This document shows, in pieces, positions 1 through 64,000 of a DNA stretch of 64,000 nt. The stretch comes from Rathayibacter oskolensis (lineage in GTDB: Bacteria; Actinomycetota; Actinomycetes; Actinomycetales; Microbacteriaceae), in contig NZ_FXBM01000001.1 of the NCBI RefSeq assembly GCF_900177245.1, forward strand, positions 1,240,001-1,304,000, in the 5' to 3' direction. Below the pieces are notes generated by a model. That model was not told the origin of the DNA. It ran no database searches and worked only from the letters and a program-made list of their open reading frames with translations. Numbering within the stretch: position 1 is the first letter of the stretch; every line of letters starts with the position of its first letter. The position numbers and the translations under genes were made by a program.

Positions 1-470
1 AGATCGGACAGCTTCTCGGTGCCGACGACGAGGACGTACTCGGCGAGGCCGGAGCGGACGAACGAGTCGGCCTGGGCGATGCCGTAGGTGTAGCCGGCGC
101 AGGCGGCGGAGATGTCGTAGGCGGGAGCCGGGTTCGCGCCGATCCGGTCGGCGAGGAGCGCGGCCAGCGACGGCGTCTGCACCGTGTTGCTGATGGTCGA
201 CACGAGGACGACGCCGATCTGGTCGGGGCGGATGCCGGCCTTCTCGATCGCCTCGAGGGAGGCGGTGGTCGCGAGGTCGACGGCCTGGACGTCGGCCGAG
301 GCGCGTCGGCGCTCGATGATGCCGGTGCGCTGGCGGATCCACTCGTCGGAGGAGTTGATCGGGCCGACGAGGTCGTCGTTGGGGACGACGAGGTCGCCCC
401 GTGCCGCGCCGAGACCGAGGATCCGGGTGTAGGCGCTGCCGCTGGACTGGGTGAGGGTGGGGGTGGTCAT
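1..470 (-). CDS. fabH: 3-oxoacyl-ACP synthase III (KAS III), partial
   Basis: Condenses an acyl-CoA primer with malonyl-ACP to start fatty-acid synthesis in the cytoplasm. Only the first 156 residues lie in the window; the C-terminal half with the catalytic His and Asn is cut off by the left edge. The N-terminal thiolase fold is clear: SSDEWIRQRTGI near residue 40, and the nucleophile Cys124 in SAACAGYTYG. The ATG at 470 follows a GGAGAGA Shine-Dalgarno, 12 nt after the fabD stop, so the two genes are co-transcribed. The aceE, regulator, fabD, fabH order is the usual actinobacterial arrangement; acpP and fabF are expected just beyond the edge. Confidence 0.95.
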   Translation of the reverse strand, partial: MTTPTLTQSSGSAYTRILGLGAARGDLVVPNDDLVGPINSSDEWIRQRTGIIERRRASADVQAVDLATTASLEAIEKAGIRPDQIGVVLVSTISNTVQTPSLAALLADRIGANPAPAYDISAACAGYTYGIAQADSFVRSGLAEYVLVVGTEKLSD

Positions 471-482
471 CTGTCTCTCCTG

Positions 483-1406
483 CTAGGCGGCGTGCTCGTC
501 GAGGAAGGCGCGGGCGGAGTCCACGTCGTCGGGTGTCTTGACCGCGAGGGTCGGGAGGCCTTTGAGGCCGCGCTTGGCGAGACCCACGAGGGCGCCCGCG
601 GGCGCCAGCTCGATCAGGCCGGTGACCCCCGCCTCCGCGAAGGCCGCCATGCACAGGTCCCAGCGCACCGGGGAGGCGACCTGCCCGACGAGCAGGTCGA
701 GGAACGCCGGGCCGGAGGTGACGACGGAGCCGTCGCGGTTCGTCCAGAGGCGGAGGCTCGGGTCGGCCGGCGTGATCCGGGAGGCGACGGCGGCGAGCTC
801 GTCGCGGGCCGGCGCCATGTAGCGGGTGTGGAAGGCGCCGGCGACCTGCAGCGGGATGACCCGCGTGCCGGGGACGGGCTCGTCCTTGAGCGCCTGCAGC
901 GCCTCCGTCGATCCCGCGACCACGATCTGCCCGCCGCCGTTGTAGTTCGCGGACTCGAGGCCGAGCTCGTCGAGCCGGGCGAGGAGGGCCTGCTCGTCGC
1001 CGCCGAGGACCGCGCTCATCGCGGTCGGGGTCTCGGCGGCCGCAGCGGCCATCGCCCGGGCGCGCTCGCGGACGAAGACGAGGGCGTCGGACTCGCTGAG
1101 CACTCCCGCGCCGGCGGCGGCGGTGATCTCGCCGACGGAGTGGCCGGCGATGCCGGCGATGCGGTCGCGGCGACCGCCCTCGAGGAGGAGGGAGAGCGTG
1201 ACGAGCCCGGCCGACACGATCAGAGGCTGGGCGACCGCGGTGTCGCGCAGGGTATCTGCATCGGACTCGGTGCCGTGCGCCGCGAGATCGATGCCGACCG
1301 CCTCCGAGTGCGCGGCGACCTGCTCGGCGACCGAGGGGTCGGCGAGCCAGGGTGCGAGGAATCCGGGGGTCTGGGAGCCCTGACCCGGGGCGACGACGAC
1401 GATCAC
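483..1406 (-). CDS. fabD: malonyl-CoA:ACP transacylase
   Basis: Transfers malonyl from CoA to acyl carrier protein, supplying the extender unit for type II fatty-acid synthesis. The 307-residue protein begins at GTG 1406 (product starts MIVVVAPGQGSQTPG), with GGAAGA about 8 nt upstream. An in-frame ATG at 1460 would add residues not typical of the family. The oxyanion motif GQGSQ is near residue 10, the nucleophile Ser90 lies in GHSVGE, and the catalytic His is in GAFHTRYM. Full length for FabD. It sits between the FasR-like regulator and fabH on the same strand. Confidence 0.95.
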   Translation of the reverse strand: MIVVVAPGQGSQTPGFLAPWLADPSVAEQVAAHSEAVGIDLAAHGTESDADTLRDTAVAQPLIVSAGLVTLSLLLEGGRRDRIAGIAGHSVGEITAAAGAGVLSESDALVFVRERARAMAAAAAETPTAMSAVLGGDEQALLARLDELGLESANYNGGGQIVVAGSTEALQALKDEPVPGTRVIPLQVAGAFHTRYMAPARDELAAVASRITPADPSLRLWTNRDGSVVTSGPAFLDLLVGQVASPVRWDLCMAAFAEAGVTGLIELAPAGALVGLAKRGLKGLPTLAVKTPDDVDSARAFLDEHAA

Positions 1407-1494
1407 AGAATCAGTCTTCCGATCTGCGCCGCGGAGTGCGGCGCGCTGAGGTACTGACAAACCACAAAGAGCTTGTGGCGGTTCTACAACGGAC

Positions 1495-2766
1495 TCACTT
1501 CCGGGCGGGACGCCTGCGGACGGCTCCGTCGGGATCGCTCATCGATCCGAGGATGAGCGCGGACTGGAGGATGAGCGCCTCGCGCGCCCCCGTCGCGTCC
1601 CAGCCGATGACCTCGGCGACGCGCTTGAGGCGGTACCGCACCGTGTTCGGGTGCACGAACAGCTCCCGTGCCGTCGCCTCGAGGGAGCGCCCGTTGTCGA
1701 GGTAGGCCCACAGCGTCGTCAGGAGCTCGGTCGAGTGCTTCTGCAGCGGGCGGTAGATCTGGGTGATCAGGCTCTGACGAGCGAGGGGGTCGCCGGCGAG
1801 GGCTCGCTCGGGCAGAAGGTCATCGGCGCTGACGGGACGAGGGGCGTTGCGCCAGGAGCGGGCGACCGCGAAGCCGGCGAGCGCGGCGCGGGCGCTGCGC
1901 GATGCCTCCACGAGGGTCGTGACTTCGTGGCCGAGTACGAGGTGACCCGTGCCGAATCCCGGCTCGAGCGCCTCCGCGATCTCGAGGAAGGCGACCGGCG
2001 GGCCGGTCTCCTCCGTCGCGTTCTCACTCGGCTCGGCCCGGCCGATGACGAGGACGAGGCGGCTGCCCTGGACGCCGATGAGAACATCGGCGGCCATGTG
2101 GCGGGCCGTGCGGCGCAGCTGGTCGACGTCGAGCATCTTCGGCGCCGTGCCGACGAGCACCGCCACCTCGCCGTGGCCGTGCCAGCCCAGCGCCGCGATG
2201 CGGCTCGGAAGCTCGTCGTCGGCCTCTCCCGTGAGGATCGAGTCGACGACGAGGGCCTCGAGGCGCGCGTCCCAGAGGCCGCGGGCTTCGGCGGCGCGGG
2301 CGTAGACGTCGGCCGCAGCGAAGGCGATCTCGCGGGAGTAGAGCAGGATCGCCTCGCGGAGGTCGACTCCGCCGTTCTTGACGCGGTCCTCGACCACCTC
2401 GACGGTGACCTTGATGAGCTGGAGCGTCTGGGTCAGCGAGACCGAGCGCAGCAGCTCGCGCGGAGCCGCGCCGAACACGTCCGCCGCGATCCACGCCGTG
2501 GCCGACGGATCGTCGAACCACGAGATGAACGACGTGATGCCGGCCTGGGCGACCAGCCCCACGGAGGAGCGGCGCCCGGGCGGCATGCTGCCGTACCAGG
2601 GCAGCGTGTCCTCGAGGCGCTTGATGGTCTGCGTCGCGAGTTCGCCCGCGATCGTGCGCAGCCACGCGAGCGTCTGCTCCTTGGTCTTCGGAGCGCCCGG
2701 CCGGGGGGCCGAGCGCTCCGAGGGCAGATCTCGCGCGACCGACGATGCGTCGTCGGAGGAGAGCAC
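1495..2766 (-). CDS. PucR/CdaR-type regulator, likely FasR-like fatty-acid synthesis activator
   Basis: A 423-residue DNA-binding protein ending in the PucR C-terminal helix-turn-helix (VHPNTVRYRLKRVAEV, about 40 residues before the end). The middle has the GGDEF-like fold common to this family but no enzyme motif. The position between aceE and fabD matches FasR of streptomycetes, which activates fabD-fabH-acpP-fabF. The function is inferred from that synteny and the HTH type. The start is uncertain: GTG 2766 lies 11 nt after the aceE stop, and the first ~30 residues are low-complexity; a start closer to TKEQTLAWLR is possible. Confidence 0.8.
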   Translation of the reverse strand: MLSSDDASSVARDLPSERSAPRPGAPKTKEQTLAWLRTIAGELATQTIKRLEDTLPWYGSMPPGRRSSVGLVAQAGITSFISWFDDPSATAWIAADVFGAAPRELLRSVSLTQTLQLIKVTVEVVEDRVKNGGVDLREAILLYSREIAFAAADVYARAAEARGLWDARLEALVVDSILTGEADDELPSRIAALGWHGHGEVAVLVGTAPKMLDVDQLRRTARHMAADVLIGVQGSRLVLVIGRAEPSENATEETGPPVAFLEIAEALEPGFGTGHLVLGHEVTTLVEASRSARAALAGFAVARSWRNAPRPVSADDLLPERALAGDPLARQSLITQIYRPLQKHSTELLTTLWAYLDNGRSLEATARELFVHPNTVRYRLKRVAEVIGWDATGAREALILQSALILGSMSDPDGAVRRRPARK

Positions 2767-2777
2767 CGCGCCGTCCG

Positions 2778-5504
2778 TCAGCTCTCGCCGCCCGCGTTGC
2801 CGGTGGTGCCGGCGTTGACGTCGAGCAGCCGGTACTTCTCGATCGCCTGGACGGCGAGCGAGGGGTCGACCTCGCCGCGCTTGGCCAGCAGCTGCAGCGT
2901 GCGCACCACGACCGACGGTCCGTCGATTTTGAAGAAGCGCCGCGCGGCCGCACGGGTGTCCGAGAAGCCGAAGTCGTCCGCTCCGAGCGTCGCGAAGTCG
3001 CCCGGGATGAACTGGCGCAGCTGGTCGGGGACCTGGTGCGAGAAGTCCGAGACGGCGACGAAGGGGCCCTTCGCGTCGGCCAGCTTCTGCGTGACGTACG
3101 GGACCTGCGCCGCGTCCTCGGGGTGGAGGAAGTTGTGGTGCTCGGCCTTGATGCCGTCGCGCCGCAGCTCGTTCCACGAGGTCACCGACCAGACGTCGGC
3201 CGAGACGCCCCAGTCCTCGGCGAGGAGCTTCTGCGCCTCGATCGCCCACGGCACGGCGACTCCGGAGGCGAGCAGCTGCGCCTTCGGCCCGTCCCACTGA
3301 CCCCACGAGATCCGGTGGATGCCGCGGACGATGCCGTCCACGTCGACGTCCTCGGGCTCCTTGGGCTGCACGATCGGCTCGTTGTAGACCGCGATGTAGT
3401 ACATGACGTTCGGGTCGGGGTGCTTCCCGCCGTACATGCGGTCGAGACCGGACTGCACGATGTGCGCGATCTCGTAGCCGTACGCCGGGTCGTAGCTGAC
3501 CACGGCCGGGTTGGTCGCCGCGAGGATCGGCGAGTGGCCGTCCGCGTGCTGGAGGCCTTCACCGGTCAGCGTCGTGCGCCCGGCCGTGGCGCCGATCATG
3601 AAGCCGCGGGTCATCATGTCGCCCGCCGCCCAGATCGCGTCGCCCGTGCGCTGGAACCCGAACATCGAGTAGAAGACGTAGACCGGGATGAGCGGCTCGC
3701 CCTGCGTCGAGTACGAGGTGCCGACCGCGGTGAACGCCGCGAGGGCGCCCGCCTCGTTGATGCCGACGTGCAGGATCTGCCCCTGGGGGCTCTCCTTGTA
3801 CGCGAGCAGCAGCTCGCGGTCGACCGAGGTGTAGTGCTGCCCGCGGGGGTTGTAGATCTTCGCGTTCGGGAAGAACGCATCCATGCCGAAGGTGCGCGCC
3901 TCGTCGGGGATGATCGGGACGACGCGGTTGCCGAAGTCCTTCGAGCGGAGGATGTCCTTGAGGATGCGGACGAACGCCATGGTGGTGGCGACCTCCTGCG
4001 TCCCGGAGCCCTTCTTGCCGATGGCGTAGGCGGAGTCGTCGGGCAGGTTGAGCTGCGTGTACTTCGTCCGTCGCTCCGGGACGTAGCCGCCCAGCGCACG
4101 GCGGCGCTCCTGCAGGTACTCGATCGCCTCGTCGCCCTGACCCGGGTGGTAGTACGGCGGGAGGTAGGGGTTCTCCTCGAGCTGCGCGTCGGTGATCGGG
4201 ATCCGCATGGTGTCGCGGAAGCCCTTGAGGTTGTCGAGCGTCATCTTCTTCATCTGGTGGGTCGCGTTGCGTCCCTCGAAGCTGCGGCCGAGACCGTAGC
4301 CCTTGATGGTGTGCGCCAGGATGACGGTCGGCTGGCCCTTGTGCTCGCTCGCGGCCTTCATGGCGGCGTAGATCTTGCGGTAGTCGTGACCACCTCGGCG
4401 CAGGCCCCAGACCTGCTCGTCGGTGTAGTCCTCGACGAGCTTCTTGGCACGCGGGTCGCGGCCGAAGAAGTTCTCGCGGACGTAGGCGCCGTCTTCGGTC
4501 TTGTAGGTCTGGAAGTCGCCGTCGGGCGTCTTGTTCATCAGATCCAGCAGCGCGCCCTCGGTGTCGCGCGCGAGGAGGTCGTCCCACTCGCGGCCCCAGA
4601 TGAGCTTGATGACGTTCCAGCCGGCACCCCGGAAGAACGACTCCAGCTCCTGCACGATCTTGCCGTTGCCGCGGACCGGTCCGTCGAGGCGCTGGAGGTT
4701 GCAGTTGACGATGAAGTTCAGGTTGTCGAGGCCGTCGTTCGCCGCGACCTGCAGCTGACCGCGCGACTCGACCTCGTCCATCTCGCCGTCGCCGAGGAAC
4801 GCCCAGACCTGCTGGTCGGAGGCGTCCTTGATGCCGCGGTTGGTGAGGTACTTGTTCGCCTGCGCCTGGTAGATCGCGTTGATCGGACCGAGGCCCATCG
4901 ACACGGTCGGGAACTGCCAGAACTCGGGCATGAGGCGCGGGTGCGGGTAGCTCGAGAGCCCGCCGCCCTGGTGCGACTTCTCCTGGCGGAACCCGTCGAG
5001 CTGGTGCTCGGTCAGGCGTCCCTCGAGGAAGGCGCGAGCGTAGGGACCGGGGGAGGCGTGGCCCTGGATGAAGATCTGGTCGCCGCCGCCCGGGTGGTCC
5101 TGGCCGCGGAAGAAGTGGTTGAAGCCGACCTCGTAGAGCGAGGCGCTCGACGCGTACGTCGAGATGTGGCCGCCGACGCCGATGCCGGGCCGCTGGGCGC
5201 GGTGGACCAGGATGGCCGCGTTCCAGCGGATCCAGGCGCGGTAGCGGCGCTCGATGTCCTCGTCTCCGGGGAACTCGGGCTCGTTCTCGGGAGCGATCGT
5301 GTTGATGTAGTCCGTGGTGGGGACCATCGGCACACCGAGGTGCAGCTCTTTGGAGCGCTTGAGGAGGCTGAGCATGACGTCACGTCCGCGGCCCGCCCCC
5401 CGCTCCTCGACGAGCGCGTCCAGCGACTCGTTCCACTCCGACGTTTCCTCGGGGTCCGAGTCCACGTGACCGACGGAATACGGGTCCTGATCGTTAACAG
5501 TCAC
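2778..5504 (-). CDS. aceE: pyruvate dehydrogenase E1 component, homodimeric type
   Basis: Thiamine-diphosphate enzyme that decarboxylates pyruvate and reductively acetylates the lipoyl domain of E2, feeding acetyl-CoA to the TCA cycle and to the adjacent fatty-acid genes. The 908 residues match the homodimeric actinobacterial AceE in length. The ThDP motif begins GDGEMDE near residue 250, and [20 protein letters not shown] lies in the N-terminal third. I place the start at GTG 5504, preceded by AGAGAGAGG at good spacing; the longer ATG at 5552 lacks a ribosome site. lipA and lipB, which make its E2 lipoyl cofactor, lie at 61.7-63.4 kb. Confidence 0.95.
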
Positions 5505-5786
5505 CCTCGACCTCTCTCTGGGGGCAGATCGTGCCCGAGACATCACTCTCATGAAGCGGTGCGGATCCGCACGTGCAGGGCTCGGATGACGAGCCGCGCG
5601 CGGGCACCTGGATCAGCCTAGCGATTCCAGCGATCTGTGACGATCCACGAGCGAACCCTCAGGTCACTGTGGGAATTCACCACTGCCGGCCCGGTTCACT
5701 GCTTCCCTTGGTGGATGCCCGGAGCGGGTCTAGCATTGCCCCTCGTGCTCGCTCGATTCTCGTGCGCACGGAAGGACATCGGACCG

Positions 5787-6260
5787 ATGGCTCTCGAGAA
5801 GCTCACACTGGCTCCCGACTTCGAACTCGCGAACCAGTACGGCGAGCGCATCCAGCTGGGCGACTTCCACGGGCGGCGCAACGTCGCCCTCGTCTTCTTC
5901 CCCCTGGCCTTCTCGGGCACCTGCACCGGTGAGTTCTGCGTCCTGCGCGAGAACCTCGCTCTCTTCGAGCACGCGGAGGTCGAGCTGATCGGCATCTCCG
6001 TCGACTCCAAGCACACCCTGCGCGCCTGGGGCGAGAAGCAGGGCTACGACTTCACCCTCCTGTCGGACTTCTGGCCGCACGGCGACGTCGCCAAGCAGTA
6101 CGGGGTGTTCCTGGAGGGGAAGGGCTACGCCACGCGCGCGACGTTCCTCATCGACAAGGAGGGCGTGATCCGCGAGACGTTCATCACGGCTCCGGGCGAG
6201 GCGCGCTCCATCGACGCCTACCGCGCCGCCATCGACGCTCTCGCTCCCGCGCACGCCTGA
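5787..6260 (+). CDS. peroxiredoxin, AhpE/BCP-like
   Basis: Thiol peroxidase reducing hydroperoxides in the cytoplasm. 157 residues, thioredoxin fold. The peroxidatic Cys46 is in FSGTCTGEFC and a second Cys51 lies five residues on, where BCP-type enzymes may carry a resolving cysteine; classical AhpE is a one-Cys enzyme, so the mechanism is open. ATG 5787 is preceded by GGAAGGA (5771-5777). A TAGCAT -10-like hexamer sits at 5731-5736. An in-frame ATG at 5637 would add 50 unrelated residues. Divergent from aceE and followed by a hairpin terminator candidate. Confidence 0.9.
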   Translation: MALEKLTLAPDFELANQYGERIQLGDFHGRRNVALVFFPLAFSGTCTGEFCVLRENLALFEHAEVELIGISVDSKHTLRAWGEKQGYDFTLLSDFWPHGDVAKQYGVFLEGKGYATRATFLIDKEGVIRETFITAPGEARSIDAYRAAIDALAPAHA

Positions 6261-6279
6261 CGCCACCTCGACGAACAGT

Positions 6280-6329
6280 CGGGACGCCGTTTCGGCAGGA
6301 GTCGACCGGCGCGCTCGCAGGGCGTCCCG
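6280..6329. terminator. inverted repeat between convergent genes
   Basis: CGGGACGCC at 6280-6288 pairs with GGCGTCCCG at 6321-6329 around a 32-nt loop. It lies between the ends of the peroxiredoxin gene (plus) and a membrane-protein gene (minus), so it could stop transcription from both sides. There is no T tract, which is usual for this GC content. Confidence 0.4.
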
Positions 6330-6334
6330 TGCAG

Positions 6335-7036
6335 TCAGTTCAGGATGTTGACCGCGCGCGAGATGACCAGCGCGAGCAGGACGAACCCCGTGACGCCCTC
6401 GAGCGACATCAGGAGCTTCACCCGGCTCGACAGCGGCATCGTGTCGGTGGGGCTGAACGCCATCGTGTTCGTCGTCGAGACGTAGAGGTAGTCGACGAAG
6501 CCCGGGCGCCAGTCGGCGCGCTCGGAGGAGGTGACCGACACCTCCGCGACCGTGTCCCGGTAGGCGTCCTGCGGGAACGCGAAGTCGGCGGGCGGCAGCT
6601 GAGCCCGGGGGAGCGTGCCTCGGGCCAGCGGGCCCCCGCGGTCGAGCTCCCAGAAGAGCAGGGCGTAGGCGACCACGTTCGTCACCCAGACCTGCAGCGC
6701 CGTGAGCAGGAGCAGCGGACCGTCGGTCGAACCGTCCACGAGCGCGATGATCACCGAGACGACGTTCACCTGGTTGGCGGCGGCGAGGACGACCGCGAGT
6801 GCGATCGACACTCCGCGCGACCACCGGGTCTCGGAGTCGAGCCGGTGCGGGTTGACGATGAACAGCGGCACCAGGAGGGCCAGCGTGAGGCCCGCGGCGA
6901 CGAGCCGCACGACCGAGGTGTCGTCGGTGTGCCCGACCACGTTGAGGGCGACGGCGACGATGATGGCCGCCGATGCCGGCCAGCGGGATTCGGCTCGGCG
7001 CCTGGCGCGGGTGCCCTCGTCGCTGCTGTCGGCCAT
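6335..7036 (-). CDS. integral membrane protein, DUF1345-like
   Basis: Uncharacterised membrane protein of 233 residues with about five or six hydrophobic segments: residues ~22-38, 45-62, 75-95, 105-130 and the C-terminal ~210-232. Before the last segment is a conserved-looking stretch GFVDYLYVSTTNTMAFSPTD, resembling a half-pore loop of ion-channel-like DUF1345 relatives; that resemblance is from memory and moderate. The start at ATG 7036 is supported by a TACTCT hexamer (7048-7043, minus strand) exactly 6 nt upstream, indicating a leaderless mRNA. No partner gene is apparent. Confidence 0.7.
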   Translation of the reverse strand: MADSSDEGTRARRRAESRWPASAAIIVAVALNVVGHTDDTSVVRLVAAGLTLALLVPLFIVNPHRLDSETRWSRGVSIALAVVLAAANQVNVVSVIIALVDGSTDGPLLLLTALQVWVTNVVAYALLFWELDRGGPLARGTLPRAQLPPADFAFPQDAYRDTVAEVSVTSSERADWRPGFVDYLYVSTTNTMAFSPTDTMPLSSRVKLLMSLEGVTGFVLLALVISRAVNILN

Positions 7037-7141
7037 GTGCCGAGAGTAGCGCCGCCGGCGTGCGGCCCCTGCCCCCGCACGGGTCCTCCCGCTCCGAGCA
7101 GGGCGCGGTTCGCGGCGGGTCGGAGGGGAACGGCCGTGTCG

Positions 7142-7147
7142 TAGGAT
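7142..7147 (+). promoter_or_regulatory. -10 element ahead of tRNA-Val
   Basis: TAGGAT lies 32 nt before the first base of the tRNA-Val gene and matches the TAnnnT form seen before many genes in this window. No clear -35 hexamer is visible. Confidence 0.35.
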
Positions 7148-7179
7148 CGAGGCGATCGTTCGTGGCTCGGCCGCGGCGG

Positions 7180-7252
7180 GGGCCTTTAGCTCAGTTGGTA
7201 GAGCGCCACGTTTACACCGTGGATGTCATCGGTTCGAGCCCGGTAGGGCCCA
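7180..7252 (+). tRNA. tRNA-Val (anticodon TAC)
   Basis: A 73-nt cloverleaf. The acceptor GGGCCTT (7180-7186) pairs with AGGGCCC (7245-7251); the D-arm is GCTC...GAGC; the anticodon stem CCACG/CGTGG encloses loop TTTACAC with anticodon TAC; the T-arm carries GGTTCGAGCC. The 3' CCA is not encoded (the genome reads A then CCC). No integrase or duplicated tRNA 3' end lies nearby, so I see no sign of an integrated element here. Confidence 0.95.
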
Positions 7253-7327
7253 CCCGGTTCCCGAGGCGCGGGGCCCCGCCTAGACGCTCGTCGCTCTGCC
7301 GCAGTTCACGCGCCGGACGGTGTCGCG

Positions 7328-7672
7328 TCAGCGCGACTGACGGCGCTTGTAGGGCTTCGGCTGGCCCTTGACGATCGGGGCGCGGCCGGTGCCCTTCGAG
7401 GCCTTGGCCTTGCCTCCGGTCTTCGCAGGTGCCGCCTCCTCGTCGCCGAGGGCGGCGAGCTCCTCGCGTGCCGAGGCGAGGCGCTGACGGCCCGCCGCGG
7501 TGAGGGTCGTCGCGGCTGCTCCCGGCTCGAACAGCACGCGTCCGTCGTCGAGCTCGACGGCTTCGACGGAGGAGTCGAGCTTCTGCCGCGAGATGCCGAG
7601 CTTCTCGGCGGCGCGCACGAAGTGGAGCTCCTCGGCGACCACCACGAAGTGGCGCAGCTGACTGATCTTCAT
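7328..7672 (-). CDS. stand-alone LysR-type winged HTH protein with basic tail
   Basis: 114 residues. Residues 1-45 (KISQLRHFVVVAEELHF...) match the N-terminal winged helix of LysR regulators, but no effector-binding domain follows. The protein instead ends in a short charged linker and a Lys/Arg-rich tail (GQPKPYKRRQSR). It may bind DNA constitutively or act as a nucleoid-type protein; the function is unknown. ATG 7672 has GGAGG 8 nt upstream, a stronger start than the in-frame ATG at 7711. Monocistronic, convergent with the tRNA. Confidence 0.75.
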   Translation of the reverse strand: MKISQLRHFVVVAEELHFVRAAEKLGISRQKLDSSVEAVELDDGRVLFEPGAAATTLTAAGRQRLASAREELAALGDEEAAPAKTGGKAKASKGTGRAPIVKGQPKPYKRRQSR

Positions 7673-7854
7673 CCGGAATCCTCCACCGGCCGCGCTCTGC
7701 GGCGCCTCCACCGTACGCGGTCGCGGCGCCCGCCCCGCAGAGGGGGAGGCCGTCCATTCCCGACTCCTCGTTCGGGGGACCTTGTAGGAGAGCGCTCTCA
7801 GTCCTACTCTCGCGGCGTGGGCGGAACCCGAAGCCGGCCGCAGAGGAGGCCCAC

Positions 7855-8415
7855 ATGGGCGCGCTCGTCTACAGCGCTCTCGCGTCGCTCGACGGCTACA
7901 CGGTCGACGAGTCGGGCGGTTTCGCCTGGGCGGAGCCCCGCCCGGCGGTGCACCGCTTCATCAACGAGAGCGAGGCGTCGGTCGCGACCTTCCTCTACGG
8001 GCGGCGCATGTACGAGACCATGAGCGGCTGGGACACGGAGTACGACCTCGCGAAGGAGTTCGCCTTCATCCGCGATTTCCAGAGCCACTGGCAGGCGGCG
8101 GACAAGATCGTCTACTCGAGAACGCTCCCCTCCGTGCGCACACGACGGACGCGGCTCGAGCGCGAGTTCGACCCGATCGCCGTCGCGGCGCTGGTGCGCG
8201 AGAGCGAGCAGGACGTCTCGATCGGAGGACCTGGCCTCGCGGCGCTGGCGCTCGATGCGGGGATCGTCGACGAGATCCGCTGGTTCGTCCTGCCGGTGAC
8301 GGTCGGAGGAGGGACGACGTTCCTCCCGAGGGGGCTCCGACTGGAGCTCGACCTGCGCGAGGAGCGCCGCTTCGCCGACGGGACCGTCTACCTCCGCTAC
8401 GCCGTCAGGCGCTGA
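7855..8415 (+). CDS. RibD C-terminal/DHFR-like reductase family protein
   Basis: 186 residues of the dihydrofolate-reductase-like fold found in RibD C-terminal domains and YwjB/YyaP-type stand-alone proteins. It opens LVYSALASLDGYTVDESG, has FLYGRRMYETM near residue 46, and SIGGPGLAALAL near residue 122, where NADPH phosphates bind in the family. The substrate is unknown; no riboflavin gene is nearby. GAGGAGG stands just before ATG 7855, and a TACTCT hexamer at 7803-7808 may be its -10. The last 19 bp overlap the end of the convergent patatin gene. Confidence 0.8.
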   Translation: MGALVYSALASLDGYTVDESGGFAWAEPRPAVHRFINESEASVATFLYGRRMYETMSGWDTEYDLAKEFAFIRDFQSHWQAADKIVYSRTLPSVRTRRTRLEREFDPIAVAALVRESEQDVSIGGPGLAALALDAGIVDEIRWFVLPVTVGGGTTFLPRGLRLELDLREERRFADGTVYLRYAVRR

Positions 8416-9278
8416 CCGGGAGCGACGGCACCCACCAGCTCGGCGATCAGGGGAGCGATCCGCGCGCCCTGCGCCCGGCCCGCCTCGGCGGATGCCCGGC
8501 GGACCGAGGGGTCGAGCGAGTTCGGTCCGAAGGCCGCGACGGACGCCCCGTCGGCGTAGACGACCTCGACCCGGGAGTCGCCGAGGGCGTTGAGCTCGGC
8601 GTTCGGGATGGTCCCGACCCCGGGGGCACCGACGCCGGAGAGAGGCGTGACGACGAGGACCCAGTCGGCACCCGCGGCGAGATCGGCGTTGCTGCCGGAG
8701 CGGACGCCTCCGTCCATGTAGCGGACGCCGCCGATGGTGACCGGCGGCCAGACTCCGGGGACCGCGCAGCTCGCCGAGATCGCGTCGACGAGCTCGACGC
8801 CGCTCGTGCGGTCGAACACCGCGAGCGCGCCGGTGGCCGTGTCGACCGCGGTGATCAGGAGGCGGCGCTCGGGCCAGTCGGCCTCCGCTACGCGGGCGGC
8901 GATGACGGCCCGCCGGGTGTCCTCGGTCAGGGTCTCGGTCTCGAGTGCCAGGGTGCCGATCCGTCTGCGCGCGTCCTCGGGCGACGTCGCGCCCTCGACG
9001 GCCGCGGCGAACAGGGCCTGCAGCTTCTCGGAGTCGACGTCGGCGCCGATCTCGGCCGACTCCTCGCGCAGCTGGGCGGCGTAGGACTCGTCCAGGCCCA
9101 CCGCGGTGCTCAGCTGAGCGGCGACCGCCGAGCCCGCCGAGGTGCCGACGAACGTGGTCGCGGGGTCGAGAAGGAGCCGTGCCGCCTCCGGTGACGCGTC
9201 GGAGATGCCGCGGACGATGCCGAGCTCCCAGGCGATTCCGGCGAGGCCGCCACCGGCGAGGACGAGGGCTCCGGGCAT
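8397..9278 (-). CDS. patatin-like phospholipase
   Basis: Serine lipid acyl hydrolase of 293 residues. All patatin landmarks are present: oxyanion loop GGGLAGIAWELG near residue 9, nucleophile elbow GTSAGS near residue 46, and the catalytic Asp in YMDGGVRSGSN near residue 190. No signal peptide is seen, so it should be cytoplasmic. ATG 9278 follows AAGGAA. Its stop codon falls inside the 3' end of the convergent RibD-like gene (19-bp overlap). Confidence 0.88.
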   Translation of the reverse strand: MPGALVLAGGGLAGIAWELGIVRGISDASPEAARLLLDPATTFVGTSAGSAVAAQLSTAVGLDESYAAQLREESAEIGADVDSEKLQALFAAAVEGATSPEDARRRIGTLALETETLTEDTRRAVIAARVAEADWPERRLLITAVDTATGALAVFDRTSGVELVDAISASCAVPGVWPPVTIGGVRYMDGGVRSGSNADLAAGADWVLVVTPLSGVGAPGVGTIPNAELNALGDSRVEVVYADGASVAAFGPNSLDPSVRRASAEAGRAQGARIAPLIAELVGAVAPGQRLTA

Positions 9279-9340
9279 GGACGTTCCTTTCGATAGGTAC
9301 GGGCGCTTTCGATCAGTGCAGGTGTCTGGGGCGGTCGCGG

Positions 9341-10495
9341 TCAGCGCCGCCGCAGCACCAACGCTGTCACATCGTCCTGGGCCCCCGCGCTGAGCGCGAG
9401 TGCGGCGAGGTGCTCGAACAGCGCCTCGTCGTCGAGGTGGCGGACGAGCTCGGCGAGGCGGTCGAGAGCCGCGAGCGTGCCGTCGTAGAGATCGAGGACC
9501 CCGTCGCTGCAGGAGAACAGCGTGTCGCCCCGCTGGAGGATCCGGGAGTGCTCCTCCCACTGGACGTCGTCGGCGATCCCGATCGGCAGACCCGCCGTGG
9601 TGAGCCGCTCGACGGAGCCGTCGGCCCGCAGCAGCATCGTCAGTCCGTGACCCGCGTCGACGAAGGAGAGCCGGCCGTCGACCGTGTCGAGCCCGGCGAT
9701 GAACGCGGTCGCGAACGTCGCTGTCGCGGTGAGGTCCTGCAGCAGTTGCCTGTTCACCGCGGACACGGCCTCGGCCGGAGCCGCGTCGGGCCGCGCTTGG
9801 AAGGCCGAGCGGATCGCCGAGGCGATGATGGCCGCTCCCGTCCCCTTGCCCATCACGTCGACCACCTCGAGCGCGAGGCGGTCTCCGCTGAACCGCCACG
9901 ACGCGTAGTCGCCGGCGACGTCCTGCGCGGGCAGGGTCGACCCGGCGACGCTCCAGTCGTCCAGGACGAGTGCCGCCGGCTTCAACCGCCGCTGCAGCTC
10001 CGCGGCCCGGCTCGACGACGCGATCTCGCGCAGCTCCCTCTCGGCCCACCGTCCGAGCTCCTCGAGGACGCGGCCCTCCTCCTCCGTGAAGTCGCGCGGG
10101 ACCTGGTCGTAGACGCAGATCGTGCCCACCCGCACGCCGTCGCCGACCGTGAGCGGTCGACCGGCGTAGAAGCGGAGGTGCGGGTCGCCGGTCACGGATC
10201 CGCGATCGGCGAAGCGGGCGTCGGCGGAGGCGTCCTCGATCACCAGGAGGTCGGGCTGCTGGACCGTGACGTCGCAGATCGAGTCGGCCCGGGGGATCCG
10301 GCTCGTCAGCGGCGGCCGCTGCGGCGACTTCGTGTACTGCGTCGACTCCTCGATGATGTTGATCTCGGCCGACGGGACGCGCAGGAGCTGGCGGGCGACC
10401 CGGGTGATGCGGTCGAAGCGCTCCTGCGGTCCCGACCCGGAGAAGTCGAGGGAGGCGACGGCCGCGAGGCGGACCCGCTCGCGCTCGTCCGTCAC
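9341..10495 (-). CDS. GAF-domain PP2C/SpoIIE-type serine phosphatase (RsbU-like)
   Basis: 384 residues: a GAF-type sensor domain (~20-165) and a SpoIIE/PP2C phosphatase (~185-384). The metal-binding Asp residues appear in DVMGKGTGAA, FSCSDGVLDLYD and AQDDVTALVL. By family knowledge such enzymes dephosphorylate the STAS antagonist in partner-switching cascades. GTG 10495 overlaps the TGA of the kinase gene by 4 bp (GTGA), so the three genes form one operon. The GAF ligand is unknown. No sigma factor is encoded alongside. Confidence 0.88.
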   Translation of the reverse strand: MTDERERVRLAAVASLDFSGSGPQERFDRITRVARQLLRVPSAEINIIEESTQYTKSPQRPPLTSRIPRADSICDVTVQQPDLLVIEDASADARFADRGSVTGDPHLRFYAGRPLTVGDGVRVGTICVYDQVPRDFTEEEGRVLEELGRWAERELREIASSSRAAELQRRLKPAALVLDDWSVAGSTLPAQDVAGDYASWRFSGDRLALEVVDVMGKGTGAAIIASAIRSAFQARPDAAPAEAVSAVNRQLLQDLTATATFATAFIAGLDTVDGRLSFVDAGHGLTMLLRADGSVERLTTAGLPIGIADDVQWEEHSRILQRGDTLFSCSDGVLDLYDGTLAALDRLAELVRHLDDEALFEHLAALALSAGAQDDVTALVLRRR

Positions 10496-10905
10496 GACCG
10501 GCGCCGTTCGCGCACGATCGACCAGATGTTCTGACCGTCGACCCGGTTGTACTCGAAGCGGGTCACCAGCGCCTGGATGAAGGGGATGCCGCGCCCCGCC
10601 TCCGCCCACTCGTCCGGCATGTCGCGCGGTGCGGTCACGTCGAGATCGGGCGCCGACGCGGAGTCGTTGAGCACCGCCCGCAGCTCCCGGTCGTCGACGC
10701 TGATCTCGACGAGGCAGATGACGTGCCGGGTCGAGCGCGCGTGCTGGACCACGTTCGAGGTCAGCTCGGAGAGCGCGGTCTCGAACGCCATCCGATCCCA
10801 GGAGCCCACGCCGGGCGACTCCGCCCAGATCTCGCCGAGGGCCTCGTGCACCGCGGTCAGCCCGTCGTCCGGGGGCGTGCGGATGACGAACGAGCGCTCA
10901 GACAC
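10492..10905 (-). CDS. anti-sigma factor-type serine kinase (RsbW-like)
   Basis: 137-residue GHKL ATPase domain. The N-box is LSELTSNVVQHAR, and GRGIPFI is a degenerate G-box. Family role: binds a sigma factor or other target and phosphorylates the STAS antagonist. GTG 10905 lies inside the end of the STAS gene (8-bp overlap), pointing to translational coupling and equimolar synthesis. Another in-frame start at 11010 would overlap the STAS gene by over 100 bp and is rejected. Confidence 0.85.
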   Translation of the reverse strand: MSERSFVIRTPPDDGLTAVHEALGEIWAESPGVGSWDRMAFETALSELTSNVVQHARSTRHVICLVEISVDDRELRAVLNDSASAPDLDVTAPRDMPDEWAEAGRGIPFIQALVTRFEYNRVDGQNIWSIVRERRRS

Positions 10906-11230
10906 GGTAGGCGTCCTCGACGTTCTCGGCCGTGCCGAGGAGACGGTCGAGGTTCGAGAGCTCGAGCACCATGGCCGGCTGCTCGGCGGGCGCGGCGACC
11001 CGCAGGTCACCGCCGGCGCGACGGGCCTCCTTGAGGCACGCCACCAGCACGCCGAGACCCGACGAGTCGAGGAACTCGATCCCGGCGAGGTCGATGACGA
11101 TGCGCAGGTCTCCGTCGGTGACGGCCCGCAGCACCACGGCCTCGAACTCGGGCGCGGTCGACAGATCCAGTCGCCCCACCGGTCGGACGACGACGATGTC
11201 GGGCTCGATCTTCTCGGTGCTGAGCTCCAT
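10898..11230 (-). CDS. STAS-domain anti-anti-sigma factor (RsbV-like)
   Basis: 110 residues forming one STAS domain. The phosphorylatable serine lies in IEFLDSSGLGVLV near residue 57. When unphosphorylated such proteins sequester the RsbW-like kinase encoded next. ATG 11230 has AGGAGG 5 nt upstream. First gene of the three-gene partner-switching operon STAS, kinase, phosphatase. Confidence 0.9.
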   Translation of the reverse strand: MELSTEKIEPDIVVVRPVGRLDLSTAPEFEAVVLRAVTDGDLRIVIDLAGIEFLDSSGLGVLVACLKEARRAGGDLRVAAPAEQPAMVLELSNLDRLLGTAENVEDAYRV

Positions 11231-11356
11231 GAGTCCTCCTGACGGGCGGGTCGGGTCCGGGTCCGTCAGACGACGACGGTACAAGGGATCCGGGGGCGCC
11301 GCTCGTCGGATCTGCCCCGGATCGGCCCCGCCGGGGGCACGCAGGGAGACGATCCC

Positions 11357-11986
11357 TCAGACCTGATGCCGCGTCGAGACGATGTTCTGGTGTGCGAGCC
11401 GGCGCAGCGCTGCGAGGACCGGCTCGTAGAGAGTCGTGCCGAGGACGGCGTACTGCACCGCCGCAGCCGGATCATCGGCCGGCAGGTCGGCGAGTTCCGC
11501 TTCAGCGATGGCCTGGATCGACGGACCGTAGGAGCGGGCCCTCTCCTCGACCGCGGCCAAGCCCGCCTCCTCCGCCGCCTCGAGCGCACGATCGAGCTGC
11601 GCGACCGCGGGCATCCGGGGACGGAAGACCGGCCCCAGCATCGCCGTCGCCCGGAACGCACGGGGGTACTCCTCGGCGAGGTCCTCCTCGGCCACGATCA
11701 CGTCGTCCCGGTCGTCGGCAGTGGCCCCGATCGCCTCCGCCAGCAGCTCGGTGAGAGCGCCGTCGGGGTGGTCGAGGACCTGCAGGATCCTCTTGGTCCG
11801 CGCGAGGGGGAGGCCGGCGACCGTCGTCAGGGCCTTGATGACGAGGAGCCGCTCGAGGTGAGCGTCCCCGTACTCGGCTCGTCGCGCATGGACGGCCTCG
11901 CCCGGCGACAGCATCCCCTCGCGCAGGTAGAACTTGACACTCGCCAGCGTGACGCCCGATCGGCTCACCAGCTCTGAGATCTGCAT
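11357..11986 (-). CDS. MerR-family transcriptional regulator
   Basis: 209 residues. The N-terminal winged helix (residues 1-70) reads ISELVSRSGVTLASVKFYLREG, with the MerR tyrosine/arginine recognition features; a ~140-residue helical effector domain follows with no metal-binding cysteines, so a metal sensor is unlikely. ATG 11986 is preceded by GGAGGAG. A GATAG-N4-CTATC palindrome lies over its presumed promoter, consistent with autoregulation. The neighbours (partner-switching operon and cofD) do not reveal a target. Confidence 0.85.
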   Translation of the reverse strand: MQISELVSRSGVTLASVKFYLREGMLSPGEAVHARRAEYGDAHLERLLVIKALTTVAGLPLARTKRILQVLDHPDGALTELLAEAIGATADDRDDVIVAEEDLAEEYPRAFRATAMLGPVFRPRMPAVAQLDRALEAAEEAGLAAVEERARSYGPSIQAIAEAELADLPADDPAAAVQYAVLGTTLYEPVLAALRRLAHQNIVSTRHQV

Positions 11987-12002
11987 CCGGGCTCCTCCGA
12001 TG

Positions 12003-12016
12003 GATAGCGCACTATC
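12003..12016. promoter_or_regulatory. palindromic operator candidate before the MerR gene
   Basis: GATAG and CTATC form perfect 5-bp arms around CGCA. On the minus strand it abuts a TACGAT hexamer that could serve as -10 for the MerR gene. Either the MerR protein or another dimeric repressor could bind; which one is not shown by sequence. Confidence 0.4.
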
Positions 12017-12042
12017 GTACGCCCGACCCCGCCGGACGCGGG

Positions 12043-13029
12043 TCAGGCGCGAGCGGCCGCCAGGGCGTCGGCCGCCAGACGGACCGAGGTCGCGCGGTCG
12101 CGGAGCCAGAGCGGTACGGAGTGCACCCGGAGGCCGGTCGACTCGAGTGCGGGGACCGAGGCCGCGTCCTCCTCGCCGACCAGCCAGGCGTCGAGCAGGC
12201 CGCCCGCGGTGCGGGATCCGTAGTGGCGGCCGACCGCCTCGGCCGAGGTCTCGACTCCGATGGCCGGGAGGCAGGCGTCGGCCATTCCGCGGACGACCGC
12301 ACCGCCGATGATCGGCGAGACGCCGACGACCGGGGCCGCCGTGCGGCGGACCGCTTCGGCGATGCCGGGGATCCCCAGGATCGTGCCGATCGAGACGACC
12401 GGGTTCGACGGGGCGACGAGGACGGCGTCGGTGTCGGCGATCGCCTCGAGGACGCCGGGGGCGGGGCGCGACCGCTCGACGTTCGTCTGGACGAAGCGGC
12501 GGGCGGGGGAGGAGGCGCGCAGCCGCACCCACCACTCCTCGAAGTGCAGCTCGCGGATCCCCTCGCCGGGGAGGTCGACCTCGACGTGGGTCTCGACGTC
12601 GTCGTCGGACATCGGCAGGAGGCGGACGCCGAGCGGCCAGCGGGCGGTGATGCGCGCGGTCGCCTCCGACAGCGTCAGGCCGTCGCGGAGCATCGAGGTG
12701 CGGGCGATGTGCGTGCCGAGATCGAGATCGCCCAGGGTGAACCACGGCCAGCCGACGCCGAACGCCGCGAGCTCGGCCGAGACCCGCTCCGTCTCGCCCG
12801 CGCGGCCCCAGCCCCGCTCGGTGTCGTTCACGCCCCCGAGGGCGTAGGTGAGGGAGTCGAGGTCCGGGCAGACCTTGAGGCCCGCGAGCCACATGTCGTC
12901 GCCGGTGTTCGCGACGACCGTGATCTCGGAGGTCTCGCCTCCCGCCGCCTCGAGATCGCGGAGGTGCTCCCGCACGGCCGAGGTGAAACGGGCGCCGCCG
13001 ACGCCGCCGGCCAGGATCGTGATGCGCAT
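12043..13029 (-). CDS. cofD: 2-phospho-L-lactate transferase
   Basis: Joins a lactyl or enolpyruvyl-phospho-guanosine donor to the deazaflavin Fo, making F420-0 (dehydro-F420-0 in actinobacteria). 328 residues, full length. The N-terminal nucleotide motif ILAGGVGGARF, then NTGDDMWLAGLKVCPDLDS and SNPVVSIGTIL, are all typical. A TACCGT hexamer at 13041-13036 (minus) ends 6 nt before ATG 13029: leaderless. No other F420 gene (fbiB, fbiC, cofC) is in the window. It diverges from the operon containing an LLM-type oxidoreductase that might use F420. Confidence 0.93.
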   Translation of the reverse strand: MRITILAGGVGGARFTSAVREHLRDLEAAGGETSEITVVANTGDDMWLAGLKVCPDLDSLTYALGGVNDTERGWGRAGETERVSAELAAFGVGWPWFTLGDLDLGTHIARTSMLRDGLTLSEATARITARWPLGVRLLPMSDDDVETHVEVDLPGEGIRELHFEEWWVRLRASSPARRFVQTNVERSRPAPGVLEAIADTDAVLVAPSNPVVSIGTILGIPGIAEAVRRTAAPVVGVSPIIGGAVVRGMADACLPAIGVETSAEAVGRHYGSRTAGGLLDAWLVGEEDAASVPALESTGLRVHSVPLWLRDRATSVRLAADALAAARA

Positions 13030-13105
13030 CCGGTCACGGTACCGCGAGCAGTGCCCCGCGACGGATTCCTTGTTCTCGATGCCTTAATGCTGCGGATCTC
13101 CGCCG

Positions 13106-13137
13106 GAAACACCCGGGAAACGTCGGAGGACGACGAT
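13106..13137 (+). promoter_or_regulatory. GlnR-type box and -10, pyrimidine operon
   Basis: GAAAC at 13106-13110 and again at 13117-13121, an 11-bp direct repeat, followed after 10 nt by GACGAT (13132-13137) as possible -10. The box would cover the -35 region. The repeat resembles the actinobacterial GlnR half-site pair. The leader to the nitrilase ATG would be about 140 nt. Confidence 0.5.
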
Positions 13138-13285
13138 GGACCCCTGTCCACGGAGTCGGACGGGGACCGCGATTGCCTTCGGGCCGACCGCGGACCACAG
13201 TGGGACCACGGCCCCTCGGCTCCGCATCCGCACATGACAGCACCGCGGAGACCCGCGCCGGGTCGCCCAAGGCATGGAGGTACCG

Positions 13286-14134
13286 ATGACCATCGTCCGA
13301 GCGGCAATCACGCAGACCACGTGGACCGGCGACAAGGAGTCGATGCTCGACAAGCACGAGCAGTTCGCCCGCGACGCGGCGGCGCAGGGGGCGCAGATCA
13401 TCTGCTTCCAGGAGCTGTTCTACGGCCCGTACTTCGGGATCACCGAGGACAAGAAGTACTACCGCTACGCCGAGCCCGCCGACGGACCGATCGTGCAGCG
13501 CTTCGCGGCTCTCGCGAAAGAGCTCAACCTCGTCACCATCCTCCCGATCTACGAGGAGGACATCACGGGCGTGTACTACAACACGGCCGTGGTGGTCGAC
13601 GCCGACGGCACGATCCTCGGCAAGTACCGCAAGCACCACATTCCGCACCTCGACCGCTTCTGGGAGAAGTTCTACTTCCGGCCCGGCAACCTCGGCTACC
13701 CGGTCTTCGACACCGCCGTCGGCAAGGTCGGCGTCTACATCTGCTACGACCGGCACTTCCCGGAGGGCTGGCGCGAGCTGGGCCTGAACGGTGCGCACCT
13801 GGTCTTCAACCCCAACGCGACCAAGCCCGGTCTCTCGAACCGCCTGTGGGAGGTGGAGGGGCCGTGCGCCGCCGTGGCCAACGGCTACTTCGTGCTGCAG
13901 CCCAACCGCGTGGGGCGCGAGGACAACGAGTACGGCGAGCTCGCCGTCGACTTCTACGGGACGAGCCAGGTCATCGACCCGCGCGGGAACTTCGTCGGCG
14001 AGAAGGGGTCGGGGGAGAGCGAGGAGATCGTGATCCGCGACCTCGATCTCGACATGGTGCAGCAGATGCGCGACGACTGGCAGTTCTACCGCGACCGCCG
14101 TCCCGAGTCGTACACCAGCATCCCCCAGCCCTGA
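13286..14134 (+). CDS. nitrilase-superfamily N-carbamoyl amidohydrolase, likely beta-ureidopropionase
   Basis: Hydrolyses N-carbamoyl-beta-alanine (or a related N-carbamoyl amino acid) to the amino acid, CO2 and ammonia. 282 residues. The Glu-Lys-Cys triad is visible: CFQELFYG (Glu near 45), GKYRKHHIP (Lys near 118) and YICYDRHFPE (Cys near 152). GNLGYPVF, FNPNAT and FYGTSQV resemble animal beta-ureidopropionases. I choose ATG 13286 because GGAGG (13277-13281) precedes it at 4 nt; the upstream ATG at 13274 overlaps that site. First gene of the operon with dihydropyrimidinase, LLM oxidoreductase and an ABC importer. N-carbamoylputrescine or N-carbamoyl-D-amino acid hydrolase are alternatives. 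Confidence 0.85.
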   Translation: MTIVRAAITQTTWTGDKESMLDKHEQFARDAAAQGAQIICFQELFYGPYFGITEDKKYYRYAEPADGPIVQRFAALAKELNLVTILPIYEEDITGVYYNTAVVVDADGTILGKYRKHHIPHLDRFWEKFYFRPGNLGYPVFDTAVGKVGVYICYDRHFPEGWRELGLNGAHLVFNPNATKPGLSNRLWEVEGPCAAVANGYFVLQPNRVGREDNEYGELAVDFYGTSQVIDPRGNFVGEKGSGESEEIVIRDLDLDMVQQMRDDWQFYRDRRPESYTSIPQP

Positions 14135-14163
14135 CGACGAGCCGCGAGAACCGAGGAGCATCG

Positions 14164-15603
14164 ATGAAGACCCTCATCACGAACGGCACGGTCGTCAACG
14201 CGACCGGCACCGCCACCGCCGACGTCCTGATCGACGGCGAGACGATCGCCGCGGTGCTCGCGCCCGGCTCGACCCTGCTGGGGTTCGACCTGGCCGCGAA
14301 CGTCGACCGCGTGATCGACGCGACCGGCAAGTACGTCATCCCCGGCGGGATCGACGCGCACACGCACATGGAGATGCCGTTCGGCGGCACGAACGCCTCC
14401 GACACCTTCGAGACCGGCACGCGGGCCGCGGCCTGGGGAGGCACCACCTCCATCGTCGACTTCGCCGTGCAGTACCCGGGCGAGAGCGTCGTCGAGCGCT
14501 ACGGCGCGTGGCAGGAGAAGGCCGCCGGCAACTGCGCCATCGACTACGGGTTCCACCAGATCCTGTCGGACGTGCAGGACTCGTCGCTCGTCGCGATGGA
14601 CGAGCTGATCGCGGAGGGAGTGACCAGCTTCAAGCTGTTCATGGCCTACAAGGGCGTGTTCCTCTCGGACGACGGCCAGATCCTGCGGGCGTTCCAGAAG
14701 GGCGCCGAGAACGGCGCGATGATGATGATGCACGCCGAGAACGGCGCGATCATCGACGAGCTGGTCAAGCAGTCGGTCGCCGCCGGCAGGACCTCGCCCT
14801 ACTTCCACGGGCTCACCCGGCCGTGGCAGGCCGAGGAGGAGGCGACCCACCGGGCGATCATGATCGCCGATCTCACGGGCGCTCCGCTCTACGTGGTGCA
14901 CGTCTCGGCGAAGCAGGCGGTCGAGCAGATCGCGGCGGCGCGCGACCGCGGGATGAACGTGTTCGGCGAGACCTGCCCGCAGTACCTCTACCTCTCGCTC
15001 GAGGAGCAGCTCGGCGCGTCCAGCGAGGAGTGGGGCGACTTCGAGGGCGCCAAGTGGGTCTGCTCCACTCCGCTGCGCTCGAAGGCGGAGGGGCACCAGC
15101 ACCACATGTGGCAGTCGCTGCGCACCAACGACATCCAGATGGTCTCCACCGACCACTGCCCCTTCTGCATGAAGGGCCAGAAGGACATGGGCCTCGGCGA
15201 CTTCTCGAAGATCCCGAACGGGATCGGCTCCGTCGAGCACCGCATGGATCTGATGTACCAGGGCGTCGTCTCGGGGCAGATCACGCTGCCGAGGTGGGTG
15301 GAGCTCACGTCGACGACTCCTGCGCGGATGTTCGGGATGTACGGGAAGAAGGGCGTGATCCAGCCGGGCGCCGACGGGGACGTCGTGGTCTACGACCCGA
15401 ACGGCCACACCTCGATCGGCATCGGCGAGGGGCGCACGCACCACATGAACATGGACTACTCGGCCTGGGAGGGCTACGAGATCGACGGGCACGTCGACAC
15501 GGTGATCTCGCGCGGCAAGGTCGTCGTCGACGGCGGCGACTACATCGGCGCCAAGGGCGACGGCAAGTACATCAAGCGGGGCCTCTCTCAGTATTTGATC
15601 TAG
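14164..15603 (+). CDS. hydA: dihydropyrimidinase / D-hydantoinase
   Basis: Binuclear zinc amidohydrolase opening dihydrouracil, dihydrothymine or 5-substituted hydantoins. 479 residues, normal length. Metal ligands: DAHTHMEM (His58/60 region), the carboxylated Lys in SFKLFMAYKG (near 155), MMHAENG, VHVSA and STDHCPF (Asp near 325). ATG 14164 follows GAGGAG at 7 nt, 29 nt after the nitrilase stop. The nitrilase would process its N-carbamoyl product, giving the last two steps of reductive pyrimidine breakdown. Confidence 0.94.
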   Translation: MKTLITNGTVVNATGTATADVLIDGETIAAVLAPGSTLLGFDLAANVDRVIDATGKYVIPGGIDAHTHMEMPFGGTNASDTFETGTRAAAWGGTTSIVDFAVQYPGESVVERYGAWQEKAAGNCAIDYGFHQILSDVQDSSLVAMDELIAEGVTSFKLFMAYKGVFLSDDGQILRAFQKGAENGAMMMMHAENGAIIDELVKQSVAAGRTSPYFHGLTRPWQAEEEATHRAIMIADLTGAPLYVVHVSAKQAVEQIAAARDRGMNVFGETCPQYLYLSLEEQLGASSEEWGDFEGAKWVCSTPLRSKAEGHQHHMWQSLRTNDIQMVSTDHCPFCMKGQKDMGLGDFSKIPNGIGSVEHRMDLMYQGVVSGQITLPRWVELTSTTPARMFGMYGKKGVIQPGADGDVVVYDPNGHTSIGIGEGRTHHMNMDYSAWEGYEIDGHVDTVISRGKVVVDGGDYIGAKGDGKYIKRGLSQYLI

Positions 15604-15638
15604 GCGATCCGCAAGCCCCCTGCAGCAAAGGAACCCCC

Positions 15639-16655
15639 ATGGACTTCGGAGTCGTCCTCCAGACCAACCCGCCCGCGTCGCGCACCGTCGCCCTCGCCGT
15701 CCTGGCCGAGACCTACGGCTTCGACTACGCGTGGACCTTCGACTCGCACCTGCTCTGGCAGGAGCCGTACGTCATCTACTCGCAGATCCTCGAGAAGACC
15801 CACCGGATCACCGTGGGCCCCATGGTGACCAACCCGGCCACCCGCGACTGGACGGTGATCGCCTCCCTGCACGCGACGCTGAACGAGATGTACGGCAATC
15901 GCACGGTCTGCGGGATCGGGCGGGGCGACTCCGCGGTTCGGGTGACGGGCGGCGCCCCCACGACGCTGAAGACGCTGCGGGAGTCGATCCACGTCATCCG
16001 CGAGCTCGCGAACAGCCGCTCTGTCGAGTACAACGGCTCGACCCTGCAGTTCCCGTGGAGCCGCGGCTCGTCCCTCGAGATGTGGGTCGCGGCCTACGGG
16101 CCGCTCGCCCTGAAGCTCGCCGGCGAGGTCGGCGACGGCTTCATCCTCCAGCTCGCCGACCTCGACATCGCGCGCTGGATGATCAGCACGGTCAAGGAGG
16201 CGGCCGCGAACGTCGGCCGCGACCCGGAGTCGCTGCAGTTCTGCGTCGCGGCGCCGATGTACATCGGGACCGACCGCGAGCACATGCGCGACCAGTGCCG
16301 CTGGTTCGGCGGGATGGTCGGCAACCACGTCGCCGACATCGTCGGCCGCTACGGGACCTCGGGGGCCGTGCCGCAGGCCCTGACCGACTACATCGCGGGG
16401 CGCGAGGGATACGACTACAACGAGCACGGGCGGGCCGGCAACACGCACACCGCCTTCGTGCCCGACGAGATCGTCGAGCGCTTCTGCGTGCTCGGGACCG
16501 CCGACGAGCACATCGAGAAGCTGAAGGCGCTCGCCGAGATCGGTGTCACGCAGTTCGCCGGCTACCTCCAGCACGACAACAAGGAGGAGACGCTGCGGGT
16601 GTACGGCGAGGCCGTGATCCCGGCGCTCGCCGACCACATCGTGGCGAAGGCATGA
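15639..16655 (+). CDS. LLM-class (luciferase-like) flavin/F420-dependent oxidoreductase
   Basis: 338-residue TIM-barrel protein of the bacterial luciferase/Mer superfamily. It starts MDFGVVLQTNPPASRTV, with TFDSHLLWQEP near residue 37 and WVAAYGPLALKLAGEVGDG near residue 148, typical of the F420-dependent branch related to methylenetetrahydromethanopterin reductase. AAAGGAA precedes the ATG at 6 nt. It is locked into a pyrimidine/hydantoin operon, and its stop overlaps the next gene's ATG by 4 bp. It may perform the redox step that PreTA does elsewhere, or an oxidation of a side substrate; FMN rather than F420 use cannot be excluded. Confidence 0.85.
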   Translation: MDFGVVLQTNPPASRTVALAVLAETYGFDYAWTFDSHLLWQEPYVIYSQILEKTHRITVGPMVTNPATRDWTVIASLHATLNEMYGNRTVCGIGRGDSAVRVTGGAPTTLKTLRESIHVIRELANSRSVEYNGSTLQFPWSRGSSLEMWVAAYGPLALKLAGEVGDGFILQLADLDIARWMISTVKEAAANVGRDPESLQFCVAAPMYIGTDREHMRDQCRWFGGMVGNHVADIVGRYGTSGAVPQALTDYIAGREGYDYNEHGRAGNTHTAFVPDEIVERFCVLGTADEHIEKLKALAEIGVTQFAGYLQHDNKEETLRVYGEAVIPALADHIVAKA

Positions 16656-17530
16656 TCTCGCGGACCGCGACGCGCAGCGTCCTCCTCGGCGCGGCCGGTC
16701 TGCTCCTGCTCGCTCTGATCTGGGAGGCGTACAAGGCGCTGGGTCCCGAGGCCGGTGTGGTCGTCGGCGGCGTCACCGTGCTCCCGCGCACCAGCGCCAT
16801 CGCCATGCCGCACCTCTGGGAGATCGCCGGTCGGCTCGTCGAGCCGGTGACCGGCGCTCGCGGAGCTCCCGCGCTGTGGCTCGCGGTGCTGCAGGCGAGC
16901 GCGTTCTCGCTGGGCGTCGCGGCCGTCGGCTGGGTCGTCGGAGTCGCCGTGGGGCTGCTGCTCGCGCTGCTGATGCAGCGCTTCCGGACCGCGGAGTCGG
17001 CCGTGCTGCCGTGGATCGTGCTCAGCCAGACGGTCCCGCTCATCGCGATCGCCCCGCTCGTGCGCCGCTGGGGCTCGCAGCTCGAACTCGGCGCGTTCAC
17101 CTGGGAGAACTGGATGTCGGTGGCGCTGATCGCCTCCTACCTCGCCTTCTTCCCCGTCTCGATCGGCGCGCTCCGCGGTCTCGGCTCTCCGACGACGAAC
17201 CAGGTCGAGCTGATGCGCGTCTACGGCGTCGGCTGGTGGAAGACCCTCGTGCGCCTCCGGCTGCCGGCGAGCGTGCCCTACCTGATCCCGGCGCTGCGCC
17301 TCGGCGCGGTCAGCGCGGTCGTCGGGACGGTCGTCGCCGAGGTCTCGATCGGCCTGCGCGGCGGGATCGGCCGCATGATCATCGAGTTCGCCTCCGCCGC
17401 CGGCGGCGATCCCGCCAAGCCCTGGGCCCCGATCCTCGGGGCGGTGCTGGTGGGTCTCGCGGCCGCCGGAGCCGTCGCGCTGATCGGCACCGCCCTCCGT
17501 CCGTTCCGTCGAGGGGAGCAGCCCGCATGA
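16652..17530 (+). CDS. ABC transporter permease, nitrate/taurine/pyrimidine type
   Basis: 292-residue inner-membrane permease of the SsuC/TauC/NMT1-associated class. Hydrophobic segments at ~8-25, 75-105, 118-140, 160-180, 222-240 and 265-285, with the EAA-type loop around ELMRVYGVGWWKTLVRLRLP (residues ~188-207) that contacts the ATPase. ATGA overlaps with genes on both sides show tight coupling. Together with the second permease downstream it likely forms a heterodimeric pore importing the pyrimidine or hydantoin substrate of the operon. Confidence 0.88.
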   Translation: MISRTATRSVLLGAAGLLLLALIWEAYKALGPEAGVVVGGVTVLPRTSAIAMPHLWEIAGRLVEPVTGARGAPALWLAVLQASAFSLGVAAVGWVVGVAVGLLLALLMQRFRTAESAVLPWIVLSQTVPLIAIAPLVRRWGSQLELGAFTWENWMSVALIASYLAFFPVSIGALRGLGSPTTNQVELMRVYGVGWWKTLVRLRLPASVPYLIPALRLGAVSAVVGTVVAEVSIGLRGGIGRMIIEFASAAGGDPAKPWAPILGAVLVGLAAAGAVALIGTALRPFRRGEQPA

Positions 17531-18360
17531 GCACGGCAGCCCGTACGAGCACCGCAGAACCGGCGGTCGTCGTCGACGCCGTCACGAAGACCTTCGCCAC
17601 GAAGAAGGCGGCGAGCGTCACCGCGCTGCAGGACGTCTCCCTGCAGATCGCTCCCGGCGAGTTCGTGTCGCTGATCGGACCCTCCGGGTGCGGCAAGTCG
17701 ACCCTGCTGCGCCTCATCGCCGATCTCGACGAGCCGAGCTCGGGCGCGATCACCGTCTTCGGCAAGACAGCCAGGCGGGCGCGCCTCGACCAGGAGTACG
17801 GCATCGCCTTCCAGCAGGCCGGTCTGCTGCCGTGGCGCACGATCCGGGCGAACATCGCCCTGCCGCTCGAGCTGCACGGTGTCGCCCCCGCGGCCCGGCG
17901 GACCCGGGTGGACGAGCTCCTGGCGCTGGTCGGCCTCGGCGACTTCGCCGACTCGTACCCCGATCAGCTCTCCGGAGGCATGCAGCAGCGCGTCGCCATC
18001 GCCCGCGCTCTCGCCGAGAGCCCTCGCCTGCTGCTGATGGACGAGCCCTTCGGCGCCCTCGACGAGATGACGCGCGAGCGGATGCAGACGGAGCTCCTGC
18101 GCATTCGGCGCGAGACCGGCGCCGCCGTGGTGTTCGTCACCCATTCGATCCCGGAGGCGGTGTTCCTCTCGGACCGCGTCGTCGTGATGTCGCCGCGGCC
18201 GGGTCGCATCCGGGACGTCCTGGACATCGCGCTCCCCGACTCCTCCGAGCGCGATGCCGGAGTCCGTGAGGACACGGCGTTCTTCCGCGACGTCGGAGCC
18301 GTGCGCGAGCTGCTGCACGGCGACGCGGCCGCTGTGCCGCGCGGAGTGGAGAACCGGTGA
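17527..18360 (+). CDS. ABC transporter ATP-binding protein
   Basis: 277-residue ATPase of the SsuB/TauB type powering the importer. Walker A GPSGCGKST (near residue 54), Q-loop FQQAGLLPW, signature LSGGMQQR, Walker B LLLMDEPFGALDE and the switch His in VFVTHSIPEA are all present. An ATGA overlap with the upstream permease and a GTGA overlap with the downstream one place it between two permease genes. Confidence 0.95.
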   Translation: MSTAARTSTAEPAVVVDAVTKTFATKKAASVTALQDVSLQIAPGEFVSLIGPSGCGKSTLLRLIADLDEPSSGAITVFGKTARRARLDQEYGIAFQQAGLLPWRTIRANIALPLELHGVAPAARRTRVDELLALVGLGDFADSYPDQLSGGMQQRVAIARALAESPRLLLMDEPFGALDEMTRERMQTELLRIRRETGAAVVFVTHSIPEAVFLSDRVVVMSPRPGRIRDVLDIALPDSSERDAGVREDTAFFRDVGAVRELLHGDAAAVPRGVENR

Positions 18361-19124
18361 GCACGCAGGCGCTCGCCCGGACGGTCCTCGCCCCGCTCCT
18401 GCTGGGGATCGCGGCGGTCCTGCTCTGGCAGCTGGGGGTGACGGCGCTCGACGTGAAGCCGTTCGTCCTCCCGTCGCCGGTCGCGATCGGGACGGAGTTC
18501 GGCGGCAACCTCGGCTCCGTGGTGGCCGGGAGCATCGTGACCGGGCGGAACGCACTCGTCGGACTGATCGCCGGTGCGGTGGTCGCGGTGCTCGTCGCCG
18601 GGCTCTCGGCGCTGGTGCGCGTCTTCGACGGGCTCGTCGCTCCGATCGTCGCCGCAGCGGCCGTCGTGCCCATCGTCGCTCTGGCGCCGGTGCTGTACAC
18701 GATGTTCGGCGCGAGCGTCGAGACGGCCCGGCAGCTCGTGGCCGCACTGGCGGTCTTCGTGCCCGTGTACATCAACACCCTGCGAGGTCTGCGCCAGGCG
18801 GCTCCCGTCCACCGCGACCTGATGCGCGCCTACGCTGCATCGCCCTGGCAGACGACGCGGATGATCACGCTGCCTGGCGCGGTGCCGTTCTTCTTCACGG
18901 GACTGCGCATCGCCTCCTCGCTCGCCGTCATCTCGGCGCTCGTCGCCGAGTACTTCGGCGGACCGGTCGGCGGCCTCGGCAAGTCGATCACGACCGCGGC
19001 CTCGGGGAGCGACTACGCCCTGGCCTACGCCTACGTGCTCGGCTCCGTGATCGTCGGGCTCCTGTTCTACTGCGTCACCGCCGGCCTCGAGGCCGTCGCG
19101 CTCCGCCGCAGTCGCGCGCGCTGA
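18357..19124 (+). CDS. ABC transporter permease, second subunit
   Basis: 255-residue permease of the same class as the gene at 16652 but clearly diverged. Segments at ~8-25, 55-85, 95-115, 120-140, 175-200 and 222-245; EAA-type loop APVHRDLMRAYAASPWQTTR (~148-167). GTG 18357 forms a GTGA overlap with the ATPase gene. Two unlike permeases around one ATPase suggest a heterodimeric channel. Confidence 0.87.
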   Translation: MSTQALARTVLAPLLLGIAAVLLWQLGVTALDVKPFVLPSPVAIGTEFGGNLGSVVAGSIVTGRNALVGLIAGAVVAVLVAGLSALVRVFDGLVAPIVAAAAVVPIVALAPVLYTMFGASVETARQLVAALAVFVPVYINTLRGLRQAAPVHRDLMRAYAASPWQTTRMITLPGAVPFFFTGLRIASSLAVISALVAEYFGGPVGGLGKSITTAASGSDYALAYAYVLGSVIVGLLFYCVTAGLEAVALRRSRAR

Positions 19125-19178
19125 TCCCTCCGCGCCGCTCCTCGACTTCTCCAGCCGCACCACCCGGGTCTCCCGGCC

Positions 19179-19222
19179 GCACCGCCCGATCGACAGCACC
19201 GCCCGTTCCACAGCACCGCCCG
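19179..19222 (+). repeat. three 10-bp direct repeats at 17-bp period
   Basis: GCACCGCCCG occurs at 19179-19188, 19196-19205 and 19213-19222, exactly 17 bp apart, with related 7-bp linkers ATCGACA and TTCCACA. An imperfect fourth copy (GCACCACCCG) is at 19157-19166. They fill the 139-bp gap between the second permease and the binding-protein gene and could be regulator sites or a slippage product. Confidence 0.6.
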
Positions 19223-19263
19223 AACCGGGCACATCCCTGCACCACACCGCACCAGGAGGAACA

Positions 19264-20412
19264 GTGAACAGACGCACGCGCATCGCGATGACGACCACGG
19301 CGGGATTCGCCGCCGTCGGACTCGCGCTCACCGGATGCAGCGCATCCGGCGGCGACTCCGAGGGCTCCGGCTCGTCGGGAGACCTCGCCCCCGTGACCCT
19401 GCAGCTGCAGTGGGTCGCCCAGGCCCAGTTCGCCGGCTACTACGCCGCCGTCGACCAGGGCTACTACGAGGACGAGGGCCTCGATGTGACGATCGCAGAG
19501 GGAGGCGGCGACATCGTCCCGCAGGACGTTCTCGCCTCCGGAGACGCCGACTACGCGATCTCGTGGGTGCCCAAGGTGCTCGGGTCGATCGAGCAGGGCG
19601 CGAACATCACCGACGTCGCGCAGATCTTCGAGCGCAGCGCGACCACGCAGATCTCGTTCAAGGACAAGGACATCACCTCGCCGGCGGATCTGTCGGGCAA
19701 GAAGGTCGGCAGCTGGGGCTACGGCAACGAGTGGGAGCTCTTCGCCGGCATGCAGAAGGACGGAGTCGACCTCGACGACATCTCGCTCGTCACGCAGCTC
19801 TTCGACATGAACGGCTTCCTCGCCGGTGACATCGACGCCGCGCAGGCGATGACCTACAACGAGTACGCGCAGGTGCTCGAGACGGTGAACCCGGACACCG
19901 GCGAGCTGTACCAGCCGGACGACCTCAACGTCATCAACTGGAACGACGTCGGCACCGCGATGCTCCAGGACGCGATCTGGGCCGACGCCGACAAGCTCGA
20001 GAGCGACGAGGCCTACGCCGACCAGACCGTGGCCTTCATCAAGGCGTCCATCAAGGGCTGGATCTATGCGAAGGACAACCCGGAGGAGGCGGCCGACATC
20101 GTCACCGCCGCCGGCTCCACGCTCGGCACCAGCCACCAGCTCTGGATGACCAACGAGGTCAACAAGCTGATCTGGCCCTCGACGAACGGCGTCGGCATGA
20201 TCGACGAGGCCGCATGGCAGCAGACGGTCGACATCGCCAAGGAGACGACCAACGAGACCGGCGCGACCATCATCAGCGAGGACCCGCCCGCGACCGCCTA
20301 CTCGAACGACTACGTCGAGCAGGCGCTCTCGGAGCTCGCCGACGAGGGCGTGGACACCAGCGGCGCCGACTACGAGCCGATCGAGGTGACCCTGCAGGAG
20401 GGCGGCGCCTGA
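19264..20412 (+). CDS. ABC transporter substrate-binding lipoprotein, NMT1/THI5-like
   Basis: 382-residue extracytoplasmic solute receptor. A lipoprotein signal peptide (RRTR, hydrophobic stretch, lipobox LTGC with Cys ~24) anchors it outside the membrane. The mature part has the NMT1/THI5 start LQLQWVAQAQFAGYYAA and DADYAISWVPKVL, typical of receptors for thiamine precursors, riboflavin, pyrimidines or N-formyl compounds. GTG 19264 follows AGGAGG at 5 nt. Given the operon, dihydropyrimidines, hydantoins or ureides are likely ligands; this is inference. A strong hairpin follows the gene. Confidence 0.9.
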   Translation: MNRRTRIAMTTTAGFAAVGLALTGCSASGGDSEGSGSSGDLAPVTLQLQWVAQAQFAGYYAAVDQGYYEDEGLDVTIAEGGGDIVPQDVLASGDADYAISWVPKVLGSIEQGANITDVAQIFERSATTQISFKDKDITSPADLSGKKVGSWGYGNEWELFAGMQKDGVDLDDISLVTQLFDMNGFLAGDIDAAQAMTYNEYAQVLETVNPDTGELYQPDDLNVINWNDVGTAMLQDAIWADADKLESDEAYADQTVAFIKASIKGWIYAKDNPEEAADIVTAAGSTLGTSHQLWMTNEVNKLIWPSTNGVGMIDEAAWQQTVDIAKETTNETGATIISEDPPATAYSNDYVEQALSELADEGVDTSGADYEPIEVTLQEGGA

Positions 20413-20447
20413 CGCGCCTCCGGGCGGCGGCCGGTAACCGACCTCGA

Positions 20448-20483
20448 GAAGCCGCGGTGGGCTGTCACGTCCACCGCGGCTTC
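20448..20483 (+). terminator. perfect 13-bp hairpin after the importer operon
   Basis: GAAGCCGCGGTGG (20448-20460) pairs perfectly with CCACCGCGGCTTC (20471-20483) over a 10-nt loop, 36 nt after the binding-protein stop. No T run follows, but the stem is long and GC-rich. It separates the pyrimidine operon from the DUF177-rpmF operon. Confidence 0.65.
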
Positions 20484-20504
20484 CGGTCGTCCCGGGGCGG
20501 TGTC

Positions 20505-20670
20505 GTGCGGTTGGCAGGAGGTGGTGCGGTCTGCAGGTGCTGGTGCGGTCGGCAGGTGTCGACCCGGCATCCGTGCCGCCCGAGCGGATGGAGAGGCTTT
20601 CCTCCTCTGACCTCCTGCGGATCGCACGAGCTCCTGCAGATCGCACCGGCGCCTGCGGATCGCGCACCGC
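20505..20670. repeat. facing 19-bp repeat arrays, locus A
   Basis: Three left units of the form GTGCGGTCTGCAGG start at 20505, 20524 and 20543. Three right, inverted units of the form CCTGCGGATCGCAC start at 20614, 20633 and 20652. Both sets have an exact 19-bp period. Between them GGAGAGGCTTTCCTCCTC (20590-20607) can fold on itself. The 20413-20709 gap holds this array, the preceding hairpin and the promoter of the DUF177 gene, and nothing else that I can see. Confidence 0.75.
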
Positions 20671-20709
20671 CCCGTCTCGGCTCAGTCCGGGGGAGTAGGC
20701 TGGATCCTC

Positions 20710-21309
20710 GTGACTACTTTCAAGAAGACGCCGTTCACTGTGAACGTGCGCGACCTCCTCGGCCGCCCGGGGGAGATGCGCGAGCACCGTCTCGACCTCG
20801 ACGCGCCGGAGCAGTTCGGCGAGGGGATCGTCGCTCTGCGCAAGGGAGCGGCACTCGATCTCGACGTCCGCCTCGAGTCGGTGCACGAGGGCATCCTCGC
20901 CTCGGTCGAGGTGTCGGCCGAGGCTGTCGGCGAGTGCAGCCGGTGCCTCATCGACATCTCCCTGCCTGTCGAAGTCGAGTTCCAGGAACTTTTCGCGTAC
21001 TCTTCTGACGAAGCTTTCGACTATGAGGTTCACGACGACCACGTGGATCTTGAACCTCTGGTCAGGGATGCGGTGGTTTTGTCGCTGCCGTTCCAGCCGG
21101 TGTGCCGGCCGGATTGTCCGGGCCTCGACCCCGTCACGGGGGAGCGGCTGGCCGAATCCTCTGCGCCCGAGCCCGAGGCGCCGCGCGACTCCCGGTGGGC
21201 CGCGCTCGCCGGGCTGGGTGACGCGGGGACCGGTGGGGCCACAGCGCCCGGAGCTTCCGCAGACAGCGGAGCAGGCACGAACGCCCGCACCGAAACCGAC
21301 CAAGACTGA
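20710..21309 (+). CDS. DUF177 (YceD-like) protein
   Basis: 199 residues of the DUF177 family found beside rpmF in most bacteria and linked by genetics elsewhere to 23S rRNA accumulation. The central cysteines ECSRCLI (near residue 78) and CRPDCPGL (near 135) may bind a metal. The C-terminal ~45 residues are an Ala/Gly/Ser-rich low-complexity tail. GTG 20710 is preceded by TAGGCT (20696-20701) with 8 nt between, suggesting a very short or absent leader. First gene of the rpmF-rnc-mutM operon. Confidence 0.9.
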   Translation: MTTFKKTPFTVNVRDLLGRPGEMREHRLDLDAPEQFGEGIVALRKGAALDLDVRLESVHEGILASVEVSAEAVGECSRCLIDISLPVEVEFQELFAYSSDEAFDYEVHDDHVDLEPLVRDAVVLSLPFQPVCRPDCPGLDPVTGERLAESSAPEPEAPRDSRWAALAGLGDAGTGGATAPGASADSGAGTNARTETDQD

Positions 21310-21330
21310 CTAGGTAGAGAAGAGAGAATC

Positions 21331-21537
21331 ATGGCTGTTCCCAAGAGGAAGAAGTCCCGCGCGAACACCCACATGCGCCGCTCGCAGTGGAAGGCCACGG
21401 CTCCCGCCCTGGTCAAGACCATCGAGCCCAACGGCAAGGTCGTCTACAGCCTCCCCCACCGCGCCAAGGTCGTCGAGGACGCCGCGGGCACCGCGCTGTT
21501 CCTCGAGTACAAGGGCCGCAAGGTCGCCGACGTCTGA
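21331..21537 (+). CDS. rpmF: 50S ribosomal protein L32
   Basis: 68-residue ribosomal protein opening [20 protein letters not shown], the standard L32 start. It lacks the C-terminal zinc-binding cysteines of the C+ form, so it should not need zinc. AGAGAGAAT precedes the ATG at 21331, 21 nt after the DUF177 stop. Confidence 0.97.
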
Positions 21538-21601
21538 TCCCGTTGCCGTGCCGTCCGTTCCGGCGGCGTCTCGACGCCCCGTGACGGATGCCGTGCGATC
21601 C

Positions 21602-22396
21602 ATGGTGAAGCAGACCTCCGCACCACCCTCCAGCGACGACCGGTCGCGTCTGGAGGCCACGCTCGGCGTGAGCCTCGACAGCGAGCTCTTCGAGCTCGCC
21701 CTGACGCACCGGTCGTTCGCTTTCGAGAACGGCGGACTCCCGCACAACGAGCGCCTCGAGTTCCTCGGCGACTCGATCCTCGGGCAGGCCGTCACCGTGA
21801 TGCTCTACACCGAGTACCCCTCGCTCAGCGAGGGCGACCTCGCGAAGAGGCGGGCGAGCCTGGTCTCGACCGTGGCCCTCGCCGAGATCGCCCGCGGGAT
21901 CGGGCTCGGCGAGCACCTCCGCCTCGGGCGCGGTGAGGAGCTCACGGGCGGGCGCGACAAAGCGTCGATCCTCGCCGACACCGTCGAGGCCATCATCGGT
22001 GCCGTCTACCTCGGCACCGGGCCGGACGCGGCGCGCGACCTCGTGCTGCGCCTGATCGCCCCCCTCCGCGCCGACCCGCTGCGCTTCGGCGTCTCGATGG
22101 ACCCCAAGACGAGCCTGCAGGAGGCGGCGGCCGAGCGCGGTGCGGCGGCTCCGCGCTACGAGATCGCGGCGACGGGGCCCGACCACAACAAGGTCTTCGT
22201 GGCGACGGTGATCGTCGGCGGACTCGTCACCGCCCGAGGCGAGGGCACCAGCAAGAAGGCCGCCGAGATGGCCGCCGCTCTGGACGCCTGGACGCGGCTC
22301 GCCGCCACCGCGCCCGGCGACGCGGTCAACGGCTCCACCGCCGGCGCCGCGTCGGACGCCGCCTCCGCGACGGACGCCGCCGCCTCCGGGGACTGA
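21602..22396 (+). CDS. rnc: ribonuclease III
   Basis: Cuts double-stranded RNA, including rRNA precursors. RNase III signature NERLEFLGDSILG (near residue 43) with the metal-binding Glu and Asp; second acid pair in LADTVEAIIGAVY (near 125). A double-stranded RNA-binding domain runs from ~163 to ~235, then a short Ala/Ser/Thr tail. The start is ambiguous: ATG 21602 fits family length (264 residues), while GTG 21548, 11 nt after rpmF, would add 18 residues; neither has a strong ribosome site. Confidence 0.94.
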   Translation: MVKQTSAPPSSDDRSRLEATLGVSLDSELFELALTHRSFAFENGGLPHNERLEFLGDSILGQAVTVMLYTEYPSLSEGDLAKRRASLVSTVALAEIARGIGLGEHLRLGRGEELTGGRDKASILADTVEAIIGAVYLGTGPDAARDLVLRLIAPLRADPLRFGVSMDPKTSLQEAAAERGAAAPRYEIAATGPDHNKVFVATVIVGGLVTARGEGTSKKAAEMAAALDAWTRLAATAPGDAVNGSTAGAASDAASATDAAASGD

Positions 22397-22398
22397 CG

Positions 22399-23310
22399 GT
22401 GCCGGAGCTCCCCGAGGTCGAGGTGGTCCGCGCCGGCCTCGCTCCCGCGGTCACCGGTGCGCTCGTCACCGGAGTCGAGATCGTCGACGAGCGCTCGCTG
22501 AAGCGCCACGTGCACGCGCACCCGTTCGAGCGGCTGCTGGTCGGGCGACGGCTGCAGGGTGCGGTGCGGCGCGGCAAGTTCCTCTGGCTGCCCGCGGGGC
22601 GGGAGGAGGCGCTGCTCGTGCACCTCGGGATGAGCGGGCAGGTGCTGCTGCGGACGGCCGACGCGCCGCTCGCGCGGCTGACGCGCATCCGGATCGCGAT
22701 CGAGAACCCCGACCACGGGGAGCTGGCCCTGCACTTCGTCGACCAGCGGATCTTCGGCTCGATGGCCGTCGACGCCCTGGTGCCCACGAGCGACGGAGCA
22801 CCCGGCGGATTCGCGGGCGACGACGCCGACGGCGGCGACTGGCTGCGGTCGGTCCCCTCGCAGGTCGCGCACATCGCCCGCGATCCGCTCGATCCCTCCT
22901 TCGATCTCTCCGGCATCGTCTCGGCGCTCTCGCGACGCTCGAGCGGCATCAAGCGCGCTCTGCTCGACCAGACCCTGGTCAGCGGGATCGGCAACATCTA
23001 CGCCGACGAGTCGCTGTGGGCGGCCGAGCTGCATCCGGAGCGGCCGAGCTCGTCGCTCGGTGAGGCGAGGATCCGCCGGCTCTTCGCCGAGGTGCGCTCG
23101 GTGCTCGAGCGCGCGCTGGCCGAGGGCGGGACGAGCTTCGATGCGCAGTACGTGAACGTCAACGGCGCGTCGGGCTACTTCTCGCACAGCCTGAACGCCT
23201 ACGGGCAGACCGGCAAGCCGTGCCCGCGCTGCGGGGAGCCGGTCGTGCGGGTGCCGTTCATGAACCGCTCGTCGCACCTCTGCCCGCACTGCCAGCAGCT
23301 GCCGCGCTGA
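22399..23310 (+). CDS. mutM: formamidopyrimidine-DNA glycosylase
   Basis: Bifunctional base-excision enzyme removing 8-oxoguanine and Fapy lesions. The mature N-terminus PELPEVEVVR provides the catalytic Pro and Glu; the helix-two-turn-helix is around LVSGIGNIYADESLW; the C-terminal zinc finger has four cysteines in CPRCGEP and CPHCQ. 303 residues, about 25 longer than typical, with an insertion near residue 130 (GAPGGFAGDDADGGDW). GTG 22399 starts 2 nt after the rnc stop. Confidence 0.95.
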   Translation: MPELPEVEVVRAGLAPAVTGALVTGVEIVDERSLKRHVHAHPFERLLVGRRLQGAVRRGKFLWLPAGREEALLVHLGMSGQVLLRTADAPLARLTRIRIAIENPDHGELALHFVDQRIFGSMAVDALVPTSDGAPGGFAGDDADGGDWLRSVPSQVAHIARDPLDPSFDLSGIVSALSRRSSGIKRALLDQTLVSGIGNIYADESLWAAELHPERPSSSLGEARIRRLFAEVRSVLERALAEGGTSFDAQYVNVNGASGYFSHSLNAYGQTGKPCPRCGEPVVRVPFMNRSSHLCPHCQQLPR

Positions 23311-23324
23311 GTGGTCGGCCGCGG

Positions 23325-23385
23325 GGGAACCCGTTGCCGCCGAGACACCGCCTCCTGCGCGGTGTCTCGGCGCGAACGGGTTCCC
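23325..23385. terminator. 27-bp near-perfect hairpin between convergent genes
   Basis: Bases 23325-23351 pair with 23359-23385 with only two mismatches, over a 7-nt loop (CTCCTGC). It starts GGGAACCCGTT and ends AACGGGTTCCC. It sits between mutM (plus) and a membrane-protein gene (minus), and should terminate in both directions; its length is also compatible with a mobile palindromic unit. Confidence 0.75.
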
Positions 23386-23391
23386 TCGGCA

Positions 23392-24105
23392 CTACGGAGT
23401 GGCAGTCACCGTCTCTGCGACGGGGGCGTGCTTCGCGTGTGCCACGAGGTGGCCGAACAGGGACGCGATCAGGGTGATCACGGCGGCGATCGCGAGACCG
23501 AGCCAGAGCCCGACGTTCAGGGCCAGAGCGCCGACCCCCGCACCGGCGCCGATCAGCACGACGGCGGCCAGGCGGCGGAACCAGGGCTGGCCCTTGCCGC
23601 CGCCGAGCCAGGAGTCGGCCGCGAGACCGGTGATGGTCGAGGTGACGACGACGGTCGTGACGTCCTTCACCGCGATGTGCCGCGCCGTCGCTGCCTGGAG
23701 TCCCATGGCGAGGCCGAGGACGCCGGTGACCGTGAGGGCGAGCGGCTCCGGATGCTCGGGGACGACGGCGAGCACGACCGCGAGGACGGCCATCACGAGG
23801 CCGACGACGGTGAAGAGCCAGGTCGAGCGGGTCGTCCATCCCGCCTTCACCGGGCGCAGCACGCGACCGCCGATCGCGGCACCCAGCATGAAGCCCAGCA
23901 GCGCGATGATCGGGCCGACCACGGGCAGGTCGTCCGCACCGGCGAGGGCCATGCCGAGGATGACGACGTTGCCGGTCATGTTGCCCGTGAACACCCGGTC
24001 GAGCCCGAGGTAGCCGACGGCATCGATGATGCCCGTCGAGAAGGTCAGGGCGAGCATGAGCCCGAGGTGGACGTTGTCGGGGCGCGTGCGCAGGCGTCGG
24101 AACAC
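23392..24105 (-). CDS. YoaK/DUF1275 family membrane protein
   Basis: 237-residue integral membrane protein with six hydrophobic segments. The family hallmark FSTGIIDAVGYLGLDRVFTGNMTGNVV lies at residues ~22-48 (quoted in part: GIIDAVGYL, TGNMTGN). Function unknown; distant similarity to transporters has been noted for the family. GTG 24105 follows AGGA at 5 nt. It stands alone between two terminators/promoters and diverges from the formamidase operon. Confidence 0.85.
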   Translation of the reverse strand: MFRRLRTRPDNVHLGLMLALTFSTGIIDAVGYLGLDRVFTGNMTGNVVILGMALAGADDLPVVGPIIALLGFMLGAAIGGRVLRPVKAGWTTRSTWLFTVVGLVMAVLAVVLAVVPEHPEPLALTVTGVLGLAMGLQAATARHIAVKDVTTVVVTSTITGLAADSWLGGGKGQPWFRRLAAVVLIGAGAGVGALALNVGLWLGLAIAAVITLIASLFGHLVAHAKHAPVAETVTATP

Positions 24106-24188
24106 GGGAGTCCTGTCGTCGGAGGGGAGGGGGCTCGCGGGATGCCGGTGGTGACCGGGGTGTGCGCCGCCGATCCTGCCATGGATGC

Positions 24189-24220
24189 GCCACGGCGCCG
24201 AAACACGGCGCCGGTAGCCT
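24189..24220 (+). promoter_or_regulatory. GlnR-type box and -10, formamidase operon
   Basis: GCCAC (24189-24193), six bases, then GAAAC (24200-24204): the gTnAC-n6-GaAAC form with one mismatch. Ten bases later is TAGCCT (24215-24220), a good -10. The formamidase ATG is 44 nt further on. The spacing equals that of the other boxes in the window. Confidence 0.5.
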
Positions 24221-24264
24221 CGAAGCGATCGCGGGGCGCTCCCGCGCGGGAAGGCGGTCCGCGG

Positions 24265-25356
24265 ATGCGGCAGGCGGAGTGGGCGATCCAGCCCGGAGAA
24301 GCGGTTCCGGAGGGCGTCGAGTACCTGGCGGCGACCCCGCAGTCGGTGCTGTGGGGGCGGCTCCCGTGCGGGGCCGATCGGCCGGCGCTGACGATCGACT
24401 CCGGTGCCGAGGTGGTCATCGACACCCTCAGCCACGAGGGCGTGCTGGAGGATCAGGGTCGGGATCCGCTCGCGTTCTTCGGCGGTCACGGCGTCGCTCC
24501 GGAGGCGGTGCTGCGCGACGCGATCGAGCTCGCCTCCTCCGGGCCCTTCCGCGATCCCGCGGTCGACGGGCCGCACGTCGTCACGGGTCCGATCGCGGTC
24601 AGGGGAGCGCATCCCGGGGACCTGCTGCGGATGACACTGCTGGAGGCCGAGCCTCGCGTGCCCTACGGAGTCATCTCGAACCGGCACGGCCGTGGCGCGC
24701 TCCCGGGCGAGTACCCACTCCACGAGGGCACGTTCAGCGCGTTCGCGAGCGTCGAGGAGGGTGCCGACGGCGTCCAACGCGGCGTCCTGCCCCTGGTCGC
24801 CGGCGGCGGGCGCTCGGCGCGGTTCGAGCTGCACCCGTTCCTCGGGATCATGGGGGTCGCGGTCGCGGGCGACGTCCGGCCGCACTCCGTGCCCCCGGGC
24901 GCGCACGGCGGCAACATCGACATCTCGCTCCTCACCGAGGGGACGAGCCTCTACCTGCCCGTCCAGGTCGAGGGCGCGCTCGCCTACGTCGGCGACCCCC
25001 ACTTCGCGCAGGGAGACGGGGAGGTGGCGCTGACGGCGATGGAGGCGAGCCTGCGCGTGCGGGTGCGCTTCGAGGTCGTGCCGCAGGCGGAGGCGCTCGA
25101 GGCGTTCGGCGCTCTCGTCGGGCCGCTCGGTGAGACGACCGAGTTCCTCGTCCCGACGGGGATGGATGAGGACCTCGACGTAGCGGTGCAGAACTGCGTG
25201 CGAGCGGCGATCGCGCTGCTGCAGGCGCGCTTCGGGATGGACGCGAGCCTCGCCTACGCCTACCTCAGCGCCGCGACCGACTTCAACATCTCGCAGGTCG
25301 TCGATCTGGTGAAAGGCGTGCACGCCCGCGTCCGGATCGGCGACTTCGATGACTGA
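24265..25356 (+). CDS. acetamidase/formamidase family protein
   Basis: 363-residue FmdA/AmdA-type amidase, hydrolysing small amides such as formamide or acetamide to acid and ammonia. Family motifs: SHEGVLEDQGRDPLAFFG near residue 54, VTGPIAVRGAHPGDLL near 112, GGNIDISLLTEG near 214, and metal-ligand-type His/Asp residues in HPFLGIMGVA. ATG 24265 is preceded by a weak GGAAGGCGG. The end overlaps the next gene by 8 bp. It could act on formamide-like or carbamoyl fragments from purine breakdown; substrate not proven. Confidence 0.85.
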   Translation: MRQAEWAIQPGEAVPEGVEYLAATPQSVLWGRLPCGADRPALTIDSGAEVVIDTLSHEGVLEDQGRDPLAFFGGHGVAPEAVLRDAIELASSGPFRDPAVDGPHVVTGPIAVRGAHPGDLLRMTLLEAEPRVPYGVISNRHGRGALPGEYPLHEGTFSAFASVEEGADGVQRGVLPLVAGGGRSARFELHPFLGIMGVAVAGDVRPHSVPPGAHGGNIDISLLTEGTSLYLPVQVEGALAYVGDPHFAQGDGEVALTAMEASLRVRVRFEVVPQAEALEAFGALVGPLGETTEFLVPTGMDEDLDVAVQNCVRAAIALLQARFGMDASLAYAYLSAATDFNISQVVDLVKGVHARVRIGDFDD

Positions 25357-26923
25357 TCCGCGCGTGAGCTCGCTCGAGGGGGAGCTGCCCGACGGGCTCG
25401 TCGACGCGGTCGAGGCCTACGAGGCGGCGCTCGCGGCCGACGACGTGGCGGCCCTCGCGGAGGCGTTCGTCCGCGAGCCGACGACGCTGCGGGGCGACGC
25501 CTCCGGGCTCCTCGTCGGGCACGAGGCGATCACCGGCTTCCGCGGGAGGCGCGGAGGGACGCCTCCGCGGGCGATCGCCGAGCTGCACGTTCGGGTGATC
25601 GATGAGCTCACGGCGCTGGTCGTGACGGTCAACCTGCCTGCGCGGGGCGGGCGAGGGCTCGTCACGCAGCTCTGGTCGCGCGACCGCGGAGTGTGGCGCG
25701 TGCGCGCTGCGCAGGTGCAGGCTCCCGCGCCCGCGCTCGACCCGCGGGTCTGGCGTGCGGTCGGTGCGCCGCTGGTGCCGGCCACCGCCTCCGGGGTGCT
25801 CGACGGGCTCGACGTCGCGGTCAAGGACCTCTTCGCCCTCGAGGGGCAGCGGATCGGAGCCGGACTGCCCGTCCGCCTCGCCGAGGCTCCGATCGAGACC
25901 GCGACCGCCCCCGCCGTCGGGATGCTGCTCGACGCCGGCGCATCGGTACGCGGCATCGCGCAGACCGACGAGTTCGCCTACAGCATCGCCGGGCGCAACT
26001 CCGGCTACGGCACCCCTCCCAACCCCGCCGTTCCGGGAGCGATCCCCGGCGGGTCCTCGAGCGGTCCCGCCACCGCGGTGTCGCTCGGGCAGGCCGCCGT
26101 GGGTCTTGCGACCGACACCGCGGGGTCCATCCGCGTGCCCGCCTCCTACCAGGGGCTGTGGGGCCTCCGGACGACGCACGGCGCCGTGCCGGTGGTGGGG
26201 CTGCTGCCGCTCGCGCCGAGCTTCGACACGGTCGGCTGGCTGACCCGGGACCCGCAGACCCTGCTGCGGGTGGCGGAGGTCGGGCTGACCGGTGCTCCCC
26301 GAGTGAGCGTCGACCCTCGGTTCGTCGTCGCGGAGGCACTGCTCGCGCAGGTCGAGCCGGCCGTGCGCACCGCGTTCGCGACCGCGGTCGACGAACTCGT
26401 CGCCTCCGGTGCCCTCGCCGCCCCGGAGCGCATCGAGCTCCCGCCGGTGACCGAGATGTTCGAGGCGTTCCGACTCGTGCAGGCGGCGGAGGCGTGGGAC
26501 TCGGACGGCGAGTGGGTCACGGCGCACCCCGGGGTGCTCGCGCCGGACGTGCAGGCGCGCTTCGACGCCGCATCGCGGGTCGACGCGGCGACCGAGCGGG
26601 CGGCGCGGGAGCGGGTCGCCGCGTACCGCTCCCGCCTCGACGCCGTGCTGGACGGCCGGGTGCTGCTGGTCCCCTCCGCCTCGTCGGTCGCCCCGGCCCT
26701 CGATGCCTCTCCGGAGGAGATCGATGCGGCACGGACCGCGACGCTCGGCATCACCTGCCTCGCGGGGATCGGCGGCTATCCCGCGCTGTCGGTGCCGCGG
26801 CTCGCGGTCGGCGGCCGCCCGGTGGGTCTGTGCCTCGTCGGACCCCGCGGATCGGATCTCGCGCTGGTCGACCTCGCCGCCGCTCTGCCCGCTCCGTCGA
26901 CCGGAACGGGGACGAGGTCGTGA
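25349..26923 (+). CDS. AtzH-like domain fused to amidase-signature hydrolase
   Basis: 524-residue two-domain protein. Residues ~1-130 form an NTF2-like DUF3225/AtzH-type domain (YEAALAADDVAALAEAF, LWSRDRGVWRVRAAQV). Residues ~145-520 are an amidase-signature enzyme with catalytic Lys in VAVKDLFAL, cis-Ser in GGSSSGPA and nucleophile Ser in DTAGSIRVPASYQG. Related enzymes (AtzE, AtzF, allophanate hydrolases) cleave carbamoyl ureas in cyanurate and urea catabolism. Here it lies between formamidase and an alpha/beta hydrolase, under the nitrogen-type promoter, so an acyl-urea such as oxalurate or allophanate is a sensible but unproven substrate. Confidence 0.83.
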   Translation: MTDPRVSSLEGELPDGLVDAVEAYEAALAADDVAALAEAFVREPTTLRGDASGLLVGHEAITGFRGRRGGTPPRAIAELHVRVIDELTALVVTVNLPARGGRGLVTQLWSRDRGVWRVRAAQVQAPAPALDPRVWRAVGAPLVPATASGVLDGLDVAVKDLFALEGQRIGAGLPVRLAEAPIETATAPAVGMLLDAGASVRGIAQTDEFAYSIAGRNSGYGTPPNPAVPGAIPGGSSSGPATAVSLGQAAVGLATDTAGSIRVPASYQGLWGLRTTHGAVPVVGLLPLAPSFDTVGWLTRDPQTLLRVAEVGLTGAPRVSVDPRFVVAEALLAQVEPAVRTAFATAVDELVASGALAAPERIELPPVTEMFEAFRLVQAAEAWDSDGEWVTAHPGVLAPDVQARFDAASRVDAATERAARERVAAYRSRLDAVLDGRVLLVPSASSVAPALDASPEEIDAARTATLGITCLAGIGGYPALSVPRLAVGGRPVGLCLVGPRGSDLALVDLAAALPAPSTGTGTRS

Positions 26924-27486
26924 CCGTCGACGTCGTCTTCCTCCACGGAGCAGGGGACGGTGCTCACGACGAGGACGCGGCGCTCGTCGAGAGCCTGGTG
27001 GCGCACCTCGGTGACGGCTTCCGCGTGGCCTACCCGCGCCTGCCGGAGGACGACGCGGCGGACGAGCGCTGGCTCGACGCGATCGGCGCGTCTCTCGCGG
27101 GCTCCGAGGGCCCGCTCGCGGTGGTCGGCCACTCCGCCGGCGGGTACCTCTTGCTCAAGCACCTGGCGACGGCGCGGGTCGACCGGAGGATCCTCGCGAT
27201 CGGCATCCTCGCAGCGCCCTTCCCGGGCGGGGACGACGACTGGACCTTCGACGGCTTCGATCTGCCCGACGATCTGGGCGACCGACTGCCGAGCGGCGCG
27301 CGCGTGCTCCTCTACGCCGCCGAGGACGACGAGGTCGTCCCGTTCGCGCATCGCGACCTCTACGCCGCGGCGATCCCGCAGGCGCTGACGCGCACGCTGA
27401 CAGGCGGGCACCGGTTCGGCGGCGACCTCGGAGGCGTTGCGGAGGACCTGCGCGCCCTCGTCTCGCTGTCCGCTCCGGAGGAGTGA
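26920..27486 (+). CDS. small alpha/beta hydrolase (RBBP9/YdeN-like)
   Basis: 188-residue serine hydrolase: oxyanion strand VVFLHGAGDG, nucleophile Ser72 in VVGHSAGGYLLL, acid in EDDEVVPF and catalytic His in TGGHRFGGD. GTG 26920 overlaps the amidase stop as GTGA. Third gene of the formamidase operon; substrate unknown. The conserved order suggests it finishes a step of amide or ester breakdown. Confidence 0.8.
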   Translation: MTVDVVFLHGAGDGAHDEDAALVESLVAHLGDGFRVAYPRLPEDDAADERWLDAIGASLAGSEGPLAVVGHSAGGYLLLKHLATARVDRRILAIGILAAPFPGGDDDWTFDGFDLPDDLGDRLPSGARVLLYAAEDDEVVPFAHRDLYAAAIPQALTRTLTGGHRFGGDLGGVAEDLRALVSLSAPEE

Positions 27487-27549
27487 GCACTTCCCGGGAG
27501 GAGTGACGTCCTGCGGGAGGCGGGGTCCTCGGAGCCACCCTCGGACGAT

Positions 27550-27648
27550 GGTGGGTCTCGATGCGCCCCGTCGAGGCTGCTCGACCAGCAGGCGGACGCG
27601 TGCCCGCTGATCGGGTACCTCGCACAGCGGGCTCATCGAGATCCGCCC
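27550..27648. repeat. palindromic intergenic repeat, copy 1
   Basis: Begins GGTGGGTCTCGATGCGCC and ends CATCGAGATCCGCCC, with GGCTGCTCGACCAGCAGGC and GCTGATCGG inside. The ends are imperfect inverted repeats. It shares its layout and much sequence with 40145-40245. Elements of this kind are, to my knowledge, common between genes in Microbacteriaceae. The 27487-27752 gap holds it plus the promoter of the aminotransferase operon. Confidence 0.7.
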
Positions 27649-27666
27649 CGGTCGCGCGTCGATCCC

Positions 27667-27698
27667 GAAACACCGGAGAAACGTCTGTTGCGTAGGAT
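27667..27698 (+). promoter_or_regulatory. GlnR-type box and -10, allantoin operon
   Basis: GAAAC at 27667-27671 and 27678-27682 (11-bp repeat), then after 10 nt TAGGAT (27693-27698), a strong actinobacterial -10. The aminotransferase ATG is at 27753, giving a ~48-nt leader with a ribosome site. Confidence 0.6.
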
Positions 27699-27752
27699 GA
27701 CTCACTGAAACAGGGATTTCTCCTGCCGTCCGTCTGTGAAGAGGTGGTTCCC

Positions 27753-29009
27753 ATGCCGAGCCCGACCGCGCCCTCGATGTTCCTCCCGATCGACCCGCCG
27801 CCGCGCCTGCTGATGGGACCCGGCCCGATCAACGCCGACCCCCGCGTCCTCCGGGCGATGTCGGCCCAGCTGGTCGGCCAGTACGACCCGGCGATGACCG
27901 CCTACATGAACGAGACGCAGGAGCTGTACCGCCGCGTCTTCCAGACCGCGAACGAGAAGACGCTCCTCGTCGACGGCACCAGTCGCGCCGGGATCGAGGC
28001 GGCGCTCGTCTCGATGCTCGAGCCGGGCGACCGCGTGCTCGTTCCCGTCTTCGGCCGCTTCGGCCACCTCCTCCGCGAGATCGCGGAGCGCTGCCAGGCC
28101 GAGGTGCACGTCATCGAGGCGGAGTGGGGCCAGGTGTTCCCGGTGTCGGTGATCGCCGAGGCGATCGAGCGGGTGCGACCGAAGGTGCTCGCCGTGGTCC
28201 ACGGCGACACCTCGACGACCATGGCGCAGCCGCTCGAGGAGCTCGGCGCGCTCTGCGAGAAGCACGGCGTGCTCTTCTACACCGATGTCACCGCGTCGCT
28301 CGCCGGCAACGACTTCCACACCGACGAGCTCGGGCTCGACGCGGTCACCGCGGGCCTGCAGAAGTGCCTCGGCGGGCCGTCGGGCTCGGCCCCGGCCACC
28401 TTCTCGGAGCGGGCGGTCGCCGTGATCGAGGCGCGCAAGAGCATCGAGGCGGGCATCCGCGACGAGGGCGACGCCGTCAGCGCGCACCCCGTCCGCTCCA
28501 ACTACTTCGACCTCGGCATGATCTTCGACTACTGGGGCCCGCGCCGCCTCAACCACCACACCGAGGCGACCACCATGCTGTTCGGCGCCCGTGAGTGCGC
28601 GCGCATCATCGTGGAGGAGGGCCTCGAGAACACCGTCGCCCGGCACGTCCTGCACGGCGAGGCGATGCTCGAGGGCGTGCGGGGCCTCGGGCTCGAGGTC
28701 TTCGGCGACGTCGCGCACAAGATGAACAACGTCGTCGCGGTGCACATCCCCGAGGGAGTGAACGGCGACGCGGTGCGCGGCGCGATGCTGGAGGACTTCG
28801 GCATCGAGATCGGCACCTCCTTCGGCCCCCTGCACGGGAAGGTCTGGCGGATCGGCACGATGGGCTACAACGCCCGCACCGACGCGGTGCTGACGACGCT
28901 CGCGGCCCTGGAGGCGGTGCTGCGCCGAGCCGGCGCCTCCGTCACTGCGGGGAGCGGCGTCGCCGGTGCCTACGGGGTCTACGACGCCGCTCGCGGAGTC
29001 GGCGCATGA
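27753..29009 (+). CDS. pucG: class V aminotransferase, likely (S)-ureidoglycine-glyoxylate aminotransferase
   Basis: PLP enzyme of the serine-pyruvate/alanine-glyoxylate class. 418 residues. It begins with LLMGPGPINADPRVLRAM, has LFYTDVTASLAGNDF (PLP-ring Asp region) near residue 178 and the Schiff-base Lys in GLQKCLGGPSG (near 205). The neighbouring allantoate amidohydrolase makes (S)-ureidoglycine, which PucG couples to glyoxylate to give oxalurate and glycine in Bacillus. ATG 27753 is chosen over GTG 27744 because AAGAGGTGG lies just before it. An ATGA overlap joins it to the next gene. Confidence 0.85.
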   Translation: MPSPTAPSMFLPIDPPPRLLMGPGPINADPRVLRAMSAQLVGQYDPAMTAYMNETQELYRRVFQTANEKTLLVDGTSRAGIEAALVSMLEPGDRVLVPVFGRFGHLLREIAERCQAEVHVIEAEWGQVFPVSVIAEAIERVRPKVLAVVHGDTSTTMAQPLEELGALCEKHGVLFYTDVTASLAGNDFHTDELGLDAVTAGLQKCLGGPSGSAPATFSERAVAVIEARKSIEAGIRDEGDAVSAHPVRSNYFDLGMIFDYWGPRRLNHHTEATTMLFGARECARIIVEEGLENTVARHVLHGEAMLEGVRGLGLEVFGDVAHKMNNVVAVHIPEGVNGDAVRGAMLEDFGIEIGTSFGPLHGKVWRIGTMGYNARTDAVLTTLAALEAVLRRAGASVTAGSGVAGAYGVYDAARGVGA

Positions 29010-30244
29010 CCACCGCGGCCGAGATCATGGCGCGCTGCGACGAGCTCGCGGCGGTCTCGAGCACCCGTGGGGCGATCGAGCGCGTCTACCTCTCTCCCGA
29101 GCACGCCCGCGTCAACGCGATGGCGGCGCGATGGATGGAGGAGGCGGGCATGCGCACGTGGCACGACGCCGCGGGCAACCAGTGCGGCCGCTACGAGGGC
29201 GCGACGGCCGGCCTCCCGGCGCTGCTGCTCGGCTCGCACCTCGACACCGTGCCCAACGCGGGCCGCTACGACGGGATCCTCGGCGTCGTGCTCGCGATCG
29301 CCGTGGTCTCGCGGTTGAACGCCTCCGGCACGCGCCTGCCGTTCGCGATCGAGGTCGTCGCGTTCGGCGACGAGGAGGGCACCCGGTTCGGGACCGCCCT
29401 GCTCGGCTCCCGCGCCGTCGCAGGGACCTGGGACGAGCACTGGTGGGAGCTCGAGGACGCGCACGGGACGACGCTCGTCGAGGCCTTCCACGAGTTCGGG
29501 CTCGATCCGTCCCGCATCACGACGGCGGCGCGCGACGCGGCCGACGTGCTCGCCTACCTCGAGACGCACATCGAGCAGGGACCGTACCTCGAGGAGGCCG
29601 ACCGGGCGCTCGGCATCGTCTCCTCCATCGCGGGCGCGCGCCGCTTCGCGCTGACCCTCACGGGCAAGGCGGGGCACGCCGGCGGAGTCCCGTTCGACCG
29701 TCGCCGCGACGCCCTGACGGGTGCCGCCGAGGCCGTCCTGGCCGTCGAGCGCATCGCCCGCGAGCACGGCTGCATCGCGACCGTCGGCCGGCTCGAGGCC
29801 TTCCCGGGCGCGGTGAACGTGATCCCCGGCCGGGTCGAGTTCAGCCTCGACCTGCGCGCCGAGTTCGACGACGTCCGCGATCGCGTCTGGGACGAGATCC
29901 AGCACGCGATGTCGGAGTCGGCGCGCCGGCGCCGCCTCGTGCTGACGGTCGAGGAGACCCACGAGGCTCCGGCCGTCGTCGCCGCCGACTGGCTGCAGGA
30001 CGTCGTCCGGCAGGGCATCCGCTCGACGGGCGACCCGGAGCCGATGGTGCTGTTCTCGAAGGCCGGCCACGACGCGATGGCGATCGCCGACCTCACCGAG
30101 TACGCGATGCTCTTCGTCCGCTGCGAGGGCGGTGTCAGCCACCACCCCGACGAGAACGTGACGGAGGAGGACGTGGCCACCGCGCTCGACGCCTTCGAGG
30201 CCGCCGTCCACGCGTTCGCCGCCGCCCAGGAGAGCCGGGCGTGA
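29006..30244 (+). CDS. allC: allantoate amidohydrolase (M20/M40 family)
   Basis: Binuclear metal amidase (Mn/Zn) that hydrolyses allantoate to ureidoglycine, CO2 and ammonia. 412 residues. Metal ligands: GSHLDTVPNAGRYDG near residue 75, GDEEGTRF near 117, His/Gln in THIEQGPYLE near 190, and SHHPDENV near 376. GKAGHAGGVPFDRRRDA is the substrate-binding lid of the carbamoylase branch. N-carbamoyl-amino-acid hydrolase is the alternative; the purine context favours allantoate. Confidence 0.88.
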   Translation: MTTAAEIMARCDELAAVSSTRGAIERVYLSPEHARVNAMAARWMEEAGMRTWHDAAGNQCGRYEGATAGLPALLLGSHLDTVPNAGRYDGILGVVLAIAVVSRLNASGTRLPFAIEVVAFGDEEGTRFGTALLGSRAVAGTWDEHWWELEDAHGTTLVEAFHEFGLDPSRITTAARDAADVLAYLETHIEQGPYLEEADRALGIVSSIAGARRFALTLTGKAGHAGGVPFDRRRDALTGAAEAVLAVERIAREHGCIATVGRLEAFPGAVNVIPGRVEFSLDLRAEFDDVRDRVWDEIQHAMSESARRRRLVLTVEETHEAPAVVAADWLQDVVRQGIRSTGDPEPMVLFSKAGHDAMAIADLTEYAMLFVRCEGGVSHHPDENVTEEDVATALDAFEAAVHAFAAAQESRA

Positions 30245-31110
30245 CGATGACCGCCTCCGAGGCTCCGACGCCCACGATCGGGCACCGGATCGACGCGAGC
30301 TACGCCTCGCTGTCGCGGCAGGAGCAGCGGGCGGCGGACTTCATCCTGGATCACCTCGGCGACCTGGCCATCTACACCGCGACCGAGCTCGCCCAGCACA
30401 GCGGAGTGTCGAAGGCCACCGTGTCGCGGCTGTACCGCCGACTCGGGTTCTCGAACTCGCAGGAGGTGCGCGAGCACGCCCGCGCCCTCCGCAGCTCGGG
30501 CGTCCCCGTCGGTCCCGCCTCGCCGGCGGGAGACCCCGGCGACGCCCTGGCGGCGCACTTCGACAGCGAGCGGGCGAACCTCCTCCGCCTTGCCGCGACG
30601 CTCTCGGACGGCCGTCTCGAGGCCGCGGTGCGGCTGCTCTCCGAGGCGGAGGAGGTCGTCGTGATCGGGATGCGCAACAGCTACCCCGTCGCCCTGCACC
30701 TCCGGCAGCAGCTCGCGCAGGCCCGCGCACGGGTCAGGATCGCCCCGCAGCCCGGCCAGTCGCTGGGGGAGGAGCTCGCCGGGCTCGGTCCCCGCGACGC
30801 CGTCGTCCTGATCGGCTTCCGCCGTCGCCCCGCCTCCTTCACCGCGCTCGTCGACACCCTCGCCGCACGGCACGTGCCGGTGGTGCTCGTCGCCGACTCG
30901 CAGGCGCGGCGCTTCGCCGATCGCGCGGCGGTGTGGCTCGAGTGCCCGGTCGACAGCGATGCGGCCTTCGACAGCTACGCGTCGGCCATGAGCGCGGCGG
31001 CCCTGCTCGCGTCGGGCGTGCTCGGGGCGTCGCCCCGCGAGGCGAGGGAGCGGATCGCGGGGATCAGCACGGCCTACGCCGAGCTCTCCGAGATCGAGGA
31101 CCGGCCGTGA
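30241..31110 (+). CDS. MurR/RpiR-family transcriptional regulator
   Basis: 289 residues: an RpiR helix-turn-helix (TATELAQHSGVSKATVSRLYRRLGF, residues ~45-70, given in part: GVSKATVSRLYRR) and a SIS sugar/phosphate-binding domain (~115-285; GMRNSYPVALHLRQQLAQA). GTG 30241 forms a GTGA overlap with allC; ATG 30247 is an alternative. RpiR proteins usually sense sugar phosphates, but some actinobacterial and proteobacterial members control allantoin or purine genes, which fits here. Second regulator of the island besides PucR. Confidence 0.85.
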   Translation: MTMTASEAPTPTIGHRIDASYASLSRQEQRAADFILDHLGDLAIYTATELAQHSGVSKATVSRLYRRLGFSNSQEVREHARALRSSGVPVGPASPAGDPGDALAAHFDSERANLLRLAATLSDGRLEAAVRLLSEAEEVVVIGMRNSYPVALHLRQQLAQARARVRIAPQPGQSLGEELAGLGPRDAVVLIGFRRRPASFTALVDTLAARHVPVVLVADSQARRFADRAAVWLECPVDSDAAFDSYASAMSAAALLASGVLGASPREARERIAGISTAYAELSEIEDRP

Positions 31111-31532
31111 CCGCCGCGATCGGAGCCGCGGAGCTGATCCGCGACCACGCGCGGCATCCCGTCGGGCGTGCGGACGCCTCCGGGGCCGTCGCGGGTCGGT
31201 GCGAGCTGATCACCCCGACCTGCGGCGACCGCCTCGAGGTGCGGGTCGTCGGAGGGGCCGACAGCGTCGGCATCGCGTGGAGCGGCCGCGGCTGCGAGGT
31301 GTCGCAGGGGTCGGCGTCGCTCCTGGCCGACGAGCTCGACGGTCTCGCGGCGGGAGCGATCCGAGCGCGGGTCGAGGCGTTCCTCGGCGCGATGACCCGA
31401 CGGGAGACCGATCCGGTGCTCGGTCAGGAGTCGGCGCTGCTCGCCGTGGCGGGCAACCCGGTCCGCTCGGTCTGCGCGACGCTCGCCTGGCGGGCGCTGC
31501 TCGGAGCCCTCGACGAGGCGGAGCTCCGATGA
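31107..31532 (+). CDS. SufU-like sulfur-transfer/scaffold protein
   Basis: 141 residues of the SufU/IscU-like fold. The SufU ligand set is complete: Cys39 and Asp41 in TPTCGDR, Cys63 in GRGCEVSQGSAS and Cys123 in SVCATLAWRAL. In Firmicutes and actinobacteria SufU is a zinc protein that accepts sulfur from the cysteine desulfurase SufS. Here it is not in a suf operon but follows the allantoin genes by a GTGA overlap. A role in sulfurating the molybdenum cofactor of xanthine dehydrogenase is a plausible inference. Confidence 0.8.
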   Translation: MTAAIGAAELIRDHARHPVGRADASGAVAGRCELITPTCGDRLEVRVVGGADSVGIAWSGRGCEVSQGSASLLADELDGLAAGAIRARVEAFLGAMTRRETDPVLGQESALLAVAGNPVRSVCATLAWRALLGALDEAELR

Positions 31533-31537
31533 ACCGC

Positions 31538-32098
31538 TCAGCCGGGTCCGTCGTGATCGAGGCCGCGCGAGAGGTCGCCGCACTCGACCTCGATCGCGCC
31601 CCTCTCGCGGAGGAGGTCGCGGGCGCCGGCGTCTCCCGTCACCCTGGTCAGCACCGCCTCCCAGTGCGCGGAGCCGATCAGCACCGGGTGACCCGGCCGA
31701 CCGTCGTAGACCGCGCGGGCCAGGGCGGTGGCCGAGATCGGCGCGGCGGCGAGCACGCGCGCGCCGACGGCGACGGGCTCGTCGGGCAGATCGACCAGCG
31801 TCACCAGCACGGTGTCGCCGTCGACCGCCAGCAGAGCAGCCCGGAGAGAGGCGGACAGCCCCTCGGCCCAGTCCTCCGCCACGACGACGTCGGCGCCGCC
31901 GGGAACGAGCGGGAGCGCCTCCTGCGCCCGGGCGCCCAGGACCACCAGCACCCGAGCGCAGCCGACCGCCTCGAGCCTGGCGACCGCCGCCTCGAGCCAG
32001 GGCACGCCGTCCGCGTCGCGACGCAGCGCCTTCGGCCCGCCTGCCCTCCGGCCCGCGCCGGCCGCGAGCACCACGCCGGTCACCGCTCTCGCCTCCAT
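31538..32098 (-). CDS. MocA-like nucleotidyltransferase (Moco cytidylyl-/guanylyltransferase family)
   Basis: 186 residues of the NTP-transferase fold. GVVLAAGAGRRAGGPKALRR is the nucleotide-binding start (residues ~8-27), VTLVDLPDEPV holds a metal Asp, and the C-terminus has GRPGHPVLIG. MocA and MobA relatives add CMP or GMP to Moco for enzymes of the xanthine oxidase family. It faces the SufU-like gene (5-bp gap) and diverges from uraD. Which nucleotide it uses cannot be told. Confidence 0.8.
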   Translation of the reverse strand: MEARAVTGVVLAAGAGRRAGGPKALRRDADGVPWLEAAVARLEAVGCARVLVVLGARAQEALPLVPGGADVVVAEDWAEGLSASLRAALLAVDGDTVLVTLVDLPDEPVAVGARVLAAAPISATALARAVYDGRPGHPVLIGSAHWEAVLTRVTGDAGARDLLRERGAIEVECGDLSRGLDHDGPG

Positions 32099-32140
32099 CA
32101 GCCCATCGTGCACCACCCCGCCGCTCGACGAGGAGACACC

Positions 32141-32647
32141 ATGCCCGCCCCCACTGCCCTTCGCGATGCTCTGCTCGCCTGCCTCGCCGTTCCGCGCTGG
32201 GTCGACGAGGTCGCCGCCGGCGCCCCCTACGCCTCGACCGACGCTCTCGCCGACGCCGCCGATCGGGCCGTCCGCGCGCTGAGCGCGGACGACGTCGAGG
32301 CCGCCCTCGCCGATCACCCGAGGATCGGCGAGCGCCATGCGGGCACCGGTCGCTCCTCCGAGTTCTCGGCCGCCGAGCAGGCCGCGAGCCTGTCGCCCGA
32401 CGAAGCCCTCGCGGAGCGGCTCCTCGAGGGGAACCGCGCCTACGAGCAGCGGTTCGGGAGGGTCTTCCTGATCCGCGCCGCGGGTCGCGACCGCGCCCAG
32501 ATCGTGGCCGAGCTCGAGCGCCGGCTCGGACTCGACGACGACACGGAGCGCGCCGTCGTCGCCGACCAGCTCCGCGAGATCACGGTGCTGCGGGTGCGGG
32601 CGCTCGGCCCCGAGACCGGTGCGATCACGGCGGAGGCGCGGTCGTGA
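32141..32647 (+). CDS. uraD: OHCU decarboxylase
   Basis: Decarboxylates 2-oxo-4-hydroxy-4-carboxy-5-ureidoimidazoline to (S)-allantoin, the last step of urate breakdown. 168 residues. The catalytic His is in DHPRIGER (near residue 59), with SSEFSAAEQAA and NRAYEQRFGRVFLIRAAGR as family motifs. ATG 32141 follows GAGGAG at 6 nt. Start of a uraD-uraH-pucR operon. Confidence 0.95.
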   Translation: MPAPTALRDALLACLAVPRWVDEVAAGAPYASTDALADAADRAVRALSADDVEAALADHPRIGERHAGTGRSSEFSAAEQAASLSPDEALAERLLEGNRAYEQRFGRVFLIRAAGRDRAQIVAELERRLGLDDDTERAVVADQLREITVLRVRALGPETGAITAEARS

Positions 32648-32991
32648 GCGCGCACGCGAGCCACGTCACCACCCACGTCCTCGACGCGGTGCTCGGGCGG
32701 CCGGCGCGCGAGGTCCCGGTCGCGCTCGAGGCGCGCACCGCCTCCGGATGGGAGCCCGTCGCCGAGGCCCGCACCGACGCCGACGGGCGCGTGGCCGCCT
32801 TCGGCCCGGAGGCGCTGCCCGCCGGGGTCTACCGTGTCGTCTTCGACACGGCCGCCTACTTCGAACGCTCGGGAACGGACTCGTTCTACCCCGAGGTCGT
32901 CGTCGCCTTCCGCCTCGAAGACGTGACCGCGCACTTCCACATCCCGCTGCTGCTCAGCCCGTTCGCCTACTCGACCTACCGCGGGAGCTGA
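32644..32991 (+). CDS. uraH: 5-hydroxyisourate hydrolase (transthyretin-related)
   Basis: Hydrolyses 5-hydroxyisourate to OHCU. 115 residues with the three hallmarks: THVLDAVLGRPA at the N-terminus, ERSGTDSFYPEVVV in the middle, and the C-terminal YRGS tetrapeptide after HFHIPLLLSPFAYST. GTG 32644 overlaps uraD as GTGA. Confidence 0.96.
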   Translation: MSAHASHVTTHVLDAVLGRPAREVPVALEARTASGWEPVAEARTDADGRVAAFGPEALPAGVYRVVFDTAAYFERSGTDSFYPEVVVAFRLEDVTAHFHIPLLLSPFAYSTYRGS

Positions 32992-32993
32992 CG

Positions 32994-34568
32994 GTGCAGC
33001 TCCAGGACGTCCTCGACGCGCCGCAACTCCGGATCCGCGCCGTCTACACGACACCGGAGGCGCTCGCGCGACCGGTGAACTGGACCTTCACGACCGATCT
33101 GCTCGACCCGCGCCGCTACCTCGCGCGCGACCAGCTCGTGCTCACCGGGATGGTCTGGCGCCGGACGCCCGAGGACAGCGAGACGTTCGTGTCGGCGGTC
33201 GCCGAGGCCGGGGCCGTCGCGCTCCTCGCCGGCGAGGGCCTCTACGGCTTCGTCCCCGACGACGTGATCGCCGCCTGCCGTGCCCACGGAGTCGCGCTGT
33301 TCGCGGTGCCCGCCGACGTCTCGTTCGCCTCGATCACCGCGCACCTCTCGAACACGCTCGCAGGCGACCGCGTGGCCCGGCTCACCGCGGGTCTCGCCCG
33401 GCAGCGCGAGCTCCTCGCCGAGGTGTACCGGGGCCAGCTGCTCGACGAGCTGATCGCGCGCACGTCGACCGAGCTCGGGCGACGCGTCCGCGTGCTGACC
33501 GCGACCGGCCGCGCCGCCGCCTCCGCCGCGCCGCTCGGGCTGGCCGACGTCGAGCGGATCGTGCGCGCGGGGCTGACCGCGCGGAGGAACCCGGTGACGG
33601 TGCCGGACTCCCACGGCGGAGTGCTCTCGGTCTTCGTCGTCGCCGGGGCCGAGGAGCACCGGGCGACCTCGTGGTTCGTCGTCGTCGCGGGCGACTGGAA
33701 CGAGTGGCACCCCTCGCTGCTCGACGCCGTCACCGAGCTCACGGGAGTCGTCGGTCTCTACCGGCTGCAGCGCGACGCCGCGATGCTCGCCGACTCGGCC
33801 CTCGCCGACCGCCTCCTCGAGCTGATCGAGGAGGACAGCGAGCAGCCGGAGACGGCCGTGTACCTGCGCCAGCTCGGTCTCGGCGGCGCCGGACGCTGCG
33901 CCGTGATCGTCGCGGGCTTCGCCGGCGACGACCCGACCGCCTCCGAGCTGGCGCGCTGGCTGCTGACCGACGCCGCCTCCCACCTCGGCCGGGCCGTCGT
34001 GGGGAGGGACGCGCAGGGCTGCGTGGTGGCGATCGTGCCGGTGGAGGGCGACGCGTCCGCGTCGATCCCGGTCGGCGCCGATCCGCTCGCGGTCGTCACC
34101 TCGGCGCTGCGCCGGGCGGGCGCAGGGCTCAGCGGCCCGGTGCTGTGGGTGGGGACCAGCGCGGCCAGCTCGGTCTCGGCACTCGGCGGCGCCCTCCGGT
34201 CGGCGCGCTACGGGATGCTGCTGCCCGGCGCTCCGGGCGACGGCGCGGCCGTGCGAATCAGCGACGCGGGCGAGGTCACGTCGGCCGTGCAGCTGCTGAC
34301 CGCGGTGCCCGACCACCTCCGCACGGTCTTCGTCGAGCTCGTCCTCGGCCGGCTGATCGAGCACGACGCGCGCTACAACTCCCAGCTCGTCGCGACGCTC
34401 TCGGCGTTCCTCGACTGCGGGGGCTCGTGGGTCCGCACCGCGGAGCAGACGCACCTGCACCTCAACACGGTCCGCTACCGGATCGCGCGGGTGGAGGAGC
34501 TGACCCAGCGCGACCTGTCGAACACGTCGGACCGGGCGGACCTGTTCCTGGCGCTGCAGCTGCGCTGA
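32994..34568 (+). CDS. pucR: PucR-family purine catabolism regulator
   Basis: 524 residues: N-terminal PucR domain (~1-125; LQDVLDAPQLRIRAVYTT, DQLVLTGMVW), a central region, and the C-terminal HTH_30 (LHLNTVRYRIARVEEL, ~30 residues before the end). In Bacillus PucR activates purine genes with allantoin-type effectors. GTG 32994 starts 2 nt after the uraH stop. A repeat array and the convergent uricase gene follow. Confidence 0.88.
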   Translation: MQLQDVLDAPQLRIRAVYTTPEALARPVNWTFTTDLLDPRRYLARDQLVLTGMVWRRTPEDSETFVSAVAEAGAVALLAGEGLYGFVPDDVIAACRAHGVALFAVPADVSFASITAHLSNTLAGDRVARLTAGLARQRELLAEVYRGQLLDELIARTSTELGRRVRVLTATGRAAASAAPLGLADVERIVRAGLTARRNPVTVPDSHGGVLSVFVVAGAEEHRATSWFVVVAGDWNEWHPSLLDAVTELTGVVGLYRLQRDAAMLADSALADRLLELIEEDSEQPETAVYLRQLGLGGAGRCAVIVAGFAGDDPTASELARWLLTDAASHLGRAVVGRDAQGCVVAIVPVEGDASASIPVGADPLAVVTSALRRAGAGLSGPVLWVGTSAASSVSALGGALRSARYGMLLPGAPGDGAAVRISDAGEVTSAVQLLTAVPDHLRTVFVELVLGRLIEHDARYNSQLVATLSAFLDCGGSWVRTAEQTHLHLNTVRYRIARVEELTQRDLSNTSDRADLFLALQLR

Positions 34569-34626
34569 GTTCGGGAGGCGCGGCGCGCGCCGTGCAGGTG
34601 CCCGCGCGACTCGCAGGTCGGTGCGC

Positions 34627-34890
34627 GATCTGCAGGCGCGCGCGCGATCTGCAGGCGCGCGCGCGATCTGCAGGCGCGCGCACGATCTGCAGGCGCGCGC
34701 ACGATCTGCAGGCGCTCGCGCGATCTGCAGGTGCTCGCGCGATCTGCAGGTGCTCGCGCGATCTGCAGGTGCTGCTGCCCGTTCGACCGCACGTCGCGCC
34801 AGCGGCGGAAAGGGTCTTCCCCTCCGGAACACCTGCAGATCGGACGCGACCCCTGCACATCGGACCCGCGACCCCTGCAGATCACGCACG
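34627..34890. repeat. facing 19-bp repeat arrays, locus B
   Basis: Eight copies of GATCTGCAGG start at 34627, 34646, 34665, 34684, 34703, 34722, 34741 and 34760, an exact 19-bp period, with GC/GT-alternating linkers. Three inverted copies (CCTGCAGATC or CCTGCACATC) start at 34832, 34852 and 34874. Between them is GGAAAGGGTCTTCCCCTCC (34807-34825). It fills the 380-bp gap between the convergent pucR and uricase genes; I see no gene there. Long open frames across it are translations of the repeat. Confidence 0.85.
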
Positions 34891-34948
34891 CGAGCCCTCG
34901 CCGGAGTGGCGGCGATCGCGCGGCGGACCCCTCGAGGCCCGCCCGCGA

Positions 34949-35869
34949 TCACACCAGACCCGTGTAGGCGTACCAGGCGGGCCCGGCGTCGGGTGCGTCG
35001 TCGCGCGTGACGCTCGCCTGGATCAACCCGTAGGGGCGGTCGTCGGCGTGGAACACCTCGTTGTCGTTCGAGACTCCGAACGGCGAGAGGTCGTAGACGA
35101 AGTGGTGCTTGTTGGGCGCCGAGAGCCGGATCTCCACGAGCTGCGGGAACTGCTCGAGCACGGCCCGGCCCATCTCGAAGAGCGTCTGCTGCAGGGCGAG
35201 CGAGTGCACCGTCGCGAAGCGGCTGATCATCAGCGCCTTGATCCCGGCGTACAGGCCCTCCCAGTCTGTCGCGGCGAGCTCCTCCTCGGTGAGGGCGAAG
35301 CGCCACTTGGCGACCAGGGAGGTCGCCATCACCCGGTCGTTGGTGGGCTGCAGCACCGTGTAGGGGTCGGTGAGGAAGCCGTGGAACTCGCTGCCGGTCG
35401 ACTTGAGGATCGTCAGGTCCTTGAAGCCGCCGGTGACCCAGACGCGCTGCTCGTCCCCGGTGCCCTCGACCGTGACGGAGGCGATGCGCACCTCCTGGCC
35501 CTTGCGGACCCAGGTGTGGTCGTGCTCCTCGCCGTCGACGAGGACGCGCTCCCAGGCGAACTCCTCGATCTCGATGCGGGCGCCGTGCACAGGCGCGTAG
35601 CCGTCGACGAAGTGGCGGGCCAGCTCGAGACCGTAGGCCTCGATCGAGCGCAGCCCCTTCTCCTTCGCGAACGAGTAGGCGGTCTGCTTCTGCGTATCGG
35701 TGGGCAGGACCGCCGACTGGTCGCCCTCGAGGTGCGCCGCCTCGAAGTCGCCGCGGAGCGCCGTCGACACGTTCACGTCGTGGATCTCGTGCCGCGGGCT
35801 GTCGCGGTAGATCCTGACGACGCGGTTCTCGGCCTTCCCGTACTGGTGGTCTCCGAGGATGATCGACAT
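34949..35869 (-). CDS. uox: urate oxidase (uricase)
   Basis: Cofactor-free oxidase converting urate to 5-hydroxyisourate and H2O2. 306 residues. The catalytic Thr in LPTDTQKQTAYSFAKEKG (near residue 58), HDHTWVRKG, and the active-site stretches LKSTGSEFHGF, MATSLVAKWRF and FATVHSLALQQTLFEMG are present. ATG 35869 has AGGAG at 5 nt. Divergent region to allB holds a nitrogen-type box and a perfect palindrome. Confidence 0.96.
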   Translation of the reverse strand: MSIILGDHQYGKAENRVVRIYRDSPRHEIHDVNVSTALRGDFEAAHLEGDQSAVLPTDTQKQTAYSFAKEKGLRSIEAYGLELARHFVDGYAPVHGARIEIEEFAWERVLVDGEEHDHTWVRKGQEVRIASVTVEGTGDEQRVWVTGGFKDLTILKSTGSEFHGFLTDPYTVLQPTNDRVMATSLVAKWRFALTEEELAATDWEGLYAGIKALMISRFATVHSLALQQTLFEMGRAVLEQFPQLVEIRLSAPNKHHFVYDLSPFGVSNDNEVFHADDRPYGLIQASVTRDDAPDAGPAWYAYTGLV

Positions 35870-36026
35870 GTCCGCTCCTGTCCGGGTGGTGGTGGGCGTC
35901 CGGTCGCCCGTCTGCCAGGATGCCGCGGCGGGTGCACCGCCCGCGCCTCCCGATGCGCCGAAGACGACGGCGCCGCTCCGCCAGTCTTGTGCGATCCGCC
36001 CGCCCGAGCGCCGCGGAGCGCGCGAG

Positions 36027-36053
36027 TTCACACACCCGAAACGTGCCCGGAAC
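36027..36053 (+). promoter_or_regulatory. three-part GlnR-like site upstream of uricase
   Basis: TTCAC (36027-36031), GAAAC (36038-36042) and GGAAC (36049-36053) lie in one 11-bp phase, as in multi-part GlnR sites. The site is ~160 nt upstream of the uricase start, in opposite orientation to that gene, and has no good -10 at the standard distance. It is the weakest match functionally. Confidence 0.35.
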
Positions 36054-36062
36054 ACGACTCTC

Positions 36063-36074
36063 GAGACGCGTCTC
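36063..36074. promoter_or_regulatory. perfect 12-bp palindrome, possible operator
   Basis: GAGACGCGTCTC is fully self-complementary. It lies between the allB 3' end and the uricase 5' end, 10 bp from the three-part repeat site. A dimeric repressor (TetR, GntR or MarR type) could bind. Otherwise the 258-bp gap 35870-36127 shows no gene. Confidence 0.35.
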
Positions 36075-36127
36075 CGGGACGCGTCCGGCGGTGCGCCGCG
36101 GGCCGGAGCGGCCTCTCGCGGCAGCGG

Positions 36128-37483
36128 TCAGAGAGCGGGGCGGTCGAGGAGGCGGCCGACGGGCGCCTGCGTCGAGGCGGTCACCGCGACTCCGCCGACC
36201 CAGGTCGCCACGACGGCACCGCGGAGGACGCGGCCGTCGTAGGCCGACACCCTGTTCTTGTGGGCGAGCGCGTCGACGTCGACCCGCGACTCCGCATCGG
36301 GATCGAAGGCGACGAGGTCGGCGTCGGCCCCCGCGCGCAGCAGCCCCTTCTGGCCGAGCCCGGCGAAGGCGGCGGTGCCGGTCGACATCCACGCGACGAC
36401 CTGCTCGAGCGGGATGCGGCGCTCCTGCGCCCCCGTCCAGATCGCCCGGAAGCTGAGCTCGAGGCCCGAGATGCCGCCCCAGGCGAGCCCGAAGTCGCCG
36501 TCGTGCGCGAACTTCAGCTCGGCCGTGGCGGGGGAGTGGTCGGAGGCGATGATGTCGATGGCGCCGTCGAGCAGCCCCTTCCAGAGCAGCTCTCGGTTGC
36601 GCACGTCGCGGATGGGCGGGCAGCACTTGAACTCGGTGGCGCCGTCGGGGATCGATCCGGCGTCGAAGGTGAGGTAGTGCGGGCAGGTCTCCGCCGTGAT
36701 CCGCAGCCCCTCGGCCTTCGCCTCGCGCAGCAGCGGGAGGGCGTCGGCCGAGGAGAGGTGCAGGATGTGCGCCCGCCCTCCGGTCTCGCGGACCGCCTCG
36801 ATCACGTGCAGGATCGCGCTCTTCTCGGAGGCGGGCGGACGCGAGTCGACGAAGGTGCCGTAGGAGGCGCCTCCGTCGTTCGCGCTGGACTCGAGCTCGC
36901 CCGGGTCCTCGGCGTGGACGATCAGCAGACCGTCGAAGGCGGCGATCTCGCGCATCGCCTCGAACAGCTGCTCGGTGCTGAGGTGCGGGAACTCGTCGAC
37001 ACCGCTCGGCGACAGGAAGCACTTGAAGCCGAAGACGCCGGCGTCGTGCAGCTCGCGGAGGGTGCCCAGGTTCTCGGGGATCGCCCCGCCCCAGAAGCCG
37101 ACGTCGACCAGCGCCTGCGGTGCGGCGGCCGCGCGCTTCGCCTCGAGTCCCGCGACGGTGGTCGTCGGCGGGATCGAGTTCAGCGGCATGTCGATGATCG
37201 TGGTGACCCCACCGGCGGCGGCCGCGCGGGTCGCCGACGCGAAGCCCTCCCACTCCGTGCGCCCCGGCTCGTTGACGTGCACGTGGGTGTCGACCGCCCC
37301 GGGGATCAGCACCTGGCCCTGGGGCAGCACGACCTCCTCGGCCGTCTGCCACGGGGCGTCGAACTCGCCGACCGCCACGATGAGCCCCTCCGCGATCGCG
37401 ACGCTGCCCGGCTGCCAGCCGTTCTCGGTCAGCACGGCGGAGGAGCGGATCACGAGGTCGAGCGAGGGGGCGTCGGAAGGCAT
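36128..37483 (-). CDS. allB: allantoinase
   Basis: Binuclear zinc amidohydrolase converting allantoin to allantoate. 451 residues, normal length. Metal ligands: VDTHVHVNEPGRTEWEG (near residue 66), the carboxylated Lys in FGFKCFLSPSG (near 155), VHAEDPGE, HILHLSSADA and IIASDHSP. The GRTEWEG motif distinguishes allantoinases from hydantoinases. The start is fixed by a TAGGGT hexamer (37495-37490, minus) 6 nt before ATG 37483, giving a leaderless mRNA, with a GlnR-type box above. Confidence 0.95.
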   Translation of the reverse strand: MPSDAPSLDLVIRSSAVLTENGWQPGSVAIAEGLIVAVGEFDAPWQTAEEVVLPQGQVLIPGAVDTHVHVNEPGRTEWEGFASATRAAAAGGVTTIIDMPLNSIPPTTTVAGLEAKRAAAAPQALVDVGFWGGAIPENLGTLRELHDAGVFGFKCFLSPSGVDEFPHLSTEQLFEAMREIAAFDGLLIVHAEDPGELESSANDGGASYGTFVDSRPPASEKSAILHVIEAVRETGGRAHILHLSSADALPLLREAKAEGLRITAETCPHYLTFDAGSIPDGATEFKCCPPIRDVRNRELLWKGLLDGAIDIIASDHSPATAELKFAHDGDFGLAWGGISGLELSFRAIWTGAQERRIPLEQVVAWMSTGTAAFAGLGQKGLLRAGADADLVAFDPDAESRVDVDALAHKNRVSAYDGRVLRGAVVATWVGGVAVTASTQAPVGRLLDRPAL

Positions 37484-37489
37484 GGATCG

Positions 37490-37521
37490 ACCCTATACTC
37501 GGCATGTTTCCTGCGTGTGAG
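37490..37521 (-). promoter_or_regulatory. GlnR-type box and leaderless promoter, allB
   Basis: On the minus strand CTCAC (37521-37517), six bases, GAAAC (37510-37506), ten bases, then TAGGGT (37495-37490), and six bases before the allB ATG. CTCAC differs by one base from GTnAC. The same 103-bp region must also serve xdhC on the plus strand. Confidence 0.55.
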
Positions 37522-37586
37522 CGCCCGCCGGCCGCTCCAGCGCCCCCGGCAGCGACGCCTCCCGCCCGCCCCGTGAGGAGGCCGCC

Positions 37587-38681
37587 GTGCTCGAACTCGC
37601 CGTGCCGATCCTCGAGCGCGTCGAGGCGGGTGAGCGCGTCGCGGTCGTCACCGTCACGCACGTCTTCGGGTCGGCGCCCCGGGCGCTCGGGTCGTCGATG
37701 GCGGTCGACGTCGAGGGGGCGGCGATCGGCTCGATCTCGGGCGGCTGCGTCGAGGCACAGGCCTATGCGCTCGCGCAGGAGGTGCTCGGCGCGGGTGCGA
37801 GCGCCTCGGAGCACTTCGGTTTCGACGACGAGGCGGCGTTCGCGGCTGGGCTGTCGTGCGGGGGGCAGCTGCGGGTCTTCGGGCACGCGGTCGACGCGAC
37901 CTCGGGCGCGGTGCTCGCCGAGCTGCGCGCCGCGCGAGCGGGGCGACCCGCCGGGCTGGCGATGATCGTCGGCGGGCCGGAGCTGCTCGTCGGGCTCGTG
38001 CTCACCGGCGCCACGCGGGCGCAGGACGTGGTCGGACCGCTCCTCGACGACGACACGGTGCGCAGGATCCTCGCCGAGCGTGCGGCGCGCATGCTGTCCG
38101 GCCGCTCCGACAGCGTCGAGATCACCTGCCAGGGCGTCGAACTCGAGGTCACCTACATCGTGACCGCCGAGAGGCCGCGCCTGATCGTCTTCGGCGCCGT
38201 CGACTTCTCGGCCGCTCTCTGCGCGGCCGGGTCGCTGCTCGGCTACCGGGTGACGGTGTGCGACGCGCGGCCCGTCTTCGCCACGGCCGAGCGCTTCCCC
38301 GCCGCCGACGAGGTGGTGGTGGAGTGGCCCTCCGACTACCTCGGCGTCACCCCGGTCGACGCCCGCACGGTCATCGCCGTGCTGACCCACGACGAGAAGT
38401 TCGACATCCCGTTGCTCGAGGTGGCGCTCACGCTGCCGGTCGCCTACGTCGGGGCGATGGGGTCGCGCCGCACGCACGAGCGGCGCCTGCGGCTCCTCAG
38501 GGAGGCGGGAGTCGCCGAGGAGGCTCTCGCCCGGCTGCACTCGCCGATCGGCCTCGACATCGGCGCGTCCACCCCCGAGGAGACGGCGGTGTCGATCCTC
38601 GCCGAGGTGCTCGCGGTGCGCGCGGGAGCGTCGGGCAGCCCCCTCGCCGGCAGGACCGGCCCGATCCACGCGGCGGGCTGA
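37587..38681 (+). CDS. xdhC: XdhC-family xanthine dehydrogenase maturation factor
   Basis: 364 residues: an N-terminal XdhC/CoxI domain (~10-80; VFGSAPRALGSSMAVD, GSISGGCVE) and a C-terminal Rossmann domain (~200-330; AVLTHDEKFDIPLL, VGAMGSRRTHERR, GLDIGASTPEETAVSILAE). XdhC binds Moco, favours its sulfuration and inserts it into xanthine dehydrogenase. GTG 37587 has GAGGAG at 6 nt. Its partner subunits are on the opposite strand at 40.3-43.9 kb. Confidence 0.92.
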   Translation: MLELAVPILERVEAGERVAVVTVTHVFGSAPRALGSSMAVDVEGAAIGSISGGCVEAQAYALAQEVLGAGASASEHFGFDDEAAFAAGLSCGGQLRVFGHAVDATSGAVLAELRAARAGRPAGLAMIVGGPELLVGLVLTGATRAQDVVGPLLDDDTVRRILAERAARMLSGRSDSVEITCQGVELEVTYIVTAERPRLIVFGAVDFSAALCAAGSLLGYRVTVCDARPVFATAERFPAADEVVVEWPSDYLGVTPVDARTVIAVLTHDEKFDIPLLEVALTLPVAYVGAMGSRRTHERRLRLLREAGVAEEALARLHSPIGLDIGASTPEETAVSILAEVLAVRAGASGSPLAGRTGPIHAAG

Positions 38682-38706
38682 CCCGCTCGACCGCGTCCCT
38701 GAGTCG

Positions 38707-38738
38707 GAAACGGCCGGGAAACACGGCGCTGGCATGCT
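38707..38738 (+). promoter_or_regulatory. GlnR-type box and leaderless promoter, guanine deaminase
   Basis: GAAAC at 38707-38711 and 38718-38722 (11-bp repeat), ten bases, CATGCT (38733-38738) as -10, then six bases before ATG 38745. Both spacings equal those of allB. Confidence 0.55.
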
Positions 38739-38744
38739 CGGGGG

Positions 38745-40142
38745 ATGCAGCGTCACATCATCACCGGGGCCCACGTCGCGACCGTCGACGCGGCAGGGAC
38801 CGAGCACTCCGGCGGCCACGTCGTCGTCGACGACCACCTGATCACCGCGGTCGGCGCGGGAGCGCCTCCTGCCTGGGCGCTCGAGGGGCGGGCGCCCACG
38901 GGGCTCCCCGCGACCGAACCCGTGACGGTCGTCCGCGTCGACGGGCGCGGCCACCTGCTGACCCCGGGCCTCGTGAACACGCACCACCACCTCTACCAGT
39001 GGCTCACGCGCGGCTGGGCGCAGGACTCGATCCTCTTCGACTGGCTGGTGGCGCTGTATCCGGCCTGGTCGCGGATCGACGCCGACCTCACCCGGTCCGC
39101 CTCGCTCGGCGCCATGGGAGTGCTCGCGCGCTCCGGCTGCACCACCGTCGGCGACCACCACTACGTCTTCCCGCGCGGCTCCGGCGACATCGTCGGCGGG
39201 ATCGTCGACGCGGCCTCGACCCTGGGGCTCCGCCTCCACGCGACCCGCGGCTCGATGGACCTCGGCGAGTCGCAGGGCGGCCTGCCGCCCGACTTCGCCG
39301 TCGAGACGACCGGTGCGGCCCTGGAGGCGAGCGCCGCGGCGGTCGAGCGCTACCACGACGCCTCCTTCGAGTCGATGGTGCGGGTCGCGATCGCGCCGTG
39401 CTCGCCGTTCTCGGTGACGCCGGACCTGCTGCGGGAGTCGGCGGTCCTGGCCCGGCAGCTGGGCGTGCGACTGCACACGCACTGCTCCGAGACGATCGAG
39501 GAGGACGCGTACACCCGCGAGGCGTTCGGGATGTCGCCCACCGACTACCTCGAGTCGCTGGGCTGGCTCGGAGACGACGTCTGGATGGCGCACTGCGTGC
39601 ACCTCGACGACGACGCGATCGCCAAGTTCGCGGCCACGGGCACGGGAGTCGCGCACTGCCCGTCGTCGAACGGCCGGCTCGCGGCGGGCATCGCCCCCAT
39701 CCCGCAGCTGCTCGCGGCCGGTGCCCCGGTCGGGCTGGGCGTCGACGGCTCGGCGTCGAACGAGTCGGGGCAGCTCGGCATCGAGATCCGGGAGGCGGTG
39801 CTGATGAACCGGCTGCGCGCGGGCGCCGACAGGATGAGCGCTCGGCAGGCGCTCTCGGTGGCCACGATCGGAGGCGCCAGGGTGCTCGGACGGCAGGACG
39901 AGATCGGCTCGATCGAGGTCGGCAAGCTCGCCGACCTGGCGCTCTGGAGGGTCGACGGGATCGAGCACGCGGGCATCGCGGATCCCGTCGCCGCGCTCGC
40001 GCTCGGCTCGCAGCCGCCGCTCACGCTGCTGCTCGTGAACGGGCGGCCCGCCGTGTCGGAGGGGCGGCTCGTGAACGCCGACGAGGACGCGATCGCGCGC
40101 GAGGTCGCGAGCGCGAGCGCGGAGCTCGCGTCGCGGGTCTGA
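38745..40142 (+). CDS. 8-oxoguanine/guanine deaminase (amidohydrolase)
   Basis: 465-residue zinc amidohydrolase. Metal ligands are NTHHHLYQW (near residue 77), THCSETIEEDAYTREAFG (near 245), MAHCVHLDD and GVDGSASNESG (Asp near 330). The run HHHLYQWLTRG...LFDWLVALYP is typical of the bacterial 8-oxoguanine deaminase branch, which also relates to cytosine/guanine deaminases and makes urate or xanthine. If it acts on 8-oxoguanine the product, urate, feeds uricase directly. The leaderless start at ATG 38745 is supported by the promoter spacing. Confidence 0.87.
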   Translation: MQRHIITGAHVATVDAAGTEHSGGHVVVDDHLITAVGAGAPPAWALEGRAPTGLPATEPVTVVRVDGRGHLLTPGLVNTHHHLYQWLTRGWAQDSILFDWLVALYPAWSRIDADLTRSASLGAMGVLARSGCTTVGDHHYVFPRGSGDIVGGIVDAASTLGLRLHATRGSMDLGESQGGLPPDFAVETTGAALEASAAAVERYHDASFESMVRVAIAPCSPFSVTPDLLRESAVLARQLGVRLHTHCSETIEEDAYTREAFGMSPTDYLESLGWLGDDVWMAHCVHLDDDAIAKFAATGTGVAHCPSSNGRLAAGIAPIPQLLAAGAPVGLGVDGSASNESGQLGIEIREAVLMNRLRAGADRMSARQALSVATIGGARVLGRQDEIGSIEVGKLADLALWRVDGIEHAGIADPVAALALGSQPPLTLLLVNGRPAVSEGRLVNADEDAIAREVASASAELASRV

Positions 40143-40144
40143 CG

Positions 40145-40245
40145 GCGGGTCTCGATGCGCCGCTGCACGGCTGCCCGACCAGCAGGCAGGGGAGCGGGCC
40201 GCTGATCGAGCAGCCCGCGGAGCGGGCGTCTCGAGATCCACCGTC
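40145..40245. repeat. palindromic intergenic repeat, copy 2
   Basis: GGGTCTCGATGCGCCGC at the left, GGCTGCCCGACCAGCAGG and GCTGATCGAGCAGCCCGC in the middle, CGTCTCGAGATCCACC at the right. Related to 27550-27648. It lies between the convergent ends of the guanine deaminase and xanthine dehydrogenase genes and may act as a terminator. Confidence 0.7.
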
Positions 40246-40285
40246 GGCTCGCCGCCGCGCGACTCCTTCGGTCCGGTCCGCCCGC

Positions 40286-43081
40286 TCAGCCCTGCGGTGC
40301 CTGCGCCGGGACCGTGCGGATCGGCGCCGCGTCGGGGTGCAGCAGCCGCCAGATGCGGTCGCGTGAGAGAGGCAGCTCGTGCGGACGCACGCCGATGGCG
40401 GCGTGGACGGCGTTGGCCAGGGCCGGCGCGACCGGGTTGTAGGGCGCCTCGCTCATCGACTTCGCGCCGAACGGCCCGAGCTCGTCGGCCGTCTCGGCGA
40501 AGAGCACCTCGGTCGTCGGCACGTCGGCCATCTGCGGGATGTGGTAGTTGCGGAGGATCGTCGTCGTGACGGTGCCCTCGTCGTCGAGGATCATCTCCTC
40601 GTAGAGAGCCGAGCCGATCGCCTGCGCGACCCCGCCCTCGACCTGGCCGCGGCACTGGGCCGGGTTGATGACGAAGCCGGCGTCGGCCGACTGCACCGAC
40701 TGCAGGATCCGGATCTCGCCCGTCGGCACGTGCACCGCCACGCGGAACCCCTGCACGTTGAACGCGAGCGAGCGCTGAGCGCCGTCCTCGGTCCCGGTGG
40801 CCGTGATGGGGCCCCCGGCCGCACGGGCGAGGTCGCCGTACGACACCCGGGTCCCGTCCTCGGCGACGAGTCCCTCGTCGTCGGGCTCGAACTCGCCGCC
40901 GTCGTGCCCGGTGATCCGCTTGGCGAGGGAGCGGAGCTCGGCGAGCAGGCGCACCGCCGCGCTGTAGACCGCCTTCCCCGCGACCACCGTGCCCGCGCTG
41001 CCGAAGGCGCCGGTGTCGTAGCGGGCGGCGTCCGTGTCCGACTGGCGGATCCGCACCCGGTCGGCCGAGGCTCCGAACGCGCTCGCGACGAGCTGCGTGT
41101 GGACCGTGGTCGTGCCGTTGCCGAACTCCGCGGTGCCGACCCCGATCGTGAGCAGGCCCTCCGCGTCGACCGTCACCGTCGCCTCCGAGAAGTGGCCGCG
41201 CGGCGGGACCGTGGCGATCATCGCGACCGCCATGCCCTCTCCCACTCGCCAGTCGGTCCCGTCGGGCGTCGCCTCGGCGCGCCCGCGCAGGAGCGCCGCC
41301 TCGGTCAGATCGAGGCACTGGTCGAGTCCGTAGGAGGCGAAGCCGATGTCGTCGCCCTCGACGTGTGTGACGACGAGCTCGTCGCCCGGGCGGACGGCGT
41401 TGATCCGCCGCAGCTCGAACGGGTCGATGCCGAGCTTCCCGGCGAGCTCGTCCATCGCCGACTCGATGCCGAAGATCACCTGCCCCAGGCCGTAGCCGCG
41501 GAAGGCGCCGGAGGGGATGTTGTTCGTGTAGACCGCCTGGGCGTCGACGCGCTTGTTCGGGGCGGAGTAGGTGGCGACCGACTCCGAGGTGCCGTGGAAC
41601 ATGACTCCCGGGCCGTGATTGCCGTAGGCGCCGGTGTCCGAGAGGACGTCGACGCTCATCGCCGTCAGCCGTCCGTCGCGGCGGGCTCCGAGCGTCACCC
41701 CCACCCGCATCGGGTGCCGGCAGGGCGCCATCGTGAACTCGTCGCTGCGGGTGAACTCGAACTGCACCGGTCGCCCGGTGGCCAGCACCGCCAGCGCGAC
41801 GACGTCCTCGGTGAGGATCTCCTGCTTGCCGCCGAAACCGCCGCCGACCCGGGCCGTGAAGACCCGCACCGTCGAGGGGTCGCGGTCGAAGATGCGCGCG
41901 ATCTCGTCGCGGACGAGGAAGGGCACCTGGGTCGAGGTGCGCAGCACGAGCTCGTCGCCCTCGAGCCAGCCGATGGTGCCGTGCGTCTCGAGCGCGGTGT
42001 GCGCGACCCGGGACGTCGACCACCGGCCCTCGATGACCACGTCGGCCTCGGCGAGTCCGCGGGTCACGTCGCCGTACTCGCCGTGCAGCTCGGCGACGAC
42101 GTTCGACTCCGGCTTCGCGATGCGCGAGGCGATCGGATCCTTGTCGCCGTGCAGGAGGGGGGCGCCTGCTGTGCGCGCCAGCTCCGGGTCGAACACGGCG
42201 GGCAGCAGCTCGTACTCGACGTCGATCGCGCGGCAGGCGGCTTCGGCCTGGCCGACCGACTCGGCGACCACCACGGCGACGCGCTGGCCGCGGAACCGCA
42301 CGACCGTGTCGAGCATCCGGGTGTCGTCGGGGTCGTCGAGTCGCGACTCGTGGCGGGCCGTCGAGTACAGGATGTCGGGGACGTCGGCGGCGGTCAGCAC
42401 CGCGACGACGCCGGGCAGCCGCTCGGCCGCCCGCGTGTCGATGGAGAGGATCCGCGCGTGGGCGTGCGGGCTCTGCAGGACCTTCAGGTGCAGCAGGCCG
42501 GGGACGGCGACGTCGAGCGTGTAGGGCTCCCGGCCCGAGACGATGCGCCGACCGGCGGGGGCGCCGAGCGAGCGGCCGACCCGCGACTCCTCGGCGGTGG
42601 GCCGACCGGTGCGGCGCACGGGGGCGAGACCGCTCGGCGCGGGCGGGTGCTCGCAGGCGACCCGCGTCACCGCCTCGCGGATCGGGCGGTAGCCGGTGCA
42701 CCGGCAGAGGTTGCCCTTCATCAGCCGCGGGACGTCCTCGAGGCGCGCCCCCTCGATCGCGGCGGCCGTGACGACCATGCCCGCGGTGCAGAAGCCGCAC
42801 TGGAACGCGGCGGAGTCGACGAACGCCTGCTGGGCGGCGCCCGGCTCCTCCGGTGTGCCGAGGCCGGAGGCGGTGGTCACCTCGCGCCCCTCGACCCGGT
42901 GGGCGGGGTAGATGCAGGAGTGGAACGGCGTGCCGTCGACGAGCACCGCGCAGGCGCCGCAGTCGCCGGCGTCGCAGCCCTTCTTGACCTCGAAGTGCTC
43001 GTGGTCGCGCAGCAGCGTGCGCAGCACCTGACCGGGCCGCGGGGACGCGTCGACCTGCTCGCCGTTGACGGTGAATCTCAT
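40286..43081 (-). CDS. xanthine dehydrogenase, fused 2Fe-2S and molybdopterin subunit
   Basis: Hydroxylates hypoxanthine and xanthine to urate. 931 residues. Residues 1-~150 carry two [2Fe-2S] centres: the plant-type cluster KKGCDAGDCGACAVLVDG and the second in FQCGFCTAG plus NLCRCTGY. Residues ~175-931 are the Moco domain: GGGFGGKQE, SGAFRGYGLGQ and the catalytic-Glu region FGAKSMSEAPYNPVAPA. The FAD domain is a separate protein encoded just upstream with an ATGA overlap. The fusion joins what many bacteria encode as XdhC/YagT-type small and large subunits. Confidence 0.93.
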   Translation of the reverse strand: MRFTVNGEQVDASPRPGQVLRTLLRDHEHFEVKKGCDAGDCGACAVLVDGTPFHSCIYPAHRVEGREVTTASGLGTPEEPGAAQQAFVDSAAFQCGFCTAGMVVTAAAIEGARLEDVPRLMKGNLCRCTGYRPIREAVTRVACEHPPAPSGLAPVRRTGRPTAEESRVGRSLGAPAGRRIVSGREPYTLDVAVPGLLHLKVLQSPHAHARILSIDTRAAERLPGVVAVLTAADVPDILYSTARHESRLDDPDDTRMLDTVVRFRGQRVAVVVAESVGQAEAACRAIDVEYELLPAVFDPELARTAGAPLLHGDKDPIASRIAKPESNVVAELHGEYGDVTRGLAEADVVIEGRWSTSRVAHTALETHGTIGWLEGDELVLRTSTQVPFLVRDEIARIFDRDPSTVRVFTARVGGGFGGKQEILTEDVVALAVLATGRPVQFEFTRSDEFTMAPCRHPMRVGVTLGARRDGRLTAMSVDVLSDTGAYGNHGPGVMFHGTSESVATYSAPNKRVDAQAVYTNNIPSGAFRGYGLGQVIFGIESAMDELAGKLGIDPFELRRINAVRPGDELVVTHVEGDDIGFASYGLDQCLDLTEAALLRGRAEATPDGTDWRVGEGMAVAMIATVPPRGHFSEATVTVDAEGLLTIGVGTAEFGNGTTTVHTQLVASAFGASADRVRIRQSDTDAARYDTGAFGSAGTVVAGKAVYSAAVRLLAELRSLAKRITGHDGGEFEPDDEGLVAEDGTRVSYGDLARAAGGPITATGTEDGAQRSLAFNVQGFRVAVHVPTGEIRILQSVQSADAGFVINPAQCRGQVEGGVAQAIGSALYEEMILDDEGTVTTTILRNYHIPQMADVPTTEVLFAETADELGPFGAKSMSEAPYNPVAPALANAVHAAIGVRPHELPLSRDRIWRLLHPDAAPIRTVPAQAPQG

Positions 43082-43890
43082 GCGCCGCTCCCTCCGAGCT
43101 CTCGGCGGATCTGCTCGGCCAGGACGAGCACGACCCCGTGACGCCAGTCGGCGGCGCCGTGCGGATCGGTGAACCAGCTCGCGACGGCGTCGATGCCGGA
43201 GGCGAGCTCGTCGGCGGTGGGTGCCGCGGCGAACCGCAGCACCTCGGGCCGGACGGTCGCTGCGGACACGCAGAGGACGAACGCCCCGTCGACGTCGAGT
43301 CGCCCGATGACGACGGCTCCGGAGCGGCCGAGCGGCGACAGCGCGATCTTGCGGAACGCGGTCCGAGCCTCCAGGGCCCGCAGCGGGAACTCGATCGAGC
43401 GGATCACGTCGCCGTGCCCGAGGGTCGTGGTCATGTCGCCCGTCACGAGCTCGGCCACCGGGACGAGCTCGTCGGAGCCGTCGGCGCGCCAGATCAGCGC
43501 GCGGGCGTCGAGCGCGGAGGCGAGGCTGATCATCGGGCCGGCCGGGAGGGCGTTGGCGATGTTGCCGCCGACGGTCGCCGTGTTCCAGATCTTGAAGGAG
43601 CCCAGGAGCGCCGTGCAGCACTGGAAGAAGAGCGGGTGCGACGGCCTGCCGCTGTCGCGCATCCCCGCCAGTTCGGCGAGCGTGCAGGTCGCGGCGACGG
43701 AGAGCCCCTCCGGCGACTCGACGATCGGCTCCCAGCCGAACCCCTGGAGGTCGAGCAGCTCGTCGAGGTGGTCGTGCGGGAGGGAGAAGACCCAGGAGCC
43801 GCCTCCGATCACCGCGGTGCGCTCGCCCATCGCGGCCAGCTCGGCGCGCTCGCGCACGACCCGCACGCGCTGGATCGTGTTCAGGTCCAT
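43078..43890 (-). CDS. xanthine dehydrogenase FAD-binding subunit
   Basis: 270 residues of the CO-dehydrogenase/xanthine-dehydrogenase flavoprotein family. The FAD pyrophosphate loop is VIGGGSWVFS near residue 27, and the second FAD motif is TATVGGNIANALPAGPM near residue 107. It passes electrons from the 2Fe-2S centres to NAD. ATG 43890 follows GAGAGG. First gene of the two-gene xdh operon. Confidence 0.92.
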   Translation of the reverse strand: MDLNTIQRVRVVRERAELAAMGERTAVIGGGSWVFSLPHDHLDELLDLQGFGWEPIVESPEGLSVAATCTLAELAGMRDSGRPSHPLFFQCCTALLGSFKIWNTATVGGNIANALPAGPMISLASALDARALIWRADGSDELVPVAELVTGDMTTTLGHGDVIRSIEFPLRALEARTAFRKIALSPLGRSGAVVIGRLDVDGAFVLCVSAATVRPEVLRFAAAPTADELASGIDAVASWFTDPHGAADWRHGVVLVLAEQIRRELGGSGA

Positions 43891-43931
43891 GCCGCACCTC
43901 TCGACCGTGCGCGCGAACGGCGCGCCCCTCC

Positions 43932-43963
43932 AGTGAACCCCACACGTGTGACGCCCGTGTTAC
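43932..43963 (-). promoter_or_regulatory. GlnR-type box before the xdh operon
   Basis: On the minus strand GTAAC (43963-43959), six bases, GTCAC (43952-43948): two GTnAC half-sites 11 bp apart. TTCACT (43937-43932) follows after ten bases but is a poor -10. The half-sites match GTnAC better than any other box here. The 157-bp gap 43891-44047 holds nothing else that I recognise. Confidence 0.45.
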
Positions 43964-44047
43964 CCGTGCTCGGCGCATCCCACTCGGAGGCGTCGGAACG
44001 CTGGCGGATCCGCCAGTGCCGCACCGGGTCGCCTCGCCCGCCGGTCG

Positions 44048-44479
44048 TCAGCCGAGCGACGCGACCCACTCCGAGCTGCCGTCCACGAACGACTGCTCCT
44101 TCCAGATCGGCACCGTCGCCTTGATGTCGTCGACGAGCGCCGCGCACGCCTCGAAGGCGGCCGCGCGATGCGGGGAGGCGACCGCGCAGGCGAGCGCCAG
44201 ATCGCCGACCACGAGATCGCCGACCCGGTGCACCGCGGCCACCCGCACCTCCGGGAAGCGCTCCGTGATCCGCCGGGCGGAGGCGAGCAGCGCGGCGGGC
44301 GCGTCCGGGTGCGCCTCGTAGTTCAGCCGCACCACCCCGCGCCCCTCGTCGTGATCGCGGACGACTCCGGCGAACGTCACGACGGCGCCGTGCGCGGGGG
44401 AGTCGACCGCGTGCTCGCACTCGTCGACCGTGATCGGCTCGACCGAGAGGCGCGCGAGGGCGACCGGATCAGCGGGCAT
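44048..44479 (-). CDS. moaE: molybdopterin synthase catalytic subunit
   Basis: 143-residue large subunit of molybdopterin synthase, which puts two sulfurs from MoaD into cyclic pyranopterin. Motifs: GAVVTFAGVVRDHDEGR near residue 30, HRVGDLVVGD near 83, and the active-site KEQSFVDGSSEWV (near 126). The ATG overlaps the mogA 3' end by 11 bp. Last gene of the moeA-moaC-mogA-moaE operon; its MoaD partner is at 47.9 kb. Confidence 0.95.
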   Translation of the reverse strand: MPADPVALARLSVEPITVDECEHAVDSPAHGAVVTFAGVVRDHDEGRGVVRLNYEAHPDAPAALLASARRITERFPEVRVAAVHRVGDLVVGDLALACAVASPHRAAAFEACAALVDDIKATVPIWKEQSFVDGSSEWVASLG

Positions 44480-44957
44480 GATCGCCGCCTCCGAGCTGGT
44501 CGAGCAGGTGCCCGATGATCGGATCGAGCACGTCGATCCCGTCGCGGACCCCGCCGGGCGAGCCCGGGAGGTTCACCACGACGCTCGAGCCGGCGACTCC
44601 GGCCGTGCCCCTGCTGAGGACGGCGGTCGGCACGTGCGCCGCGCCCTTCGCCCGGATAGCCTCGGCCAGCCCCGGCAGGACGCGCTCGATCAGGGGCGCC
44701 GTCTGCTCGGGCGTGACGTCGCTCGGAGCGACTCCCGTCCCGCCGGTCGTGATCACCACGTCGACTCCGGAGGCGATCGCGTCCGAGATCGCCTCGCCCA
44801 CCGCATCGCCGTCGGCGACCACGACGACGCTGCCGCTCCAGCCCCGGCCCTCGAACCAGGTCAGCAGGGCCGGCCCCGTGCGATCCTCGTACACGCCGGA
44901 GGCGGCCCGGGTGGAGGCGACCACCGCGACGGCCCGCCGCGTCACCGGGCGCTCCAC
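44469..44957 (-). CDS. molybdopterin adenylyltransferase (MogA/MoaB family)
   Basis: 162 residues. Adenylylates molybdopterin ahead of molybdate insertion by MoeA. The nucleotide motif ITTGGTGVAPSDVTPE is near residue 69, and NLPGSPGGVRDG is near 128. GTG 44957 lies inside the moaC 3' end. MogA and MoaB cannot be told apart by eye, but actinobacterial moeA-linked members serve this role. Confidence 0.92.
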   Translation of the reverse strand: MERPVTRRAVAVVASTRAASGVYEDRTGPALLTWFEGRGWSGSVVVVADGDAVGEAISDAIASGVDVVITTGGTGVAPSDVTPEQTAPLIERVLPGLAEAIRAKGAAHVPTAVLSRGTAGVAGSSVVVNLPGSPGGVRDGIDVLDPIIGHLLDQLGGGDHAR

Positions 44958-45421
44958 GAACCGCTGCGTCCGCCCGACTTCGCGAGCACCCGCACCTCGG
45001 TGATCACGGCGGAGCGGTCGACCGCCTTGAGCATGTCGTAGACGGTCAGAGCGGCGACGGTCACGGCGGTGAGAGCCTCCATCTCGACTCCGGTGCGACC
45101 GCTGGTGCGCACCCGCGCCTCGATCCGCACCCGGTCGCCCAGGGGCTCGAGATCGATGTCGACGCCGTCGAGGGCGAGCGGGTGGCAGAGCGGGATGAGC
45201 GTCGAGGTGGCCTTCGCGCCCATGATCCCCGCGATGCGGGCGACTCCGAGAGCCTCGCCCTTGGGCAGCTCGCCCTGCGCGAGCAGCCGCACGACCTCCG
45301 GCGTCGTCACGACGAACCCCTCGGCCGCGGCGGTGCGCGAGGTCACCTCCTTGCCCCCGACGTCGACCATGTGCACGGCCCCGTCGCCGCGGACGTGGGT
45401 GAGTTCGCCGCCCTCAGTCAT
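44942..45421 (-). CDS. moaC: cyclic pyranopterin monophosphate synthase
   Basis: 159 residues. Converts the MoaA product into cyclic pyranopterin monophosphate. The family signature MVDVGGKEVTSRTA is near residue 18, and IPLCHPLALDGVDIDL and EMEALTAVTVAALTVYDMLKA (~115-135) are conserved, the latter with catalytic Lys and Asp nearby. The ATG overlaps the moeA 3' end by 8 bp. Confidence 0.96.
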   Translation of the reverse strand: MTEGGELTHVRGDGAVHMVDVGGKEVTSRTAAAEGFVVTTPEVVRLLAQGELPKGEALGVARIAGIMGAKATSTLIPLCHPLALDGVDIDLEPLGDRVRIEARVRTSGRTGVEMEALTAVTVAALTVYDMLKAVDRSAVITEVRVLAKSGGRSGSWSAR

Positions 45422-46685
45422 CGATCCTCCAGATCTGGACCGTGTCGCCGGTCGCTGCGCGTTCCGTCCCGACCGGGACGTGGATGAGCACGGTGGACCG
45501 TGCGTAGGACGCGAGAAGGTGCGAGCTCGGCCCCCCGACCGGATGCACGAGGCCCTCGTCGTCGAGGACCCCGCGGCGGATCTGGTGCAGGTGCGCAGGG
45601 GAGTCGAGAGCCGCGCCGAGCCGGGCCCGCAGCCGCGGACGCTCGGCGGGCGATCGGCCGGCGAGCGAGCGCAGCACAGGGCGGAGGAAGACCTCGAACG
45701 ACACCAGCGCACTCACCGGGTTGCCGGGCAGCGAGACGATCGGGAGGTGCGCGCCGTCGGGCATGCGCACGAGGCCGAGCCCCTGGGGGCCGCCCGGCTG
45801 CATGGCGACGTGGCCGAACTCCGAGCCCGCCGGCCCGAGGGCGTCGCGAACGACCTCGTAGGCGCCCGCGCTGACTCCGCCGACGGTCACGGCCAGGTCG
45901 GCCTCCGCGGCGTGCTCCTCGAGGAGTGCGAGGAGCTCCTCGGCGCGGTCGCTCGTGCACGGCGCGACGATCGGGAGGGCTCCGGCCTCGCGGACGGCCT
46001 CGGCGAGCAGGGAGCCGTTCGCGTCGTAGATCTGCGCGTCCTCGAGGACGGCTCCGGCAGGCCGGATCTCGTGGCCCGTCGGGACCACGAGCACGCGGAG
46101 TCGGGGGAGCACCTCGACCTCGGTGAGCCCGAGGGAGGCGAGGAGGCCGTAGTGCGCCGCGCGCAGGACCGTGCCGGCGGGAAGTACGAGATCGCCGCTC
46201 CGGGCGTCGCTGCCGCGGGCGCGCACGAACGTCGCGGCGACCACGGGGCCCGAGAACGCCACCCGGGCGTCGGCGGCGTCGGCGCCGGGGAACCGCGGCG
46301 GGTCGACCCGCTCGACGGGCACGACGGCGTCCGCACCGGAGGGGAGGGGCGAGCCGGTCATGATCGGAGCAGTGGTGCCCGGCTCGAGCCGCGGTGCCCG
46401 GTCGCCGGCGGGGATCGGCGCGACGACCGGCAGCACGACCGGCGCATCGGGCGCCGCCCGGTCGAGATCGGCCGCCCGCACGGCGAAGCCGTCCATCTGC
46501 GAGTTGTCGAAGCGGGGCAGGTCGAGCGGGGCAGGGACCGACCGCGCCAGCACGCGGCGGTCGTAGGCGCCGGGATCCGCCGCGACCGACGACGGGTCCA
46601 GCGGCAGCGTCTCGTGAGCGCCGCGCTCCGCGAGAGGCGCGAGGAGGGCGCGGACCCGGGCGGCGTGCATGTCGATCGACGTCAT
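45414..46685 (-). CDS. moeA: molybdopterin molybdenumtransferase
   Basis: 423 residues. Inserts molybdate into adenylylated molybdopterin. The domains read in order: PRFDNSQMDGFAVRA (near residue 56), GTTAPIMTGSPLPSGADAVVP (~112-132), the MoCF-like fold with TVGGVSAGAYEVVRDAL (near 255) and SLPGNPVSALVSFEVF (near 325), then a C-terminal beta barrel. ATG 46685 has GAGAGGA at 5 nt. First gene of its operon, divergent from moaA. Confidence 0.96.
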   Translation of the reverse strand: MTSIDMHAARVRALLAPLAERGAHETLPLDPSSVAADPGAYDRRVLARSVPAPLDLPRFDNSQMDGFAVRAADLDRAAPDAPVVLPVVAPIPAGDRAPRLEPGTTAPIMTGSPLPSGADAVVPVERVDPPRFPGADAADARVAFSGPVVAATFVRARGSDARSGDLVLPAGTVLRAAHYGLLASLGLTEVEVLPRLRVLVVPTGHEIRPAGAVLEDAQIYDANGSLLAEAVREAGALPIVAPCTSDRAEELLALLEEHAAEADLAVTVGGVSAGAYEVVRDALGPAGSEFGHVAMQPGGPQGLGLVRMPDGAHLPIVSLPGNPVSALVSFEVFLRPVLRSLAGRSPAERPRLRARLGAALDSPAHLHQIRRGVLDDEGLVHPVGGPSSHLLASYARSTVLIHVPVGTERAATGDTVQIWRIDD

Positions 46686-46763
46686 CGCGTCCTCTCCGGC
46701 GCTCGCCCCGACGGGAGGCGGGACCGGTGTCCATCCTGCCGGGTCGCGCGCCGATCCGGCGCG

Positions 46764-46769
46764 TAGTCT
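46764..46769 (+). promoter_or_regulatory. leaderless promoter -10 of moaA
   Basis: TAGTCT ends exactly 6 nt before the moaA ATG, so transcription should begin at the start codon. There is therefore no room for a Moco riboswitch in the moaA mRNA. Confidence 0.6.
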
Positions 46770-46775
46770 GTCGGG

Positions 46776-47864
46776 ATGAGCACAGCACTCGGGATCCCCG
46801 GCTTCCGGCCCCGGCAGTCCGGCTCCGTCCTCCCCGCCGATCGACCGGCCACGCCGTTGCTGCTCGACACCTACGGGCGCGTCGCCGACGACCTGCGCAT
46901 CTCGCTCACCGACAAGTGCAACCTGCGCTGCACCTACTGCATGCCGGCCGAGGGACTGCCGTTCCTGCCTCCGGCCTCGCTGCTCACCCGGGACGAGATC
47001 GTGCGCCTCGCGCGGATCGCGGTCGAGCAGTTCGGCGTCCGCCAGATCCGCTTCACGGGCGGCGAGCCGCTGCTGCGGAAGGACCTCGTCGACATCATCC
47101 GCGACGTCGCCGCGCTGGTGCCGCGCCCGGAGATCTCGCTGACCACCAACGCGATCGGCCTCTCGGGCCGTGCGGAGGCGCTCGCCGCGGCGGGCCTGAA
47201 CCGCGTCAACGTCTCGCTCGACTCGATCTGCGCCGAGACCTTCGCGAAGGTCACGCGCCGGCCGTTCCTCGATCGCGTGCTCGCCGGCATCGACGCCCTC
47301 GGGCCCGCGGGCCTCGCGCAGACCAAGATCAACGCGGTGCTCCTCCCGGGCATCAACGACCAGGAGGCGCCCGACCTGCTCGCGTGGGCGCTCGCCGGCG
47401 GCCACCAGCTGCGCTTCATCGAGCAGATGGCCCTCGACGCCGACCACGGCTGGGACCGCTCGACCATGATCACGGCCGCGGGAATCCGCGCGATCCTCTC
47501 GGAGCGCTTCGCCCTCACTGCGCACCCCGCCCCCCGCGACGGCGCCCCGGCTGAGCTGTTCGACGTGCGCGAGGCGGGAGCGCCCGACGGGCCGGTCCTC
47601 GGCCAGGTGGGCATCATCGCCTCCGTCACTGAGCCGTTCTGCGACGACTGCCGGCGCACGCGACTGACGGCCGAGGGCGGCGTGCGCAGCTGCCTCTTCT
47701 CGAACGACGAGACCGACCTGCTCGGACCGATGCGTGCCGGCGCCGACGACCACGAGGTCGCGCAGCTGTGGCGCGGGGCCATGTGGGCGAAGCCCGCCGG
47801 CCACGAGATGAACCGCGTCGGCTTCGTGCAGCCCGATCGCACCATGAGCGCGATCGGCGGATGA
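46776..47864 (+). CDS. moaA: GTP 3',8-cyclase (radical SAM)
   Basis: 362 residues. First step of Moco synthesis, using two 4Fe-4S clusters. The radical-SAM cluster is CNLRCTYCMP near residue 49, with FTGGEPLLRKD near 90 for SAM. The C-terminal cluster cysteines are in FCDDCRRTRLTAEG and SCLFSN (near 290-310). It lacks the terminal GlyGly often seen, ending SAIGG, which does satisfy the tail. ATGA overlap with moaD. Confidence 0.96.
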   Translation: MSTALGIPGFRPRQSGSVLPADRPATPLLLDTYGRVADDLRISLTDKCNLRCTYCMPAEGLPFLPPASLLTRDEIVRLARIAVEQFGVRQIRFTGGEPLLRKDLVDIIRDVAALVPRPEISLTTNAIGLSGRAEALAAAGLNRVNVSLDSICAETFAKVTRRPFLDRVLAGIDALGPAGLAQTKINAVLLPGINDQEAPDLLAWALAGGHQLRFIEQMALDADHGWDRSTMITAAGIRAILSERFALTAHPAPRDGAPAELFDVREAGAPDGPVLGQVGIIASVTEPFCDDCRRTRLTAEGGVRSCLFSNDETDLLGPMRAGADDHEVAQLWRGAMWAKPAGHEMNRVGFVQPDRTMSAIGG

Positions 47865-48103
47865 GCGTGCGGGTCCGCTACTTCGCCGCGGCGAAGGCGG
47901 CTCTCGGCCGCGCGTCGGACGACTTCGAGGGCGTGACCGACGTGGCCGATCTGGAGGCGCGACTGGTCGCCTCCGCGCCCGGCGCCGAGGACGTGCTCGC
48001 CCGGTGCACCTACCTCGTGGGCGGAGTGTCGACGACGGACCGCGCGACGCCGCTCGCCGCGGACGCCGCGGTCGACGTGCTGCCTCCGTTCGCGGGCGGC
48101 TGA
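47861..48103 (+). CDS. moaD: molybdopterin synthase sulfur carrier subunit
   Basis: 80-residue ubiquitin-like protein. It starts VRVRYFAAAKAALG and ends LPPFAGG; the C-terminal GlyGly is thiocarboxylated to carry sulfur to MoaE. ATG 47861 overlaps the moaA stop. The MoeB-like gene just downstream on the other strand would activate it. Confidence 0.93.
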   Translation: MSVRVRYFAAAKAALGRASDDFEGVTDVADLEARLVASAPGAEDVLARCTYLVGGVSTTDRATPLAADAAVDVLPPFAGG

Positions 48104-48176
48104 GGCTCACCGCTCGCCACTACGGGTCGGCGCACGTGCACTGCAGTGACCGCAACCTCCCCACGAAGCGACGCGG

Positions 48177-49235
48177 TCAGCGCCCCCAGGCCGCCGCTCC
48201 GCCGACCAGCGAGTCAGCCGCGATCCCCGCCGCCGCCGCACGATCGGCCGCGATCCGCGAGCGCACCCCGGAGGCGCAGTGCAGCACCAGGGGCCCCGCC
48301 GGCAGTGACGCCGGGTCGAACCGCGACATCGGCATCCGCACCGCCCCCGGCACGGTGGTCGTGCGGTCCTCGTCGTCCTCTCGCAGATCCACGACGGTCG
48401 GCGGATTCGGCCCCGCGAGCCGCTCGCGCAGCTCGGCCGCCGTCACGGACCCGGCCGCGGCGGCGACGCGCGGAACGGGAGGAACCGAACGGGCCAGCGG
48501 CAGCGTGGCCCAGCTGCCGTCGAGGGCGTCGTGCACCACGACCCGCCCGAACAGCGGCTCGCCCACGCCGGTGACCAGCTTCACGACCTCGCTCGCCATC
48601 GCCGACCCGATGGTCGCGCACAGCGTCCCGAGCACCCCGACGCTCGCGCAGCTGTCGGCGGAGTCCTCCGCTTCGGGATGCAGGGCCCGCAGCGTGACGC
48701 CTCCGCCCGGAGCGTCCGACCAGAACGTGGAGAGCTGCCCGTCGAAGCCGAGCGCCGACCCCCAGACGTGCGGCACCCCGGCGCGGGTGGTCGCGTCTGA
48801 CGCGAGGTAGCGCGACCCGAAGGTGTCGAACCCGTCGACCACGACGTCCCAGCCCGAGACCAGCTCGTCGGCGTTCGCCGAGGTGAACGCGACGGAGTAG
48901 GCGCGCGCGTCGATCCCGGGCGAGAGGCGGCGCGCGGTGTCGGCCGCGGACTCCGCCTTCGACCGCCCGAGGGAGTCGCTGTCGTGCGCGGTCTGCCGGG
49001 CGAGGTTCGAGGGCTCGACGACATCGGAGTCGACGATCCCCAGCCGCCCGACTCCCGCAGCGGCGAGCGCCGTGATCACCGGCGAGCCGATCCCGCCCGC
49101 TCCGAGCACCAGCACCCGAGCGTTCCGCAGCCGACGCTGCCCCGCCTCCCCGAACGGCGAGAGCCGGATCTGACGGGCGAAGCGCTCGCGCTCGTGCGCA
49201 TCGAGGGGAGCCCCGGGCTCGGTCGGCGTCGTCAT
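48177..49235 (-). CDS. moeB: MoeB/ThiF-type adenylyltransferase with rhodanese domain
   Basis: 352 residues: E1-like adenylation domain (~15-250) and a C-terminal rhodanese (~262-350). LVLGAGGIGSPVITAL (near 44) binds ATP, NLARQTAH is conserved, and the catalytic loop is DSCASVGVLGTLCAT. The rhodanese active Cys is in VLHCASGVRSR. Both CxxC pairs that hold zinc in MoeB/ThiF are missing. It should adenylate and sulfurate MoaD. The ATG overlaps the GNAT gene stop by 4 bp. Confidence 0.88.
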   Translation of the reverse strand: MTTPTEPGAPLDAHERERFARQIRLSPFGEAGQRRLRNARVLVLGAGGIGSPVITALAAAGVGRLGIVDSDVVEPSNLARQTAHDSDSLGRSKAESAADTARRLSPGIDARAYSVAFTSANADELVSGWDVVVDGFDTFGSRYLASDATTRAGVPHVWGSALGFDGQLSTFWSDAPGGGVTLRALHPEAEDSADSCASVGVLGTLCATIGSAMASEVVKLVTGVGEPLFGRVVVHDALDGSWATLPLARSVPPVPRVAAAAGSVTAAELRERLAGPNPPTVVDLREDDEDRTTTVPGAVRMPMSRFDPASLPAGPLVLHCASGVRSRIAADRAAAAGIAADSLVGGAAAWGR

Positions 49236-50311
49236 GAGAGGACCTTCTTCCACTGGCCCTCGAGGGCGACGGCGGTGAACCCGACCGACTCGTTCACCGA
49301 GAGCATCGGCCGGATCTCCTCCGCGTTCCAGGTGTAGACGGCCGGGCACCCGGGCGCCGTCGCCGAGAGGTGCTCGAGCGCGTCGAGCTTGAGGAGCATC
49401 CCGAGCCGGTGACCCCGGTGCTCCGGCACGACGAGCGTGTCGCCCCAGAGAGCGGGCCGGCCGGGGAGCACGTCGATCGTGCAGTAGCCCGCCAGCCGGC
49501 CGCTGGCACGGTGCAGGGCGGCGGAGACGAGCTCGATCCGCCCACCGGCAGCGGCGCCGCGCTCGTGGGCGAGGAGGCGCTCGCGGGTCCAGGTCTCCTC
49601 CGTCACCGACAGCCCGGCGGTCGGCGCCTGGATCGACATCGCGGAGCGGAGGCGGAGCAGGTCGTCGATCCACTCCTCCCCAGTCGCGCCGTGCCAGTGC
49701 AGCACCTCGTAGCCCTCGGCGTGCACGACGGCCGCGCGGCGCCGCTCCTCGGTCTCGATCGGATCGAGGGGGAGCCGGACGACGCTCACGCGCTCGACCT
49801 GCTCGAGCGCCCACCCCCGCGCCACGAGCCAGCGCGTGCCGGGGTCGTCGGAGGGGACGGAGCCGGCACCCGACAGCGGCTCGAGCCGGTCGCCCGGCGC
49901 GTCGGCCCGGTGCGCCGTCCAGGTCTGCAGCACCCGCCGGCCGAGCCCGACGGCGTCCGCGCTGAGCCGCTCGAGCAGCGCTGTGCCGACGCCCTGACGG
50001 CGCTCGTCGGGGAGCACCGCGAGCGACAGCCACGCGGCGTCGTCCCCCGGCTCCGCGCTCCAGTGCAGCTCGCCGCTGCCGACGGCGCGCCCGCCGGCCT
50101 CGGCCAGGTACGCGCGCCGGGGGGAGAAGTCGAGCTGCTGCCACTCCCCGAGGTTCGTCTCGGGCGGATAGCCGAGCTCGTCGGTCCCCGTGCCCTCGGC
50201 CTCGACGGCGTTCCCGATCGCGGTCAGTGCCACGAAGTCGTCCCAGCCGGCGGCGCCGGGGCGCTCCGGGATCGCGAGAGCGCGGATCCGGAGCGGCGGG
50301 GTGCGAGTCAC
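49232..50311 (-). CDS. tandem GNAT acetyltransferase
   Basis: 359 residues with two GNAT-like halves. The first (~20-190) has the acetyl-CoA loop LPDERRQGVGTALLERL near residue 128; the second (~200-355) has VVPEHRGHRLGMLLKLDAL near 302 and NESVGFTAV. The substrate is unknown; paired GNAT domains of this kind occur in mycothiol synthase-like and antibiotic or peptide acetylases, but I cannot assign one. GTG 50311 is supported by CAGACT (50323-50318, minus) ending 6 nt before it. ATGA overlap with the MoeB gene. Confidence 0.8.
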   Translation of the reverse strand: MTRTPPLRIRALAIPERPGAAGWDDFVALTAIGNAVEAEGTGTDELGYPPETNLGEWQQLDFSPRRAYLAEAGGRAVGSGELHWSAEPGDDAAWLSLAVLPDERRQGVGTALLERLSADAVGLGRRVLQTWTAHRADAPGDRLEPLSGAGSVPSDDPGTRWLVARGWALEQVERVSVVRLPLDPIETEERRRAAVVHAEGYEVLHWHGATGEEWIDDLLRLRSAMSIQAPTAGLSVTEETWTRERLLAHERGAAAGGRIELVSAALHRASGRLAGYCTIDVLPGRPALWGDTLVVPEHRGHRLGMLLKLDALEHLSATAPGCPAVYTWNAEEIRPMLSVNESVGFTAVALEGQWKKVLS

Positions 50312-50493
50312 CCGTCCAGTCTGCACGCCGACCGGCCGATCGATCTGGCGCAGACGGCCCGCTCGACTCCGTCCGTCGGGGCGTTCGTGCCGGATCGACC
50401 GGTCGCCGTGAGGAGAGCGCGCCCGCCTCCCGGGCCGGAGCGGCACCGTCGACTACCGTAGGAAGCGTTTTCGACCGGGAGCGAGGCGGGCGG

Positions 50494-53400
50494 GTGTATC
50501 TGAAGAGCCTGACCCTCAAGGGGTTCAAGTCCTTCGCTCAGCCGACCACGTTCGCCTTCGAGCCCGGAGTCACCTGCGTCGTGGGCCCGAACGGCTCGGG
50601 CAAGAGCAATGTCGTCGACGCTCTCGCCTGGGTGATGGGGGAGCAGGGTGCGAAGACCCTCCGCGGCGGCAAGATGGAGGACGTCATCTTCGCCGGCACC
50701 TCCACCCGCGGGCCGCTCGGCCGTGCGGAGGTCGCGCTCACCATCGACAACGCCGACGGCGCCCTGCCGATCGAGTACACCGAGGTGACGATCACGCGCA
50801 CGCTGTTCCGCAACGGCGGCAGCGAGTACGCGATCAACGGCCGCTCGTGCCGGCTCCTCGACGTTCAGGAGCTGCTGAGCGACTCCGGGCTCGGCCGCGA
50901 GATGCACGTCATCGTCGGACAGGGCCAGCTCGACGCGGTGCTGCACGCGACCCCGGAGGAGCGCCGCGGCTTCATCGAGGAGGCCGCCGGGATCCTCAAG
51001 CACCGCCGCCGCAAGGAGAAGACCCTCCGCAAGCTCGACGCCATGCAGGCGAACCTGACGCGGCTCTCCGATCTCGCCGGTGAGATCCGGCGCCAGCTGA
51101 AGCCCCTGGGGCGGCAGGCGGAGGTGGCACGCCAGGCGCAGACGATCGCCGCAGTCGTCCGCGACGCGCGCGCCCGCCTCCTCGCCGACGACGTGGTGAC
51201 CCTCCGCACCGCGCTCGACGGCTTCGCCCGCTCCGAGAGCGAGCGGCACAGTGAGCGCATCGTGCTGCAGGAGAGGCTCGAGCAGTCGACGCTGCGGATG
51301 GCGCGCATCGAGTCCGCGATGGTCGGCGACGCGGTCGACGACGCCCGGCGCACGACGTTCGAGCTCGAGTCGGTGCAGGAGCGGCTGCGCAACCTCTCCG
51401 CACTCGCGGGCCAGCGCCTCGCCCTGCTCGAAGCAGAGGAGGAGCGGCCGTCGGCAGAGCCCCGCGTCACCCCGGCGATGCTCGAGGAGGCGCGCGACGA
51501 GCTGGACCGGCTGCGGCAGGCCGTGCTCGACGCCGAGGCGGCGTGGACCGCGTCGCAGCAGGCGACCCTCCGGGCCCGACGGGCGCTGGACGCCGTCGAC
51601 GAGGAGATCTCGGCGCAGTCGGCCCTGGTCTCGCGTCACGACCTCGAGATCTCGAAGCTCACCGGTCAGGCCGACACGGCCGCCTCCCGGCTGGCGGCGG
51701 TCCGCGGCGAGGTCCTGCGCGCGCAGAACACGCTCGACTCCGCGGTGCAGCGCAGGGAGTCGGCCCAGCGGCAGCTCGACGCCCTCGAGGACGAGATCGG
51801 GGAGGCAGGCGGCGGCACGGACGCCTCCCTCGACGAGAGCTACGAGCTCGCGCAGTCGGCGGTCTTCGAGGCGGAGGGCGAGATCGAGCGGCTCCGCGAG
51901 GAGCTGCACACGCTCGAGCGCGAGCGCGATGCGCTGGCCGCGCGCAGGAGCGCGCTCTCGCTCGCCCTCGACGTCTCCGACGGGTCGGCGGAGCTCATGG
52001 GCCTCCGACTCGACGGCATCGGCGCGCGCGTGGCGGAGCGCATCCAGGTGCGCGCCGGCTACGAGGCCGCGATCGCCGCAGCGCTCGGGGCCGCCGCCGA
52101 CGCCGTCCTCGCCTTCACCGCCGACGCCGCCGAGGCCGCGCTCGACGAGGCGGCCCGACGCGAGCTCGGCCGGGTGGAGCTCCTCATCGCAGACGCGTCG
52201 CGTCGACCGCTCGAGCTGGCCGTGCCGGCGGGCGCGGTCCGCGCGGGCGACGTCGTCACCGCCCCGGCGGGCGTTCTCGCGCTCCTCGAGCAGATCGTCG
52301 TCGTCGACGATCTCGACGCGGCGCGACGGGTCTGGCCGGCGCTCGCCGGAGGAGCCCACCCCGTCACCGTGGTCACCCGCGACGGCGCGGTGCTCTCCGA
52401 CGTCGTCCTGAGCGGCGGATCCGGCGGCCAGCGCAGCCGACTCGAGCTCGTCTCCGATCGCGACTCCGCGGCGCGCCGACTCGACGAGGTCGAGGGGAGC
52501 ATCGACCGCCTCCGCTTCGAGCTCGCCGAGCAGACGGGGGCGCTCACGGGGGCGAAGGAGCAGTCGCGCGCCGCCCTCTCGGCGCTGCGCGAGCACGACG
52601 CGGCGCGAGCCGCGCACACCGAGCGGCTCGGGCGCGTGCGCGCTCAACTCGAGGCGGCGGCCGGCGAGCACGGACGCGGCGAGAAGGCGCTCGCGATCGC
52701 CTCCGAGCGGGTCGGCGATGCGGAGCGCGCCGCCCAGAAGGCGAAGAGCGAGCTCGACGTCGCGCGCTCCCGTCCGAGGCCGATCCTCGACGTGAGCGCG
52801 CGCGACGGACTCCAGCGCGACGTCGACGCCGCTCGCGAGCGCGAGATCGAGGCGCGACTCGGAGTCGAGACCGCCAAGGAGCGCGTGCGGGCCGAGCAGT
52901 CCCGCGGCGAGGCGCTCGAGCGCCAGCTCGCCGCCGACAGGGCCGCCGCCGACGAGGCCGCCCGACGCGCTGTGGTCCGCCGCCGTCGTCTCGAGGCCGC
53001 CACGGACGTGACGGGCGCGATCCCGGCCGTGCTCGCCTCCGTCGACCGCTCGGTGCAGCAGGCCCGCGCCGAGCTGGTGCAGGCCGAGGCCGCGCGGTCG
53101 CAGCAGAACGAGGAGCTCCACGCGCTGCGGCGGGAGGAGGGGGCGCTCCGCGACCGCCTCCAGTCGGTGACCGAGAGCGTGCACGGACTCGAGCTGCAGA
53201 TCTACGAGAAGCGCCTGCAGCTGTCCGGTCTGCTCGAGCGGGCGGGGTCGGAGCTCGGTCTGGTCGAGGACGTGCTGGTCGCCGAGTACGGCCCCGAGGT
53301 GGCCGTCCCCGACGAGACCGACGACGAGGCGCCCTCGCGGCCGTTCGTCCGCGACGAGCAGCGCAGGCGCCTCGAGAAGGCCGAGAGGCAGCTCGCGCAG

Positions 53401-54006
53401 CTGGGCCGCGTCAATCCGCTCGCCCTCGAGGAGTTCGCCGCACTCGAGCAGCGCCACCTCTTCCTCACGGAGCAGCTCACCGACCTCACCGACACCCGCC
53501 GCGATCTGCTGACGATCATCGACGAGCTCGACGAGACCATGCAGACCGTGTTCGCCTCGGCCTTCGACGACACCCAGGCGGCCTTCGCCGACGTGTTCCC
53601 GGTGCTCTTCCCGGGCGGCACGGGGAGCATCCGGCTGACCGACCCCGACAACCTGCTGACCACCGGCATCGAGGTCGCGGTGCGCCCGGCCGGCAAGAAG
53701 ATCGAGCGGCTGTCGCTGCTCTCGGGAGGCGAGCGCTCGCTCGCGGCGGTGGCCTTCATGGTCGCGATCTTCAAGTCGCGGCCGAGCCCGTTCTACATCA
53801 TGGACGAGGTGGAGGCGGCGCTGGACGACGCCAACCTGGGGCGCCTCCTGAGCATCTTCCAGGACCTCCGGACCTCGAGTCAGCTGATCGTGATCACCCA
53901 CCAGAAGCGCACGATGGAGATCGCGGACGCGCTCTACGGCGTCTCGATGCGCCAGGACGGCGTGTCGGCCGTGGTCGGGCAGCGGGTGGAGGCGCCGGCG
54001 GGCTGA
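50494..54006 (+). CDS. smc: chromosome segregation ATPase SMC
   Basis: 1170 residues. Condensin core: N-terminal ATPase half with Walker A GPNGSGKSNVVDAL (near 32), coiled coil ~170-500, hinge ~510-660 (GLRLDGIGARVAERI), second coiled coil to ~1010, and C-terminal ABC signature LSLLSGGERSLAAVAF with Walker B FYIMDEVEAALDD. GTG 50494 gives the standard start YLKSLTLKGFKSF. A TACCGT hexamer near 50454 may be its promoter. Usually follows rnc-mutM directly; here 27 kb lies between. Confidence 0.97.
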   Translation: MYLKSLTLKGFKSFAQPTTFAFEPGVTCVVGPNGSGKSNVVDALAWVMGEQGAKTLRGGKMEDVIFAGTSTRGPLGRAEVALTIDNADGALPIEYTEVTITRTLFRNGGSEYAINGRSCRLLDVQELLSDSGLGREMHVIVGQGQLDAVLHATPEERRGFIEEAAGILKHRRRKEKTLRKLDAMQANLTRLSDLAGEIRRQLKPLGRQAEVARQAQTIAAVVRDARARLLADDVVTLRTALDGFARSESERHSERIVLQERLEQSTLRMARIESAMVGDAVDDARRTTFELESVQERLRNLSALAGQRLALLEAEEERPSAEPRVTPAMLEEARDELDRLRQAVLDAEAAWTASQQATLRARRALDAVDEEISAQSALVSRHDLEISKLTGQADTAASRLAAVRGEVLRAQNTLDSAVQRRESAQRQLDALEDEIGEAGGGTDASLDESYELAQSAVFEAEGEIERLREELHTLERERDALAARRSALSLALDVSDGSAELMGLRLDGIGARVAERIQVRAGYEAAIAAALGAAADAVLAFTADAAEAALDEAARRELGRVELLIADASRRPLELAVPAGAVRAGDVVTAPAGVLALLEQIVVVDDLDAARRVWPALAGGAHPVTVVTRDGAVLSDVVLSGGSGGQRSRLELVSDRDSAARRLDEVEGSIDRLRFELAEQTGALTGAKEQSRAALSALREHDAARAAHTERLGRVRAQLEAAAGEHGRGEKALAIASERVGDAERAAQKAKSELDVARSRPRPILDVSARDGLQRDVDAAREREIEARLGVETAKERVRAEQSRGEALERQLAADRAAADEAARRAVVRRRRLEAATDVTGAIPAVLASVDRSVQQARAELVQAEAARSQQNEELHALRREEGALRDRLQSVTESVHGLELQIYEKRLQLSGLLERAGSELGLVEDVLVAEYGPEVAVPDETDDEAPSRPFVRDEQRRRLEKAERQLAQLGRVNPLALEEFAALEQRHLFLTEQLTDLTDTRRDLLTIIDELDETMQTVFASAFDDTQAAFADVFPVLFPGGTGSIRLTDPDNLLTTGIEVAVRPAGKKIERLSLLSGGERSLAAVAFMVAIFKSRPSPFYIMDEVEAALDDANLGRLLSIFQDLRTSSQLIVITHQKRTMEIADALYGVSMRQDGVSAVVGQRVEAPAG

Positions 54007-54014
54007 CGGAGCAC

Positions 54015-54085
54015 GTGCGGTGTGCGGGCACCCGTGCGGTTGTGCAGGTCTGTGAGGCTCGCAGGTGCCTGTGCGGTGTGCAGGC
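54015..54085 (+). repeat. 19-bp repeat array, locus C (one arm)
   Basis: Units of the form GTGCGGTGTGCAGG start at 54015, 54034, 54052 and 54071, periods 19, 18 and 19. Only the left-type orientation is clear; CCTGTCTGACCTGTC after it may be a worn right arm. It lies just after smc. The 54007-54315 gap holds this and the lacI-type promoter. Confidence 0.6.
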
Positions 54086-54302
54086 ACGAGCCTGTCTGAC
54101 CTGTCCCGGGGATCTGGGGCGTCAACGAGTACGCGAGACTGTCCCGCTACCAAGCCGAGCTCGCCGAGCGGACGAACAGATCACGACCCGCACCGACACC
54201 GGCCGCGCGAGCGTGCTCAGCTCTCCCTCATCCTCCGCACCCGCCGAGTCGAGTCCGACGAGGATGCACTCTCCGCCGCGGCGTCCGGGCCGAGCGCCGC
54301 GC

Positions 54303-54308
54303 TAATCT
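54303..54308 (+). promoter_or_regulatory. -10 element of the LacI-family gene
   Basis: TAATCT ends 7 nt before ATG 54316, consistent with a leaderless transcript or one starting one base upstream. Confidence 0.45.
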
Positions 54309-54315
54309 GGGCCGC

Positions 54316-55323
54316 ATGCGCGCAACCGTCCGGGACGTCGCCACTCGTGCCGGGGTGAGCCCGAAGACCGTCTCGAACGTCATCAACGGCGTCGTCTTCG
54401 TGAGGCCCGGCACCCGGGAGCGCGTCGAGGCCGCCATCGCCGACCTGCACTACGTGCCCAACCTCAGCGCGCGTGGTCTGCGCAACGGCCGCACCGGTGC
54501 GGTCGCCCTCGCGTTCCCCGACCTGACCACCGAGTACTCCGCCGCCATGCTCGACAATTTCGTCGAGGCTGCCCATGAGCGCGGGTGGTCGATCCAGATG
54601 GAGCAGACCGGCAGGCGTCCCGACCGCGAAGGGGAACTGCTCTCGCGTGCGCGCGAGCACCTCATCGACGGCCTCATCCTCAACCCGGTCAGCCTGAGAC
54701 TGAGCGCCATCGTCGGTACCGCCGAGCTGCCACCGATCGTCGTGATCGGCGAGGTGGAGCAGGATCTCGTCGACAGGGTCGCCGTCGACAGCGTCGCCGC
54801 CGCTCGGGAGATGACCGAGCACCTCCTCGCGCGCGGCCATCGGCGTATCGCGGTCGTCGGAACGGACGGCCCCGACTCCGATCGGGCGTCAGCGCGAGCG
54901 CGGACGCAGGGCTACCGCGAGGCCTTGGCGGCCGCGGGTGTGCCGAACGACCGGGCCCTCGAGATCATGACGGAGGACTGGGTTCCGAGCGTGGCAGGGG
55001 AAGCGTTCGCCCGCGCGCTCGACGCGGGAGTCGAGATGGATGCCGTCTTCTGCTTCACCGACTCCATGGCGGTGGGAGTTCTGAGCATCCTGTTCGCTCG
55101 GCACATCCGGGTGCCGGAGCAGATCGCCGTCGCCGGCTTCGACGACGTGCGCGGCGGCCGCTTCGCTTCCCCGCCGCTGACCACGGTCTCCTTCGACAAG
55201 CGCGCCTTCGCTGAGACCACGCTGTCGATGCTTGCGGAGCGGATCGCCGACCGGTCCCTCCCACCGCGCCAGATCTTCATCCCGCACGAGATCATCGCGC
55301 GGGCGTCCACCGCGACGGACTGA
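54316..55323 (+). CDS. LacI-family transcriptional regulator
   Basis: 335 residues. N-terminal HTH TVRDVATRAGVSPKTVSNVI with hinge helix LSARGLRNGRTG, then a periplasmic-binding-protein-like effector domain (~65-330; DSVAAAREMTEHLLARGHRRIAVVG, shown in part). It probably represses the following arabinoside operon, binding the palindrome at 55375. Effector likely arabinose or an arabino-oligosaccharide, by context only. Confidence 0.9.
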   Translation: MRATVRDVATRAGVSPKTVSNVINGVVFVRPGTRERVEAAIADLHYVPNLSARGLRNGRTGAVALAFPDLTTEYSAAMLDNFVEAAHERGWSIQMEQTGRRPDREGELLSRAREHLIDGLILNPVSLRLSAIVGTAELPPIVVIGEVEQDLVDRVAVDSVAAAREMTEHLLARGHRRIAVVGTDGPDSDRASARARTQGYREALAAAGVPNDRALEIMTEDWVPSVAGEAFARALDAGVEMDAVFCFTDSMAVGVLSILFARHIRVPEQIAVAGFDDVRGGRFASPPLTTVSFDKRAFAETTLSMLAERIADRSLPPRQIFIPHEIIARASTATD

Positions 55324-55365
55324 GCCGCCACGGATTGATTCTGCGAGGAGTTTCGCAAGAAGTCC

Positions 55366-55393
55366 TTGACCTCCCGTTACAACGATGTAACGC
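55366..55393 (+). promoter_or_regulatory. promoter and LacI-type operator of the arabinoside operon
   Basis: TTGACC (55366-55371) is a good -35. CGTTACA-ACGA-TGTAACG (55375-55392) has perfect 7-bp arms and lies between -35 and the likely -10 (TAACGC, 55388-55393). A repressor bound here would block RNA polymerase, fitting control by the LacI protein encoded 50 nt upstream. Confidence 0.65.
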
Positions 55394-55479
55394 TGCTGAT
55401 CAAGCGCTATGACCGACTCGCTCGCGGGCCGTCGAACACAGTTCCGTCACTCGCGCTGCCACACGACGAGGAGGTCGAC

Positions 55480-56814
55480 ATGGTGTCACAATTCACCCGA
55501 CGGGCATTTCTGGGCGGTTCTCTCGCCGCGGCGAGCACTCTTGCGCTCGCCGGCTGCGCAGGCAGTCCGGTCGGAGCCGGGCTCTTCGGCAGCCCGCTGA
55601 ACCCCGAACAGCTCATCTTCTGGAGCCTCTTCGGCGGCGGCGACGGCAGCCGGATGCAGGAGATGGAGGCAGGCTACGCGGAAGAGAACGGCGGCCCCGG
55701 CTCGCTCCAGTCCACCGTCTTCGCGTGGGGCAACCCGTACTACTCCAAACTGACGCTCGCCACCGTAGGCAACAAGCCGCCGGACGTCGCGGTCGCGCAC
55801 CTCACGCGGGCGAAGCCGCTGTACGAAGGCGGAATCCTCGACCCGATCACGGAAGAGGACCTCGCATCGGTCGGCATGTCCTCCACCGACTTCAACCCGG
55901 CCTCCTGGGACGCCCAGAAGACAGACGGCAAGAACATAGCGATCCCGCTCGACACCCACCCGCTCGTGATGTTCTTCAACTCCGACATCTGCGGCCAGGC
56001 GGGGCTGCTGGATCCCGACGGGAAGCTGAAAGACCTCACCGGCCTCGAGACGTTCGAATCCGCGCTCGACGCGATCGCCAGGGTCACCGGCGGCACGGCG
56101 ATCACCTTCGGGAACGTCAATGAGACCGCGACTCCCTGGCGTGTGTTCTGGACGCTCTACAACCAGATCGACGGCGTGACGCCGTTCCTCTCCGACAACG
56201 GAGCGACGATCTCGGTCGACGAGGATGCCTTCCTCCTGGTGACCACGAAGATCCAGGACTGGGTGAACAAGGGCTGGCTGAACACGGGCCTCGACTACGC
56301 CGGTGCGCAGACGGCGATGTTCACGGGACAGTCCGGCATCTTCCTCCAGGGGGAGTGGGAGATCACCACGGCGCAGTCGATCGAGGGCCTCACCTTCGGG
56401 ATGGTGCCGGTTCCGCAACTGTTCGACAGACCGGCCGTGCAGGCCGACTCCCACACCTTCGTTCTGCCTCGCAAGGACCGCACCCCGGAGCAGCGCCTGC
56501 AGGCGATGGGCTTCATCAAGTCGATGCTCGACCAAGGCCAGACCTGGGCGATGGGCGGCCACGTGCCCGCGTATCTTCCGACCCTCGAGAGCGCCGACTA
56601 CAAGGCGCTCGAGCCTCAAGCCGACTACTCGTCCGCGGCCGACTACGCCGTCTACGACGACCCGGCCTGGTACGGCGGATCAGGATCGACCTTCGAGGTC
56701 ACCGTGGGCGCGCAGCTCGCACTCGTCCAGCAGCTGTCGCTGTCGCCCGAGGGTGCCCTGAAGGCCATCAAGGATCAGCTCGCGATCTACACGAACACCC
56801 CCAGCCCTCTCTGA
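55480..56814 (+). CDS. ABC sugar-binding lipoprotein, arabinoside importer
   Basis: 444-residue extracellular receptor (SBP family 1). The signal has a twin-arginine-like TRRAFLGGS and lipobox ALAGC (Cys ~27), so it may be exported folded by Tat and then lipidated. Mature domain: IFWSLFGGGDGSRMQEM, DVAVAHLTRAKPLYEGG, FLQGEWEITTAQS. GAGGAGG precedes ATG 55480 at 5 nt; the in-frame 55366 start overlaps the promoter. No ATPase gene is in the operon, so a shared MsiK/MalK-type ATPase elsewhere is expected. Confidence 0.88.
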   Translation: MVSQFTRRAFLGGSLAAASTLALAGCAGSPVGAGLFGSPLNPEQLIFWSLFGGGDGSRMQEMEAGYAEENGGPGSLQSTVFAWGNPYYSKLTLATVGNKPPDVAVAHLTRAKPLYEGGILDPITEEDLASVGMSSTDFNPASWDAQKTDGKNIAIPLDTHPLVMFFNSDICGQAGLLDPDGKLKDLTGLETFESALDAIARVTGGTAITFGNVNETATPWRVFWTLYNQIDGVTPFLSDNGATISVDEDAFLLVTTKIQDWVNKGWLNTGLDYAGAQTAMFTGQSGIFLQGEWEITTAQSIEGLTFGMVPVPQLFDRPAVQADSHTFVLPRKDRTPEQRLQAMGFIKSMLDQGQTWAMGGHVPAYLPTLESADYKALEPQADYSSAADYAVYDDPAWYGGSGSTFEVTVGAQLALVQQLSLSPEGALKAIKDQLAIYTNTPSPL

Positions 56815-56851
56815 CCCGCTCTCGACCGCTGACCCCTGGAGGTACAACGAC

Positions 56852-57805
56852 GTGACCGCCGCACCTGCACTCATCCGCCCCGCCCCGACATCGCCATCGA
56901 GTCGCGGCACCACGGGATCCCGCCGCACCCGCGGCGAGAGCCGGGGAGCCTGGCTCTTCATCGCTCCCTTCGGACTCTTCTATCTGGCCTTCCTCCTCGG
57001 GCCGGCCGTCTGGATGGCCATCTCCAGCTTCTTCAACACCTCGACAGTGCGAACGGGCCTGGGCTCGTTCGCCGGCTTCGCGAACTACACCGAGATGCTC
57101 TCGCGCGCCGACTTCTGGAGCGCGATGTGGCACACGCTCCAGTTCACGCTGTACACGGTGCCTCCGCTCGTGATCATCGCCTTCGTCTTCGCGATCCTCA
57201 CCAACCGGGTTCGGCACGGGCAGTGGTTCTTCCGCCTCGCGTTCTTCCTGCCGTACATCCTCCCGTCGGCGACCATCTCGCTGATCTGGCTGTTCATCTT
57301 CACGCCGGGCACGGGCCTGTGGGCGACTGCGCAGGGCTGGTTCGGTATCACCGGCGCAACCGGCGTGCTGGCGGACCCCAACACCGCGATGATCGGTATC
57401 GCGGTCGCCACCGTCTGGTGGACTCTCGGCTTCAACTTCGTGCTCTACCTCGCCGGACTCCAGGAGATCCCGCGTGAGCTGTACGAAGCCGCGGCCATCG
57501 ACGGGGCAACGCCCTGGCAGCAGATCCGCTTCATCACGCTGCCGCTGCTGAACCGCACCACGACGCTCGTGATCCTGCTGCAGATCATCGCGTCCCTGAA
57601 GATCTTCGACCAGGTCTACCTGATGACGTCCGGCGGCCCCGGCATCTCGACCCAGGTCGCACTCGGACTCGTCACGAACGTCGGCTTCACCGACAACCGC
57701 TTGGGCGCGGCCTCCGCCGCATCGGTCCTCCTCCTCATCGTCATCGTCGCCATCGCGCTGATCCGTCAGTACATCGACCGCGCTGCCACCCGAAAGGCGG
57801 CCTGA
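56852..57805 (+). CDS. ABC sugar permease (MalF/UgpA-type)
   Basis: 317 residues with six membrane segments (~33-55, 95-118, 130-152, 180-200, 235-255, 285-305). EAA loop: IPRELYEAAAIDGATPWQQI near residue 208. The N-terminus is a Ser/Arg/Gly-rich cytoplasmic tail. GGAGG at 56838-56842 precedes GTG 56852. Pairs with the next permease. Confidence 0.9.
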   Translation: MTAAPALIRPAPTSPSSRGTTGSRRTRGESRGAWLFIAPFGLFYLAFLLGPAVWMAISSFFNTSTVRTGLGSFAGFANYTEMLSRADFWSAMWHTLQFTLYTVPPLVIIAFVFAILTNRVRHGQWFFRLAFFLPYILPSATISLIWLFIFTPGTGLWATAQGWFGITGATGVLADPNTAMIGIAVATVWWTLGFNFVLYLAGLQEIPRELYEAAAIDGATPWQQIRFITLPLLNRTTTLVILLQIIASLKIFDQVYLMTSGGPGISTQVALGLVTNVGFTDNRLGAASAASVLLLIVIVAIALIRQYIDRAATRKAA

Positions 57806-57807
57806 TC

Positions 57808-58719
57808 ATGGCCATCACCGACGCTCCTCGCGCCACGAAGTCGCCGATCTCCGGCGCCGCTCCTCTGGCCAGGCCGACCGCAGCCCGCGTGGGCACGGGC
57901 AACCGAACCTTCAGCATCGTCTCGGCCACCGTGCTCATCGTCTTCGCGATCATCTGGCTCATCCCCAGCCTGTTCGCGCTCAAGACGTCGCTGACTGCGA
58001 ACGGGGTGGCTGCGCTCGGTGCCCCGGAGATCATGAAGGACCTGAACCCCACCCTCTACTCGTACGCCACGCTCTTCCAAGCCGGCGACATCTGGAACTG
58101 GTACCTCGCCTCGGGCATCACCTCGGTCGTCACGGCCGTGCTGACCGTCCTCTTCGCCTCGATGGCGGCCTTCGCGCTGTCGCGATTGACGTTCCGCGGC
58201 TCGAACGTCGTGCTGCTGCTCATCCTGTTCGGGATCATGATCCCCGGCCAGGTGCTGATCATCCCGATCTTCCAGGAGCTCGGCGCCCTCGACCTGCTCA
58301 ACACCTACTGGTCGGTGATCTTCCCGCAGGTTCCCGCCGCGATCGCGGTGTTCATCTTCAAGCAGTTCTTCGACGGGATCCCGAAGGAACTCGAGGAGGC
58401 CGCCCGCATCGACGGCGCCGGCCTGTGGAAGATCTACTGGTCGGTCATCATGCCGCTCTCGCGCCCCGTGATCGCGGCCGTCGTGATCCTCACGTTCGTC
58501 GGGGTGTGGAACAACCTCCTGCTGCCGCTGTTCGTGCTCTCCAACCCGAACCTGATGACCATCCCGGTCGGCCTCGCCACCGTGCAGGGTTCGTTCGGCC
58601 AGCGCTTCGCCGACATCCAGGCCGGCGCCCTGCTGGCGGCACTCCCGCTGATCATCATGTACCTGGCGTTCCAGCGTCAGATCGTCGAAGGCGTCACCGG
58701 CTCGGGCCTCAAGGGCTGA
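57808..58719 (+). CDS. ABC sugar permease (MalG/UgpE-type)
   Basis: 303 residues, six membrane segments. EAA loop IPKELEEAARIDGAGLWKIY near residue 190. It begins 2 nt after the previous gene. Forms the heterodimeric pore with the MalF-type partner. Confidence 0.9.
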   Translation: MAITDAPRATKSPISGAAPLARPTAARVGTGNRTFSIVSATVLIVFAIIWLIPSLFALKTSLTANGVAALGAPEIMKDLNPTLYSYATLFQAGDIWNWYLASGITSVVTAVLTVLFASMAAFALSRLTFRGSNVVLLLILFGIMIPGQVLIIPIFQELGALDLLNTYWSVIFPQVPAAIAVFIFKQFFDGIPKELEEAARIDGAGLWKIYWSVIMPLSRPVIAAVVILTFVGVWNNLLLPLFVLSNPNLMTIPVGLATVQGSFGQRFADIQAGALLAALPLIIMYLAFQRQIVEGVTGSGLKG

Positions 58720-58724
58720 CCTCC

Positions 58725-58748
58725 GCACCCCCGCCTGCGGGTGGGTGC
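58725..58748 (+). terminator. hairpin between permease and arabinofuranosidase genes
   Basis: GCACCC and GGGTGC (58725-58730, 58743-58748) enclose CCGC/GCGG with a small bulge. It may attenuate transcription so that transporter mRNA exceeds enzyme mRNA, or protect the 3' end of the upstream message. Confidence 0.45.
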
Positions 58749-58781
58749 GCAATCTTCCTTCACACCTACGTTAGGAACTCC

Positions 58782-60317
58782 ATGCCCACGGCACACATCG
58801 TCATCGACCGCGACTTCACGATCGGGCCGGTGCCGCGTCGCCTGTTCGGCTCGTTCGTCGAGCACATGGGACGCTGCGTCTACACCGGCATCTACGAGCC
58901 CGGCCACGAGCAGGCTGACGAGCGCGGCTTCCGCCGGGACGTCCTCGAACTCGTCAAGGAGCTCGGCGCCACCGTCGTCCGCTACCCGGGCGGCAACTTC
59001 GTCTCCGGTTACAACTGGGAGGACGGCGTCGGCCCCGCATCGGAGCGCCCCCGCCGCCTCGACGGCGCCTGGCACACGGTGGAGAGCAACGCCTTCGGGC
59101 TCCACGAGTTCGTCGACTGGTCGAAAGAGGCCGGCGTCGAGATCATGGAGGCCATCAACCTCGGTACCCGCGGCGTCGACGCCGCACGCGAGCTCGTCGA
59201 GTACGCCAACCACCCCGGCGGCACCGCCCTGTCGGATCGCCGCATCGCCAACGGCGCCGCGGATCCGTTCGACATCAAGCTCTGGTGCCTCGGCAACGAG
59301 CTCGACGGCCCGTGGCAGATCGGCCACAAGACAGCCGACGAGTACGGTCGGCTCGCTCAGGAGGCCGGCAAGGCCATGCGTTTCGTCGATCCGTCCATCG
59401 AGCTCGTGGCCGTCGGATCGTCCAACTCGGGGATGGAGACCTTCGGCTCGTGGGAGCACACCGTCCTCTCGCACGCCTATGACGAGGTCGACTACATGTC
59501 GATGCACGCCTACTACCAGGAGCACGACGGCGATGCGGCGTCATTCCTCGCCTCCTCCGTCGACATGGACTACTTCATCGAGTCGGTCGTCGCGACCTGC
59601 GATGCGGTGCGGGCCAAGCGCAAGGCGAAGAAGTACATCAACCTCTCGTTCGACGAGTGGAACGTCTGGTATCAGTCGGGGCTCGACACCGACGACCAGC
59701 CGAGCGCTGTCTCGCAGTCGTGGCGAGAGCATCCCCGCCTCATCGAGGACACGTACAGCGTGACCGACGCCGTCGTCGTCGGCACCCTGCTCAATTCGCT
59801 GCTGCGTCACGGCGATCGTGTGTCGATCGCCAACCAGGCGCAGCTCGTCAACGTCATCGCGCCGATCCGCTCGGAGGAGAACGGGCCGGCGTGGAAGCAG
59901 ACGATCTTCTGGCCGTTCGCCCGTATGGCGGCGCTCGCGCAGGGGCAGATCCTGCGCACGGCAGTGACCTCCGACAAGGTCGACGCGGGAACGTTCGGCG
60001 ACGCCGACCAGGTCGACGTCTCCGCGACCTACGACGCCGACCGTGGCGTCGTCGCGTTCTTCCTCGCCAACCGCGGACTCGACGGCGCATCGGCCGTCTC
60101 GATCTCGCTGCGCGGCTTCACGGGCGGCCGGGTGCTGCGCGCCGAACTGCTGGAGGTGCCGTCGGGTGGCACGCGCCACACGGCGAACACGCTCGACGCG
60201 CAGGATGCTGTCGGGCTCGTGCCGCTCGCGGGAGTGGTGGTCGACGGTTCAGTCCTCACACTGGCGCTGCCCGCGCTGTCGTGGGCGGTCGTGGAGGTGT
60301 CGGTGAGCGCGGCGTAG
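58782..60317 (+). CDS. alpha-L-arabinofuranosidase, GH51
   Basis: 511 residues. Retaining glycosidase releasing arabinose from plant arabinan or arabinoxylan oligosaccharides. Acid/base Glu173 in WCLGNELDGPWQ and nucleophile Glu292 in LSFDEWNVWY match GH51 positions. No signal peptide, so it works in the cytoplasm on imported oligosaccharides. A (beta/alpha)8 barrel is followed by a C-terminal beta domain (~390-511). The ATG has no strong ribosome site. Confidence 0.95.
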   Translation: MPTAHIVIDRDFTIGPVPRRLFGSFVEHMGRCVYTGIYEPGHEQADERGFRRDVLELVKELGATVVRYPGGNFVSGYNWEDGVGPASERPRRLDGAWHTVESNAFGLHEFVDWSKEAGVEIMEAINLGTRGVDAARELVEYANHPGGTALSDRRIANGAADPFDIKLWCLGNELDGPWQIGHKTADEYGRLAQEAGKAMRFVDPSIELVAVGSSNSGMETFGSWEHTVLSHAYDEVDYMSMHAYYQEHDGDAASFLASSVDMDYFIESVVATCDAVRAKRKAKKYINLSFDEWNVWYQSGLDTDDQPSAVSQSWREHPRLIEDTYSVTDAVVVGTLLNSLLRHGDRVSIANQAQLVNVIAPIRSEENGPAWKQTIFWPFARMAALAQGQILRTAVTSDKVDAGTFGDADQVDVSATYDADRGVVAFFLANRGLDGASAVSISLRGFTGGRVLRAELLEVPSGGTRHTANTLDAQDAVGLVPLAGVVVDGSVLTLALPALSWAVVEVSVSAA

Positions 60318-60319
60318 GG

Positions 60320-60339
60320 GAGGTGCGGGTGCCCGCCTC
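60320..60339 (+). terminator. weak hairpin after the arabinofuranosidase gene
   Basis: GAGG-TG-CGGG pairs with CCCG-CCTC around a TG loop, with a TG bulge on one side, 3 nt after the stop codon. Confidence 0.4.
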
Positions 60340-60501
60340 GGTCACCCTTCGGCTCGTCGCACCTCGCTCGGTTCATCGCAGATGCCCGCGACCGCGTGCC
60401 GATGTGGTGGACCATCGACCGCACCGCGGCCGCGCTGTGCGAGGCGACGTCGACGAATCGTTCCGCCCGACCGCCGAGGCCGATGATCAGACATCCGCCC
60501 G

Positions 60502-60663
60502 GATCGGCAGGGCCTGCGTGTGTGATCAGCAGGGGATCGCACGGGGAGGAGGCGTTCCTCCGCCTCGCGTGCCCTGGATGGCCCCCAACCCCTGCGAATC
60601 GCACACCCAGGTCTGCAGGTCGCACATTCCCTGCAGAATCCGCATACCCCTACAGATCGCACA
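60502..60663. repeat. facing ~19-bp repeat arrays, locus D
   Basis: Left units GATCGGCAGG (60502) and GATCAGCAGG (60524). Right units CCTGCGAATCGCAC (60591), TCTGCAGGTCGCAC (60612), CCTGCAGAATCCGC (60630) and CCTACAGATCGCAC (60649), periods 18-22. GGAGGAGGCGTTCCTCC (60545-60561) forms the central hairpin. The 428-bp gap 60318-60745 holds this, a weak terminator and the ftsY promoter; I see no gene. Confidence 0.7.
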
Positions 60664-60733
60664 CCACGCCCCCAGCCGCACCCTCCCGCAGCCCGCACCC
60701 GGCCCGCGCCGCAGCTCGCCCACCGCGCGCCGG

Positions 60734-60739
60734 TACCCT
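60734..60739 (+). promoter_or_regulatory. leaderless promoter -10 of ftsY
   Basis: TACCCT ends exactly 6 nt before the ftsY ATG, so the mRNA should start at the initiation codon. Confidence 0.55.
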
Positions 60740-60745
60740 GGGCGC

Positions 60746-61621
60746 ATGGCTGAACGCACCTCCTGGTCGCTCGGTCGCGCACTGCGCGGCCTGTTCGAGA
60801 AGCGCACGATCGACGACCAGACGTGGGACGACCTCGAGACCGCTCTGATCACCGCCGACTTCGGTCCGGACATCACCGAGGAGATGGTCGCCGACCTGCG
60901 GGCCAAGGTCGAGCGCTACAGCACGACCGACCCGCGCGACCTGCAGCGCATGCTCCGCGAGTCGCTCGAGGAGCGCCTGTCGAAGTACGACACGACCCTC
61001 AAGCTCAGCGAGCGCCCCGCGGTGATCCTCGTCGTCGGAGTCAACGGCGTCGGCAAGACGACGACCATCGGCAAGTTCGCCAGGTTCCTCCGCAACTTCG
61101 ATCGCAGCGTGGTGGTGGGAGCAGCCGACACCTTCCGCGCGGCCGCCGTCGACCAGCTCGCCACCTGGGCCCAGCGCGCCGACGCGCAGATCGTCCGCCC
61201 GCAGCAGGAGCGCCAGGACCCGGCGTCCGTCGCCTTCCAGACCGTCCAGTTCGCGAAGGACAACGGCATCGAGATGGTCATCATCGACACCGCCGGCCGC
61301 CTGCACACCAAGGGCGGTCTGATGGACGAGCTGACCAAGATCAAGCGCGTCATCGAGAAGCAGGCCCCGATCTCCGAGATCCTGCTGGTGCTCGACGCGA
61401 CGACCGGGCAGAACGGCCTCAGCCAGGCGGAGGCCTTCATCGAGCACGCCGGCGTCACCGGCCTCGTGATCACGAAGCTCGACGGTTCGGCGAAGGGCGG
61501 CTTCGTCCTCGCCGTGCAGGAGAAGACCGGCATCCCGATCAAGCTCGTCGGCCAGGGCGAGAAGATCGGCGATCTCACCGGCTTCACGCCCCACGTCTTC
61601 GCGCAGCAGCTCGTCGGCTGA
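60746..61621 (+). CDS. ftsY: signal recognition particle receptor FtsY
   Basis: 291-residue NG-domain GTPase that docks SRP-ribosome complexes at the membrane. P-loop GVNGVGKTTTIGK (near 98), DTAGRLHTKGGLMDEL (near 183), TKLDGSAKGG (near 243) and the C-terminal GQGEKIGDL. There is almost no acidic A domain, so it is a short FtsY; the N-terminal helix starts SWSLGRALRGLFEKR. Start supported by the leaderless promoter. Confidence 0.96.
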   Translation: MAERTSWSLGRALRGLFEKRTIDDQTWDDLETALITADFGPDITEEMVADLRAKVERYSTTDPRDLQRMLRESLEERLSKYDTTLKLSERPAVILVVGVNGVGKTTTIGKFARFLRNFDRSVVVGAADTFRAAAVDQLATWAQRADAQIVRPQQERQDPASVAFQTVQFAKDNGIEMVIIDTAGRLHTKGGLMDELTKIKRVIEKQAPISEILLVLDATTGQNGLSQAEAFIEHAGVTGLVITKLDGSAKGGFVLAVQEKTGIPIKLVGQGEKIGDLTGFTPHVFAQQLVG

Positions 61622-61639
61622 CCCGGGCCGCTTCCCCCG

Positions 61640-61702
61640 CCGCGAGATGCCTCTCCGGTGCGCGACACGCTGCGGGAGGCGTACCGAAGCGGCATCTCGC
61701 GG
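61640..61702. terminator. 12-bp inverted repeat between ftsY and lipA
   Basis: CCGCGAGATGCC (61640-61651) pairs perfectly with GGCATCTCGCGG (61691-61702). It lies between the convergent ends of ftsY and lipA and can serve both. Confidence 0.55.
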
Positions 61703-61708
61703 AAGGCG

Positions 61709-62695
61709 TCAGACCGCCTGCGCGAACCCGAGGGCCGCGTCGGCCAGGTGCCGCAGGTGCTCCGGCACCGGCAGTCCCTTCGACTCCATCGAGCGCGCCC
61801 ACAGCCGCCCCGCCCGGTAGGAGGAGCGCACGAGCGGCCCCGACAGCACGCCGAGGAAGCCGATGTCCTCCGCCTCCTCCTTGATCGCGACGAACTCCTC
61901 CGGATGCACCCAGCGGTCGACCGGGAGGTGCCGCGCCGTCGGCCGCAGGTACTGCGTGATCGTGACGATGTCGGTGCCCGCGTCGTGCAGATCCTGCAGC
62001 GCCTGCGAGATCTCCTCGCGCTCCTCGCCCATGCCGAGGATGAGGTTCGACTTCGTGATCAGCCCCGCCTCGCGCCCCTGGGTCAGCACCTCCAGCGAGC
62101 GCTCGTAGCGGAACGCCGGCCGGATCCGCTTGAAGATCCGCGGCACCGTCTCGACGTTGTGCGCGAACACCTCGGGCTCCGCGTCGAACACGCGGCGGAG
62201 GTGCTCGGCACGGCCCGTGAAGTCGGGCACGAGGATCTCGACGCCCGTGCCCGGCGACTGCTCGTGGATCTGCCGGATCGTCTCGGCGTAGAGCCAGGAG
62301 CCCTCGTCGGGCAGGTCGTCGCGGGCGACCCCGGTGACGGTGGCGTAGCGGAGGTTCATCCGCGCCACCGACTCGCCGACCCGTCGCGGCTCGTCGGCGT
62401 CGTAGTCGGCCGGCTTCCCGGTGTCGATCTGGCAGAAGTCGCAGCGCCGTGTGCACTGCGCGCCGCCGATCAGGAACGTCGCCTCGCGATCCTCCCAGCA
62501 CTCGAAGATGTTCGGGCAGCCCGCCTCCTGGCAGACGGTGTGCAGCTCCTCGTTCTTCACGAGCGACTGCAGCTTCTGGTACTCGGGGCCCATCGTCGCC
62601 TTCGTGCGGATCCACGGCGGCTTCCGCTCGATCGGGGTCTCGGCGTTGCGGACCTCGAGGCGCAGCAGCTTGCGCCCACCGGTGTCGGCGCTCAC
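61709..62695 (-). CDS. lipA: lipoyl synthase
   Basis: 328-residue radical-SAM enzyme inserting two sulfurs into protein-bound octanoate. The auxiliary cluster cysteines are in [13 protein letters not shown] (near 62) and the SAM cluster is [10 protein letters not shown] (near 84). [12 protein letters not shown] near the C-terminus holds the RSSY auxiliary serine. GTG 62695 makes a 4-bp overlap with lipB. Supplies lipoate for the dehydrogenase complex of aceE. Confidence 0.96.
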
Positions 62696-63360
62696 GCGGC
62701 GAGCCCCTCGGAGGCGCTGACGTCCGCGGCGAAGGCGGGTGCCGCCTCCGAGAACCTCGCCATGACCCGCGCCCGCACCACGGCCATCGGGAGTGCACTG
62801 CCGAGCTCGCGCTCGATCGTCGTGACGCCCGCGTCGGCGATGCCGCACGCCACGATGCGCGTGTAGGGCTCGAGGCTGTTCGACACGTTCAGCGAGAAGC
62901 CGTGCATCGTCACTCCGCTCGCGACGCGGATCCCGATCGCCGCGATCTTGTCGGCTCCGGAATCGCGTTGGACCCAGACCCCCGAGCGCCCGTCGACCCG
63001 CCCGCCCTCGACGCCCAGATCGCGGAGCACCTCGATGATCACGCCCTCGAGCGACCGGACGTAGGCGACCACGTCGACCGGCTCGCGCAGCCGCACGAGG
63101 GGGTACCCCACCAGCTGGCCCGGCCCGTGCCAGGTGATGCGTCCGCCACGGTCGACGTCGACGACGGGTGAGCCGTCGCTCGGCCGCTCGTGGGGCTCAG
63201 TGCGCCTGCCCGCAGTGTAGACGGAGGCGTGCTCGCACAGCACCAGGGTGCTCGGCCGCGCGCCGGCGACAATCTCGGCGTGCAGGCGGCGCTGCAGCTG
63301 CCAGCCGTCTCGGTAGTCCAGGGGTTCTGCGGAGTCGCCCGCTACGAGAGTCTCGATCAC
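62692..63360 (-). CDS. lipB: lipoyl(octanoyl) transferase
   Basis: 222 residues. Moves octanoate from ACP to lipoyl domains. Catalytic motifs: [30 protein letters not shown] (near 72), [18 protein letters not shown] with catalytic Lys (~139), and the Cys in RIVACGI. GTG 63360 lies 6 nt after TAGGGT (63372-63367, minus): leaderless. First gene of lipB-lipA. Confidence 0.95.
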
Positions 63361-63442
63361 GGGGCCACCCTAGTGACATTCCTGCACTCGGTACAGTTAA
63401 TCGGCGGCGTTCGACGCCGATCGGGCCGGTCCGCGGCTCCGG

Positions 63443-63448
63443 TAGAAT
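63443..63448 (+). promoter_or_regulatory. -10 element of ffh
   Basis: TAGAAT lies 10 nt before the ffh ATG, leaving a leader of only a few bases. Confidence 0.5.
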
Positions 63449-63458
63449 TCCGGGCATC

Positions 63459-64000
63459 ATGGCTACTTTCGGCACCCTCTCCGATCGACTCGTCGAGACG
63501 TTCAAGAACCTCCGCACCAAGGGCAAGCTCTCCGCCTCGGATGTGGACGGCACCGTCCGCGAGATCCGTCGCGCGCTGCTCGACGCAGACGTCGCGCTCG
63601 AGGTCGTCAAGGAGTTCACCGGCAAGGTGCGCGAGCGCGCCCTCGGAGACGAGGTCAACAAGGCGCTCAACCCGGCCCAGCAGGTCGTGCAGATCGTCAA
63701 CGAGGAGCTCGTCGCGATCCTCGGCGGTCAGTCGCGCCGCCTCGAGTTCGCGAAGCGCCCGCCGACCGTCATCATGCTCGCCGGCCTCCAGGGCGCGGGC
63801 AAGACGACCCTCGCGGGCAAGCTCGGCAAGTACCTCGGCAAGGACGGCCACACGCCGCTGCTGGTCGCGGCCGACCTCCAGCGCCCGAACGCCGTGCAGC
63901 AGCTGCAGGTCGTCGGCGAGCAGGCCGGAGTCGCGGTGTTCGCCCCGCAGCCCGGCAACGGGGTCGGCAACCCTGTCAAGGTCGCCCAGGAGGCGATCCG
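63459..64000 (+). CDS. ffh: signal recognition particle protein Ffh, partial
   Basis: First 180 residues of the SRP GTPase, cut by the right edge. The N domain begins FGTLSDRLVETFKNLRTKGK; the P-loop is LAGLQGAGKTTLAGKLGKYL near residue 105; AADLQRPNAVQQL follows. The M domain that binds signal peptides lies outside. ATG 63459 is divergent from lipB. Confidence 0.96.
   Translation, partial: MATFGTLSDRLVETFKNLRTKGKLSASDVDGTVREIRRALLDADVALEVVKEFTGKVRERALGDEVNKALNPAQQVVQIVNEELVAILGGQSRRLEFAKRPPTVIMLAGLQGAGKTTLAGKLGKYLGKDGHTPLLVAADLQRPNAVQQLQVVGEQAGVAVFAPQPGNGVGNPVKVAQEAI

What the first reader, a model, noticed from the sequence alone, without database searches (positions are those of the whole stretch)
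13106..43963. A shared 11-bp half-site pair marks promoters of nitrogen-catabolic genes (possible GlnR regulon)
Seen: pairs of 5-mers of the form GAAAC or GTnAC, 11 bp apart, at 13106-13121 (pyrimidine operon), 24189-24204 (formamidase), 27667-27682 (aminotransferase/allC), 37521-37506 minus (allB), 38707-38722 (guanine deaminase) and 43963-43948 minus (xdh). In the first five a plausible -10 (GACGAT, TAGCCT, TAGGAT, TAGGGT, CATGCT) starts exactly 10 nt after the box; at xdh the hexamer (TTCACT) is poor. A three-part site at 36027-36053 lies near uricase. Known: the streptomycete GlnR box is gTnAC-n6-GaAAC. Inference: one OmpR-type nitrogen regulator coordinates all these genes. The box covers the -35 region, so repression or -35 replacement are both possible. 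An alternative sigma factor reading GAAAC is a rival idea.
Basis: partly seen in the sequence, partly recalled or inferred. Interest (0 to 1): 0.78.

Follow-up and report, generated by a model that had tools for sequence, protein, structure and literature searches.

The report
GlnR nitrogen-starvation promoters for nucleobase breakdown
A high-GC bacterium appears to switch on its purine- and pyrimidine-breakdown genes through the known nitrogen regulator GlnR, which sits at a strictly fixed distance from the start-site box of its promoters; the system is known, the strict spacing is a useful sharpening.

Summary
The six boxes and the hexamers 10 nt after them are there as described. GAAAC-n6-GAAAC occurs 3 times, 0.01 expected. 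The closest relative found (G001, Microbacteriaceae bacterium VKM Ac-2854) carries the box upstream of glnA, type III glutamine synthetase, amtB, nitrogen-compound permeases, allB, guanine deaminase and the pyrimidine operon and encodes GlnR, as do all 22 genomes searched. Five of six boxes are conserved at the G001 ortholog, xdh included; formamidase and the uricase site are not. In Microbacteriaceae a strict -10, where present, mostly lies 10, 21 or 32 nt after a pair; glnA keeps this phase in 20 of 24 actinobacterial genomes. No TTGACA-like -35 is seen. Best reading: GlnR is a class II activator replacing the -35, as PhoB does: a new member of a known kind with a sharper geometry. The window's own genome is not held; binding and nitrogen response are untested.

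The parts
13106..13121 (+). GlnR box (GAAAC-n6-GAAAC), pyrimidine-catabolic operon promoter
   Evidence: PWM 19.9 bits; conserved at the G001 ortholog (proteins 84% identical)
13132..13137 (+). candidate -10 GACGAT, 10 nt after box
13286..20412 (+). operon: carbon-nitrogen hydrolase (AguB/beta-ureidopropionase-like), amidohydrolase (hydantoinase-like), luciferase-like monooxygenase, ABC permease, ATPase, permease, SBP
24189..24204 (+). GlnR box (GCCAC-n6-GAAAC), formamidase promoter
   Evidence: PWM 14.2 bits; not conserved in G001; none of 12 loci with a relative scores 9 bits
24215..24220 (+). candidate -10 TAGCCT
   Evidence: TAGCCT also present upstream of the G001 ortholog
24265..25356 (+). 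FmdA/AmdA family acetamidase/formamidase
27667..27682 (+). GlnR box (GAAAC-n6-GAAAC), aminotransferase/allC operon promoter
   Evidence: PWM 20.6 bits; conserved in G001 and, with n10 TAnnnT, in Frigoribacterium, two Agromyces and two Curtobacterium loci
27693..27698 (+). candidate -10 TAGGAT
27753..31110 (+). aminotransferase (BhcA-like, below that model's cut-off), M20 amidohydrolase (allC-like), RpiR-family regulator
36027..36053 (+). three half-sites TTCAC-n6-GAAAC-n6-GGAAC upstream of uricase, opposite orientation; role doubtful
   Evidence: PWM 14.6 and 16.0 bits; not conserved in G001
36128..37483 (-). allantoinase allB
   Evidence: TIGR03178 above cut-off
37490..37495 (-). candidate -10 TAGGGT
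   Evidence: identical in G001
37506..37521 (-). GlnR box (CTCAC-n6-GAAAC), allB promoter
   Evidence: box and n10 -10 kept in G001 and two Agromyces loci
38707..38722 (+). GlnR box (GAAAC-n6-GAAAC), guanine deaminase promoter
   Evidence: conserved in G001 as GTAACn6GAAAC
38733..38738 (+). candidate -10 CATGCT
   Evidence: identical in G001
38745..40142 (+). guanine / 8-oxoguanine deaminase
   Evidence: PRK08203 above cut-off
40286..43890 (-). xanthine dehydrogenase-type subunits
43932..43937 (-). candidate -10 TTCACT (weak)
   Evidence: identical in G001
43948..43963 (-). GlnR box (GTAAC-n6-GTCAC), xdh promoter
   Evidence: PWM only 9.3 but conserved in G001 as GAAAC-n6-GTCAC with the same hexamer

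Best explanation
The boxes are binding sites of the actinobacterial OmpR-type nitrogen regulator GlnR. Two GlnR DNA-binding domains sit head-to-tail on two half-sites one 11-bp step apart (GWMAC-n6-GAAAC). The promoter-proximal half-site ends exactly 10 nt before the -10, so the pair covers about -38 to -23 and takes the place of a -35. When nitrogen is short, GlnR would recruit the housekeeping RNA polymerase to these -35-less promoters and switch on purine and reductive pyrimidine catabolism, allantoin breakdown and formamide hydrolysis. Shown by computation: the sites, their enrichment, intergenic placement, conservation, phase to the -10, absence of a -35, the same box at glnA and amtB, and GlnR in relatives. 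Inferred: that GlnR binds here, that it activates, and that nitrogen is the signal.
For: Window sites and chance level. Same motif genome-wide in G001 with nitrogen genes downstream. GlnR in G001, best PDB matches 8hih/8hig/8hml, with 4o1h named GlnR in the listing, and the recognition-helix region identical to 8hih. GlnR in 22 of 22 genomes. Motif 169 against 17 reversed controls in 13 relatives. Phase to the -10. glnA promoters: strict TAnnnT on the lattice in 20 of 24. Ortholog conservation. No -35. Literature: PMC10704036 sections 4 and 5 (read); PMC4222082 passages, growth on guanine and uracil GlnR-dependent in M. smegmatis.
Against: The window's own genome is not held, so its GlnR is not seen. 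The formamidase box is absent at the G001 ortholog and no formamidase relative in 12 loci scores 9 bits; the uricase site is not conserved, and 2 of 17 uricase loci score 9 bits. Of 32 genes examined downstream of G001 sites about 11 are clearly nitrogen genes; others (subtilase, CTP synthase, glycosidase, DUF222) are not obviously so. Only 16 of 56 (G001) and 21 of 59 (six other genomes) intergenic pairs have a strict TAnnnT on the lattice. At amtB, a classic target, no strict TAnnnT falls at 10, 21 or 32 in any of 28 upstream regions. Arthrobacter-type genomes have GlnR but no enrichment of this box (83 against 81), and Streptomyces and Arthrobacter loci outside glnA show no lattice peak (few pairs).
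Confidence: 0.9

Rival explanations
1. GlnR or a related OmpR-type regulator represses these promoters by covering the -35 region.
For: The box covers about -38 to -23. GlnR represses gdhA and, by binding its start site, ald (PMC4140684, title, abstract and passages). MtrA and PhoP are reported to cross-regulate GlnR targets in Streptomyces (PMC10704036 section headings; PMC4415409 passage).
Against: The promoters have no -35 to cover: 36 promoters with TAnnnT at n10/n11 match TTGACA in at most 3 of 6 positions, mean 1.56, against 2.18 in 377 control hexamers (partly forced by the box letters). The same geometry is at glnA, which GlnR activates.
Confidence: 0.06
2. An alternative (ECF-type) sigma factor reads GAAAC as its -35.
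For: GAAAC resembles the GGAAC-type -35 of ECF sigma factors (recalled) and lies at a fixed distance from the -10. Intergenic GAAAC without a partner still shows a small excess at n10, 5 of 166.
Against: The gap from GAAAC to the -10 is 10 nt, or 21/32, not the 16-18 of an ECF promoter (recalled). The motif is two or more half-sites at 11-bp steps. The -10 is the ordinary TAnnnT.
Confidence: 0.02
3. A local pathway regulator (the PucR or RpiR protein encoded in the window) binds the box.
For: Both regulators lie inside the cluster.
Against: In G001 the same box is upstream of glnA, GSIII, amtB and other genes at many other places in the genome; a direct repeat at 11 bp is an OmpR-family pattern.
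Confidence: 0.02

Closest known systems
GlnR regulon of Streptomyces coelicolor / S. venezuelae (gTnAc-n6-GaAAc, a-b-a-b)
   Same: Same 5+6+5 box and core targets such as glnA and amtB (PMC10704036 section 5; PMC3087709 passages); GlnR protein conserved; same -10 phase at glnA
   Different: Window promoters have two half-sites rather than four, first half often GAAAC; purine/pyrimidine catabolic genes are the targets. The review section gives no box to -10 spacing rule
GlnR regulon of Mycobacterium smegmatis
   Same: ChIP-seq targets include cytosine/purine/allantoin permeases, xanthine/uracil permeases and an allantoicase (PMC3662644 passages); guanine and uracil growth GlnR-dependent, formamidase in the transcriptome table (PMC4222082 passages)
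   Different: Different family; here xdh, guanine deaminase, allB, aminotransferase/allC and the pyrimidine operon each have their own box
PhoB / PHO box (class II OmpR-family activator)
   Same: 11-nt direct repeats bound head-to-tail (PMC4415409 passages), overlapping the -35 site in a model where activator and sigma share it (PMC3348028 passages)
   Different: Different recognition sequence and signal; GlnR is an orphan with an atypical receiver (PMC10704036 section 4)

Membership tests
Actinobacterial GlnR regulon | 16-bp box, two 5-mers with 6-bp gap, b-site GaAAc | tested here: met
   b-site GAAAC in 5 of 6, GTCAC at xdh
Actinobacterial GlnR regulon | GlnR homologue encoded in the same genome | tested here: inconclusive
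   own genome not held; present in G001 and in 22 of 22 genomes
Actinobacterial GlnR regulon | same box upstream of core nitrogen genes (glnA, amtB) in the lineage | tested here: met
   G001; 24 glnA and 28 amtB upstream regions looked at
Actinobacterial GlnR regulon | conservation of the box at orthologous promoters | tested here: met
   5 of 6 boxes conserved in G001; formamidase not
Actinobacterial GlnR regulon | direct binding of GlnR | not testable with these tools
   needs gel shift or ChIP
Actinobacterial GlnR regulon | response to nitrogen supply | not testable with these tools
   needs expression data
GlnR-RNA polymerase complex as solved (four half-sites) | four half-sites in a row | tested here: not met
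   window promoters have two recognisable half-sites; four-part arrays are seen at glnA of relatives
PhoB-like class II activation (-35 replacement) | tandem repeats at fixed distance from -10, overlapping -35 | tested here: met
PhoB-like class II activation (-35 replacement) | no consensus -35 | tested here: met
ECF sigma promoter | -35-like motif 16-18 nt before the -10 (recalled) | tested here: not met
   gap is 10, 21 or 32

The most novel reading that the evidence does not exclude
GlnR-dependent promoters obey one quantised geometry: half-sites lie on an 11-bp lattice whose last position ends exactly 10 nt before the -10 (offset 10+11k), from two-half-site catabolic promoters in Microbacteriaceae to the four-half-site glnA promoter across actinobacteria. 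This would mean GlnR acts as a growing head-to-tail array of fixed register on RNA polymerase, that a single dimer can suffice, and that direct targets and their start sites can be predicted from sequence alone.
Probability: 0.5. Interest if true: 0.55.

Novelty: new member of a known kind. Interest (0 to 1): 0.42.

Why it matters
It extends the GlnR nitrogen regulon, by sequence evidence, to purine and pyrimidine catabolism in Microbacteriaceae. Among the papers listed by two searches (20 of 305, 10 of 62) no title names a GlnR regulon study in that family, although PMC4222082 notes that Clavibacter has both GlnR and AmtR (passage). The 10+11k phase gives a strict filter that separates likely GlnR sites from chance matches and predicts start sites. 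It also makes a mechanistic question testable: whether two GlnR protomers are enough, since the solved complex described in PMC10704036 has four.

Tried and rejected
Rejected: sigma factor reading GAAAC (wrong gap), local PucR/RpiR control (same box at glnA and amtB elsewhere), repression by -35 overlap (no -35; same geometry at glnA). The uricase three-part site was set aside: not conserved in G001, opposite orientation, no -10. Formamidase: no box at the G001 ortholog.

Led nowhere: own-genome searches (not held). Phase test outside Microbacteriaceae: Streptomyces AllB loci plus 18 regions of one genome gave 12 strict pairs with one TAnnnT, at 39; looser pairs gave 52 with single matches at 9, 21, 22 and 39. 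Arthrobacter-type loci gave 9 strict pairs (one match, at 44) and 100 looser pairs with scattered matches. So no lattice is shown there beyond glnA; the glnA/amtB comparison was used instead. Of 28 amtB upstream regions 3 gave any strict offset (54, 19, 19), none at 10, 21 or 32 (54 is 10+44). By eye many amtB regions have a weaker hexamer (CAGACT, CAATCT) about n10 after a further half-site; I did not count these. At glnA the 4 of 24 without a strict lattice match are G020, G021 (upstream cut short), G022 and G025; by eye the last two have GAAAT-n10-TATGGT/TAAGGT.

Literature: no title or abstract start listed by searches speaks of a fixed GlnR-box to -10 spacing; these are capped lists from an open-licence library, so this is no proof of novelty. 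The primary papers on S. coelicolor GlnR sites (Tiffert 2008) and on the GlnR-RNA polymerase complex (Shi 2023) were not read, only the review's account.

Rows dropped before counts: the matrix used the 35 of 50 intergenic G001 sites with a downstream gene within 320 bp, 141 pairs were reduced to 118 by similarity for the shuffle test; the window was left out. The set of six other genomes (five genera; on) holds the sites listed for G002, G003, G005, G009, G010 and 6 of 16 for G011; G004, G006-G008 and G012-G014 were not fetched. Of 35 G001 sites with a near downstream gene, 30 genes were scanned. In one search, of 20 pairs with TAnnnT at offset 21, 5 have a GAAAC third half-site, and 10 of the other 15 come from AllB loci L010-L078, 8 of them Curtobacterium, so they are not independent. 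Overlapping pairs in one array share one -10 and are counted at several offsets. The coding controls hold at least one real promoter miscalled as coding (L209, the Agromyces aminotransferase).
Full report
What was claimed and what is there. All coordinates and letters are right. Two first half-sites (GCCAC at 24189, CTCAC at 37521-) do not fit the stated form, and the xdh box has GTCAC as its second half. The window is 72% G+C and codes for purine and pyrimidine catabolism: carbon-nitrogen hydrolase, hydantoinase-like amidohydrolase and ABC transporter; formamidase and amidase; aminotransferase, M20 hydrolase and RpiR regulator; HIUase, OHCU decarboxylase and PucR regulator; uricase, allantoinase, an XdhC-like factor, guanine deaminase and xanthine dehydrogenase, then molybdenum-cofactor genes. 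Gene calls are from a codon-usage script of my own.

Is it more than chance? GAAACn6GAAAC occurs 3 times in the window, 0.01 expected, 0 of 100 shuffles reach 3. A matrix trained only on another genome's sites gives 7 window hits of at least 12 bits, all intergenic; shuffled intergenic DNA gives 0.3 and the shuffled whole window 1.5. Upstream of the 60 called gene starts, four pairs match 10 of 10 half-site letters and belong to the aminotransferase, guanine deaminase, pyrimidine operon and xdh; five match 9 of 10, of which allB and formamidase alone have TAnnnT at +10.

An AllB search gave as closest Microbacteriaceae bacterium VKM Ac-2854 (78% identity, handle G001). There GNNACn6GAAAC occurs 83 times, the reversed pattern 11 times. 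Fifty of 83 are intergenic: 12 of 13 with GAAAC first, 12 of 12 with GTAAC first, 6 of 10 with GTCAC first, 20 of 48 others. Of 32 downstream genes examined (30, plus allB and guanine deaminase by orthology), about 11 are clearly nitrogen genes: glnA, type III glutamine synthetase, ammonium transporter, a urea-carboxylase-type permease and an asparagine-permease-like protein (both below their model's cut-off), the MSMEG_0572 nitrogen-starvation family, a cytosine/purine permease, the carbon-nitrogen hydrolase (84% identical to the window's) and aminotransferase orthologs, allB and guanine deaminase. Others, such as a subtilase, CTP synthase, a glycosidase and a DUF222 protein, are not.

The regulator. 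Of 16 Trans_reg_C matches in G001, one (L159) matches GlnR structures: best 8hih chain O at E 1e-70, then 8hig and 8hml, with 4o1h named 'Transcription regulator GlnR' in the listing (that 8hih is the GlnR-RNA polymerase complex is recalled). The recognition-helix stretch is identical to 8hih in the printed alignment. A protein search found one full-length strong match in each of 22 genomes, 55-99% identity (one more handle, L078, was not held). The box GWMACn6GAAAC beats its reversed control 169 to 17 in 13 genomes (12 Microbacteriaceae by name, and Demequina) and 125 to 36 in five other actinomycetes, but 83 to 81 in three Arthrobacter-type genomes.

Conservation at orthologous promoters. 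In G001 the box and hexamer are kept at allB (TAGGGT identical), guanine deaminase (CATGCT identical) and xdh (GAAACn6GTCAC, TTCACT identical); the box is kept at the pyrimidine operon and the aminotransferase. So the weak xdh site is real by conservation. The formamidase box is not present in G001, nor is the uricase three-part site. Among the 80 AllB loci: the aminotransferase is found in 27, of which 16 score at least 9 bits (one of them a coordinate artefact), with TAnnnT at n10 in Frigoribacterium, two Agromyces and two Curtobacterium loci; allB has 22 of 80 at 9 bits or more, and the 8 at 14 bits or more are all Microbacteriaceae, two of them on the opposite strand; uricase 2 of 17, allC 2 of 20, formamidase 0 of 12.

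A phase to the -10. In G001, without any selection for a -10, columns 26 (T), 27 (A) and 31 (T) of the aligned sites stand out, which is TAnnnT 10 nt after the box. In six other genomes of five genera strict TAnnnT lies at offset 10 in 10 of 14 matches within 28 nt, among 50 intergenic sites. Over 141 intergenic pairs the offset histogram from 0 to 64 is 30 at 10, 20 at 21, 10 at 32, 4 at 11 and at most 2 elsewhere; after removal of similar promoters (118) it is 22, 12 and 6, with a shuffle mean of 0.74 at offset 10 and at most 6 at any offset in 2000 shuffles. By set: G001 16 of 29 matches on 10/21/32 against a null mean of 1.13, the others 21 of 30 against 1.01, null maximum 6 in both. Controls: 53 coding pairs give one match at 10; single intergenic GAAAC gives 5 of 166 at 10. 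Limits: most pairs (40 of 56, 38 of 59) have no strict TAnnnT on the lattice, arrays are counted at several offsets, and many offset-21 cases are homologous Curtobacterium promoters.

The phase holds at a proven GlnR target. Upstream of glnA strict TAnnnT falls at 10, 21 or 32 after a pair in 20 of 24 genomes. In 7 of the 12 Microbacteriaceae the array reads GTAAC-n6-GAAAC-n6-GnnAC-n6-GAAAC-n10-TAnnnT; in three Arthrobacter-type genomes, Nocardiopsis and Streptomyces the last half-site reads GAAAT. At amtB, by eye, the first two and the fourth lattice positions are filled in many genomes, but the hexamer is weaker and no strict TAnnnT falls at 10, 21 or 32 in 28 regions. Outside glnA no lattice could be shown in Streptomyces or Arthrobacter loci.

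How it works. Half-sites at 11-bp steps are what an OmpR-family protein bound head-to-tail needs. The pair covers about -38 to -23, and no TTGACA-like -35 is found at 16-18 nt. E. coli PhoB does the same with its PHO box over the -35 site (PMC3348028 passages; PMC4415409 passages). GlnR activates glnA (PMC4140684 passage). The best reading is class II activation by GlnR with the box in place of the -35. Binding, activation and nitrogen response are inferred.

What is known. The GlnR box and its targets in Streptomyces and mycobacteria are established (PMC10704036 sections 4-5 read; PMC3087709 passages; PMC3662644 passages). GlnR-dependent growth on guanine and uracil, with formamidase in the transcriptome table, is reported for M. 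smegmatis (PMC4222082 passages). The finding is therefore a new member of a known kind. The sharpened 10+11k phase was not seen in the passages and sections read here, but key primary papers were not available.

Noticed in passing
window 30241-31110 and 32994-34568: Two pathway regulators (RpiR family and PucR family) lie inside the purine cluster, so dual control with GlnR is possible.
   Followed up: partly
window 31538-32317 (-) against 32129-32644 (+): A MobA-like nucleotidyltransferase and OHCU decarboxylase appear to overlap on opposite strands by up to about 190 nt; the decarboxylase start was chosen by me for the scan, so the overlap is uncertain.
   Followed up: no
L167 1441-2178 and L173 1486-2637 (G001): Two further OmpR-type DNA-binding proteins in the relative: one whose PDB matches cover only its DNA-binding half and are best to the GlnR chains, and one long protein with only a C-terminal domain of this type (uroporphyrinogen-synthase fusion, NnaR-like, by memory).
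   Followed up: partly
G015-G017 (Arthrobacter, Paenarthrobacter, Pseudarthrobacter): GlnR is present but the GWMACn6GAAAC box is not enriched over its reversed control (83 against 81), unlike Microbacteriaceae; glnA keeps the four-part array.
   Followed up: partly
L094, L102, L087 (G001): Boxes also lie upstream of a subtilase, CTP synthase and a glycosidase: possible new GlnR targets or chance.
   Followed up: no
window 37484-37586: The XdhC-like gene 37587 has no box of its own here, although its G001 ortholog has one (GTAGCn6GAAAC-n10-TAGCGT).
   Followed up: partly
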